From Ianthella basta (lineage: Eukaryota; Porifera; Demospongiae; Verongiida; Ianthellidae): a stretch of 64,000 bases of DNA. Below, piece after piece: positions 1 through 64,000 of the stretch (its first letter is position 1; each line of letters starts with the position of its first letter). A model generated the notes under the pieces. That model made no database searches, was not told where the DNA came from, and was given only the letters and a program-made list of their open reading frames with translations. The translations under genes were made by a program, and so were the position numbers. The stretch lies in NCBI GenBank assembly GCA_964019415.1, contig OZ025872.1, positions 2,786,699-2,850,698 on the forward strand. The letters are read 5' to 3'.

Positions 1-3000
1 TTCTGTTGGGTGTTGTGAGGGGCCTCATCTACCTTCATCACAAAGATGTATTTCATGGTGATCTACGATCCTCAAAATTGTTCATTCAGCCAAAATATCT
101 AGAATCTGATATTCCATTGGTCAAAATTAGTGATTATGGCTTCTCTCAGCATGTAGACCCACTCACTAAGGCACGGAGAGCTGAAATTTTGTGTGACGAG
201 GATTTCCTCCCTCCGGAGATATTATGCGATCGTTCCATGGGCTTAAAGAATGCAATCCTTACTCCTCAAGTTGACGTGTTCATGTTCGGTGATGTGGCAC
301 TCGAAACTGCTACTCTTGATCCCGTTTCACGCAAGGGAAAGGTGAGAGAAACAGAAGCTAACGGAAAAGTAGTCTTAACAGAAGTACAGCGAAGAACAGA
401 ATCTTTTCAGAAAATTGAGCAGCTTGGTGACAAGCACGTGTTCATTCGCTTGATCAATCAGTGTTTAGCAGAGAAACCTGAGCAACGGCTGAGCACCAGT
501 GACATTGAGGGCACACTACAGACACATCTTAATTACTACCAAGGACATTCAGATGCCACTGAACTTCAGAACAAGACAGTGAGTAAAGTTGAGATCTTTC
601 AATCATGCATGCACTGAAGGCAAAGTGTTGATTGGGTACTTACTCTTAATGTGGGGTGGCCCATCTAATAGTGTGAAGTGCACAGGTTGTCCTTCTGCTA
701 GTTGTGATTAGTGTATCTGTTACATTTTCAATCTGCCCATTTGCCTGTTGCTTGTTCTGATTTTATATGGAGGTTGAGTGCGAGAAGTTGCGTGCAGAAA
801 ATCGATCACAATGGGATAGGGTGCAAAAGTCAGAGGTAAGCTTATATTTATGTGTGTGAACTATCATTGACATAATTGTTTTTTTTTGTATTATTGTGTG
901 TGTTTATCCAATATTTTCAATTAGAGAGAGGTTAAAGCCTTGCAGACCTGTAGTAAGATGCAGCCTGGAACAATGGAGGTGAGCGAACACCTTTGTCACA
1001 TACAATGTGTTGTATGATTGCTGCACATGTATGACTGTGCTACTGCCAGTCATGGCTACAACAATACAAATGTTCACTTCACAGATTACAATTTATATAC
1101 CCTTATGCACTTTGTTTGTGCTGTAGGATGGCAGCAGTGTGAATTTGGACGGCTATGCTAAACTTAAAATCAAATATGAGGTAAGTTGCACCAGTTATGA
1201 TAGTGGTACAAAACCCTTTCCTCAGTGTCCATGATTGTAAGTATTCTGTACATATAAGGTATGAAACCAGGTGCCAGGATGCTGTTAAAGGACCATTTCA
1301 CTATAGAATGTCATGAGTAGCCCCCTCAATATGTACATTTTGTGATATCCATGTAAGTTATGTGATAGACAAACCCAGGCAAGTATTTCATTGTTTATTA
1401 TAGTCTTAGGCCTAAATAGTGGCTAGTCATTACTGTATTAGCATACTGGTCAACAATGGCTGCTCTGCTAGAATTGAGGAATGACGATCACACCACTAAT
1501 TGGGGTGAATTGATAGCCATAGTATTATACATAACATGGTAGTATTGTACATGTGGGCAAAGCTGCATGCTCCACTATGTATGATAACATGGGATTGATT
1601 GTGCCTTAACTACAGGATGAAGTGCATGCACATACAGCGGAAAAGGATGCACTGCGAAAGCAAGTGCAGCAGGCTAAAGAGATGATGGAGGCAACAGTGG
1701 AAGAGATGAAGCACCGCGATGCAAAAATAGCAGAACTTCAGGTATCTGTGTGTGTGCATGTGAATGTGCATAGTAATGTTTGTGTCTGTGTGTGCATGGG
1801 TGTGACCATATAGGTAGGTATGTAGCGGTGAATGGGGTGAATAGGTGGGTGTATGCTATGTCAGTAGACTAGCATTTACTTGTGTGCAGAGTCAACTACA
1901 CTGTTCTGAGGTTGATAGGGACAAGCTGCATCAGGCCAAGACAGACTGGACTGAAGAGAGGCTTACCCTGAAAGAGCAACTCAAGGACATGCAGGATGAA
2001 CTCAGCAAATTCAAGGTATTGCCTAAATGTGTGCTTTACATGCTACTGTGAATACTGCACCTGCTCATATCTCCATACTGCAAACAAGGTCATTCTAACA
2101 ATCACAACACACAAAATTTACACTACACAGGGGACCTCCGCTTTGTATGAGAGTCTTCAAACATGTATAATTCAAAATAACAGAATATGGAGTAAGTGGC
2201 AACTAATTGTGTGCAAACTCACAATGATGAACTTTTAAACAGTTTCGAAGTTTCAACAAATACCAACTGAAACCACAAGTGTTTCTCTGGTGGTGGATAC
2301 GAGAGTGACTAGTCATCCTGCATTCCATCAGTATGCCACACTGATGAGCCCCAATTAGGATGAACAGCTGTCTGTGGCTCTTCAATCCTTGTAGGATGAC
2401 TAGTAGTGGGGGAAGGCTATCACTGGTTGCCATCAATAGGGCTCCAGCCTCCTAGCCTCCTGAGACACTTCAGTGTAGAAGGCTGGTAGGCGTGATATCC
2501 AGTGATTAGCCCTTGTTCAACCTAGCCCGGCCTGGCCGTTGCAGTGGCTTACTGAAATGAACCGACCTCTCAAATACCAACTGGTATTGGAATACTAGTA
2601 AAATCAAAATGTTTGAGCAGAAGTTCTAATTGTAGCTGCCCTTGAGGATGAGCCCAAAGAAACAGCAGCATCCCATGGGAGTAACAGACTCTCCTGTTTT
2701 GGTTGAATGTTTGCTTACCCCCACTAGGTTGGGCATTCCCATTCCTCCCACTGTAAGTGAATAATGGATTCTTATACAAACACTGTGCTATCATGCTATT
2801 ATAACATGTCTGCTTTCTGTAACCACAAGACTACTTATGAATATGTTTCTCACAGCCTGGGGGATATCATTATAGGTCCATTGTGTGGGGGGATGCATCT
2901 TATTTTATTGTCACCCTAAGTTAAAAGGGTCGGTTGATTACCATCATAATGTTACTATGTATGATGACCCTATAACTGAGTGAGCCATCACTCTTATGTC

Positions 3001-4876
3001 CCTTATGTTGACCACTATGGGGAGAGGAAGAGAGGAGCAAAGTACGTAGTTGTACTGACCATGTATACATAGCTAGCTTGCAATGTTATGCAATTACAAC
3101 TGGAATGCTTGTTCCTGTCTATGAAGCAATCTCAGAAGAAAATGTCTACCTTTGGAGAAATGCTCAGTCATGACAAGGTATGAGTCTAAGTGCATGATAT
3201 GCCATCACTGCCATGCATCTACATCCAACTGCTTGTTTACTCATGCACCGTTACATTTGTCATATAGGCGACACCAAGTACTAACTGTTGTTACTGATAC
3301 ACACTCTGCCATCTCCTTCCCTACATGAAGCAATTAGTGGCTGATCTAAAAACGGCTGTGGCTTTGGGTAAGGAGTCTGTAACAACACAATTTGTGGAAG
3401 TACAAGTGAGAGTTAATGAGATCAAGAAGGACATTCTACGTGCTTTACATGATGCTATGCAAGTTTTGGAGAACCAGTTAAAGACGAAGTTTGAGGTGAG
3501 GAGAAATAACGTGTGTGTGCCTGTATGCTCTCCATGCATGGTATACATGCTCCATTTGAAATATGCACCAGCACTTGTGTAGTGAGGAGGGTCTAGCTGA
3601 CTAGACTGGGGTTTATCTATATACACATGACTGACTGCAATGGTGTGGCATTTATCCTGGCCCTGCAGTTAGATACTGCTGATTTGAATCAGCAAGTAAG
3701 GTCATTGACTCAAGACAAGGCCACCCTTATGAGCAACTTGCGCCAAACCCAGGACAGGCACAAAGAAGCACAGCAAAGCTACAGCAGCAGTCAGGTTGGC
3801 AGCTATATTTTTGGCTGAGTAGTTTGGGAGTGAGGTGTTTTGTGATTCACATGTAGGTGATGGTAGACCAGCAGGGTAAGACAGTCAGGGAACAGGCTGC
3901 TAAGATTAAGGAACTTGAAGAACAGCTGTGTCAAGCCCAGGTATGTTTCATAGTGTAGCTAGGCCATGCAGTTTGTACTGCACAATCACACATTCCGCAT
4001 TATGTGAGTTTCCAAACTTTAAAGGGCTTTTATATACATGTGTACACAACAGTATTGATGATTGTGCAAACTGGTACAAAGTGCAAGTTAAGTACTGACT
4101 TTCATACTATGCATGTTCTGTCCACTCATTTGCAATAAATATTTGGCAGGATCTTGAGGCTGGACTGAAGAGATCGATTGCTGATATGAATGCTCAGATT
4201 ACACAGTTGAATAAGGACCGAGAAAAATCTGAGGAGAAGCACAGGGAAGCTTTTCAAAATGCAATTGTTAGTAAAGGGATGAGTGTGTGTTATAGTACAT
4301 ACAGTTATTGGTAAATGTCACTTTGTTGTGGTATAAACCTACAGGATATATTGACAAAGCACCGTGATGCAGCAGTTGTTGCTACGATTGAGCTGCCTCC
4401 CATTAATGGTGCAGGAGGTAGGTTTTGTTTAGTACGTATAATGGACAGTCACTATAAACATCAACACTTGCTTGTTATTGTCAAAGCTGCAGGGTTCTAG
4501 GATATATAAGGGATGGAATGTTTAGTACCCAAAGTGTGCCTCCTATAGGCGGGTCTAACTTTTACATGCATGTTGTTTGAATTTACTACTCCTCCTTTCA
4601 GATATTATTTCAGCATTGAAGAAGCAGCTTGATTCAGAATGGAAAATGTTTGGTCTCTTCTTGGGTGTCGAGGCATCTACACTGGACAACATTGAAGCAA
4701 GCCGTTCGCACGAGGGAGTCAGTGTGTGTATGATGTATCTTGTGCGCCAGTGGTTGAGAAATGATTCAGGAACAGGCAATAAACCTCGCACATGGGAGAC
4801 AGTAGTGAAAGCAGTGAATGACACGGGCTCAGGCTTTGCCCATGATTTGGCTGAAACTTTTGGACTTTCCTTATGA
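1..4876 (+). CDS. Gene A: kinase-like, coiled-coil, death-domain protein (5' truncated)
   Basis: The 3' part of a multi-exon gene that begins before the window. Proposed exons: <1-578, 773-835, 925-978, 1127-1180, 1616-1741, 1890-2015, 3136-3177 (or from 3127), 3331-3495, 3669-3794, 3857-3940, 4150-4266, 4345-4417, 4602-4876, with GT-AG borders and mostly phase 0. The first exon is the C-lobe of a protein kinase fold: a catalytic loop reading HGDLRSSK (HRD changed to HGD, and the metal-binding Asn changed to Lys), a DYG in place of DFG, then a PPE motif and an alpha-F VDVF. The next ten exons encode heptad-rich, charged coiled coil. The last exon is a death domain. No ZU5 domain lies between coil and death domain, unlike gene B. 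It was probably catalytically weak or dead and acted as a scaffold (inference). Exact borders of the 3136 exon and of the 4266 donor are uncertain. Confidence 0.85.
2016..3135 (+). other. Gene A intron, 1.1 kb, repeat-like
   Basis: Noncoding between two coiled-coil exons. The part from about 2240 to 2580 looks like a dispersed repeat or SINE-like sequence, but I cannot assign it to a family. The donor follows an AAG codon at 2015. The acceptor is either the CTCAG ending at 3135 or the GAAG ending at 3126; comparison with the matching exon of gene B (KTKASFGDF versus KKMSTFGEM) favours 3135. Confidence 0.5.
4602..4876 (+). CDS. Death domain, terminal exon of gene A
   Basis: Enters in phase 1, completing a GAT codon to read DIISALKKQLDSEWKMFG, and stops at TGA 4874-4876. 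The pattern is a six-helix death domain of about 90 residues: the helix-2 FLGV, the VxxMMYLVRQWLR helix, the TWETVVKAVND helix and a final LAETFGL helix. The terminal death-domain exon of gene B (41150-41421) begins with the same phase and the same DI start, so the two exons are homologous. Death domains bind other death domains in receptor and RIPK/PIDD-type complexes. Confidence 0.9.
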
Positions 4877-5013
4877 GTGGTTACTAAGGCATTTATAGAT
4901 ACTACCGTGGTATAAATGGTGTGTGCAGGTATGTGTAGTATCAGTGATTATAATGATCTACTGTATTGTGTTTTATAGGGTTCCTGGCCCGAGTCGGCGT
5001 GCTCGCTCGCGTG

Positions 5014-5019
5014 AATAAA
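5014..5019 (+). promoter_or_regulatory. Candidate polyadenylation signal for gene A
   Basis: AATAAA 138 nt after the gene A stop codon and about 230 nt before the gene B start. No other canonical signal lies between the stop codon and this site. Confidence 0.5.
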
Positions 5020-5249
5020 GCATTGGAAAGGTAGAGCCCATGTAGCTATATTTCAAGCGTCGGGAGTCATCGAATCACGTGCGAAGCTACAGGCTATCTT
5101 CCATACTGATATTCATGTCATTGTTTCCATAATTGCGATGGTTCCCATCCTATAACTAGTCATGTGACGCCAGCGGACGTAATTCTTGGAAAGTACCCGC
5201 AGTTCGCAGGGACGAATTAGTCGATCACAGGAGGCTGAAGAAAGCTGCG

Positions 5250-8200
5250 ATGGCAAGTAAGATCGTTTCTGGACTCAAGTCAGTTTTCGTAAGTGCCAAT
5301 GTGTCTGTTATAACTGTAGTAACACCTGGTAGCAATTGCAACACAACAGAAATCGAGGCTTAGCTTTTCTCAAAGCTACTTCACATGCTTAGCTACGACA
5401 ACAAGGCTGTTCCTTTGAATTGCGCCTACATGGGCGTCTCAACTAATCCGGACTAAATCAAATGATCAGAAATGGGGCAGGCCCGTCAGTCGACTTCAAA
5501 TCTAGACAGACATGCATTAAACTCTGATAACAGCCCTATCTAGCTTATACCCTGCTTTAGCTAAAACCGTTTGATATGCACTTGATGGGATCACGACAAT
5601 CCTAGCGTTTGCGCAAATTGGGAGTTTCCGTGCATCAGAAATGACTCAGCTGTGGCTATGTCAGATGTTGGCTGCCGACGTAAAGTAAGGATACAAATCG
5701 CTAAGTGTTGTACTCTCCCCGTCAGTCTATGGTTTAACGGGAATAGCATCGTGTGTAGAGGAAGTCATCAATGCTTAGTCTCGCGGAAGCAGACTTTTTC
5801 CGGTGTCACAGTTTATTTTACCCCCCGTATAAAGTATTCCCCCGGGTAACCGAAGGTTGATTAAACGACACAGAAATGCTGATAGAAGCTAGTAAAATGC
5901 ACCCTGCTGCAGGATGAGACTTACCACTACCAGAAGAGACTGTTAGGTGATGATATCTGCGAACCCTGCACTTCCTTCGCAGTCCTTGCAGAAGACCACA
6001 TCGATCTTGTTAACTGACGACCGCGGTGAGGTTTTTGTCCTTCTACCATGGCTGGGATACTTGTGTAATCCTCTGGGTTCTCGAAGAATGTCAAGAGGGC
6101 ACTACTACAACGAGCAGAAGTGTTTGAGTAGCAGTACGGCGTGCGGTTTCGCAAACTGGTGGACATCGATGTGCAGGTACATCGACGCTACAGCCTGAGC
6201 ATGTGAGGAGCATGAAACGGTCTGAATCTTAGCTACTGCTTGTCAAAGCAAGGTTGATGGCTGTCAGAACAACTCCTCGAGGTGAAACACACCAAAAAGA
6301 GTTAAGAAACACTCAGAAATTCGAAGTCGGGGGATAAAGTATCCTAGTTTATTTTACCCGGGGGGATACAAAACTGGGGGGATGGAATAAACCGTGATAC
6401 CGGTATTGCGCAAGTGCCCGATAAAAGGTCTGGGAGTTAGCTCCACTGTTGTTGTGTAATATCCGTGGGAAGCCGGACTAGGTGTTTCATAACACCCCTT
6501 TGTTGTGGGCCAAGTTCAACCCGACGTGGTACGGCGGTGTGCGAAGAAGGCGCAAGGATCGAAGCAATTGCCCGTAGAGTGGCTGCTGCGGCAGGATTTC
6601 AGAGATTGAAGCAGGAGCAGGTGCAAGCAGTGGTTGAATTCGTACGCGGGCGCGATGTTTTCGTCTCCCTTCCCACTGGCTTCGGCAAATCTCTCATCTA
6701 TGGGATTCTACCTGCGGTAATAGAGATAGCGCGAGGACGTCCACCAAAGATGTCGATCGCTCTAGTTATTAGCCCCTTGTCGGCGCTAATGTTAGATCAG
6801 AAGTCTCGCTTTATCCCCAGTGGAATAGGTAACTGTCAGAGAAGAATAGCCGACGAAGCTGATTGCCAGTAACACTTCGAATCTGGCACGATAAAGAGGC
6901 GTCGATCGATAATCGAAGTTAGGAGCCTCCACAACTTTAGTCTCGTACCAGACCACTTCCGGCCGCCATTTTGAAATGGGCCGAAAGATGGTCTGGGTAT
7001 GAGACTACCACAACTTCCGCATAGGCTAACTCCCAGACCCTATTCTTCGGGCTGGCAGGTTACACAAGACCAGAAGAAAAGGGTCTGGCCCCACGAGACT
7101 AATCAATGCTCAGACACTTTTTGTTTTTCTCAATCTGACTTCCAGGAAGAAGACGAAGTGCCCGAGCTATCTTTGAAATAAGACACCTTGCTCACTCTAG
7201 AAGACTTTAAGATAGGCATGCCGCGGAAACTTCTCCTTGCCGCTTTGAAAGTCACTTCCTGCTCGCTCACCCCGTTAATGTATTGGCCGAAGCGCGATTA
7301 CTGACGGACATTGGTAAGGCAACCACAATGTACCAGACAGACAGTAGCTATACTGATACTGAGTTTGGTTACCAAAGTATGGGATCATAGCAAGACATCG
7401 AAAAATCAGACTCAATGTTCCTGTCAAACTAATCTGGATGTGCAGAAGGGAAGGGACAGTCAGGCTAGTGGACATAGGGATTAGTTCACACCTTTGAGTT
7501 ATATTAGTCACACCTCCAATAGACCAGTTGCATATAAGCGTTTAGGAATGCAGTACGTCATAATTGCATATGATGTCATCACTGGTGGCAGTTTAATACA
7601 TTGAAAAGATAGGGGAAAGGTGTTGCACCGGCAGCCTCGAGCACTTCTTGCTGAATGTTCCCATTTAGATGGCTCGGCTGAATGGTTCGCACAAATATGC
7701 ACCTGACGGTTGTTGATTGAGGTTGATACGGCCTATGGTCGCCGAGATCGAGACTCATGAAGGGGGACTCGCTGACAAAAATGTGGGGAACGAGACTTCT
7801 TGATAGGATTTAGTGACACTCCTGGACACGGAATAGCTTCTAGTTGAGCTACCACCTACAAAGTATCAAGGTTAGCCTATTAGCTACAGGTAGTGATGGT
7901 AATGCAAGGATGCGGGTCATAGCCTTATTAGCCGTTACTCGCCGATTAGTTCCACTCCAGACGTCTCCATCTCGGTGCCTGCTGTGGTGCTTTTGCCAAA
8001 ATCATGTCAAGCAGTCTCGTTCACCACATTCTGGTCGCTCATGTCGGCGAATCCCCCTTCACGAGTCTCCATCTCGGCAACCGTATGCTTTAGCAACTTC
8101 AATCAACAACTGTCAGGTGCGTATTCATGCCAACCAGTCAGCTGAGCCATCTAAATGGGGACATTCGGCACGAAGCGCTCGAGGCTGCTGGTGCAACACC

Positions 8201-11200
8201 TTTTTTGCCTATCTTTTCAATGTATTAAACTGCCACCAGTGATGATGTCATATGCAAATCTCGCCTTAACCACAACATTCCTGAGTTACGGGCAACTGGT
8301 CTATTATACAGTTCATATATACCAGTATGTAGCTGTACTGTTGAGGTCATGAATATTGTACACATCTGATTGGTCAAAAAGGAGTGAACTAATCGCTATC
8401 CCCTCCCGTCCGTTCCCTTTTAAATGCCCTGAGTGTGTTGGGATGGTCTATATAGCTATCCAGACTACTGTGAAACAGGACAAACACGTCACAAGTGTAC
8501 GCAAGCTGGGACAAAACACCAAAAATGGCTAAAAACTCATTACAGTAGCACTAGGCTATCAATCCATGCTTTGCTCTGCAGCAAATTGCACCTTATCTGC
8601 AACCAGACATTAATGAATGACAGACCCTCTGGGATTGCCTTGTGCAAGGAATAGCCATGCTTCACTCACCACGTCAAATGGCCAAGTAAATTGTGGTGAC
8701 TTAACAAGGCCAACAGAGATGCATAATATTATAAGCACCCATGTAACAGTCTCGTGTCAAACCAGTCGACAAAACCGCAAATACATCCCTGCCAGAGGCT
8801 ATGCCAGACATGCATGATCTGAAGTTGCTCTGGCTTCATAGCGGAAAAGCCAAGACACTGAATGTCTTCCATCACAACGTAAGACACCCTCTGGTCTCCT
8901 GCCCTTCGTGTACACGAGTACAATAAATATACTCACACCTGTCCTACAATCTGATTGGGCATGCAGCTAACTTGACATATTAGACTTAACCTAACCCTTC
9001 CGTGTACAAAGAGGTCATGCAACGCTTGACTAGTTGCAATTATGAAATGTGTTCCATTTTACCCATTTTACCATAATACCTCTTCAGCTCAACAGAGTAA
9101 CTTCTTAACCTTAGAACTAGATACAAGACTACCTTTTGCCCGTTGTGCAGCATGGAAGACAATGGTGGAAAGCTGGTTGAACTGTTGGAGAGACACACCT
9201 TATGTAGGCTATCCTGGTTAATACCGTTTGGGGGTTGGGTTGCTCTTTAACTTATTGTCTTGCAAAAGTGCCTGCTGCACACATATGGTGCACCTTAACC
9301 ACAAAGGCAGCTTGAGCATGCGCACCATAGACCTTTCGTCTTGCATGTGATCCTGGCAAATAGGATGGAAGCCCAGATTCTTCCTTGTGATCTCCACTGT
9401 TGATCCCAATACTATGCAGGAGTTCATCATTCTACTTTCAAAAAATACCAAAATGCTAGCTGTACAACATGCCATACATACCATCTATTCTTGAAGGTCT
9501 TTGTGGGTATGCTCTGCAGCCAGCTCACTAGAATACTGTGATGTGGTCTGTTTGCAATTGTCATGCCCTGTGCACTGTAAGAAAGGTGGTCACTGACATT
9601 TGTTGATACCTAACAATACCTACATGACGGAAGTGTTGGTGCAGATGATGGTGTGCATTAGTGGCAGTTTCCATGACATAGTGCTTTTGGTACTCATTAC
9701 AAGTACGTGCTAACCTAAAAGGTATACAGTACTGTATTAAACGAAAACTCGGTGATGCCTATGATAAGTGCATGATGCCCATTTCCACCCCCACTAGCTA
9801 TCACAAACTTCCTGGGTATGAAGCTGTAGCTCATCAAGGGGTGTGAGAGTATATGGAAACAATTGTGCTTTGTATGTACTGAACAAATTTACAGACACCG
9901 TGCTTAATATATTCAAGCAAACTGCCTACTGCTATTACAGAACATGAGTCATGCACTGCAGTGACTGTGGGTCCATGCTGCTTGTATCTGTAGATATTCA
10001 TGCGTGATGCCAGTGCTGTACTTGCATCTCTGTGTGCCCTAGCTCCCTCCCTCTTACTCCTTCTCCCCTCTGTCTTCTTCTCATATGTGTATGTGGTTAT
10101 GTGTGCATGTGTTCATGTATGTGCGCATTTCTGCATGTTTGCATTTGTCTGTGAGAGAGATACATCCGAATATGCATGCAGTGTATTCATGACTTATGCA
10201 CAATGAGTTGACTGCATGATATTGAATTCTCGGCGGTGACTGAAGGAGTAAGTATTTCAAGTTGGGAGCACCAGCCCCATTAATGTTTTAACTCAAAATA
10301 CTTGACGTCTGTTTGTTTCCTTTAGAATTATGCATCTGGCACCTCTCAGGATCACCCTGATGGCAGCAGTGTTGATGACATGCCTTTGGTTCTTGATGCA
10401 CCAAAGGTAAATGCTGACTTCAGGAAACATATCAGAGCAGGATCGCTGGGAACCTTGTATCCAGGGAAGCACTTGGGAAAAAACTGTATAGTTAAAGTCT
10501 ACAATAGAGGAGTTATCCAAAAGGAGGCACTCCGAAAACGTGATATTGGATCAATTATCCAACTTCATCCAAATGTTGTCCTGGTCCATGGATTATGGTA
10601 TGGTAGTTCAGCTAATGCTCTCCCCGACAATCAGCCTGCTCTGGTAATGGAGATGTGTAGCATTAGCCTTGATGCATATTTGAAGGAAAGAGCAGATAAA
10701 GGAGAGATTGCAGTATTTCGGTTGGAGAAGAGACTAGACATTCTCACTTGTGTTGCTTCTGGCATGATTTACCTGCACAGTAAAGGAATAGTGCACGGTG
10801 AACTTTGTGCTAAAAAGGTACTTCTCAATTTCACTGGACCATCGAATGACCGAAAGATAACTGCCAAGGTGGGCGGCGTCGATGAGATGAAGCTCTTTAA
10901 TCCAGTCACTGTAAAGCAGCTTAAGGCAGAAGTGCAAAGAAACAACATTATGCCACCCGAGGTGAAGGCTGGCGGGGAAGATATGGAGCTCACTGATCCT
11001 GTAGATGTCTTTTCATTTGGCTGTCTCGTAGCCCATGTTGCCACTTGTGTTTACCCAGTCCCAAATACTAAAGGTATGTGTGTGCTAATGTGAGATGATT
11101 CTTTAGTGTGTGCTATAGGTATGTGGTGCAGGCGAGTCATGTTGAGGATGTGTCCACAGCAATGCAGCCCTATTGGCAGATGATGACAAATAGGAACATA

Positions 11201-14200
11201 GGTTAAAACAAAATTGTATGCATTCCTGAAGTGTTACAGACATAACTAGGCAGATGATCATCATCATGAGGGCGAGCCTGAGCGAGATTAGCTGCCTTCC
11301 ATGCAGTCCTTATTTCCAGTCCGCCTTAGTTCTTTGTGCCTCTGCCTGTCTCTCTGTAATCTGGCTTCTGTCACTTTGGTAGTTTCTGCAGCCAATCTCT
11401 CCTTCTGGTTAATACTCATCTACTGCAGTCGGGCCTGTATCTGCTTGGCAGTTTTGCTAACCAATCTAGATCTGCTCCCGCTATGAGCGAGCTTCCGCAG
11501 CAGTGCAGCAGCTCTCTGTTCGCTACTCTGGGCATTGCACATCGCCTTGTCTCCTTCTCTCCGTTAATGCAACCATTCTTCTTTCTCTTCCACCATCTTC
11601 AAGAACTATCATGCTCTGTCTTGCACTCTCCTCCTGTTTAGCCACTCATCTGTGTCATTGTCCTTGGGATCTAAAGTAGCTAGTTCTCATGCACACTCAA
11701 ACAGAGAATTTAGCTAGTGTGACATTCTGTGCAGTGGCCTACGCAGTGGGTAGCTAGGGTGCAATCAGCACTCCTGTTGTGCTATTGTTGTTGAGGCTGG
11801 TTTCAGCTCTTTTGGTGGGATTCATAGCTGTAGTATGCTGTGCATAATGACAATGGGACTTTTGTATTGACTCAATATTCAAGCCATTGTGTACACAGGC
11901 AGTGCATACTGATATGCATGATAGCGCAACCACAATGTTTATGAGATGCAAAATCATGTTAATGGTATAAATGGCTATACCATGTATACACCTATGTGTG
12001 CAGTCCCCCATGCCCAAAATATTATGCCAAACCTCCCCCATGGCCTAAACGGACGTACGACAAAGTGCTGTGCAACTAATCAGTGTGGGCTCGCTCAGGC
12101 TCACCCCAACAGCCATTTAATGTACATAATTATTATGTACAATTTACATACTTATAAGTACATGCTATCATAAATGAGCGAAGTTTGATGCAACAGATTA
12201 GTGACGTCACATACACAATTAAGTTTGTGTACATATATATATATATACATATAAGCAGAAAATGGCGCATACGTATAGCATTAGTGAATCGGGCATTTGT
12301 AATATGACGTCACGCATTATACCTTGGCCCAATGGGCTACCATTTTAGCAGCATCTAAATTTATGGGTTTGAAATCTCCAGGGTTTGGTGGGTACAAAGT
12401 TTAGCAACTTCAAGTTTTGTGTATAAAAACCTTTTGCCTGTACAAGAATCATTCTTGCAGATACAATTATTTTAGAAGTTTTGCTCTGCTAAATTCGCTA
12501 AATTTAAAACCTGCAAATATTAGTGGCCTAAGGCAAGACAATGTGCATACTGATGACCTATGTGATCAACAAATAATGATTATGACTGAAACGTTGTGAT
12601 ATATGCATGCATGCATGGTAGCTTGGAACACACTAGCATTGTTTCAACAAAAATTCAAACGTCTCTGTGACTGTGGTTATAATTACCTTCATCAGTGAAT
12701 GGTTAAACAAATCACTCCAGTTGGTGAATGTGGTTACAGGAGATCATGAAATGACAGGTGGCGGTTGGATGTGTGAAAGGCACGTAGCTATGAATATAGT
12801 ATTCCAAGCTCAATCAAGGTAGACTTGATGTGTATTTTAAATCGTCCAAGCAGGAATATAGTACTAGTGTAAATAATGGTCCATCATTCTATGCAGCCAT
12901 AAAATTTGCTGGTAGGCTTTCTCGCTTCCAGTTCAAGACTATCTGGTTGTGCTGGTTGCACAAGCTCTGTAACATGCAGCGTGTGTTGGTGTGTTGGTGT
13001 TAGTCTAGCACCTCAGATTTACTGAGGTCCACCACGTACATGACCAGTCTTAATCACATGCTCTGCCATACAGGGCAGTATGCTTAGATGTCTCCATTCT
13101 TCGAGGCAAACATATGTCACCATACCCTATTTTTGCTGGTGGTCCAGTACTGTTTTGCTTTGCCATTCACTGATGAAGGTGGTCATGCATTGAGTCATTG
13201 CAGCAGCAGAACTACTGTTAACCTTTGGCTAGTGTGTATACATACCAAAAGCATACTACTGTGTACTGTTATCAAGTTGATTTCAGTTCTTCATGCAGGT
13301 TACCCCAAATATATTTACTGAATATGTCATGTGTATAGTAAATGTGATGCCTGCCAATTCATTCCTTTTAGCTAACACCACTGAGTTTCAGAGGCGTGCC
13401 CATTTCATCACTGGAAACCATCATCGTCACGTATATGAACCCCTAATGAAGAGATGTCTCGATGAGCATCCCCCTGTACGTGGGACGTTTGAAGATGTGA
13501 AGAAGGATCTGTCTGTACACCTGAGCAAATATGGTGCCAAACAAGCTCAGAAGTTAGAGGAAGTACTTGTAAGGCACTCCTCACAACATCTGTATGTAGT
13601 TGTAATAGTTATAGGTCATAGGCCTACATTCGCTGCATGAATTTTTTATACTTATTGGTTCTATCACAGCGAGAACTGGAGACAAGAAGAGCAGACATAG
13701 TGGCACTTGAAAAAGAGACTGACAAGCTCAAGGTATCGTGCATGGACTCATCCATCAGCAGTGTGCATGAAATGCTAAGTTTAATGTGCTTTTCATACCA
13801 TATGGCTGGAAATATTGGCACTCCAAATATGTGATGATTACACCTCAAAATAGGCAATACATGTTTGCAGAATTCAAATTGGCAGTGATGGGTGACCAGA
13901 GGTTATGGCACCATAATCAAACACACCTCCCTGAAGTAGCAGCTATATAGTGTTGTACAACAAAGAAATCCCTGCATTCGCTGCCTCAACTTAGCAGTCA
14001 TGCCACTATTGTACAGATAGCCAGACATTCGTCAGTTGCACCTGAATACATACGAGCAGGCCATGCACCACGCTGCTAGATTCATTCACTGCATGGGATA
14101 GCTAGCACCACTTCTTTCGTGCAAACCTACATGGTAGCCATGCTAAGCAATGGATGCATGGTTTTGCTGAAGCTTGAAGAAAGTCAGTGGTAGTAGGAAA

Positions 14201-16646
14201 GCACAACTGCAAATCCACATCAATAATGAATGCAGACATAAAGGCAGAGATGAAGAAGTGGAGCATTGCATGGAAATTGTAGATACCATGAGGAATGAGC
14301 TGACCACCAAATGAGGGAAGTGCAATGACTACATTCTTGAGCAGCATGCACAGATTGGCAAGTACATCGTGGTAAATGGTACAACCAGGGCTGCAAAGCA
14401 TTTTTCAGAACTACTCAACTCAAAATTTGGCGATTCTGTGCTAGACCATCAAATAACCAAATATAATTCCCACCAATATTTCTGGCCATTTGGTACTTCC
14501 TTCTAGTCCTCCTTACATCAGAAGTAGCTTTATTCCAATGTCAACCCTCTATCACCAATTACATTGTACATTGTGTGCTCAGAAGATCACTAATTCTTTA
14601 CAGCATAGTATATTGTCATTCTTCATGCACAGAAACAAATTGAGAATCTTCAAAAAGATCGGACGGAACTCCAAGTAAGAACAATTATTGTAAATGGTAG
14701 GTACAGTACAAAAGACAGAGCTTTGTCTTTGGACGTTGAAGCCTCCTTCATTGAATCAAGGATATAGCATAATTGTATATGATACCCATTTAAGCAGTGT
14801 CTTTGCTTCTTGTTACCACACCCTGCTATGCAGCTGGCTAAGAAAGCTGTGGAAAAGGAACGGGATTCTTTGGATGTAAGTTACTTTGTGATGCTTACTA
14901 TGAGTGTACACGTAGATTGGTATATAGAGTCCTTGGCTCTTGGTGTGTTGCAGCAAAGACGATTCCAGTTGGAACATGATAAAAAGACTCTTGAAGATCA
15001 ACTTAAGAATGCAAAGGAGGAAAGTCTTCGGAGCCGAATTCAAGATGCAGAGGTATATGAGAAATTGGTTTACATTGCGAATTCCATAGAATACAAAGTG
15101 TGCATGGTGTCCAAAGTTATAAACTGCTCTGTTATAGTTGGGATTAGCCTTATTCCCAGGCCGTCTTAATTAGTGCGTGGGCGGAGAAAGCTGGCCCAGG
15201 GAACCACTGTTTGTGCATGTGTGAAGATTTTTCAGCCAAAGCTAGTTTGTATGAGCTTCAACTTTAGTTTCTTGCCTTTCCTGCCTTACAGAAGACATAA
15301 GGCATGGCAGTTGTGGAAAGCACGACTTCTGGAAGCTTCCACACTGCAGATAAAATGCCATTCATTTGCACTTGTATACGTAGCAGCTAGCAAGACTGGG
15401 ACAGAATGGCTCAGCATACAATAGCAGAGCAATACTATTTCTGAATAATTATGATGGAGAGTCGGACAGCCTCATATGTATGCAATAGTTGGCACACAAA
15501 CTTATCGCAAACTGTATGTCCTGATGATGTCATCAAGACTACTTTTCTCCTGTGCGCAGTGTTTGAAAATCACTGGCACGGCATATTGAAGCACCTTAGC
15601 AAACTGATTAACATAGGTAATTCTTTTACCCAAACTAGACCAGTTCCAACGGTTCTCAGCGTTTCCTTGCCAGCCATTTGATGGTTCATCTGTTCTATCT
15701 TACTTTACATAGATTTGTAGAAACATATGCAGTGGTTCCCAGGCCTTCCTTTCCACCTACACACTAATCAACCAGGATGGCCTGGGAATGAGGCCAGGTT
15801 GGGATTCAAAGGGCTATTGTGTTTGTGGAAGGGGTCCTAGTAGCTAGATGCAACCCAACTTCATTCGTTAGTTGGTTGGTTAGGCCCCTGAGCAAGTTGC
15901 TCATGTTGTGTCAACAAGGTACTTGTGGTACTAGAGGTCTCATTCCTTCACAGGTATATTAATTGTCCAGATGTGTCTACCAGATATATGAACAGGATGT
16001 AATGGAAAGTGGTCCTCGCTAGTGCGCTAACGTTATGGGAGGATTTGCCAGAGATAGAGTTGTTGAACGGCATTCACTGACTCAGGGTTGTGCAACAATA
16101 TAAATTGTTTTGACCCATTTCAGCATAGCTATTCTTGAAACTGCTACTACGGCAGGTGCAAGGCATAATTTGACGTAAGGGATTACTGATTCTCAAGCAA
16201 ACACTTTCTAATAGCAGGTCAATACATAGAAGGGCAAAGCAAGATGTTTTGACTATGACAGTCTTTGCAAGCCTCACAGCCTAACGTTATAATTTAACAT
16301 GTTGTGATAACTGATATGCTAGTATTACAAAGCAGTTCAGAATCTGTACACTATTAGCTCAACATAGCTAGTAGCCCTAGAAAATATTTTATGGTGTCAA
16401 TGTATTTTTGGTGTTGTGGTCTGAAATGGAGAGGTTAGTTGTAATATAATATTGTACCATGATAAACAATTCTTTGTCTGAATATGCAGAAGACAAAGGC
16501 GTCATTTGGTGACTTTTTAGACAAGTACGAGGAAGCACAGGTGTGTGTGTGTGTGGGTGTGTGTGTGTGTGTGTGTGTGCGTGTGTGGGTGTGTGCTTCA
16601 TGCATGCATAACAACTGGTGACATCATGTGGCACTTTGATTTGCAT

Positions 16647-16738
<92 letters not shown>

Positions 16739-19700
16739 CACACACACACTCACACTCACACACAATACAGAAAGAAAATAGGAAATTGGAGCAAGAACTT
16801 GCAAGGCAAAGGACAGACATGGAACGAAAGGATGCAGAGGTTCTCAGTGCAGTCCAGCAGCATTCAGAGGTGATAATGGCGAAGATATTGAATCTAGTAT
16901 ATTGCAGCAGTCAGTTTCAGAGACAGGGCTCATCATTTCTCTCCTCACATGTAGAGTGTGACTAAACACGAGCAGTTGTGGAGAGAGAATAAAGATCTAA
17001 AAGAAAAAACTGCTCAACTTTCGGTATGTGAACTTATTTCTTATAATAACCACTTTAATAAGAGTTAGTAGACATGCAGAAATCCCATTACCACTCCAGT
17101 GGGATCTAAAACAAACCCAGAAATCACTGGACGATGTCAGCAAAATGAATGATACCCTGTCCAGGCAGAAACAACAAGCAGAGCAATGGTGTGGACAGCT
17201 ACAGGTGAAGTGACACTGCAGTCTGATGTCTGTGGGTATAATTAGTATAGACATTCTTTATAAGGTTTCCACCATTATCATATGTGCACAAAATGTGTGT
17301 GCAGCCAGGGTAAGGTTTATATGCATAATTATGTTGGACCCTGTATGTACCTTGTATTAGAGGTCTATAGTTTTTCAGAAAAAACAAGATGAATGTAGAT
17401 TGTGCATGCAATGTCTTGAAGAAAGGTTAAGAAAGTAGGCAGAGGGAGCAGTTACTCTGTGTTGCTGTTTCGCTACTCTCTATAAAGTGCACACTGCACA
17501 TGCTCAGTCACACCTACAGGGCATCCATCCTGGTTTTGGACTTTTTCTCTTTGACAATGCAGTGTAGGTGTCAATTAGTAAATATAGGTTCATGCTAACA
17601 CACAAAAGAGCTCAAAAATGATGAGCAGAAGCTAACAGTGTGGTAATTGAAAATGGCAGAATGAGATAGGTGCACGACCGATTTCACAAGACTATGGAAC
17701 CAAAGATGACTGATGATAGGCAGACAACTGTGCTCAAACCATGTGCCTATGTCTTATAAGATGGTGTTTTGTTTGCATGTAGCAATGTCTTCCAATGTCC
17801 CAGAAACCTCCCTGCATTTGTGCAATTTGCTTGCAGAAACGAATACTGCCAGGTGAATGCAGTGTACTTCTGTTGCAAAATGTTCTCCTACTCCCTATGC
17901 TTTGTGAGCTACTACTGTCAGAGAAGAATAAACATTGAAAGAAGACAATGAAATATGGAAATGCCGAGGTAGCTTCTACAGTAATTCACATTTTAGTTTG
18001 AAAGGAAGGTTAATAACCGCATGGTAAACAGCTGATACTTCCTTGAGAGAACCTGTTTTGCTGGAGTACAAATCTATACTGGGATAGTGCTACATTTCAG
18101 TTTATTGCCGAGCGACGAGCGTAAGCGAGCGAAGCGAGGCCAATGATCGCTGTCTATTCGAACTTCGGTGATGTTTATATATCCGATATTTGTATCGCAC
18201 GACACGTGACTGCGCATGTGACTCCGTCACGTGACGGCTCATCTTTTCAAGGGGTGCTTCTGCTCCTGTTCAGCCGCTCATCTTTGCCGGCATGCTCCCG
18301 CGGATCAGGGGCACAGAAGGAGATCAGATGGGAATGGGAATGACCCGGCTGCATTCAGCACACCGAGGGGGCCACGCTGCAAGACGGTGCACGCGACTTG
18401 ATATGGAGACAGCAGGGCAAAGAGAGGCCAGACTAGAAGTGAATGCGGCAGAATGGCACAAGGCTACTGGCCTCGGCGACGGACAAGCAGCGTCAGTCCA
18501 GGCTTGAGGAGCTTTGGCAGTAAAAACAAGGCGCTTGGCTACTAAGACAGCTCCAGTCTGTAACATCACATTACACTTATGTACTGGCCACATACTATTC
18601 ATGCTGCGAGGCAATTCTTATGTGCTTAACGTATGCCTAGTTACTACATAGAAACACTCCATCCCTACATTTAGAAGGATAGTGCATGGTGGTTACACCA
18701 CTTACATTCCATATCAATTGTCACAGCTGGTGCCACATTCTATGCATGCATGTGTAGTGTACGTATAATAGAGGCTCTTCCTGGTGATGCTCAGTGAAGC
18801 CATGGACACACAAAGGAACAGGGCTGTATGAGGACCATAATGGTCAAGTGTCTGTTTTAACAATGAAAGTGGTTGAAGATGATAATCGTGCATGAAGAAT
18901 AGCAATGGTATTATCCCATGAAACTGGTGGCATCACATTTCATACAGAGAGAACCTACAGTAGAGCATTTGTGCACTTTCCAGTTTAGTTTCTTAGCCAG
19001 AATGGTCATGATGCCATGAACGTGGTGTATTTATAGGATACAAAATTAATGACATCACCGAAGCTTCTGCATGCAAGTGATGAATTCAGAATTGCAAGGA
19101 CTGACTAATCCATGGTTAGTTATAGCAACTGTCTCATTGCCATAATTATTATACATATCGCATATGGTACATCGGTTGATTCTGGAAATATCAACCTCAG
19201 ATTTGCCTTTGTAGATATAAGAGTTGTTAACTGCATGGGTCAATATTTTCATCATCCACCTATTTACCGAATATTAAACATTACATATTTTGGCCATCAC
19301 TATGGTTTATACCTCAACCCCCGAAATGAAATTCACTATTGTATTATGATCACTGCATGTTCAGCTTCATCCAAGCTGAGCACTGACAGGAAGTAATTAT
19401 AAGCTGCAACTATAAAACTCTGCTATTGCAGCATATTGCATGTGCAATTGTCATACAATGTAATAAGTAATAGTTATAAACCTCTTAGTGTGTGATACGA
19501 CGCATAAACAGCATGAGGCCTGAGGGCGCGAAAGCGAGTGCTTTGTATGCATCGTATCGCAAACTAAGAGGTCTATGACTTATTTATCTCCTGTTGCCAT
19601 GGCCCTATAAGTGCCCTTTTGGTGAGAGAGCGAATTACTTTCAATGATGTAGGCTTTTATTCAAAGGCGGGCTTCTTCCAGGACACCGGCTCTCAAGAGG

Positions 19701-22700
19701 CTGCCTAGTGTTTTTGAATTTGCAATTGCTGTGACATTTTACCTGAAGGTAAACCACTGTAGCAACACTCTCAGGAGCCACTGAAGTGATTAAAGCTTTG
19801 TAGCTAGCTACGACATTCTTAGTCTTCGAGGTTGTTGTCCCTCGCTGGTCGACTATCTTGTCTCCTTGAAACAGTGTTTTCCTATTGCCACAGTGAGTAT
19901 GAGTGCCTCATATGTACGATTAGTGCATGTGCACTGTGCGGGTTGTGCACATGGTTCATCGCTCGGCTACAGGCTACTTTACATTGTGAACTTGCATGCA
20001 TTGGTTGCAGAGTGATGGAGGGAGGTACTGCATTTCACTCCCTTCCCTTCTCCCAAAGTCATGCAAGGTTGAAACTGAATGCAGTATAATGCTCTTTGCT
20101 GATTGATTTTCCACTGGTGACATGTAGGTAAACTTTGACCTGGACAATATCCACAATACCAACTCACTAGCCAAGGGCTCTTAACCTGATATAAATGATA
20201 TGAGAAATCTTTGTGTGATTGCCATGGCAATGGCTGATATTACTGTGTATATGTCACTATCTGCACATATAGCATGATCTAGAAGGACTTGGAAAGCAGA
20301 AGCTGGATTTAGATCAAGCTCTTGCAGATAAAACTACAACAATAAAGGTTTTGAATGGAAGTGTTCAGGATTTGACTGTAAGTTGTACATGTGAGTGTGT
20401 GCACCTTTCCAAATATCTTGAAATGGCAACATCTTCATTCAATAGAGCAAAGGTTCTACTAAGACAACAACCATTAACAGGCTTACACAGGAAGTGCAGT
20501 CTCTGAAAGAACAGCTGAAGACCACTCGAGCCCAGAAGGAGCAGGCAGAGAGTAATTTAATGACTGTTACACAAACAAACGCACAGACTAAGGTAATTTG
20601 TGAAATATAGTACGTATTGGGTTAGTGTCATAATGCACCAGTGGTTGGTTTCTGCATTGCAGAAAGCACTGGAAAACTGCAGAGGACATCTAGATAAAGA
20701 GAAGAGCTCTTGCCAAGCACTACAAGGAACACTGAAAATGAAGCAAGTAAGTGGATACTAAAGATAGCAGCTCACTGTCAATGGCATGCACTACCTCTGT
20801 AGCTGAACCTGTATATAAGCTGATGGTGAATACATATAGACAAAATCAGCATTACTTTATGTTTCTAGCATACATGCACCTGAACCATTTCTAGTTATGT
20901 GAATGAAGTTAAAAAGAGAGAAGCCAATTTGGTTAAGCTATGATTAGTTTTAGCTCCATATGGCTTATGTATAATGCTGACATGCAGTGTCTGTGGGATA
21001 TTCAGCCCATGCACTTTATACTTAAGGCACTTCGTCTTGTGACTCATACTGTAAAACCAAGAGGCACTTCTTGCTTCACCTTAAACTATTGCATAGTACA
21101 TAGTACATACTTACTCATACTGTAAAACCAAGAGGCACTTCTTGCTTCACCTTAAACTATTGCATAGTACATAGTACATACTTAGCAAATTTTCTTCTTT
21201 ATGGCACTCGTGTACTATATGTTACTTAAAGTGGGCTAGGAGTGTTTTATGCGATTTATGGCTCGAGGTGTGACGGTCGAGTTGCTGATAATGCACGAGG
21301 CTTCGCCTCGTGCTTGATCACGCAATAAGACCCCCACACCGAGTGCCATAAATTGCGTAAAGCACTCCTAGCCCACTTTAAATGATATAGAGTGACTTGC
21401 GCGGGCGGACGGTTGGCCTTCAGTCTTCCATTTTCCGATTGCGTCATCTGCAAGCCATATTTGGCTGATTCCATTGCGTCATCTGTAATCCGATTGGTTG
21501 ACTCCATTCAAACTTACCTCGCATTCTGGTCAGAAGGAAGGTAGAGTGAAGTGAGTAGCTGTAGCAGTAATGGGCGAAAACGGTCCTTCGCTGGCAAGAA
21601 GACTCTCAATGCGCCTTAATGGAACAATTCTGAGCTGCGCTATGTTCTTTTTAGCATCGCAGAAGAACAACTATTTGCTGCCGTTGTTACTATCCATTTG
21701 GCTAGCTAGCTAGCTAGTGCGCAGATGCCCGCTCGGACTGCCAGTTCAGGAGCCGCAAAAAGGACTAGCGAAGCACCCTTCCTCTGCCATTAGAGCACTC
21801 GTTGCTGCCTTTCAGAAGCGAAGGATGGGTAGCAGGCTAGGCTTTAACTTACGGAGCGGCGAGGTCACACTTGGGCAGAAATGTAAAGTAACTTTTGTAA
21901 TTCGCAATCTCAGTCAGACCACACTCGACAGAATTCACCCTTAAAAGCGTAAGGAGGAAGTTTGAGTGCTTGCGTTTCTTGCTAGAGTTCTTTATGGCTC
22001 ACCTAGCGTTCTTTAACTTCCATAAAGAACGGCCATTAAGCACGCTGCAAGATTAGGCAATATAAAGTACTCAAAATTCCGTTGATCCGCCCACACAAGT
22101 CACTCTATAGTTCATTAAACTATATTGTAGAAATGCTATGTTGGTAGTTCTAAATACAACATGCAAATATTCTAGCTCATTGGTTAGGCACCTTGTTCAC
22201 TCTATATTATATGTTTGTTGTAGAACATATATACGTATACATACTATAAGAGTACAGCTGCATGGCTACTGGAAACTTCCAGGCATGTATCTGCCTACAA
22301 ACAATCATGCATAGTTCATTCTCACTGCATCATTGCTCCATCACATGTGTAGGATGCACTGGAAGTGGTAGAAAGAAATCTTGGAACCAAGGAGGAAGAA
22401 TTGTTAAAATTGCATGAAGAGAAGATGAGATTACAGAGGGAAGCTAAAGATCAAGCCAGTTCCCTTTCAAATTTAGAAGTAAGATGTGCATTCAAAGGTA
22501 ATCACCTTTGCTTTATGCTCATAGGTATTGTATCTGATGTACTGCCTCTCCTTGGCTCTGCCTTGCAGTGAAACATTGGCGGGATTTTATATTTGGCCAT
22601 TTTCAGAAGTCTGCCAAATCTGTCAATATTCCCATTTGAATATTCGTGCGGGCTTATGCCATCATAAAAGTGGAGTCTGGTGCTCAAATCCTCGTTTCGT

Positions 22701-25700
22701 TTGACAAATCAGTCAATATCTACAGAACAAAACATCGCACAACTCTCACATAATTATTACGAAGAGATGACTGAAAAGTGCATTCTTCGGGACAAATATG
22801 CCCGCTCTGTTCTTCCTCTACCTTTCTCCTCCCACTGTCGATATTCGCTACACAGCCCATGCCATATTATACCCCTTCCAGTGGAACAAATATTCAACTA
22901 TTCGTTCACTGCAAATGACGGATAGTCAACATCAAATATGAAATTTGTTCAACCCCTAGTTTACAGTTTGTATAATCCTGAGTGCTTTCTCAAAGTAAGA
23001 GACAGAGCAGGTGAATGAATAGCATGAGTTCTTGTTTTTGATGGCAAAGCAAATTAAGGTCAGGCAGATGTGCAGTGCAACTTGCTGCACCTCAACCAGC
23101 TATAAGCACGCGCACCACAAGAAACCCCTGAAGAGTGTGTGAAGATATTTTGTGATATTCCACTGCTAGCTAAATTTGCTGTAAATCTTCTAATATTTGA
23201 AAATCTAAAAGTTTCGCAAACTTTCCACAGTCTTGCCTTGAAGCATTCTAAAATTTGGAATTCTTGGGCGACTCTATAATTCATGTAGACCTCTAATTTA
23301 CATTAACGTTTCTCGGGGTACTGCATTAAATACCTTATGAAATGGTACCTAACAGCGGTAAACACATTTACCAAAGCAGTGTTGCCTTCAGAGATGTCCA
23401 ACATGTTCAGATCAGCTACTGGCTAGTCACTACAATTAGCGCAGGCAACAGCTAGCTATGGCTTTTCTGACCTGGAAGTTCATTTCCTCGGTGTCTCATA
23501 CAAAATTCTCTGCAATTTTGTGGCTCCAAATCTCCTTGTAGACATAATTCCTGCGAATAAGGCACAGTGCGGTGATGAGGAAAGCACCAGTGGCAACCAT
23601 TTTATTCACAGAGCTTCAGAAAATGGCGGCCGAGAGTGCCTCCAACTTCACAAGAGGCTCTAATTTTTGCAAGACTCAAATGAATATGGACATATTTCCT
23701 CCTACACTTTGAAAATTCAGAATTGAAAAATATACAAAGTTCATGAATTTTTAGAAGATTTCGGTACATTATAGGGTGAGCCAGGCAGTGTTATAACATT
23801 CTCCGATGTTACCGTGGCTGAGCATGCGAATGCACGTGACATATTGTGGTAGGCCGAATAGTACTCGTAGTACAAATCTGCATCAATCATGGAGAACATT
23901 TTTACTATTTGCAGCTAGACATTAGCGTGCAGCTTTAAGAGGGTTATGCTATCATTTGGCTTCGGTCGTAAAGGTTATGGCATTTCAGCAGAAAGTCTCA
24001 GAATATTACATGACAAAGGCTGCAACACATTGTGTCAATATATCATTGTGTGGCAAGCTTTGCTGTAAGCGAAAGATGATTACAAAAGCCAAGGTAGTGA
24101 TCTAACACTTTACGTGTCCTTTGCGATGTACTGTCCCAGGTAACACTTATAAGCTGCATAACTTGTTCAGGTTGGCATAGAGTAGATCTCTCAATGCAAC
24201 CTTATAGCGTATTATATTAAGGCAAAAGACACATCGTATATCATCACATGCTCAGTTTCTAATTCAGCGTCTACCTCATTTGCCATACCGGTGACCTGTA
24301 CAATTTCACTGCTCAGTCATTGACAGCGAGAGTTCTGGTAATAGTGAGTGATTATTGCAACACAATATGCTAATGCAATAAATGATAGTGGTACCCAGTG
24401 TGATGCCAAACATGTATTCTTCTGACACTGGGAAATGGTTATCTTCAGAAAGTCGACGATTTGGCCGAAGAGTTTGACTTAGGAATATTTCTTCACTTAC
24501 TAAAAGCACACTTGCAAGATACTGGTAGGATAATGCATGTAGTGTCATCCAGTTCTGTGCAGAAGTGTGATAAGTTCAAATTGCTGTCAATGCTAATGTG
24601 AACCTTATACATTCAGACTGACAATTGTTTCAAGACTGTATGGCATGGCCTTGTCACAGTGTATGCATATTGATTACAGAAGGATATGGATCTGTATGTC
24701 ATAATAGCTATTGGTGGCCCTTCAATTGCAGGTGAAACTGAAGAAATTGCAAGAAGAAATTGACCAATTAAAAGACCATTGTCAACATGTGGAGGGTGAA
24801 CTAGATGATACTAAGGTATACTACGTACAGAGTCATACAGGAGCCATGTATATATATATGATGCATTTTCATATGTACATGTGCGTACTCTGGCATGTAA
24901 AGTACGCAGCACGTGTCAAACTTCTTTGGAATTCATAGTGAAGGTGTGTCTCAGAGACACCTTTACGTTGCACAGAAGAGCAAAGCCAAGTCTTAACAAG
25001 TAACTGCTTAGAATGGAGGAGTAAACGTTGGTGATGCAAACTATTTAGGATGAGTTACTATTCACACTCTACAATTCATCAGTGAAGATCTGACTAGGAT
25101 GAAAACTCGCAGTCTCAAAGAAAATCCTGAAATTTTACCTGACATGCATGGTTGTTCAAACAGTGGTATTACCATGCACCAAAGAAACGTTATACTCTAC
25201 TGGTATACCCACTTCAGGAAATTGGCAGAATAGATTGCACCATTGTGTGATTGTGGATAAGATGCAATCAGTGAAATAGCTCAGTGGTAGTTCAAAAATT
25301 ACATTGTTTACTTCTTTATTAGGCTGCCAAAGACTCGCTTGAACGGTCCAAGCAGAAGCTAGAAGATGAGAAGTCTGCTAGTGAAATTCAATTCCATCGC
25401 TTACAGGGAAAATTAGATGGAAAAGGAGAGGATTTGAGCAAGAAAGAGGTATGTATGTTTTCCTCATGTGAAGTGACTAGCTGGACTGCTTCAGCAATTG
25501 CTGTGTGCATGCATAATATTATGAATGTACACTGTTTTTGAACGCAATGGAATGATGTGGTAGGGAATACATGTTTTTATCTGTAAGTTGTGATATTCCC
25601 AGTAGGAATGTGGCTGATTTATAAGCACAAGGTGTAAGGACACAAATAGCCCGAGAGTGGAGTGCTAATCAATCAACTACATTCGGAGTGAGGATGTCAT

Positions 25701-28700
25701 AAATGATTAATTTTTCAGAATAAAGGAACCATGGGTGAATGATAATTGGTTTCCAGCCAGATAATGAAAGCCTAAGGAAACGTGCATGGGCCAATGAATT
25801 GCAGCATAGTATCGTTAGCAGGGCTAGTAGCTAGTTCAGAGCAAAGTGAGTGAGCTTTTGACGAGGCAGGTAGGGCCATGAGTCTCATGCAGACCTTCTC
25901 TACTGCTAGCTACTTTATAGTTTCCAGGTGTCCAATGCTAACCTGCAATTTTGCAACTTGGCATCAATGTGAGAGTGTGACATAGAACTGCAAGGAGGAA
26001 GAGGAGTCCAAGTCCCACAAATTGCTGAACGAGGCGAGCACTTAGCTTGGGATTTTAGCACCGACGAAAAAGAGCATGATTTGTTTCAAATACACACGCG
26101 AATGAAGATGCTTCTACAGCGTTACAACTCTCTGCTGTTTATCATACAGCAAACAAGCTTTCACACACAAGTTAGTATAGCACAGTACTGCAAAACAGCA
26201 GTAAATAGTGTTTGCACCCTTTCCAAAGCTGAAACTATAACTGCACCATATAAATATTCTACAAAGTGCCACCATAACTTCTGTGTACTGTAGAATATCT
26301 ATGATGGATGGCACTGTGTCCCATGCACCGTACGTATGTATGACAGTGCTACTAAGATGTGTTGTGTATGTGAATATATAGTGCTCTTCAATCAGATGTG
26401 TATAATTGCCACTAGTCTAGCCGCTAGTCCCTACTTCATCATCGCACGCGGGGGGGGGGGGTAGAAAGTAGGGTTTAGCAGAATGTGTAAATTCCCCACC
26501 TCGCGCTGATCAATGAGATCGCTGCTGCTTCAGATCACAGCAGCAATTATGGAGATACCTGCGCTTATTGACCAAAGTAGGGACAGGGCGACAGTTGTAT
26601 TAATACATTCGCTGCAGGCTGTGGAGTCCGCGATCGTTGAGGAAAGCCAACGCAGCGACGTTTTCCACCTTCTGGTTGTCGTTTTCTCTCGTTACTGAGT
26701 ATTATTCGTCGACATTGTTCGTAATCGATGTTCTTGATCAACACCCAGTAGCACATTGATTGCAAGGTATGGAATTTACACATTCTGCTAGACCCTACAT
26801 TTTACCCGCCCCTATGCGAAAGGACAAAGTAGGGGCTAGCGGCTAGACTAAATTGCCACATTCAGTTAGGTATGTACACCAATAATTAACATACGTACAC
26901 ACTAAAACAATAATTATATAGTCACTTTGTATAACCCAATAGCAGTGGTATAATCACCCAATAAATGTAGCAACCACCAGCAACGGCAAATATATATAAG
27001 GGGTTATAATTGCATATTGTTTTTTTGTCATTAATCCATGTTGTAGAAAGAGTACACGGACCTGTTGAAGCGATATCAAGAAACCCAAGCAAAATGTGAT
27101 GAAGGACAAGAGTTGTTGCCTGCAAAGGATGAAAGGATACATGAACTGGAGGATGAAAAGCAAACACTGGAGGTTGGAGTCATAGATTATGCTTCTGTTA
27201 TAGATAGATTCTGCAAGTTATTTCTAGGCATCTTGCTAACTGTTTTGTTCATTATCTCTTCTCAAAGCGCCTGATATCAGGATTTCAAAGGCAAAGATAA
27301 TTTAAAAATGGCTATCAGCTGCGAGCAAAAAACTGGAAATAAAAAGATATCTGTGCAAAAACAGCAAGACAGGTGATTTCAACCTGTCGTGGACACTTCC
27401 CAATCCGTTCTTTATAATCCCTGAAAGTGTGGTGGCACCCAGTGCAGTAGTTTTTGCCAAATCACGAACAAACAGACAAACAATGAACTGACTTATGCAT
27501 ATAGATATGACTGTCTGACTGGCTCAATTTTTGGGCAGAAAGCTTCTACAATGGTTTTTGCATCTTTCCAGTGTCTTTTGCAATGAAACCCAGCAAGCAT
27601 GGAATGCCCATCATCTTGTCGTAGAGTCACAAATGGCATTTGGATTCGTTATCCAGGCACAAGATTGCACTGCTTAGATGTATGATGCATTAATATACCC
27701 ATGGTTGCATCTTTCATCACTTTCACGTTGAACTGCATGCCTTCTGCACTAGCTATGACTCTTATACATCAGGGTAGGTGGCTATCTGCATGTGGGTTAT
27801 GCAATACTGAATACTCACAGAAATATATATTTACAAATATTTATCCAGACTTTCCCAAGGGTTGCCATAACTTTATCTGCTTATATTATGAGATCTTTAA
27901 AATAATGTACTGACCAAGGACTGACTGACGTTGATTGATTATTGTTCTTTGAGCCTCTTCCTTCCATTTCGCTCCCGATTTCTTGAAGTGCACTGATTTT
28001 TTGAAGCGTATCTCTCTGGCTGCCATATAGAATAGTTATAGTCTTCTTTAGACTTTTGATGGCACTCCCGTTGGACACGCAAGATGAGAGATCCCCCTCG
28101 AACGGTTTGTGTGCGGTGTGCCTGCGCTCTATGCCCCTGAGGAAGGATGGGGCAGTTCGTGTGCATGGGCCAGTTGTAAGCCGTTGCCCTGGATCTGGTA
28201 AACAACCGAGGGGCACACATCTTGCCGCGCCTCCTGTCCCCACGATGCCCCAGTCTCTCTCGTGTAGCCAACCCCCAATCGTGCCGTCAGCCTCGCCAAG
28301 TATCTCTTTGTTGCCGCGAGTAAGATTGCTGAGAAGGCTACCGCTAGCGTCCCGCGACCTCGCAGCGAGCAAGTTGTCGACTGTTCTGGAGGAGGTGAAC
28401 CGAAGCAACAACGTGAGTGCTTGGACAAGGCTGTTGAATTTCCCTCGACAGTGCTTTCGGGTTCCTGGAAGAGGAGGACGACGGTGGGACCTTGCTAGAC
28501 TGGTTAATCAGCAGATAGCTGAAGAGAATGATCCTACACTGGTGACACCGGACCCAAGTGTTGCCCATCCTCATTGTCATGCCAGCAAGTCACAATCTGA
28601 TCCACTTCATTCTCTGGCCACTAGAGTGTCAACTAAGCTGGAGGAGGGGGATTTCAGAGGCGCGGTACGCTTGGCTTGCTCAGAGGATGCTGTCGCAGAA

Positions 28701-31700
28701 CACAATGACGCCACCATAGCAGCCTTGCGGGCCAAGCACCCAGCCCCGCATCCGGATACCAATTTCCCATTGCCTCCCGAGGAGAATGAACCACAGCCCC
28801 CCATAGCAGTGACAGAGCAGGATGTAGCCCGGGCTGTCCTTTCTTTCCCTAGGGGTTCTGCAGGAGGCCCTGACGGACTCCTGCCTCAACACCTCAAGGA
28901 TCTCATCAGCAATTCTGCCAGGGCGGGAGGCAAGAAGCTGTTGGCAGCACTAACGGCTTTCACCAACCTTGTGCTGTCTGGGATCACACCTGTGCAGGTA
29001 CGGCCCCTCTTTTTCGGAGCAACTTTAACAGCTCTGAACAAGAAGGATGGTGGATTGCGCCCCATTGCGGTTGGGTGCACCCTTCGACGTATGGTGGCAA
29101 AAGTGGCAAGCAGAGCTGTCCTGGAGCGTATGGGATCGCTATTGGCACCACTCCAGCTAGGATTCGGAACGTCCTTGGGAGCAGAAGCAGCAGTCCACTC
29201 CGCAAGGGTCTATCTCCACCACCTCCTCCCGGACCATGTCCTCCTCAAGCTCGACTTTAGGAATGCATTCAATAGCATTAGAAGAGATAAGGTGTTGGAA
29301 GCAGCAAGGGAAAGCATTCCTGAGCTTTTCCACTATGTCTTCTCCTGTTACTCCGCCCCATCTACCCTTTTCCTGCATGGGACAACCCTGCAATCTGCTG
29401 AGGGGGTTCAGCAAGGAGACCCTCTGGGACCCCTCCTCTTTTGCCTGACCATTCACCCTCTCATCACACCCCTGAAATCAGAATTCAGGGTTTTCTATCT
29501 GGATGATGGCACAATTGGAGGTGCCGAGGAAGAGGTGTTACGAGACCTACAGTACATTGAATGCCAGGCTGCCCACTTAGGTCTATTTCTGAACCATGCG
29601 AAGACAGAGCTCATTTGTGAAGAACCAGCTGGTGATCTTTTGCTGCAAGCAGCCCCAGACTTGTGTCAGGTGAAGCCTGAGAATGCCACCCTCCTTGGGG
29701 CCCCCATTGGTCAGCTGAAGTCCATCAATTCAGCAATTTCTAGTCGGCTGCAGGCCCTAAAGACCATGGGTTCCAGGTTGCCCCACTTCCACAGGCAGGA
29801 TGCGCTTCTGCTGCTTAGGCAATCCTTCGCCATTCCTAAGATCCTGTACACCCTCAGAACTGCCCCATGCTGCATTTCACCGGTACTGGCCTCTTTTGAC
29901 CAGGAGCTACGATCGATCCTCACTAGCATCTTGAATGTCAGCCTGGACGACCACTCAGCCTGGATACAAGCCACTCTTCCTGTTGGGGCTGGAGGTTTGG
30001 GGATCCGAAGGGCCACCCAGCTTGCCCCCTCCGCCTTTTTGGCATCTGCTGCTGGGTGCAAGGATCTTCTGAACCAGATCATCCCTAACAGGTTGAAAGG
30101 CACGCCCCCCCCATACACCCTGGAGGTTCGTAATGAGTGGCAGCAGGGTCACCAGCACACACCACCTCCCACCCCAGTGAAGCAGCAGCAGAAAGAGTGG
30201 GACAAGCCCCACATTGAGGCGACTCAGCAAGGGCTGCTGGACTCTGCTGCAGACCCCAGGACGAGAGCTAGACTTTTGGCAGTTCAGGCTAAGGAGTCTG
30301 GTGCATGGCTGAATGCACTGCCTGTTCCATCCCTGGGGCTCCGCCTTGATGATGAAGTGGTGCGCATCGCTGCCGGTCTTCGTCTCGGTGTTCCCCTCTG
30401 CCGTCCCCACGTGTGCAGTCAGTGTGGAGGCCATGTGGACAAGCTGGGCATACATGGGCTCAGCTGCAAGTTCAGTGCAGGGCGTCTTCCGCGGCACACG
30501 GCAATCAACACTATTGTCAAGACGTCCCTAGCCAGAGCGCAGTTTCCATCTACGCTGGAGCCCTCTGGCCTCAGCCGGTCAGACGGCAAACGCCCAGATG
30601 GGGTTACCATCACTCCATGGCAAGCAGGTCGCACCCTCGTTTGGGATGTGACCTGCCCCGACACCTATGCAGTCTCCCATATGGTGTTGTCAACAAGAGA
30701 GGCAGGAGTGGTGGCGGCTGCAGCCGAGGCCAAGAAGACTGTAAAATACGCGGAACTGGCTAGGACTCACCATGTGGCCCCACTGGCGGTCGAGACATCT
30801 GGTGTGTTTGGCTCAGGGGCTCGCGAATTCTTCACTGAACTGGGCAGGCGGTTGATTCGAGTCACAGGGGATTTGATGTCCCGGTGCCACATGATCCAGC
30901 AGATATCAGTTGCCCTACAAAGAGGCAACGCTGCCTCGGTGCTGGGCACCATGGAACAATGTAATTTACTTGACAATTAATTACTATTCAGACATTGCAT
31001 AGGTGGTGCTGTGCACTGCCTATTAATTACTTTGACTCTGTTATTAGTCATCACATCATTACAATTTAATTTAATATATATATATATGTACTACTTATAT
31101 GTACGTTTGTTATATAACACCATCCCTACATAGACAGCACTACCGTGCTGTCTGATTATGTCAATTTGCAGCATACCTTTAGGATGGTGTACCAGATACT
31201 TGTTACATCATCCTCTTTCCTTCCAAGCTGGTTGTGGCTCCCTTGTCCATACAAGGGACTCGTGGAGAGTTCCTCTAGGCTTCAAGGATATTCTGATCTC
31301 CAGTGGCCTCGTTCAATCCTCTCACTGATGCCTATGATGCTATGATGATGTGGGAGCTTCACACTGGGATCCAGTATTAGAAGTAAAATGTGTAGTGTTC
31401 ATCCCACAATTGCATCCAATTTTCTGGTCTGCGTATCCATAAATCAATGGTTCTTAATGCACAGCCCAAGGTTTTTAGCAAAACTCTGCTAAAAGGTGCA
31501 AAAAAACATTATGCCTTTCATGTGAATAATTGATGTAGCTAATAATGTTTATGCCACAGTACATGTTATGGGTTAACTTGATATAATACATCTAAGATAT
31601 GATGTCACTAAGATATTGTGCAATCTCTTGATACAATTCAGTAACATATCCCTGAATAATGCATCTGAACAAAACATGTGTTGCTGTACTTTAGGAAGAA

Positions 31701-34700
31701 CTGAAGAAAATTACCATGCAACGGGACACTTCTCGAAAGAAAGTTGAAGACTTAGCAGATAAGGTACAAGAGTTGGAAGCTGAACTCCAGAAGAAGAAGG
31801 ACACCATTAGCAAACTTCAGGTAACTGTGATGCTTGTTGCTATACATTTATTTTGCAGTGTCAAACGCCTGTTGTGATTTTACATAAATTTCAGAGTGAA
31901 GAGCGAAAAACTCATGTTAGAATTAGTACTTTGGAGGATGATTTGACAGCTGCGGTGTCTGCTAAGGAGAAATGCACAGCAATGCTGGAGGCAGAGTCAA
32001 GCAGGGCTCTGAAAGCAGAGGTGTGAATAGTACAAATCTGCATGTTGTATACAATTCACACATTCAAAAAATTCACATTGTATTTTTACCTGAATTTATG
32101 TACTTCATGTTGTAGCGATCATTGGATGCACAAAAAGAGGAATCACTGAGACTAGAAAGGGAGAAACAAGGCCTCCTGTTTCAAGTAGGTGATGTTTATC
32201 AGGCATGTACTGATATGAATATACACTGCTGTGACTATTCTTCCGTGTTTTACTCCTTACACATGAAAGACTTCTCCTAATTACGTAACTGATTATGAAC
32301 TCTCACTGAAGCAAACACTAGCATGTGGTAGCATGTTTGTAAATCATCATACCACTGTAGCGATGTTACCTTTAAAATGCATGTCCTGTTATTCAAATTT
32401 TTATGGTGTGTGCGCAGTCCCAGAAGAATAAGTGGCTTGAAAAGCTTGACAAAGCAAAGGAGCTGCAAATTGACCTACAGCGTGACAATGATTTGCTGGA
32501 ACGAGATAAAGCTGAGCTAGCACAGAATTTGCATAAAGAGCAGGTATGCTTGCAAACCCTCATGTGTCAGGTCATATCATGTATGTTGTTTTCCAGTAGA
32601 GTGGGACGATGCTTTGCATTTTCCTTATGTCTCTATCCTTTTCTGTACAATTCTGAAGGCTAAAATCCATAGGCTACTTTAAATACTTGCCAAATTATTG
32701 TATTGCGGGAAATATTGACGGGCACAAAATTTGGAGAAGTCCAACAAAAGGCTGAGCCTTCAAAAAATTGGCGGCGTTGCAAATCTGACTTGTGGCCTCA
32801 CTTCCCATCATCAATCTCAAAAACTTGCCTTCAGTGCATACATTCATTCATCAGCCCTGTCTCCTCTGAGATACACCAAGCTTAATTGTCACAGCTCCTT
32901 TCCTTCTGTAGTTTCTTAGGTCCACTTTGACTGCAAATGTATGCATATATACTACATATAATGGAGTCGACCCGCACATGCCACATTATATACGGCTGGA
33001 CATATTGTCAGGCAAGTTAATTTCAATTTGGCAGAATTTCCAAAATCACCAAACTGCCATTATTATTTTAAAGCCTCACCATAACCTTAACCATTTCCCA
33101 CCATACAGTATGTAGGTTTCCATGCATAAGCAATGCTTAAGCACTTGAAGCATTTCTAACAAAGTTTTTAAATAGTATAATGATCATTGTTCCCAGCCTT
33201 AGTGAGTACATCAGAGATGTATGGGCAATGTATTTGTCCCATCAACCCTCAGAACCCTAATTTCAATATATTTTTGCACAAACTGCACACACACTTGCAT
33301 TCATATGTAGCATTAAGTACACAAGAGTGCAAGAAATGCTCACTGCTTACAACTTGGGGAAATGTATGAATGCATACTACCATCTTGTACAAGCTAGTTT
33401 GCGCAGTTATTCCTATCTACTGCTGATATGCCATTAGGATGAGAAGCAACAGATTCTCAAGAAGCTAGGTGAATCTACTGTTGAAGTAGAAAGCATTCAG
33501 CGAGAGCTAGCCTCAACGACATTCAAACTCAAAGACACAGAAACTTCAGCCAAAGATGCCAAGGTACTGCTTTGGGAGCTGCACCAGTTAGAGATATCAT
33601 TAAACAGTAACATTCTCGTGAATCTTCTTGTTTAGATGTCATTGGAGAAGTGCAACTGTGAGCTTAAAGCCATGACCAAGGAGTTCAATGCTCAGCAAAA
33701 GAAGCTACAGGAAATGCAAAGAAAGGTGTCAAGCATATATGAAGAAAAGTGTGCCTCAGAGGTAAAGGTATTGATGTCGTGGATGTACGTCTATCATGTA
33801 TTCATCGCCAGGTACATGCATTCTTCTCATGTACCATTAGGATGCTCAGCTGATGGTGCTTGCACGTGAGGAAAAGTTGCAACTGCAGCTTGCTGAAACA
33901 CAGAAGATTGCTGTGACCGTGCCGGTAAGCATTGACAAGATTTGAATTATTCATTCATTCATTACTGGGACTCCATTTATCCATGAATGACCATTTTCCC
34001 AGAAACCCAAATAATTCGTTAATAGTACAATGTGCTCACCACTCTTATCAATATCGTTCAATGAATTAAAATTTAAGTACTTATACCCATATCTCTTTTC
34101 ATTTGTGCGATTGAAAGTCAACATGTCACGTTCTACCTAATCTTTGAGGACTTGCTCACAATTACTAGTGCTCCTCAGGATAGATGTCTCACATTCATGC
34201 ACATGCACATACACTATAGCACACGGTAGCATGAATTCACACATGAACTTACACGTAACACATAATTATATATATTCACACAATTCACATAACTATATTA
34301 CAGTTGTATATAATGTTATAATTGTATAATGCTTGCACTTAATATAATGTAAAATCACAGTAAGTGTATGCACTAGTAATACAAGGAGATAGACCTACAA
34401 TAGGTAAGATGGTCTTGAGATATATGGAAATTTTGTGATATTGAGATTAATCCTCTTAGTAAGAAAAAATAATCTCTGCTGGATGACATGACTGGAGGGG
34501 TGAATGTCCCATGTTCAACCTCTAGGATATGTGTCTTGAAAGATGTCTTTGCCTGCTCATGCCTTCTGTAGCAGGCATCAGTGGAAGACATACAGTTGGT
34601 GGGGCATTGGTAATTGAAGTGTATATGGGTATACGTACGTTTGTACATATACAGCACATTCCACCACTGATTAGAAATGCGTAGATGAGAATGGGTGTGG

Positions 34701-37700
34701 TTTCCACTTTCATCATTGTTTGTATGGTCACCCACCTATCATGTCACCATTTCTCAGAGTACCCTTAAATAAATTCTTTACTGCTCTTATAGGGCCTGAA
34801 AGAAGAAATTGAGGAGGCCAAAAAAGACTTGGCTGCCCTTAAAACTGATAATAAGGTGCTTCTGAAAGCCCTAGAGCAGAAAGCTACCAAATCACTTGAC
34901 ATTGAGGAGACAAACAGTAGGCTAAAAGCAAGCCTTGGTGGCCAGAAGAAAGCTAGACAGCAGAAGCAACAGCTTCAAAGGCTTCAAACAGAGCTACAGC
35001 GTGAAAAACTAGAAGTACATTCTGAGAAGGCTAAATTGCAAGTGAGCGCAGTAGCACATTTTTATATTCTATAGTACTATGCAATTGCACTACACGCAGT
35101 TGATTCTTGAACTTCCAATTTGATTAATAGGAGATGCAAGAAGTCAATGAGCAAATGAAGAGACATTTGGAGCAGTTAATGCATACCATTGAACAGGAAA
35201 GGGAGAAACTGCTACATGGAGTAGCCCCCTTATTTGCCTCCTGTACTATGTTGAAGACTGTGTTATCTTCAGCTGACCATAGTACTGAGTACACAGCTCA
35301 GCTAGAGGGTAGAATTGTCGATGTGGAACAGACCCTCCAGATGTTAAGTGATGCAACCAAGCAATTCGGTGCAGCACTACAAGAAGTATGTTTGCTATTC
35401 AAAGTGCTTCCACAACATATACAGTGAAACTGACCTTTCATGTTGCTTCATCTAACAGGTAACCTAATGTGATATGCATTTTCTGTCAAATAGGTCCAAT
35501 CAAGCAGTCATGATGTGAAGTCATATGTACCAGGTAATGTTATTTCATATCATTGGCACAATTAGCATAAACTTATATATTTTGGATAGTAAGAAGAGCA
35601 CTATATGATAGTCATGCACTCCATTGTGCACAAGCTTGCAAGTGTTCATTGTAAAGAACAGTTTATCTCCAGTGTATCTGTATCCTTTCTGTTCTCTGCT
35701 ATAGGCTTGGGCGCAATGCAAAGGAGTCAGGGCATTCTTCCGCTTAGGTTCAGAACTGGCACGGAGTGCACTGGTGAGTAGAGTACACAGGTGTAATATG
35801 CTGTACAGGAAGCCACTCGGCTGACTTGCAGTTACAGGATCATTTAAAACCTTAAAATTGGAAAAATGTAGGCATATCACGAGTGTGTCCATAGCCAGAC
35901 AGCCTACAAAATAAACCAACCCATGCATTCTGAAGGACGTGGATTGAGTTACCCATTTGGTTTACAAGGCTGACAATATCTACAAAATCCAGAGCACCTC
36001 TAGGCTCTTTCAATTAAGGCAACCACACTGTAATCCACACTTTCTTCACGCAAAGTAATTGCCCAACCACAGAGTGCGTCCCACACCTGTACCTCACGAT
36101 CATATAAAAGCACTTGATAATCTGTGGCTGAGAGGGCAGTCATCTTCATGTCCAAACCCGGTGGGATATTTTTGCCAGCCAGTAACACAGCTGGATCACA
36201 GCGACATTATAGTTTAAGCATAATTTATGGTAATGGCAGTTTTGGCTGCAGCTTGTATTGCAACACACCACAGACAAGACAACAGCCAACATGGGCTGAA
36301 AACGTAAAAGTAAGTGCACCGCTTCAACCAAGCATGCTAGTATAATCCCATCACCAAACACCTCCTTGTCATGGAATGAGCTATTGATGAGCATTTCACA
36401 AGCAATGTACTTATACCTTGAACAACCTTATTGTACCATGGAACATAGACCATCTTAATTAGCATTTACAAGAATGTCACTGATTAGTCAGTACCCGGTG
36501 TGGAAGCTTCAAAACTAGCCTCATACCCAGTCCCTATTTCTATTCTGACTTTCGCTCGGAAGCGGAAGTCAGAATGAAAATAGGGACTGGGTATGAGGCT
36601 ACTTCAAAGGAGGCTCTGGATAGAGCCCACCCACGTCAGTATTTAATGAGGGAATGGAACAGTGGCTGTTAATTGCAGTGTCTAGTGACCAAGCTGCGAA
36701 AGAGTCAGATAAAGATCTGGAGGTTGCTGGTGCTGGTCCAGTTTACTGCCATTTTTCTCTTCCCCCCTCTTTACTTACCATGAGTAGTTCTGAATGTTGT
36801 CTTTCAGCAACAAATGTTTAACCCCTTACCCCAGAAATTGCATATATGCAATGAATGAGGCCATTACATCATCGTTTTCTCTACCTGCGATCCTCCGCAC
36901 AAAGTTTTCTACACCAGACTTGTGGAAGACATGCATGAACCTTCTCTCCCGGCCTACCTTGTCTCCTGGCTACACAAGCTGTGTTCAAGACCTGTTTTAG
37001 CTCTCTTGAAACTACATGCCTTCTTTTCTATCAGTAGTTCAAGCCGAAGCACTTGCACAGTGCCATGAATTGTTAACTTGAAAGAAGGACTCTACATATT
37101 CCTGTGATTCTACGTCAAACATTACTTCTTCATCGTTTCCAGAATAGGCTCAGGAAGTATGGACATGCGATCATGTCTTTCCCACTAGAATCCTGCATTG
37201 TGTTGGACTACATCTTCAGGAAGAGTGTTAATGTTGCATCAATGCATATGTTTAGGCAACAAATGGTCTAAAGTGCAAAAGCATAATGTGCTAATTTTTT
37301 ATGTACATACTTGTAATTGGGAGCAGGGTGTGAACTTAAAGCTGCATGCACACCAAATTGGATGAATTAAAGTGACACCAGCATTAACAGCATTTTAAAC
37401 AACTGTCCGTCTTTTTGTGCACTCCTTTATGACCTCCTTCTGTGCATGTTCTCTGGGACAAGTAGATAACCAACTCCAATGAATGTACCTTGGTACTTAC
37501 AAAACCTTGTTACAATAATATGTTATGCCATTTAGAAATAAGCCACCTCATTTACTCGTCACTAACTCTTTAGGTGATGAAGCTATACTGCAGCAGCTCT
37601 GCTGTATGGCTACTGGCATTAAGCAGCTCATCATTGGTTCTGATGGAGGGAAGTTTACCCTGGGAAGTGGTGATGCATTACAGGCAAATGGTGATGCATC

Positions 37701-40700
37701 ACTGGAGTTCCCCCCAGGAGCTGTTGCCACAGACACACCTGTCCGCTTTGCTATCATCCTCCATGGGCCTTTTGTGTTCCCTGCTGGGTACAAGCCAGGT
37801 TCAGTGGTCGTGTATCTTAACATGGATGGAGCCACTCTGCTGCAGCCTGTTCGACTGCTACTCAACCATTGGTATAATGGGCAGGAGCAAGATGAGGATG
37901 GTACTCTGAAGTTCTTCGTTGCTACTCACTCGCTAGAATCAGGGAAGAAGAAGTATGAGTTTGAGGAGGTGGAGGCAGATTACACTATCCATACCCATAT
38001 GGGAGTTCTGACCATACGAAAGTCTCAGTGTTTGTACTGTATACAGAAGCCTGAGAGCACTGAGACCATTGCCAGGTATAGTGCCATCACGTTCACTCAG
38101 TACATCCCCTCCGAAGACAAACTCCTTTTTAGGATACAACTCATGTGTGACTCAGAGGAGTGGATTCAGGTAGCTGCATGATAGATCAACATGACCATTT
38201 TCTGATTTTTCCCTACACATGCTGTCTCTGTAAACTGAGTTGAATCTCTCACACCACAGAAGCTGAAATGTGTATTGCGACAGTATGCTTGGGAGGTGGC
38301 TAGCAATGTTACACAATTTCGGTATGCTGATGGTCAGCAGCAGATCACAGCTAGTCCAGACAAATCGTCCGGCCCTGGATGGAATGCAGTCATTGATGGA
38401 ACGCATGCAGTAGGTTTAATGCCATTATATATATGTAGCAAACTTGGATGTACATGTAAGAATTCATGCCTTTGTAGGTAAAGGAAAACAGATTTTTGGC
38501 TCCTACAGAGGCTGCCAATGATGAGGTTGAACAAGACATCATTGATGGACGATTTCCTCCATGCATCCTCTACAAAATCTACTACATAAGTCCAGGGGAG
38601 AAACGAACAAAACGTGGTGTGATTGTAGTTGATTTGAATGGAGCAGATGTGCCTATGTCCTTCAGTTGTGGAATTCAAGAGGAAATGAGTGAGTTTGATT
38701 GTTGTGTTGTTTGTTTTTATAAATTTTGTGCTGTAGTGGTGGTCATTACTTTCACGAGGCAATACTTATTGTGATTAAAGCCTACATACAGCACATTGCA
38801 AATGCCCATTCTCTGCAATGTGCAGTGGCTACTTTCCCTGTACCCCGTGTCCCCTCTGAACCTGATGATGCTGCTATGCCTCTCGTGCCTGCAAAGACAG
38901 CTCCATTTGATACTAGAGGTAAGCACGTGCAGTAGGTTGCTATTGGATGGATTTGGAAATTGTATTCACTAATTCAGTCAGTAGATCAGTTTCTGTTCAG
39001 TGAGCAATGGGTGGCAGTGGGTGCTGTCTCTGAAATCCTGCTGCCATATGGCGTATATAGGCTCAAACAACTGACATCCAATAATCTGTGGCTCTTGCAG
39101 TATTGGTGCACCTTGTCTCTAAGTAACCAGCATCCCATACACATCTGTGCATGAGAGTTTTCTTTGTTGTCACATGCAGGTCCATAGATAGCATATCATC
39201 CTGTGAATGGGCATTGCTGGTCTATTCACTCTCTGAAAAACGTTAGGCCTATTGCAACTTAAGCTAATCTCATATAACCGGCCACCTTCTCGCCTCCATT
39301 TTAACCCTCAGCATACATGTGCCGCAGGGATACAGTAGTTGTGTGTATGTGTGTATGCGTTCGTTTCAGCTTTTCCATACTGTAACGAATTGGGCAAAGA
39401 CCTATGGATCGCCGTAGCGCTGCGAAAGATTAAATTAAAACAAGCATTTTTTGTAAAACAACCTCTTCACAAAGCTACAGAATTCGCTTTGAAGCTACTA
39501 GCGCATCTGTCAGTCATTTTGTTTGCTCTGGCTTGCGCATGAGCACATTCTAATCACGTGATGTTGCTCTCGACCACACTGTGCTTTAGTGGCCACTTTG
39601 CCAATCTGTTTGGGAGTATCTATATAGTGCACATGCGTATGGTCATCTCTGGTGGTTGCTCTGGACCAAGTGGTGTTTTTGCCTGAAGGAAGGTGTGTTC
39701 TTTGGCCTGAAGGAAGGTAAGTCCTCAGGGCAGTACTTCGTGCCTTGAATAACCTGTTTTATTCCAGGGTCGTCAGAGGCAATTTAGAAGTAGTAGGGCC
39801 ATTGGGTGAAAGAAACAAATGTCAATAGCAAAGCGAGCAAAAAATGTTTTTTGCCTTTTTGGTATGGTACGGGCAACTTTTGCTACAGATCTGTGCCTGT
39901 GGGGTTACTGTAACATAGCTACATGGATTTCACAATAAAATTTAATCATGCACTTGCTTTGCAATATGTCTGCACACAGAATATATAAATTATATTAAAG
40001 AATAAAGCCATTTCAAGATTTCAACACAATAGCAATTCCTACAAAAATTAGTCCATGAGTAGCTATAAGACAATGTTCTCTATGTGAACTTCCTAAATAC
40101 AGTAGTGACAATCTGTGCAGCAGCTCTGAAGCTGAAACAAAATCATTAGCAACATCTTTCGAATTCATGTCATCAGTTTTTGTGTATGAATGTGGAGTAC
40201 CATATCAAATGATTCAGCCAATCTTGGTTCATGGTGGTCCTCAATCATGTTTTTGCTCGCCTCAAGGCACTGAATGAGCATTCGCTTATAGCATTTGTAG
40301 CTGGCATCACTAGTATGAGCTTCAACAGAGTAACAACCTCGGTTAGTAACAATTTTTGTTCTGCAGACAGGCTTCTGGCATATGTAGCGCCAGGTGATGT
40401 GGGTCTATTGGTGTAAGAAGACGATTGCCTACGTACGCGCTGCTGGTCTCCATTTTTATTACGTTTTGAATTGATTATGTAACAAAACATGGCGGAAGAA
40501 ACAAGCGCTGGTGCAAATGATTGAAATCATAGTAGTATTGCACAGTATTGGACTTAATATCTTCTGTTTCATTGGATCTGCTAACAACCTAAGATCATTG
40601 CTTCTTTTGTTTCCTCAACGGTTAGTTTGGGTAGCGTAGGGGATATCTGGTTTGGTAGCTAAAAACACTGCATGCATTTGAAAAACTGCTAGCTGTCCAA

Positions 40701-41421
40701 AAAGTGGTATAGCCATGGCCGTACCAGTCGTACCACCTCCAGCAGCCCTGCATTCTTCCCCAAATTCCACTTGGCCCTTCACTTTCAAAACTTTGATTTT
40801 CATACATTCTGGAAGTCATCAAGGATCTCCAGTGATGAAAGTTGACAGTTTTGGACGCAGTTGCAATATCAGCCATCAGCAATGCCATATCCAACTTGAG
40901 GTGTTGGCTGCTCTAAATATTTGCCATAATGTCGTAGTTGCTAGCTTGCTGCACACTGACTGGTTATCACCTCTAAAAATAGCATAGTGAGAAGCTACCC
41001 AGCATGCTGTAGTCCTCAGATGCTTATGCTGGTGTAAACAATCATAAGCTGTCCATTCCATGTCCTGACCTATTCGCATGCTCTGCTACCCCCACCAATA
41101 ATTGTATTCAGGACTTTCAGTAATTTTTAACTCTATATTGCACTTACAGATATTCTTGTATCTCTTGATCATAAACTGGATGCAAAATGGCAGCACTTTG
41201 GTACCTTCCTCAATGTGGATTACAATGTCATGGAGGCCATTCAACGAAACAAAGGAGGCAACCCAGAAGACTGTATGTTGGAATTGGTGAGCAAGTGGAC
41301 CTCCAACCAGCCAGGAATGGGGACCCTCCCCCGCAGATGGAAGACAGTAGTGGATGCTGTGTGGAGGGTCGGTGATAGAAGCTTAGCAGAAACCTTGGCA
41401 CGCAAGTTTGGAGAGCAGTAG
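5250..41421 (+). CDS. Gene B: pseudokinase, long coiled coil, ZU5, death-domain scaffold
   Basis: Complete gene, about 1,690 residues. Exons: 5250-5288, 10326-11073, 13372-13568, 13670-13732, 14633-14674, 14834-14875, 14954-15052, 16490-16540, 16771-16869, 16955-17023, 17100-17204, 20273-20377, 20446-20592, 20663-20746, 22353-22478, 24732-24815, 25323-25448, 27047-27172, 31695-31820, 31895-32020, 32116-32184, 32418-32543, 33438-33563, 33636-33761, 33841-33924, 34793-35041, 35131-35385, 35494-35533, 35705-35773, 37574-38169, 38260-38409, 38478-38688, 38826-38918, 41150-41421. Every junction keeps frame. The first exon (MASKIVSGLKSVF) was chosen because gene D has a matching short exon with the same phase-0 donor. 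Domains: pseudokinase about residues 40-328, coil 329-1213, ZU5 from about 1270, death domain in the last 90. ZU5 plus death domain is the UNC5/PIDD/ankyrin arrangement; a kinase fold and long coil in front is not one I know. Probable cytosolic signalling scaffold (inference). Confidence 0.88.
6540..6812 (+). pseudogene. RecQ-like DNA helicase N-terminal fragment
   Basis: One reading frame shows consecutive RecQ/SF2 helicase signatures. They are a Q-motif-like FQRLKQEQVQAV, then the Walker A region VSLPTGFGKSLIY with the catalytic GK[S/T] lysine, then motif Ia ALVISPLSALMLDQ. The frame begins with GARIEAIARRVAAAAG and closes at 6872 after an unrelated tail, so motifs II to VI are absent here. 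RecQ-like helicases unwind DNA 3' to 5'. Here the fragment is probably a captured or truncated transposon gene inside intron 1 of gene B. It could be the first exon of a longer gene, but I found no continuation. Confidence 0.75.
6939..7006. repeat. Short foldback hairpin
   Basis: The left arm AGTCTCGTACCAGACC (6939-6954) pairs with GGTCTGGGTATGAGACT (6990-7006). The end motif (GTAGTCTCATACCCAG) resembles that of the hairpin at 36516-36601, suggesting a common family of tiny foldback elements. Confidence 0.6.
7518..8305. mobile_element. 788-bp long foldback element
   Basis: The outer ends AATAGACCAGTTGC (7518-7531) and GCAACTGGTCTATT (8292-8305) are exact reverse complements. The match continues inward, with substitutions, through CATATGATGTCATCACTGGTGG and CACCTGACGGTTGTTGATTG and on to about 7800 and 8010. 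Nearly the whole element is therefore two inverted arms of about 290 bp. There is no coding potential beyond chance frames. Confidence 0.75.
10326..13568 (+). CDS. Pseudokinase domain of gene B (two exons)
   Basis: Exon 10326-11073 ends in phase 1 and joins 13372-13568. A TKL/RIPK-like kinase fold is visible: a glycine-loop remnant AGSLGTLYPG, the beta-3 lysine in CIVKVYN (about K70), a hinge-region ALVMEMC, and the alpha-E GMIYLHSKGIVHGEL. Catalytic residues are lost. HRD is HGE (about residues 170-172), the catalytic-loop Asn is Lys, and the DFG position reads GVD (about 197-199). The APE-like PPE and the alpha-F VDVFSFG remain, as does the C-lobe CLDEHPPVRGTFEDV. It is 52-60% alike by eye to the gene D domain. 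ATP might still be held through the beta-3 lysine, but phosphotransfer is unlikely (inference). Confidence 0.9.
11074..13371 (+). other. Gene B intron inside the kinase domain (2.3 kb)
   Basis: AT-rich with short repeats, including TATATA at 12232-12247 and a GCATGCATGC run near 12604-12616. On the minus strand from about 11640 to 11290 there is an interrupted Arg/Glu-rich frame (ERLAAETTKVTEARLQRDRQ) of the kind found near the N-terminus of Helitron-like proteins. It contains stops and is at best a relic. Confidence 0.45.
13670..35385 (+). CDS. Coiled-coil exon array of gene B (24 exons)
   Basis: Twenty-four consecutive exons, all phase 0 at both ends, encode about 885 residues of Lys/Glu/Gln/Leu-rich heptad sequence without Pro or Gly clusters. 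Lengths in order are 63, 42, 42, 99, 51, 99, 69, 105, 105, 147, 84, 126, 84, 126, 126, 126, 126, 69, 126, 126, 126, 84, 249 and 255 nt. Seventeen are exact multiples of 21 nt (one heptad), and eight are exactly 126 nt (six heptads). This looks like growth by duplication of heptad-sized exons, or strong selection to keep the register. The rod presumably drives parallel oligomerisation and spaces the pseudokinase from the ZU5-death tail. The general sequence also resembles myosin-tail-like coils, so homology searches will give many non-specific hits. Confidence 0.88.
15053..16489 (+). repeat. Gene B intron with partial inverted repeats
   Basis: The sequence around 15141-15165 (TTATTCCCAGGCCGTC) recurs near 15733-15750 (GGTTCCCAGGCCTTCC), and in inverse orientation near 15775-15796 (ATGGCCTGGGAATGAGGCC). 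This suggests copies of a small foldback element. No exon is supported in the rest. Confidence 0.45.
16541..16770 (+). repeat. Intron made of a GT tract and a complementary CA tract
   Basis: The 230-nt intron begins directly with an imperfect (GT)n run (16541-16597), whose first GT is the donor. A perfect (CA)n run of about 88 bp follows (16649-16736), with the acceptor TACAG a further 30 nt downstream. The two tracts are complementary and could fold the intron into a hairpin that brings the splice sites together. In antisense and sense these runs give long Cys-Val and His-Thr reading frames that are not genes. Confidence 0.9.
17205..20272 (+). other. Gene B intron (3.1 kb) with transposon remnants
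   Basis: From about 18105 to 18515 the DNA is richer in CpG than its surroundings. One frame contains ETAGQREARLEVNAAEW, a motif style seen repeated at the N-terminus of Helitron-type proteins; it is short and unsupported elsewhere. A foldback element lies at 19462-19587. I found no exon of gene B here. Confidence 0.45.
19462..19587. repeat. 126-bp foldback element
   Basis: The left arm (about 19462-19507, with core AACCTCTTAGTGTGTGATACG) pairs with the right arm (about 19546-19587, with core CGTATCGCAAACTAAGAGGT). They flank a GC-rich centre with GGCGCGAAAGCGAG. The arms are imperfect, as in an ageing MITE. Confidence 0.6.
21042..21183. repeat. 71-bp tandem duplication
   Basis: Two adjacent identical copies, 21042-21112 and 21113-21183, beginning ACTCATACTGTAAAACC and ending TAGTACATACTT. 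The identity of the copies means the duplication is recent or an assembly artefact. It lies in an intron of gene B. Confidence 0.9.
21226..22114. mobile_element. Foldback element next to an inverted-repeat element
   Basis: TTAAAGTGGGCTAGG (21226-21240) pairs with its reverse complement at 21367-21381 around a CGAGGCTTCGCCTCG stem. Directly after it, ATGATATAGAGTGACTTG (about 21382) pairs with CAAGTCACTCTATAGTTCAT (about 22095-22114), bracketing about 730 bp with GC-rich patches. One composite or two nested elements are possible. The internal frames are short. Confidence 0.6.
22620..22965. repeat. Dispersed repeat, copy 1 (ATTCG-rich family)
   Basis: Shares ordered blocks with 51342-51716. 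TCAGTCAATATCTACAGAACAAAACA corresponds to TCAGTCGATATCTATGGAACGAAACA there. Further matches are a CCCGCTCTGTTCTTC-like block, a GTGGAACAAATATTCAACTATTCGTTCA-like block and a terminal GTTCAACCC. This copy is older and more diverged. It lies in an intron of gene B. Confidence 0.65.
22966..24731 (+). other. Gene B intron remainder, nothing recognised
   Basis: About 1.8 kb of intron before the 24732 exon. I see no repeat with a clear partner in the window, and no open frame with coding character. Confidence 0.5.
26413..26850. mobile_element. 438-bp inverted-repeat element with 9-bp target duplication
   Basis: The ends TAGTCTAGCCGCTAGTCCCTAC and GTAGGGGCTAGCGGCTAGACTA are inverted repeats. The similarity continues inward (AGTAGGGTTTAGCAGAATGTG against CACATTCTGCTAGACCCTAC). 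The flanks carry an exact 9-bp direct repeat, AATTGCCAC, at 26404-26412 and 26851-26859. A 9-bp duplication with long inverted repeats is typical of Mutator-like (MULE) elements. There is no transposase, so it is non-autonomous. A 12-nt G run near 26449 lies inside. Confidence 0.85.
28056..30980 (+). mobile_element. Non-LTR retrotransposon: reverse transcriptase with restriction-like endonuclease
   Basis: Uninterrupted 974-codon frame, clearly more GC-rich than the surrounding intron. The N-terminus has a possible zinc knuckle (CAVC, then H and C). Reverse-transcriptase signatures follow in order: GGPDGLLPQHLK; KKDGGLRPIAVG; motif A LKLDFRNAF (Asp about 400); motif B VQQGDPLGP; motif C YLDD (about 481-484). 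The C-terminus has a CCHC cluster CSQCGG...HGLSC (from about 787), then RPDG (846-849) and WDVTCPD (from 863). That is the RPD-X-D layout of the restriction-like endonuclease used by R2, R4, CRE and NeSL-type elements to nick target DNA. No N-terminal APE endonuclease is present. The frame is open, so the copy is young or still under selection. It lies in the same orientation as gene B. The true start may lie upstream of the first ATG. Confidence 0.92.
31122..31155. repeat. Hairpin shared with 52.6 kb
   Basis: AGACAGCACTACCGTGCTGTCT is a perfect palindrome-like hairpin, preceded by CCATCCCTACAT. The same combination occurs in inverse orientation at about 52632-52665. It sits 150 nt after the retrotransposon stop, so it may be the 3' end of that element or an independent small repeat. 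Confidence 0.7.
32544..33437 (+). other. Gene B intron, nothing recognised
   Basis: About 0.9 kb of AT-rich intron between two 126-nt coiled-coil exons. No repeat with a partner in the window. Confidence 0.5.
33925..34792 (+). other. Gene B intron, nothing recognised
   Basis: About 0.9 kb before the 249-nt coiled-coil exon. Contains ATTC and CACA-rich patches. No coding exon is supported. Confidence 0.5.
35705..35773 (+). CDS. Candidate optional 69-nt linker exon of gene B
   Basis: Flanked by CTGCTATAG and GTGAGT and phase 1 at both ends, so it can be included or skipped without changing frame. It encodes a Gly/Arg-containing linker (GLGAMQRSQGILPLRFRTGT...) between the coil and the ZU5 exon. 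The preceding exon is 35494-35533. Direct splicing of 35533 to 37574 also keeps frame (G joined to GT GAT). This is a natural place for alternative splicing (inference). Confidence 0.55.
35774..37573 (+). other. Gene B intron (1.8 kb) before the ZU5 exon
   Basis: Contains the perfect foldback at 36516-36601. Otherwise no supported exon; a Leu/Ser-rich frame at about 36850-37010 is not convincing. Confidence 0.5.
36516..36601. repeat. 86-bp foldback element
   Basis: TAGCCTCATACCCAGTCCC at 36516 pairs with GGGACTGGGTATGAGGCTA ending at 36601. The arms extend inward to a short loop around TTCGCTCGGAAGCGG, so almost the whole element is stem. The end sequence resembles the hairpin at 6939-7006. 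Confidence 0.85.
37574..38169 (+). CDS. ZU5 domain exon of gene B
   Basis: Starts in phase 1 (G joined to GT GAT GAA) and ends in phase 0. After about 25 residues it shows the ZU5 beginning GGKFTLGSGDALQANGDASL, then the LEFPPGAVATDTPVRFAI core and the GYKPGSVVVYL and LLQPVRLLLNHW strands. These are the hallmark Gly/Pro-containing strands of ZU5 domains in UNC5, ankyrin, PIDD and ZO-1. The remainder (KYEFEEVEADYTIHTHMGVL, HTHMGVLTIRK) continues the beta-rich fold. ZU5 domains pack against UPA and death domains, and in PIDD they mediate autoproteolysis. I see no clear HFS autocleavage site here. Confidence 0.92.
38260..38918 (+). CDS. Post-ZU5 beta-rich region of gene B, UPA-like position
   Basis: Exons 38260-38409, 38478-38688 and 38826-38918, with phases 0, 1 and 1. 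They encode about 150 residues placed between ZU5 and death domain, exactly where UNC5 and PIDD have a UPA domain. Sequence features are QYAWEVASNVTQFRYADG, GWNAVIDGTHAV, ILYKIYYISPGEKRTKRG and a Pro-rich linker (FPVPRVPSEPDDAAMPLV). I do not recognise it confidently as UPA; the assignment is by position and beta character. Confidence 0.7.
38919..41149 (+). other. Gene B last intron (2.2 kb)
   Basis: Holds a hAT transposase relic on the minus strand (40090-40400) and a near-tandem CCTGAAGGAAGGT pair at about 39682-39720. The sequence from about 40620 to 41100 has no supported gene, though parts may belong to the same hAT copy. Confidence 0.55.
40090..40400 (-). pseudogene. hAT-family transposase C-terminal fragment, decayed
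   Basis: Reading the minus strand gives LLLTEVVTLLKLILVMPATN followed by AISECSFSALRRAKT. This is the characteristic hAT C-terminal dimerisation motif (usually ...MPATNA-SERSFSALRR-KT-LR). The frame then meets a stop where Trp is expected and continues as LRTTMNQDWLNHLI, another stop, and a stretch ending KDVANDFVSASELLHRL that fits the family tail. Two stops and the lack of the catalytic region mark it as a dead copy inside the last intron of gene B. Confidence 0.85.
41150..41421 (+). CDS. Death domain, terminal exon of gene B
   Basis: Phase-1 entry completes GAT to read DILVSLDHKLDAKWQHFGTF. The exon ends at TAG 41419-41421. Death-domain landmarks are the W-x-x-FG after helix 1, EDCMLELVSKWTS (helices 3-4), RRWKTVVDAVWRVGD (helix 5) and LAETLARKFG (helix 6). 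It aligns along its whole length with the gene A terminal exon, with conserved intron phase. Confidence 0.92.
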
Positions 41422-42426
41422 TCTTTTCCTTATTGTGAGTTGTGCAAGTGATGATGCTTATCAGTTGTTCTATACCTTTGCATAGTATATAGCATGCAAC
41501 TTATTGCTCAATCATACGTACATTTGCTGCACCAACTAATAATTGTACCATGCAAACTGGTTTGTTGGCAATGGATAAACTTCATTCTACTATAATAATG
41601 CTGATTTGCTTTCTTATCTCAGGTCTCTGGTAGCAATTATCACATTTTTCTCATATGTCATTGTGCTTGTGCAAACGTACCTTACATGATTGAGTAGCTG
41701 AAGATACATACCAACCCAGTGTGTACTATATTTTGTCTGACATTCAGATGCATAATGATTACCAATATCAATTTAATGTACGTACATACATAGCCCTTTA
41801 CAGCATTGTCACATACGTAGTAATACCTTTGAATGTTGCTTAATTGTACACTGTGCTTAATTATCCATCTACATTATTGTCATATTATTATTGTATAATT
41901 ATGTCAAATTATAATTTTAGAATTTGCACAATTACAAATTAAGGTATTTTATATGTAAGCTATACCGGAGCTAGGGGGCGGCTTCATGCTTCAATTACAG
42001 TATAAAATTATAAATATTTGTCTGACTTTATATGCTTGAGATCAACTGCACTTATGCTGCTTGTATATATGTGGCATTCACTATCGATATTATTGTTATC
42101 TTCATGCATAATATTGTTTAAAAGCACAATCAAGTCATGCATAATAATTAGTTGTGCAACAACGTTCACATTCGAATTCACTGAAAACACATGGCCCAGC
42201 AATATTAATGGCCATGGCCAGCTGTAGAATATATTATGTTCAATAAATTTGTATGCATGTGTATATACAATTACTATACTAAACATACAACATGCACGAG
42301 CATATAATTATTAGCATATGCACATCACACAGTACATATGCCATCACAATTGATCATAATTAATATAAAATGCATGTATACAATACTTATGTATATAAAC
42401 TAAAGCTATATATATTGTGCATATAT
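41422..42426. other. AT-rich intergenic DNA after gene B
   Basis: No gene supported. Very AT-rich with many ATAATTATA-type runs. No AATAAA lies within 100 nt of the stop, so the 3' end of gene B is not placed. Confidence 0.5.
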
Positions 42427-45356
<2,930 letters not shown>

Positions 45357-45405
45357 TATAATGCCAGGCCAATTGCTTCAGTATAAGTGAAACATGACAT
45401 GCATG

Positions 45406-45847
45406 TCAGTCGTCTTCACTTTCCTCCTCAGATGCCTCTGCCAGAAAGTTGAGCCACTGATTTACCTGACAAAGGAGATAGAAGAGGAGGCAGCAGTAAA
45501 ATAACATACGAACAGTATAGTATTATACACATTAAATTTCTCCATCTCAAGCACATTAGCACAATCCCACCAGCCTACACCACTGATTGCTTTTGACTCC
45601 TTGATCCCTCTCACCACCCTCTAACTTCTTACTACCCCTCCTGCACAGGTCCACCCTCCTCTCCTATTCCCATCTTTCCTAGTCCTTGCATGCCCAGTCC
45701 TTTCTCACCTTTCCCTCTCCCCCACCTGGAACAATGCCTTTTCCTTGCCAGGGAAGTCCTGGGCAATGTCCTCCTTCCAGCAGTGGTACACCTCTTCCTC
45801 AACAAGATTACAGTTGTAGAGATGGTGGAACAGATAGAGGAGACAGC
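45406..45847 (-). CDS. EIF4G2: eIF4G2 (DAP5/p97/NAT1) C-terminal exons, fragment
   Basis: Two minus-strand exons. 45847 down to 45726 enters in phase 2 and reads CLLYLFHHLYNCNLVEEEVY, then CWKEDIAQDFPGKEKALFQ. It splices in phase 0 to 45465-45406, VNQWLNFLAEASEEESEDD and stop. This matches the end of the W2 (eIF5C/MA3-like HEAT) domain of eIF4G2, which finishes with a GKGKALFQVNQWL-type segment and an acidic tail; eIF4G1 ends differently. The protein drives cap-independent translation initiation and binds eIF2beta and kinases through W2. The acceptors TTTGTCAG and TTGAATCAG are good, and the donor GTGGGG is weak. I found no upstream exons in the 650 bp before gene C starts on the other strand. 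It is therefore either a duplicated 3' fragment or the tail of a rearranged gene. Confidence 0.82.
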
Positions 45848-45958
45848 CTGATTCAAATTAACTTAAAACAAAAGTACTTCAATTCTAAGACCATAACTAC
45901 ATAAACCAACATGTCCACAATAGTATATAGTGTGTTTGTGTGCACTTGTATATATGTG

Positions 45959-45959
45959 C

Positions 45960-46029
<70 letters not shown>

Positions 46030-46060
46030 CACGCACGCACACGCACACACACGCACACGC
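45959..46060. repeat. (CA)n microsatellite with CGCA interruptions
   Basis: About 100 bp, with the last third containing ACGC variants. It lies between the eIF4G2 fragment and gene C. Confidence 0.97.
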
Positions 46061-46505
46061 TTCATCATAAGTACTTTATTTTGCAGCAAGCAGGTAGCTA
46101 CTCAGGTTAAGTGCCTCTTCAGCAATGGGGGACACACGTACGTACCTTTTCATTAGTACAGCACATGTACGGTGCTTTTCTCTGTGGTCCCTCAAGTCAC
46201 TAGTCGCTAGATCATCAGTTGGCAACATCGACATAGCTAATAGAGACTTCAGTGAAGGCGTGATTTAGACATCTTAACATCAAAGAAGGAGGCAACTCCG
46301 GAGAACATTCCACTGCACTAAGTGCTACTACAGCCATAGACACGTGTCTAAGACTATGCTTCAGTGCACCATAGCTCGAGCCGTAGCTATAGCGTTAGCC
46401 ATTTTGCTTGCAATGGTCAAGGAAATGGCGCGTAAATTAGAGTGGGAGGATCCGGAGTAGCTCTATTCAGTAACAGCCCAGCGGACCAACTATCTATGAG
46501 TGGAG

Positions 46506-48079
46506 ATGGCCGGTCAGTGTTGTTCCCCCAACACTGTTTGATCATAGATGCATACTATATATATCGTGTAACCTTCCTGTTCTTTCTTCGCACCATAGAA
46601 AGGAATTACGATGAGGAAGTTATCCGGAAAGTATTCCTGAAATCCAGGGACACGCTCCTTAGGCGTCTGCCCACCCACACTCTCCCATCATTGCTAGAGT
46701 GTGAGAGCATCATCAGCGAATCGGAGAGAGCCTTGATCACTGTTGGCGGCAGCACCAGGTAGCTACGAACTACTGTCATGTCTCTACATGTGCAGTAGGT
46801 ATAGGCTTTAGCTGTAGTCTGTGTTTAGGCCGGGTTTGAAGGGTACAGAACCTTTTGTGCTCTCTTCAGGCTATAATCATGGCAATGTACCCTTCTTGAA
46901 AGGTACCACTAGTCATGTGGTGTGGATAGTAGTATTTATGCATTATAATTACACACTGTGTCATGAGGCTCTCCCTTCTTACATTCATCTCATAAGACTA
47001 TGAGACTCGCTCAGGCTCACCCTAACCTTAGTAAATTTTGCATGCCATTTGAAATCACTCAATAATCGTTTGTATGGATTTGCTTGGCCTTGTGTTGTGG
47101 TATCGGTTGAAACATCATCACCATTGTTGTGGTGTGAACGGATACATCTCAATCGAACATAGACAGCTTCTTTAGGTGCACATCTTAGATAGGCTGTAGG
47201 TGTGTGTCTCAGTCTAACACATATAGCTGATCAGTGTGTGTGTCCTGAGTGTATGTCACTCAACATCTATTCCTCCCTGCATGTGTCACTCTAATGTTGT
47301 GTGTGAGATGCAATAGACTGTGTGGTGCATGTGTACAAATGGGCTGCATTGCCATTTAAGTGGCCATGGGGTGATGGCACAACTGTGAGGCCTGATCAGT
47401 AGGTTTTGGCCATGGAGCCCTTCATTAACTGAACGAAGGCCTTTACAGCCAAAACATTCTGTTCAAGCCTTCCAGTTGCTATGTTGTACCCTCCTGGAAA
47501 GCCAGTACATGTGCTCATCAATATTCTTGCACATAGTTTCTACGATACAGAACCTGTCTAAGATGGTCACTGTGTTAAACATTACAATCTACTGTGCCTC
47601 TGAGGGCAACCACCTCTCTAAGAAGAATACAGTGGAACCCCACTAAACGACCACCTCTATAAAACGACCACCTTAGAAATAAGATCGCTTTAGTTTAATC
47701 CCCAATCCATGTACACAGGTATTGTTCAATTGCAGTACTAAGACCACCTCAAAAATAAGACCACTTTGCATGGCCTGGACGGTGGTCTTATTTCTGAGGT
47801 TCCACTGTGGTTAAAACTGGCCCATAGGTGGCCGTCATAGACAGGTTTCACTGTATCATGGTGCTTAATATGTAGTGAATAATGAATGCCTTTTTATCCT
47901 ATGGAATAGTTTGCAACAGAGAGAGAAACTGTTGGACATTCTACTGACAAAGGATGGCAGTGCACTCTTGAAGATGTTGGACATTCTAAACACGCGCGAG
48001 TGTGGCTACACAGAGTCAGTGGGAAGGCTCTTTGCTGACATGGACACAATGCAGAAAGACAAGTCTACGAAACCAACAG
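46506..48079 (+). CDS. CARD-encoding exons of gene C
   Basis: A tiny first coding exon (ATG GCC G, donor GTCAGT) joins in phase 1 to 46599-46758. That exon joins in phase 2 to 47922-48079, completing an Arg codon at REKLLDIL. The protein begins MAERNYDEEVIRKVF, followed by LKSRDTLLRRLP (helix 1), LPSLLECESIISESERALI (helices 2-3), REKLLDILLTKDGSALLKML (helix 4) and YTESVGRLFADM (helix 6). The (T)REK-LLDIL-KDG-A pattern is the core CARD signature. CARDs assemble filaments with caspases, BCL10 or other adaptors. The ATG was chosen because it is the only nearby one giving the right phase, with a good Kozak G at +4. Confidence 0.82.
47545..47858. mobile_element. Nested small inverted-repeat elements
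   Basis: The outer pair is TACAGAACCTGTCTAAGA (about 47545) and AGACAGGTTTCACTGTA (ending about 47856). The inner pair is CAGTGGAACC (47630) and GGTTCCACTG (47798-47807), with GACCACC/GGTGGTC sub-motifs. The CAGTGGAACC end is of the pogo/Tigger type seen in many animal MITEs. No TA duplication could be confirmed for the inner one. A partial relative lies near 56700-56862. Confidence 0.6.
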
Positions 48080-51000
48080 GTAAGCTATGAAGTGTGTTGA
48101 TGATATGACAAGTTACATATGTACATGTTGTTCTATATCTGATGACTTCGATATACTTTGGTGCACCTATTTCAACAGATTATTCTACCTTTGTATCTCC
48201 CAGTATGTGTAATTCTCTTAAACCTTAATTGCTCACTGGCAATGTGTCTTGCAATAGAAGCAGCCATCTGCATTCCAGCTAGTATGCTTTTATATCATAC
48301 CCAAGCCAACCCAGCGCTCAAGAGTGGGGGAAAAGGTTTGTGGCTGTGAACACGAAACTATAACGTGATGTAAAGTAATTTTGAATTACTGTACAGTGCT
48401 CTTATGGCGCTAGCTGTCAAGGAAGACTACTGAAGGTGGCTTTGACTGGGATCAACTCTTTCACTGTCTTGTAATGCCAGTCATTCTACTGACTGTACCC
48501 TAGCCGTTATGGAGATGGCTGTGCTTACAATACTTCAATCTTAATCCTCCTCATTTTCTCAAGATGGCGCACAAATTGTTACTATGTAGAGCAGCTATCT
48601 GATAGGCTCTGCCCATATTCTGGCAGAAGTCACAACATTCTACCAAGTTTCACCAGACCCTTCCTCCCCTCACTCACTCATACCCACTCCGGAAAGGTCA
48701 GGCATGTTTGCATGCAATAAGCATTGCACTTTGACTCTTTTGAGAATGTCCTTTGTTATTGACTTTAATGTGCATTTTTCTTGTATTGGTGTTTGTTTGT
48801 AGTCCAACATGGCTCGAAGGCTATTGAGTACCATGGAGAGGATAGCAGTGCTGCATCCTATCAGCTCTGCCAGGCAGTGCAGGTGCAGGGAGAGGGTGGG
48901 ACAAAAACAGTCTATGTCCCTGTGCAGGGTAAGTTGAGACTGACACAATTAATGTAGAACATATAAGTTATCTTTCTTTGACAATTCTTGTGAACACGAT
49001 TGTTGGTAATCTTACTATGGGACACTAGTCATTGCTGGGATCGGAAGGATGTCACCAACTAAATTCACCTGACTGTCAGTGGGTGTACCATTGTGCTCTT
49101 CAATGTGTGACTGAAACCAGTTGCTTGCCATTATGTCTCGACCACTGAATTATTATAGCTACTATCTATCACATTGCTTGCCAGCGCTGTAGCTAGCTAC
49201 TCACTGGTGTGCCGCACCTGCTAGTAAGCTAGGTAAATGCATAGCGTTGTGGAGCAGTGAGTGACCGCTTTTGACTTAAGAAAGTATGTACTTCCTGCGG
49301 AAACACGTTTACACGTGCCGAACTCGCGGGCTCGCAAGCTATGCCACGTTGCACCGTATCTTGGCCGTTTCTGGACGGATTCGGACGGGTTAGGGCTCAA
49401 ATTGAAGCTCTCAACAAGACGCAACGAAGTCTTTCATAGACTGTGCCACAAGCGTGATTGATGGTTTAGTAGTTTCACTTGAATCTACTTTCTCTCTGCC
49501 TTGCATAGATCCTCCAAGACTTAGAGGATCTAGCTGGGCAGAAATGCACTTTTGCAGAATCAGCCTCCGTAGGAATATGAATATTGATGCAAACTGTGAT
49601 GATACACCATCACAAGAGATGTATATGGGGCTTGCGTACAAGAGATCCCACAAAGTTCTATTTTATAATGTAGTACTGATTTTACAATTCATAATAATAG
49701 CATTGTATTGCATGATCTGATCTGCAATGCATGCCCAACTCTACCAGCATACTGCAGTTCAGGCTTGGGCCACTTATAGACTTGCAGGGTTGACCGGGTA
49801 AAAAGTACAAGGCAGAAAAAAGTTAATTGCTGGCATGCAGGGGTGTCGGGATATACCTAGCATTGGTCTGGCAGAAGTAATAATGTGCAAATGTCCTTAA
49901 TGTGTTGGCTTACCTCATCCTGGGAGGTGGGGGCATGCCCGCAGCAGATGTTTGGAATATTACACCTTCTGAGAATTTCCCTCAGGCAATAGTGAGGTAC
50001 AAAAGAAGCCTTGGGTAGCTACCTAATTGCAAGCATGAAATAGCTATGTATATACACCCATATACCCCCTCCCCTCCCCCCACCCACACACTCACTGCTT
50101 GCAGTAACTGAGCTATCATCTAGAGTTCAATATAGCTATTTCCATAGCTACATAAATTGCTGGAAGTAGTAGCTAGCTGACACTGTAAAAATGTGAGGCA
50201 AGCTTCCTAGGAGTTGGTTCATTTCAAACATGTAATTGCATGGGACTCACTGCTCTGCAAGTGGAAGCTGCATGTTATGAAAACAATATAAAGTGAGCTG
50301 GTAGTGCATCCCACTAGACTGTTCAAAAATTATATGCAAACGTCATAGCAATATATAAGCATTCTGGGCATACAGTGAGTTTGCATTGAAGTGCTGTTTT
50401 ACTAGCTAGTCTGCATGTATACTTGTAAAACGTCATTGTTACCTTTCAGCCAAGAAACTAACCCACCAGGGGAGGGAGCACTACCTCATTATATACTTAT
50501 TTAGTTGTGTACTGCATGCATGGCAATACCAAACGAACTTGGAATGGAACGAATAGGAATCGGTTTGGGACCGCAACAGCCTAAATGTAGACGCGACTAG
50601 AGACAGGAACACCACGCCTATAAATATCATTATAATGCAATGAATGTTATTAAAAATGAACAGAACAAGTACCATAGCTTCTAACTCATTTCCACAAGCA
50701 GAAGTGAGCTAGATGGCAGAAAAACTACATCATATCTACTCCTCAGGAGTTGGGCAAATAATATCTGAATGAATCTAGTGTGTTGCAGCTCCAGCTACTA
50801 AGAAAAATGCAGTTTTCCCCTTTAATCGGCGACACAAACTACAAGGTAAACGTTACAAACTAGCTTCAACCAGTTTTGAAAGCCTTCATCTATCTTTTAC
50901 ACTTGGGAACCTTCAAAAAATCACGAAGATTGCTTCTCGTCTGTGGAAATCGCTTCGTGTGAACACGGTAGAGGGTGCCATTTTGTTTATATACACGCCG

Positions 51001-51341
51001 TGTTGTTCAAAGGTACGCGAGGAATTTGGAATGGGAATCGGTTTGGAATCGCTATTATAAGGACTATATCATCATATCAATTGTTGCTGACTGCAAGTCG
51101 ATAGCATTCGATACTTTCTGCTGTAGGGAATGGAGGCGCAGTAGTGACAGAGCGAGAAGCGCGCGTGCCGAAGTGCGATAATTCGTGGGTAACTGCGTCT
51201 ACAAAGCTATTTGGAACCTTCTACAGACCAGCCCTTTACAGCGCGACGGCGGTGCCTTGACAAGTGCGTAGTATTCGCTGTAGGCCGAGGATGTTGAAGG
51301 GTTCGTGACTGCAAACTTCTCTGGAGTGATCTGATGTAGGA

Positions 51342-51716
51342 GTCGAACGAATAACCGAATAGTCGAATATTCGTTCGGTAGCCATATATTCGAAGGATAA
51401 TTTTATTCGTTTGAATTGGTGCTACTTAATGACGTCATAAAAATGGCCGCTACAACATAAACTCGTTTCGCTCATGAATCAGTCGATATCTATGGAACGA
51501 AACACCTCCTATATTTTATGGATTACGCAGAGACTGCAGCAAAATGCTTTCTGTCAGGTCAAATTCGCTCGTTCTGCTCTTCATCCGACTACTCTTCTCA
51601 TTCCCGGTAATCGCACCACAGAAGACAGTCATATTTGGTAATCACTTTCGGTGGAACGAATATTCGTTCATTGGAAGCAACGAATAGTCGAACTTAATAT
51701 AGAGTATTCGTTCGAC
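51342..51716. mobile_element. 375-bp ATTCG-rich inverted-repeat element, copy 2
   Basis: Starts GTCGAACGAATA and ends TATTCGTTCGAC. Several internal ATTCG/CGAAT runs occur in both orientations. The interior blocks match the copy at 22620-22965 in order. It is less decayed than that copy. Confidence 0.75.
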
Positions 51717-51821
51717 CCTTAATCTGATGGGCTACTTAAGACAGATGTGGCAGAAGATGAAATAATGGGATGTGGATTAATAACAGCAGATGTGCGCCTT
51801 AATACTTACGCAGTCTCAGCT

Positions 51822-51822
<1 letters not shown>

Positions 51823-51853
<31 letters not shown>

Positions 51854-51854
51854 T
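51823..51854. repeat. (GATA)n microsatellite
   Basis: Eight consecutive GATA-type units. Confidence 0.95.
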
Positions 51855-52631
51855 TTTGACAGGAAAACCCCATCAGCCTCAAAACAGCTTATATTCTAGC
51901 ATACGTCTGGCCGTGGTTGTCCATGGTGGCGTGAATTGGCTCAACATCGAAGCTTGACTGCATGCATTGATTCTTGGGAGCATGTAATACACTTTGCAAC
52001 TGTCGTCCACATGATATACCAAAAGTTTTGAATTACTCAAAATGTTGTGCAAATGTATCAGACCACTTTTCGGAGGCTGGTTCATGAGACTAATTATAGC
52101 AATAATTGCTACAAGGACTCCAGTAGGATACAAGTAAGGCCAAAGAACAAAAAGAAATTTTGTATTTAGAATCTCCATGTACATATATTAAGCTAGAAAG
52201 AAGATGCAAGGAAGGCTGTATGCTCTACAAAATGTATGCATAGCAGTGTGTCATACAGTGTGTGTGTGCGTGCGTGCGTGCGTGTGTCACCTGTGACAGT
52301 ATGGGAAATGTGCTGAAATTTCACTGCTTCAGTATTGCACTGGCAGTTTGTCCATTTTAGCATAATGCATAAATTGTGCTGATGACTATTCATGGATATG
52401 TATGGACTCTGCACTTACATTAACTCCACAGTTATGGACATATAGGTCAACTCTGATTTTTAAACAGTTTGTTGTTACAGAACATTTTAGCACGAGTGCA
52501 CCTATAATACATACATACCTTTCTCATGACGTTGTATCATTTATATCATATCATATGCAACCTCCAATTTACAAACTGGGGAATGAATCACATGCATGTA
52601 CTTTGTCACTCGACTTGTCTGGCACAATATC

Positions 52632-52665
52632 AGACAGCACGGTAGTGCTGTCTATGTAGGGATGG
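52632..52665. repeat. Hairpin, inverse copy of the one at 31.1 kb
   Basis: CAGACAGCACGGTAGTGCTGTCT followed by ATGTAGGGATGG. This is the reverse complement of 31122-31155. Confidence 0.75.
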
Positions 52666-53839
52666 TAGTGGTTGTTTGTATGCTGTAATACAAACGGAGA
52701 GTATCGCTACTCCTGAACAGTAGTAAGAACCGACACAAGAAACTGCTTACAAGGAAGGGAGGCTGTACAGTATACAGAGCTAACGCGTGCGCCGTTGTGA
52801 AGAAAGCGCCGACGCCTTTTTCCATGCTTCGTCTTCTTCTTCTTCTTCTTTGTCAACCGTAGCGCACGAACGATAGGGAGTAAGAGAATAATTCACCCAC
52901 AGTTCTACAGCGCTTCCGACGGGTAAGTACCTTTTGTAGGTTAGATGACACAAATGAAGGTTTCCAGAAGATTGGGAGGCGTTCCTGGAAGAAAGACGCC
53001 ATTTTATGCTGACGTCACCACACGCTTTGGCCACCGTTATTCGCCTAATCCTCCTTCTGTTTTGATTCAATAGTTCCACAGCGCGGTCAGATGACTGTTC
53101 GAAGGTGAATACAAGACTAGCTTCGATTAGCGTTCGTCTGCGTGCCGTGATCGAAGGTCATCCGCGGTCGTGCCATTTGACAGCCATTTGCAATTACTGT
53201 GCGGTTGCTTCCGGCCAGCACTTTAGCTAGCTGCCACTTCCAGTTCCACTCCACACCCTACATCAGGGGTGTAGGTATATATGGTGCAAATCTCTTGTAT
53301 GTAGGGGCCATAGCTACATCTAGACCACCTGTGGTGTGGGTAGCCGTAGCTATAGCTACATAAAGCCAGCACATCCCTCCTGACAGTGAACAAAGATTGG
53401 GTTTATAGGAGCTGCTAGGTGACAAAGCCAGGCTGGACCTATGGACAAGATTACCTAGATCAAGTATTTTTGGGAGGCTACAGCCCCTAACCTCCCTGTT
53501 TTGCCGTCCTAGCCTGCATCACAACTAACTCTCAGCCTATCCAAACATAGGTAATTGTAATATAATATCTTTGACCCACCTGCCACAGCCTATCCTAGGC
53601 TGCCCACCCAGACACAACCCTCATTGTGCTATGGTGCTACACACCCTGCCATGATTCAGAGAATGTCCCTTTGTTGCCACTGTTGTTTGGAAGCCTTAAA
53701 AGTTGACCGGCCCATGTGTATTTGCATTCCATAAAAGGTAGAGAAACAAGGGTGTGTAACAATGTTTCCTCCAAAAACAAGGCCAGATGTAGGGATGGTG
53801 CAGTGTGTACCTGCAAGGTATGGCAAAACCACCTGGTGG

Positions 53840-55081
53840 AAAAACCGTAGGAACAAGGAGGAGGGCCGGTCCATGCAAAGAGGGGGGCCAGTTGGTCCAT
53901 GCAACAAGGAGGAGGGCCGGTCCATGCAAAACCCAGGTCATTAACATGTGCTGGCTTTCAATACATTTTCACCATCCCTACATCTGCCAACATTTAGCCA
54001 CGCTTGCAGTCTTGCTACCATCCCCTGTTTCTTTGCCTGCGTATTATAGTGCAATTGTACATGTGAGTGTGCAATAGCAAGGGCTGCCACAGGAGACTAT
54101 CTTATTGCATGCATATATGCCCATTATAGCTATATGTTCCCACGTACATATATACCACCATGTGGCATGCATACATCCACGTACGTGACTGACGTGCTAA
54201 TGAGGAAAGCCTGAATAGCCAGAAACTGCAGTCTGGTGTGTGCCATGGTGCATGTACAGCTGCACTCTGTACACTGTACAAGCCATTCGCATCGTGGATA
54301 TAGGGAGTTTGAACTTCGCAACTGTGACAGTGAAGTGTACAATGTTTGTGCTGGTGTACACTGTAAAACAGTGTTGGATTCAGACTGCCATTAATGTTTC
54401 ACAGGGACTAAATGCATGTGTTACAGTGGTTGTTTAATTTGAAACCACTGCTTGTCCCTGAGAACCACCACTGGTGGCCCGAACCCACCACTGTTTTTAC
54501 AGTGTAGAGCCAAACAGAGAGGGCCCAGAAGTGGGTGCACCAGTTTGCAGGCAGCAAAATAGTGAAGAGCAATGGTAAGCAATAACATGTACTAGTAGCC
54601 GAGCTGGGTGGTTTTCCAGGGTCTCAAGGCAGAGCAAGATGCATAGCTACATACTGTAAGTGATGAACCCAAAGAATATGGGTCCTGCAGCTAGCTGCTA
54701 CATCGAAACACGTAATGTATTGCACGAAGAGGAGAAGGGCCTAGATTCTAGAGCACAGCAAAGTAGATTGAGTAGCAAGCAATTTGCAAGGATAAACCTA
54801 ATTACTATAGTGTACAGAGCACATGCAACAAAGCAGAAAGATGGGGAAATTGTAAGGCTGTACCTGTGGGTGTAAAGGGGAAGTTGAAGAGCTGGAATGG
54901 GCATGCAGTAGTAGGAGGCGCAGCAAAATGTTGGCAGATGTAGGGATGGTGAAAACGTATTGAAAGTCAGCGCATGTTAATGATCTGGGTTTTGCATGGA
55001 CCGGCTCTCCTTGTTGCATGGGCCAACTGGCCCCCCTCTTTGCATGGACCGGCCCTCCTCCTTGTTCCTACGTTTTTTCCG
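53840..55081. mobile_element. 1.24-kb element with about 158-bp inverted arms
   Basis: The left arm 53840-53999 and right arm 54922-55081 are inverted copies with few differences. Within each arm a unit with core GAGGGCCGGTCCATGCAA is repeated twice, and CATCCCTACATCTGCCAACATTT marks the inner edge. The GATGTAGGGATGGTG motif occurs again at about 53789, outside the left arm, and resembles the sequence beside the 31.1/52.6-kb hairpins. No coding frame is supported between the arms. Confidence 0.8.
54355..54507. mobile_element. Small MITE with ACACTGTAAAAACAGTG-type ends
   Basis: Left end GTACACTGTAAAACAGTG (about 54354) and right end CCACTGTTTTTACAGTGTA (to 54507), about 150 bp, nested inside the 1.24-kb inverted-arm element. 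The interior has CCACTGGTGG and related short palindromes. Confidence 0.65.
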
Positions 55082-56699
55082 TTATTACCACTGTGGTGCA
55101 TTCTGCATGCATGCATGTACTTTGTGGAAGGAATGAGTAAAGACATGCATACTGATGTTCATTAAGATGGTTGTGAGCAGTGCTGCTATACTGATTGGGT
55201 TGGGTTTGGGTGCATCTTCTTGGGTGTCTGCTAATGACACATAGTGATTGTTCCTCGATTATTGTACGTACATTTCACTTAAGTTGTTTGTTGACATTGT
55301 TTTGGGGTAGGACAGTTAGATATTCCCTTAGGCATGTCGTGCTTTTCACTTCTTTTTATGATGTCATAACTCGAGGTGGTCAATCACATTGCTTTGTGTC
55401 TCTGCTTGCTTCACACAGGTCCTCCCATACCAGACCTACTGTTTGATTGACCCAGACACCAAGGTAGGCTGTCTGTATATACAGCACACACTGCTTGTAC
55501 ATCAATGCATTAATGATAATGTGACAGTAGTCTTGTGTGCTGGACATTCCTGCTGTGTAGGAAGAATAGGAACTTCTGGCGTGACTTTTGCCAGATGCTC
55601 TTGCACTGTAATGCAGTTGTTACATGACGTTATAGACCATATTGCAGAAAGTAGTTTACACCCTACATGTTGTGATGAGGAGATGTGTACAGCTGTGTGT
55701 TCCACCATTTGCTTTGTTGGAGTGGGCGTTTATTTACTCGGTTGGTGGGCATTGAAGAGTGCAAGCTGGCACAGAATGGCACAGTTGACTCTACTAATAT
55801 TCCAGCAGTGTCCACGAGTTTCTGACAAAATCCTTCAGACATTCCTTGTCTACCCATACCACAAGACTGCTGGAACACCTAACACCAGGGACTATAGTAT
55901 GAATTCACTTTGGCCAGTTTTGTAGCAGTTGATTTGGAATACTCCCTACTTAATAACTGGTACAAATTTGCTCTTTATTTGTTTTACTTGTTATAAAGTA
56001 ACTAATTTACTAATGTAAACAAATTCATAATTGCTTCATGTAAATGCAGTATACCCTATATGGTCGCCTTTCACTAAATACATTCAGGAGCCTTTATCTG
56101 GTCAGTCACTTGACACCAAAAGGATAGACTACTGGACGTTACATGGTTAGTCAATGTCGCCTGTGCATTACTGCATACACACACACACACGCGCATGCAC
56201 ACGCATACACACACATACTCAAGCTTATCACCATGCTCACAATGCAGTTATACATGTGCACACAAGCATCATTCGAGCAAATATGCATACAGTACGTATT
56301 ACCATACCACCAGTAACTGTAATGGTAACAAGTAAAATGGCCTGCTTGTGATATGGAGCCATGGTGATGTATGTTGTGGTAGCAGTGTATACTTCCAACT
56401 AGCAAACCTAATATCAGACTGGTGTGTGACTCCTATTCAGATGAGCTTGACTCACAGTTTTTGGCACCAGAGACAGAGGACGCTGAGACTCTTGCCAGAC
56501 ATGTAAGTTAGTGTGATGTGTTTGATTAGTGCACTGTTTACATTTATGTAATTCACCCTAGCTAGTACCTCTGGTCTATTCAGCTTGGTCATAGTGCATA
56601 GTGAAGGGTCTAGGCATTCGCATAGTGAACTGTATGGTTCCAACCATCAAAGGGAATTGGAAACTTGTATGCATGTGTGCATGAGACATGTCTAATTTG

Positions 56700-56862
56700 G
56701 TCACTGCATATATAAGGCAATCACCTCTCTAATACAGCCAGGCTCCCCGGTGCCTAATAGCAGTAAATCTTTGCATTCTATCTCTGCAAGATAGGCACCT
56801 TTCTATAAAGGCCTCTTATGTGTAATTGGTCCATAGGTGGTTGTCTTAGACAGGTTGCACTG
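56700..56862. repeat. Partial relative of the 47.5-kb element
   Basis: The end GGTCCATAGGTGGTTGTCTTAGACAGGTTGCACTGTA resembles the right end of 47545-47858 (CCCATAGGTGGCCGTCATAGACAGGTTTCACTGTA). The left part is less clear. Confidence 0.55.
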
Positions 56863-56967
56863 TATATGGGCAAGATACATATATACTGCAAGTGCTGATT
56901 TTCTAAGAGTGACCTAAGCAATTGGTGTGTGTGATCTGTGGTGCATGTTGTGCTTGTACTCACACAG

Positions 56968-58814
56968 TCTGCTGATGTAGTCAGTCAATCAGAGGGCACT
57001 GGTACTGTTGCTGCTGATGATCTGCACTCCAGAGTAAGAGAACTGGAGGAAAAAGTGAGGGGCCTGGAGCGGAAGGTTGCTAATCTTTTTATGGATAATG
57101 TAGCTCTCAAGACCAAATTAACGGCTTGCCGGGAGGTGGAAGGACAGCAACAGGAAGAGATCACCAGTCTTAAAGAAAGACTAGTGCAAGCTCTGAGTGC
57201 ACAGGTAAACATGTGTTTGTATTACAAGCATGCATGGTCAGTACCTTGCTGATCACAATCTGTAGCATACCTGCTACGTACCTACTATATATAACATGTT
57301 AATCTCATTCAGCAGCTGTCCATACAATGTATCATTTGCAGCTTTTCTGTCGTCAATTCTGCTGTCATCATTTGCAGCTGTACAACTTTGCGCAGTACTT
57401 GTTTCCTGTTGCATTGTACATGCATACTTTAAAAAAATTGTACACAATACGTACTTACATACATAATTGTGCATTGCAATTACTAGTGTATGCCCGTCCA
57501 TGTGTGTGGTCTATAAGCATCTTTCACTACCTCGTTCTGACAGCGCACAGCTCTGCCAAACTCTAATTAAACTTATTTGTAATCCTTAGTAGCTGCATCT
57601 GATATCATTCAGTTACTCTTTATTTTACCCAGAACCTCTATAATTTTGTCAATGGCCCTTTATATGTATTATCCTTTTGTGCATATGCATATAGGATAAA
57701 CTTAAAGCCACTGATTGAGCTCGAAGCAAAGCTGCAGAACAAGTGGAATTGCTACAGCAGTCTCTCAGTAGAGTTTCAGCAGAATGTGAAGCAATGAAGA
57801 AGGAGAAAGAGAGTGTTGAGCAGCACTTGAAAGCTACAAGGCTACGTTTGAAAACAAAAGTGGACGAATGCAACACCTTTGAGGTTAGTGATTGACTTTA
57901 ACTCTGAAGAGGAATAGCTGTCCAGTTTGGCTGTTGTCGTCTGTACTTCTGCAGGATGCTCAGTTAATTGTGCTTCAGCGCAATGAGGAACTACAGGTAT
58001 TCAGAATGCCACATAATTGTGATATGTACATGTATATAACAGGATAGACATTTCACATGCCATGTGCCTCTGTAGAGACAGATGAGAGTAGAAAGAATGA
58101 AAGCTAGCTGAAGGTGAAGCCTTCAACAACCAACTTAAAGAATTTGCTGTGAGTACATGATACCAGTATGTATAGCCGTAGGATAACTGAATAATTATAC
58201 CCGCACACACTCACAGCATGCCCTAGTGTGCATGGACATGCCTCTATACTCCTTCATCTTGTTGTGTATTCATTAGGCCATGAAAGCTGAGAATGAATTG
58301 CTGAGAAATGATGCAGCAGAACAAACAGCAATGATTAAACACTGGAAGAAGAGAGCTAAGAAGTTGACGGAGTTGGAAAGTCAGCTGAAAAAGGAGCTGA
58401 TTACTGAGAGGAAAGTAGTTGCTGAGTTAAAGAAGAAACAGCAGAGATTAGAGACATTAAGGAAGGCGAATTGACAATGGAGGAGGCCCTGGGAAAAAAG
58501 AGGTGCTGTGTTAGCACCAATCTTTTACCAGGTGCAGATTTTGTTGTATAATCACTATAACTACTTTGCCTCTGTGTATTATAATAGAAGGACATCCTGC
58601 AACTTCAGCACAAACTAAATGTTGTTCTACAGGAGAATGTCCGGCTGAAGGTTAGCTAAACCACCCTTATGTATGGATCTTACACATGCATCAGTGATCA
58701 ATACCTGTACTTTGAGCATTTTCTGTGTATGAGCGTGACTGTAAAGTGTGAGAGCATGAATTGTACGTACTGTACATGTGAGTGTGTATGTGAATGTTGA
58801 ATAGTGTGAGTGTG

Positions 58815-58903
<89 letters not shown>

Positions 58904-59061
58904 AAGTGTGTGTGTGCACATGTGTATAATGAAATGTGTGTATTACATTATCTTGCCTTCATTATGCTAGTTTCCTTTCTTTGTTTCAGGATGACAAGCT
59001 AATGGCTGATAAAAAGGCTCAACAGTGTGACATGAAGGCACGCATGTTGACAGAGAGCTAT
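56968..59061 (+). CDS. Coiled-coil exons of gene C
   Basis: Exons of 237, 189, 42, 73, about 226, 63 and 72 nt. The first reads LHSRVRELEEKVRGLERKVA and continues as a strong heptad coil. The 189, 42 and 63 nt exons are whole-heptad lengths, like those of genes A and B, and all undisturbed exons are phase 0. The 73 and 226 nt exons are each one nucleotide beyond a multiple of three, and each shows the reading shift that this predicts. TGA 57716-57718 stands where a CGA Arg codon would fit (TD-stop-ARSKAAEQ), consistent with C-to-T change at CpG (inference). Confidence 0.75.
58817..58902. repeat. (TG)n microsatellite
   Basis: About 86 bp of TG repeats in an intron of gene C, 87 nt upstream of exon 58990-59061. 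Confidence 0.97.
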
Positions 59062-59238
59062 GTGAGCCTTTAATTCTTAGTCATTTCATTGCAAAAATCT
59101 TCTGGATGCACAACTAGTTTGTGTGCTGCATGCATTGTCGAGTCAATATCCATGGATTATATAATCATAATGTCCGATGCGTGCAAATAGTCCTTTGATT
59201 GAACTGTGTTCCACCCTGCTCATGTTTTCCTTATGCAG

Positions 59239-59889
59239 TTCCAGAGTCACCAGTATCCTCCATTCTTGTATCAGCTGAACCAGAAAGAGCTACCGTCCAC
59301 TGGTATTGAGTGTGCCTCCAGATTGTGCAATGTAGCAATGGCTGAAGTTTCAGCCATCACCGACCTGTGAGACTACCAACCTGATGAGTCGTGGTGTGAT
59401 GAGCTTCACTTCCTTATGGAAGAGCTAAGAACAATGCCTAGCAAGGATTGCCAGGCCAGCGTGTCATTCAGCTTTCTGCACTGTGGCGGAGTTGTCACAT
59501 ACTATCGCTTCCATGTGGTGCTTGTCTCACAAGTTCTCTCCCGAGAGCCTGAGATACACCCGATTGAGTTGGAAGGAGGAGCGAAACCCAAAGCAATGCT
59601 GGTGTACGCATATGCTCAGCTTACTACCAAGAATTTGAAAAAGGAGTTCGGTATCACAGCACACGTTAAGGGTATTCTCCTTTATCCTCAGTTTGAAGGC
59701 GACATTTCCACACTGGCATCAAGACTAGATGAAATGCAGCTAACAGGCATTCCCACAGGTCTAGTGGACACAGAAAGGCTTCTTGATGCAAGAATCCTTC
59801 GTGAGCTTCAGAGCCGCTACAAAGTGTTTGCCACGCCAAGAATCGTACCCACTGTGCCACCCATGGGTGTGGCCATGGCCGTCATTTGA
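59239..59889 (+). CDS. C-terminal domain of gene C, unrecognised, with in-frame TGA
   Basis: A single exon of 216 codons plus stop, after acceptor TTATGCAG. I do not recognise the family. It begins FQSHQYPPFLYQLNQKELPS and includes ESWCDELHFLMEELR. A mixed alpha/beta region follows (VVTYYRFHVVLVSQVLSREP, KAMLVYAYAQLTTKNLKKEF), and then LDEMQLTGIPTGL and an Ile/Pro/Val tail. TGA at 59368-59370 interrupts the frame after ITDL; the frame then stays open for 172 codons. Such a long open run after the stop suggests the codon change is recent or the stop is not absolute. Confidence 0.65.
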
Positions 59890-61684
59890 CCTCTCACATG
59901 TTTTGGCATTATGCACACACCTTAGCTATTGCTCAGTCATGTAGTTATTATAATGGGAACACTGGCTGGTTGGTTACACACATGTACCACACTTTGGTAT
60001 TGGTCTCATTAGTCAATAATTAACATGCTACATCTTAATACAGACAGACAATAATGTTGTAAGTTTCATGTAATTTGTACTACTATTCTTTTCTAAACTT
60101 GTAGTGTCCTTTGCTTCATGTAAATGGTAGTGTTCTTTGGTTGTCTTACAGTACATATGCGGCTGTGAATGTAACATTATAACTTTTGTAGGTTTAGAAT
60201 GGTTACAATTACAGAATATTCCCACTTGCACACACACACACACACACCACACGCACATACATACACATCACCACACATGGTGACCAATGCAGGGTTATTA
60301 CAAATCCTCCTTACTAATGAACCCCAAACACCTGTTCACACACACACCTGTTCAAACATAACCATTCACTGAGCCATTCCCTATGGAACTGTGGTATCAC
60401 AATTCCACCTATCTCATTCTAGGAATCATAACCAGCACCTGACTATTAGGGCTGCTCTCACCACATTGCTTATTTAACCAACCACATAGTGATAAAGTCG
60501 GTTTCGTATGTAGTTCATCTAACATCCCTACGGTATACAGCCCATTGTTTATCTCTGTCTAAATGTCGGGGGGAGGGAGGAGATTTTAGTGAGTCAGCAT
60601 TTTATATTATTATAAACACATACAAACAGTACTTCATCCTTTCTTGTAATTGTCCTGACAGCATGTGTGCATGGATAGGTCAAACAACCATACATATGAA
60701 ACTATAGTACTACAAGCATACTTCTGATATAATTATATGTTATGCGCATACCTCCAACCTATACACATCCAGATATGTTACTGATGTGCCCACAAGAAAG
60801 GTACTTGTGAACAAAGATCAATCATGCATTTGTACCCAATAACATGGCTTCAGTAAGCCATGTATGCGCAGGTTGGAGGTATGCGCGTATCATATGCATT
60901 TCATGCACAAAAAACGAAATGATGCATTTCACATTTAACTATAATACATAGCCATAGAAACTGCATGTAATACGTTAGACATGTGATTTCTGTGTGATAC
61001 AAATATCATAGCTGTTACCATGACAAGAGTAACTCTGTGCTATGGCATTTGCAGTACACAGTTACAAATGTTTCTCAAGTTCTAAGATTGGTTACCACAC
61101 ATTTCCAACACTATGTTCGGAAAAGGGCCAATCATGGGGAAACTTCACTAGAAAGAGACCTTTAAAGTGCTGCTCGTCACGCATGACCATGCTGTGTGTA
61201 CAATAGCAGCTAATTGAAAATACAATGCATCATTCCCATTATGCACATATGACTTTTATCCACACAGAGTGCACAATCGTGCAAGTTTCCCGCATTTATA
61301 CACATCACAATCACCTACTGGTTTTGTGCCATACTTTTCAGAATGGGATGGGAAGAGAGGTCTGTTAATTGCAGCCTAGGGCTCGGGAAGGAATTGCAAC
61401 GAAGTAACTGTAGAGTAACTGTACTATGCATTTTGCACAAGTTTCAGCAATCATCCATGTCGTGTAATTGGGATGGTATGGTAACTCCAGACTGATGCTT
61501 CTGTGCACATAGGAACACAATTAATGCAATCATGATCATGTGCATCTACTCCTTGTCCTCCTTAGATAACTAGCTACTTAACTGCTAGCTATTGTTGGAC
61601 ACATTGGCACAGTGTCAAGCACTGTAAGTTTGCTATTAAAAGGATGAAGGATAAGGTTAGTTCACGACTCAAAGATGACATTGA
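59890..61684. other. Intergenic DNA between genes C and D
   Basis: No gene supported. Contains short CA runs (60229-60247), CACACACCTGTTCA repeats near 60335-60355 and an inverted repeat at 60744-60886. Confidence 0.55.
60744..60886. repeat. 143-bp inverted-repeat element
   Basis: GCGCATACCTCCAACCT (60744-60760) and AGGTTGGAGGTATGCGC (60870-60886) are exact reverse complements. The interior contains CATGGCTT...AAGCCATG. Confidence 0.75.
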
Positions 61685-61738
61685 CAGGAGCATATGGGAG
61701 ACAGTGGCAATGGCAGTGAATGACACGAGCACTGAAGG
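61685..61738 (+). pseudogene. Relic of a death-domain exon
   Basis: One frame reads RSIWETVAMAVNDTSTEG. This matches the helix-5 region of the gene A death domain (RTWETVVKAVNDTGSG), including the long shared run GGGAGACAGT at DNA level. The N-terminal part and the final helix are missing or unrecognisable, and the sequence ends in a GTATTA that is not a proper continuation. It sits 345 bp upstream of the gene D start, where the last exon of a preceding tandem copy would be expected. Confidence 0.75.
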
Positions 61739-62082
61739 TATTATGCAGGATTGCACGGGTTATTATAATTATGGAATACGTATAAATTTAACATGATGCT
61801 GTGTAAGGTGGTGTGATTATAATTTTATTGTTCATTTATGATCATATGACTTGACAGTGAGTAAGACTATTCGGACATTACTAAGTCTTATCTCTCTCAT
61901 TGAATAGACGTACGAGGCAGCCTTGGTATATTATGCAAAATAGGCCAAAGTGCGTCATGTGACGCATACATTACCGGAAGCCCGTGACTTACAGATTGAA
62001 TTTCTAGAAGGGGTATAGTTACGGTATATTAGAAGTAAAACAGGCGCATACTTCGCGGGAGCGGATCGGAACCAGTTCTACG

Positions 62083-64000
62083 ATGGCGATCGCGACGAAG
62101 TTCTTCAGATCATTTTTAGTAAGTGTCAGTATCCCTATGTTTTACCTGCGTGAAAGACATTCTTTACAGGAACCATGCAGGGAACATCACTGACTAAGAT
62201 ATGATCTATGTAGCTAGTTACGTAGCTTGATGTGAAGAAGAGATCGAAGGGCCAGTGTTAGCTGAGGGATGTACGAACGAGATCACTATGACGCATGCAG
62301 AACGCAGAACGTCTACAGTATAAAAAGTGTCATGGTAATTGGCGGTTTAATATTACAGTTAGCTGTAGCTATCTGTTCACAGCGGTGTAGCTAATAGCTA
62401 CACGGAGTCGCTAGCGTATTCCCGGAGAATGTAGCTAACTTGCAATTGCTACATATAACGTCTACAGTATACAAAGTGTCATGGTAATTGGTTGAACAAG
62501 GGCTACAATATCTTTCATTTCCTTCTGCCACAGGGTTTAGACTCTGGTACGTCTCAGCCAGATCCAAGTCTAACCAATGCTGACCAACACACTATGGTAC
62601 TGGAGGCATCAAAAGTGTCTTTTACAAGCAAAAATGCAATTGGATCGGGGTCATTTGCAACAGTTTATCAAGGAAAATACAAGGGGAAGAATTGCGCTAT
62701 CAAGGTGTTTAACAGTGGCCTAGTCCGTAAGAAAATTAGGAGTGAGGAGGCTTTCTCCATTACTCAGCATCATCAGAATGTCGTTTTGGTTCTTGGAATG
62801 TGGTATGGCAATGCTGCAGCCCAACTGTCCAATAATCAACCAGCTTTAGTGATGGAGCTGTGCGACACTAGCCTCTCTAAGTATCTCAAGGAAAAGAGCG
62901 ATAGGGGGGAAGTTTCTCTTTTCAGATTGCACTCAAAGCTGGAAATTTTGAGAGATGTCGCTGCCGGCATGATTTACCTTCATAGTGTGCAGATTTTCCA
63001 CGGTAACCTCACAGCCATTAACATTCTCCTCAACGTGAATGGGGATGAATTGATTGCCAAAGTTGCTGATTTTAGCCTGGAATGCATTCTAGACCCAGAC
63101 ACTATTCACCTTATCACTGCAACAAGAAGAAAGAGCGATTTCATGCCACCTGAAATGAAGGTCTCTTCAGACCGGGCAGAGTTGACAGGAGCAGTAGATG
63201 TCTTCTCCTTTGGCTGCCTGATTCCCCATGTTGCTTCTTGTGTGTATCCAGCACCATCAGGCAAGCATTCCTACCCCCTCGGTTCGTGGCATTTGAATGT
63301 ATTTTATATCAGTTTTATACTAATAATACAGTACAAGGTGCTGTACTAATACATCACAACACATTTCAATCCTCCATGTAGGTGGCAGCTCTGATTTTCA
63401 GAAGCGTGTCCATTTCATCACTGCCCACAAGCATGTCTTTGAGCCCTTGATGAGGAGATGCCTGGATGAAAGGCCCTTAGCACGAGGGACGTTTGAGGAT
63501 GTCATGGGAGACCTACAACTTCATTTGAACAAGTATTCAAAGAATAAGCAGGCAGAGACACTGGAAGAGAAGCAGGTGAACACAATTTTCTTGCATGCAT
63601 AAGCTTACATGCATGTGCATTATAAAGGTCTATGTTAACTGTACCTGTGTGTAGACGGAAATTGAAAGAATGAAGTCTGATGTACTAAAACGTCAAAGAG
63701 CCCACGTGGATCTGCAGGTACATACTGTATGGGCTTACATGCTGTGCAATGCTTAGGTTATGGTTTGAAATTTTGTTCTGCATTGGGTTTTAATTTACTA
63801 CAGAAAGAACATGCTGCTCTGGTCGTTGCATCCAGAAAGGCACAAGTACATTTGTGTGCACTTTTCAGTCAGTATGTACATCCCAAACTTCTGTATAAAT
63901 ATGTACGGTAACCATGCAACCAATTACAGTTTCACTGTAAGCCATGCTCTAACACTTTGGTATATAATTATTATGAAAATATTTCAAGCCAGTTTGTTTT
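62083..64000 (+). CDS. Gene D: pseudokinase, coiled-coil protein (3' truncated), paralogue of gene B
   Basis: Exons: 62083-62118 (MAIATKFFRSFL), 62534-63260, 63382-63575, 63655-63717, 63804-63845, then beyond the window. Exon sizes and phases follow gene B closely: short first exon, phase-1 intron in the kinase C-lobe, then 63 and 42 nt coil exons. The kinase-like domain keeps the glycine loop GSGSFATVYQG and the beta-3 lysine in CAIKVFN (about K69). It has HGN for HRD (about 168-170) with the catalytic-loop Asn kept, and DFS for DFG (191-193). So the metal-binding Asp is present but the catalytic Asp is not. The intron after 63260 uses a GC donor (TCAG then GCAAGC), where gene B uses GT. The ATG has G at +4. 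Probably a scaffold like gene B; whether it has ZU5 and death domains cannot be seen. Confidence 0.88.

Follow-up and report, generated by a model that had tools for sequence, protein, structure and literature searches.

Phase-0 exons, mostly of whole heptads and cut in one register, encode long coiled coils in a gene cluster of the sponge Ianthella basta

Do exon borders follow the structural units of a protein as a legacy of history, or do they follow them because register-safe exons allow the length of a coiled coil to evolve? This old question is made testable by a 64,000-nt stretch of the Ianthella basta genome (contig OZ025872.1, positions 2,786,699 to 2,850,698, forward strand; hereafter the window), in which gene B encodes a coiled coil of about 885 aa in 24 exons with AG/GT borders, between positions 13670 and 35385. 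Its interest lies in a clear correspondence between the structure of a gene and that of its protein, down to the smallest repeat of the fold, and in controls taken from the same genome. The features of gene B are given below in window coordinates. The exon borders are predictions from sequence models, several of them with alternative sites.

10326..11073, +, kinase-like exon (Pfam match, PF07714/PF00069)
13372..13568, +, second exon, end of the kinase region leading into the coil, colinear with the outside homologue P0001
13670..13732, +, coil exon E1, 63 nt, 3 heptads
14633..14674, +, coil exon E2, 42 nt, 2 heptads
14834..14875, +, coil exon E3, 42 nt, 2 heptads
14954..15052, +, coil exon E4, 99 nt, non-multiple of 21
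16490..16540, +, coil exon E5, 51 nt, non-multiple
16771..16869, +, coil exon E6, 99 nt; with E7 it makes 56 aa, 8 heptads
16955..17023, +, coil exon E7, 69 nt; begins at d and brings the register back to e|f
17100..17204, +, coil exon E8, 105 nt, 5 heptads
20273..20377, +, coil exon E9, 105 nt, 5 heptads
20446..20592, +, coil exon E10, 147 nt, 7 heptads
20663..20746, +, coil exon E11, 84 nt, 4 heptads
22353..22478, +, coil exon E12, 126 nt, 6 heptads
24732..24815, +, coil exon E13, 84 nt, 4 heptads
25323..25448, +, coil exon E14, 126 nt, 6 heptads; equal-length homologues in three paralogues
27047..27172, +, coil exon E15, 126 nt, 6 heptads
31695..31820, +, coil exon E16, 126 nt, 6 heptads
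31895..32020, +, coil exon E17, 126 nt, 6 heptads
32116..32184, +, coil exon E18, 69 nt, non-multiple
32418..32543, +, coil exon E19, 126 nt, 6 heptads
33438..33563, +, coil exon E20, 126 nt, 6 heptads
33636..33761, +, coil exon E21, 126 nt, 6 heptads; 132 nt with an alternative donor
33841..33924, +, coil exon E22, 84 nt, 4 heptads
34793..35041, +, coil exon E23, 249 nt, non-multiple
35131..35385, +, coil exon E24, 255 nt, non-multiple
37573..38169, +, post-coil domain conserved across two paralogues, resembling ZU5 only by eye
41152..41421, +, Death-like domain at the C terminus, weakly matched in sequence

All 24 coil exons are phase 0, 17 are multiples of 21 nt (binomial P ~5e-10 for p = 1/7) and eight are exactly 126 nt, the non-multiples being E4 to E7, E18, E23 and E24. 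These counts, already reported in the initial annotation, were reproduced with an exon finder that chains exons by dynamic programming, with every phase permitted and no length modulus: it recovered 24 of 24 with identical borders, a result whose independence extends no further than length and phase, as the splice matrices and part of the codon table were built from gene B exons. When the finder was retrained with the cluster, 23 of the 24 were unaltered, and the donor of E21 shifted 6 nt downstream. The finder also favoured a donor 6 nt earlier for the second exon of gene B. E5 is 7 aa shorter than the 72-nt exon found at the corresponding place in the paralogues G4 and G1a (homology by eye).

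Most of the coil exons are closed blocks of whole heptads that share one register. The initial annotation had supposed that such exons could be skipped or added without breaking the register; when the register was scored across the junctions, with a model trained on myosins only, most cuts were found to fall between e and f. The share of exons starting at f is 0.66 in gene B and 0.83 among 92 multiple-of-21 exons of the other genes, and the top share among 21 myosin exons is 0.33, at a. Read in context, the exons that start at f number 20 of 24 in gene B, 20 of 24 in G4, 17 of 20 in G5 and 43 of 50 in G7, and E8 to E17 of gene B run for 385 aa without a register slip.

To place these figures in their genomic context, exons were counted in about ten related genes within 260 kb around the window, and in three coiled-coil genes of this genome that are unrelated to them, namely, two myosin II rods and one TPR-like gene. 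An exon is called coil-like if its coil-against-globular codon score is positive and its exon score is at least 5 in the first run or at least 4 in the final counts for cluster and controls; globular-scored exons were excluded from both alike, and lengths were counted in phase 0-0 exons only. First, 212 of 226 coil-like exons in the cluster are phase 0-0, and 129 of these 212 (61%) are multiples of 21 while 83 are not, a count that takes in a lysine-rich, low-complexity 126-nt stretch at window position -22773 which is probably no exon, and in which 24-nt fragments were entered among the non-multiples and E21 with its 132-nt form. Second, the first run, once thinned to <35% identity, left 95 exons outside the window, and 47 of them were multiples of 21. 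Third, the rule is weaker in several genes, such as J (9/30) and G2 (2/6). The controls gave 24 of 45 coil-like exons in phase 0-0, only 3 of which are multiples of 21 (chance, 1/7), or 4 of 27 phase 0-0 exons if globular-scored exons are let in, which adds one 126-nt exon of the TPR-like gene. The initial annotation had named an equal length distribution among unrelated coiled-coil genes as grounds for refutation; the outcome in these three genes speaks in its favour.

These counts bear on two further explanations. The lengths might be an artefact of exon calling, or of the choice of convenient exons, given that the finder was trained on gene B splice sites, that the first list of gene A exons was selective and that gene C is broken; but the agreement across the cluster comes from a model that holds no length rule, the first run counted 178 coil-like exons of phase 0-0 for the forward strand and 3 for the reverse, and the identical finder yields chance lengths in the controls, and we regard an artefact as hardly credible. 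Alternatively, introns may have been added singly at proto-splice sites (MAG|R) and placed in one register by the composition of the heptad, in keeping with the many exons that end with E, K or Q codons. Such sites, however, are scattered over the register, with 0.18-0.22 of them before f, and they predict 16-17% multiples of 21 rather than the 61% observed, while the myosins of the same genome cut at f at only 0.15 and, together with the TPR-like gene, give the low control count. Independent insertion of this kind is therefore rejected on the predicted share, and we hold this account to be very improbable.

Three other genes of the window were described in part, as follows.

773..4284, +, gene A, coil exons of 63, 54, 54, 126, 126, 51 or 42, 165, 126, 84, and 135 or 117 nt
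56968..59889, +, gene C, a damaged copy, akin to the 3' portion of the paralogue G4
62534..63845, +, start of gene D, kinase exons followed by two coil exons, 63655-63717 (63 nt) and 63804-63845 (42 nt)

The initial annotation had extended the rule to genes A and C. Both are less regular than claimed there. In gene A, five of the 10 modelled coil exons are multiples of 21, or six with the alternative acceptor that gives the 42-nt exon, and the exons of 54, 54, 165 and 117 or 135 nt had been left off the list. Gene C is a broken copy with in-frame stops in two pieces, one of them inside the 189-nt exon (57695-57883), and with one coil exon split across two frames.

Outside the coil, the kinase domains of genes B, A and D score above the curated cut-off (PF07714/PF00069). 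HRD and DFG are the names of kinase catalytic motifs, and by eye those of gene B look degenerate, with HGE instead of HRD and without DFG. At the other end, the Death profile (PF00531) gives 13.4 bits for gene B and 12.6 for gene A, both under the curated cut-off of 22.6. The model of this end of gene B has five helices (mean pLDDT 74), where a death fold has six, and a fold search returned a death domain complex as its top PDB match (prob 0.91, E 0.36), with none at E 0.001; for gene A, RIPK1 was the only PDB sequence match (E 0.25). The post-coil domain has neither a ZU5 (PF00791) match in Pfam nor a PDB sequence match, and its model is of low confidence (mean pLDDT 42), too poor to uphold the ZU5 identity, which we regard as unsupported.

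Protein searches, in which scores were computed only for the candidates sharing most words with the query, gave one match for residues 1-700 of gene B and 92 for P0001 among the candidates scored, P0002 alone being close to the latter. A single 7-residue gap separates these two outside homologues across the aligned coil, and the coil of P0002 stops at register e, running on into an apparent intron. P0010, from Dysidea avara, combines a kinase with a coil, carries PF00791 (ZU5), and shows 27% identity with P0001 across 42%.

Exon structure is inherited between the paralogues: 108 of 143 homologous exon pairs are equal in length (the gene B row of this comparison holds 26 exons, two of which are retroelement pieces), and exon lengths follow one another in the same order in B, G4, G5, G7 and G1a. 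Ten of the 35 unequal pairs differ by 7 or 14 aa, a figure to be read with the reservation that pairs share events and some borders overrun; changes that are not of whole heptads are also found (49/46, 38/34 and 33/35 aa). An exon of 35 aa takes forms of 46 and 45 aa in G7 and G2, probably through overrun borders. Equal lengths and a recurrent order are also what would be left by an early episode of block copying whose product was then passed on purely by inheritance, with no selection for register. Against this relic, the register is kept although the best matches of E14 to E17 agree with them at only 10-19 of 42 residues, whole-heptad changes exceed the 1/7 expected, with the reservation just given, and early copying left no trace in a profile test; we consider this account rather unlikely.

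Direct evidence of block copying comes from G7, an upstream paralogue, which carries tandem exon-plus-intron blocks of ~1.98 kb at 92.8-94% identity, copied recently enough that their introns still match. When the copies are compared, identity is 97.1% in exons and 93.2% in introns, and indels are found in 0 of 380 codons. The pN/pS of the duplicated blocks is ~0.78, and selection on residues is therefore weak there. It follows that growth by duplication of exon blocks does occur. The initial annotation had proposed growth by duplication of heptad-unit exons; this stands for G7, but the 126-nt exons of gene B are not detectable as copies of each other. Their 28 pairs have a mean score of 5.0 when aligned by exon and of 4.5 in heptad-shifted windows, and a profile test at the 126-nt exon positions common to the paralogues gave no sign of common origin, a candidate explanation that both tests speak against.

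Taken together, the data are best explained by a grid of heptad-block exons that arose before the duplications of the genes examined, was inherited, and allows register-safe copying, a reading to which we give a probability of about three in four. On this reading the cluster is a family of tandem genes for kinase-like proteins with a long coiled coil, and in B and A also with a Death-like end. Symmetric phase-0 exons, mostly whole-heptad blocks cut at e|f, form the grid that encodes the coil. This grid would predate the duplications and have been passed on exon by exon, while whole blocks, or runs of them, could be copied, lost or altered by whole heptads with the coil intact. Copy or loss of a block would be harmless to the coil because each block carries both the reading frame and the coil register. 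Selection on register may maintain the grid, and its first exons may have arisen from block copying too ancient to be seen.

A second use of the same grid, compatible with this reading, would be a splice-tunable ruler, in which the grid is kept through skipping or inclusion of exons, giving same-register coils of varied length. All 24 coil exons of gene B are 0-0 and 17 could be skipped with frame and register preserved, but the length differences observed lie between genes and not between isoforms, and frame-keeping exons are expected from the grid regardless of its cause; judged from the sequence, such a ruler is doubtful. It is tempting, and at present unlikely to be right, to speculate that the grid evolved as a means of setting coil length, by which the kinase-coil proteins of this animal would gain or lose arm length through both exon copying and splicing, as a ruler or to diversify an immune-type family.

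With regard to known systems, RIPK1 begins with a kinase and ends with a Death domain, and gene B differs from RIPK-type kinases in its coil of about 885 aa, its degenerate-looking kinase motifs and its weakly supported Death-like end, while P0010 resembles gene B in pairing a kinase with a coil. Tropomyosin is likewise a coiled coil, with a 42-residue pattern and duplicated, alternatively used exons; in contrast to the gene B family, its exons are not known to be uniformly phase 0 or sized in multiples of 21. Longer intermediate filament rods differ from the chordate type by a coil-length change of 42 residues, or six heptads, and one intermediate filament gene has rod exons of 125 and 65 bp (PMC2075511); unlike the cluster, this is a single historic deletion, and the sizes quoted there do not form a heptad grid. 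The myosin II rods and the TPR-like gene also encode long coils in numerous exons, roughly half of which are phase 0-0, but they differ from the cluster in that only 3/24 of the phase 0-0 coil-like exons are multiples of 21 and in that the myosin cuts do not favour f. A search of titles and abstract openings in the open-access literature found no description of heptad-sized exon grids. Fibrillar collagen, with its 54-nt exons, provides a precedent for lengths that are multiples of a structural repeat, in uniform phase, with in-frame gain and loss of units. The cluster is like it in its symmetric exons quantised by a repeat, and differs in that the unit is the heptad of a coiled coil (21 nt), with most cuts at the single register e|f.

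Gene B, a kinase-like gene with a long coiled coil, lies in a window at C5:2786699-2850698 of a 209 Mb genome on 96 contigs. According to the initial annotation, its 24 coil exons (E1-E24, positions 13670-35385) are mostly sized in whole heptads, and this holds: all 24 are in phase 0, 17 are multiples of 21 nt and eight are exactly 126 nt.

Coil exons of gene B, all with AG/GT borders and phase 0 (lengths in nt).
E1-E8: 63, 42, 42, 99, 51, 99, 69, 105
E9-E16: 105, 147, 84, 126, 84, 126, 126, 126
E17-E24: 126, 69, 126, 126, 126, 84, 249, 255

These borders were identically recovered in 24/24 exons by a dynamic-programming chain combining splice and codon scores, with every phase permitted and without a length-modulus term; since these same exons supplied the splice matrices and half the codon model of the chain, the agreement tests length and phase rather than whether the sites exist. 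E21 ends with two usable donors 6 nt apart (33762-33768), giving 126 or 132 nt.

With the kinase exon of B as query, some two dozen kinase-like loci were found at C5:2.45-2.89 Mb; among the 150 of 512 candidates that were scored, eleven loci including B itself are at least 48% identical to this exon, the nearest at 65%. We analysed C5:2590000-2850698 as a single stretch (260,699 bases, N = 12,500). A first pass gave 192 coil-like exons, of which 178 were phase 0-0; of these 178, 109 had lengths that are multiples of 21. The reverse strand yielded three coil-like phase 0-0 exons; beyond the window the multiples numbered 86/143, and 47/95 after thinning to less than 35% identity. With a retrained finder, 212 of 226 coil-like exons were phase 0-0. 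The 83 non-multiples among these 212 have uneven remainders, most commonly of 3 and 4 residues (20 and 21 of 83), the sizes termed stammer and stutter in coiled coils.

Multiples of 21 nt among the exons of further coil genes in this stretch.
G4, 16/24; G5, 13/20; G7, 33/51
G1a, 9/13; G1b, 8/14; G2, 2/6

The same rule, as previously extended to the related gene A, applies to half of it: five of its ten exons are multiples of 21 and five are not. Two further coil genes that resemble each other, H1 (-196.6 to -190.9 kb relative to the window) and H2 (-99.7 to -96.5 kb), keep the rule (7/13 and 8/11, respectively); in J, a long coil gene at -121.1 to -101.2 kb, it is much weaker (9/30). The 3' part of G4 has a damaged relative in gene C (56968-59889, +), a copy with two pieces 90 and 94% identical to G4 and one in-frame stop in each.

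Such lengths might be usual in unrelated coiled-coil genes of this genome. As controls, two myosin rods and one TPR-like gene, found by Pfam profile, were run through the same exon finder. Of their 45 coil-like exons 24 were phase 0-0, and multiples of 21 occurred at the rate expected by chance, 3/24, versus 129/212 in the cluster (Fisher P = 5e-6). Judged from these three genes, the heptad-length rule is specific to the kinase-coil family and not a property of the genome's coiled coils at large.

Heptad register (positions a-g) was assigned with a seven-state model trained on the two myosin rods only, each cluster exon being scored singly. The share of exons starting at f was 0.66 in B (n=24) and 0.65 in the other exons (n=154), the latter comprising 0.83 for 92 multiples of 21 and 0.38 for 62 non-multiples; in myosin exons (n=21) it was 0.15, the top share being 0.33, at a. 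Scoring over the junctions of joined exons revealed a common cut between e and f, with starts at f in 20/24 exons of B, 20/24 of G4, 17/20 of G5, 43/50 of G7, 11/13 of G1a, 10/13 of H1 and 7/10 of A. In B, the joined register runs without a slip over ten exons, E8-E17 (385 aa), and the odd pair E6 and E7 (33 + 23 aa) makes up eight heptads, after which the register is restored. Heptad-closed exon blocks sharing an e|f cut are confirmed as real, and the observation extends beyond B; among the genes read they are confined to the kinase-coil family, where they are inherited and, in one paralogue, block-copied.

Inheritance is seen in an ordered comparison of seven gene models, in which 108 of 143 homologous exon pairs are of equal length. 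Ten of the 35 unequal pairs differ by 7 or 14 residues, an excess of whole-heptad changes that is only suggestive, because several of these pairs reflect a shared event, score low or have overrun borders; one 14-residue difference, in G7, looks on visual inspection like two heptads repeated in tandem. Block copying is seen in G7 (-31.4 to -9.8 kb), which has 50 coil exons versus 20-24 in G4, G5 and B. Its tandem blocks, each about 1.98 kb with introns, are 92.8-94% identical and run 42, 42, 38, 15 and 49 residues, followed by more copies; the 38 + 15 pair shifts the register by a single step of 4 residues, after which the following exon again starts at f. Adjacent copies are 97.1% identical in exons and 93.2% in introns, with an indel in 0/380 codons and pN/pS of about 0.78. 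Compared with heptad-shifted windows, within-gene exon similarity is far higher in G7 (P 3e-18) and slightly so in G5 (P 0.04), without significance in G4, G1a and H1, and with none visible in B. Growth by duplication of heptad exons, as proposed for B, is therefore a mechanism that operates in the family, in G7, yet it has left no visible trace among B's own 126-nt exons.

Outside this genome, P0001 and P0002 were the only two close relatives among the protein-search matches listed. The first 659 residues of the joined B exons match P0001 at 31%, from the kinase through into the coil. P0001 and P0002 are 48% identical, the sole gap in their aligned coil being seven residues, and both coils start at f (0.91); P0002 ends in apparent intron sequence, preceded by a last coil residue at register e (0.98). 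Aligned with G1a, these homologues show mixed gaps, several of 7 or 14 and many otherwise. The general appearance of the genes, together with the Dysidea avara kinase-coil protein P0010, gives the impression that the animal may be a sponge; in the search that listed P0010, several plant and algal kinases outscore it.

The window also holds the following elements.
28005-30980 (+), B intron E15-E16: open frame of 991 aa encoding a reverse transcriptase domain (PF00078)
42430-42650 and 45100-45350 (both strands): short repeats like TTTCCTGTAC, resembling a small inverted-repeat element
6441-6872 (+): open frame, by eye a candidate RecQ-type helicase fragment

By eye, the kinases of B (10326-11073, +) and of the related gene D (62534-63259, +) look catalytically degenerate, with HRD replaced by HGE and HGN, respectively, and B without DFG; that of gene A (3-578, +) retains HGD and DYG. 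An initial reading of the conserved domain of B as ZU5 found no support. The B protein joins a Pfam kinase domain and a coil of about 885 aa to a Death-like terminus, weak both by sequence and by fold. This RIPK-like layout, together with the tandem expansion, suggests that B may have a signalling or immune-type role.
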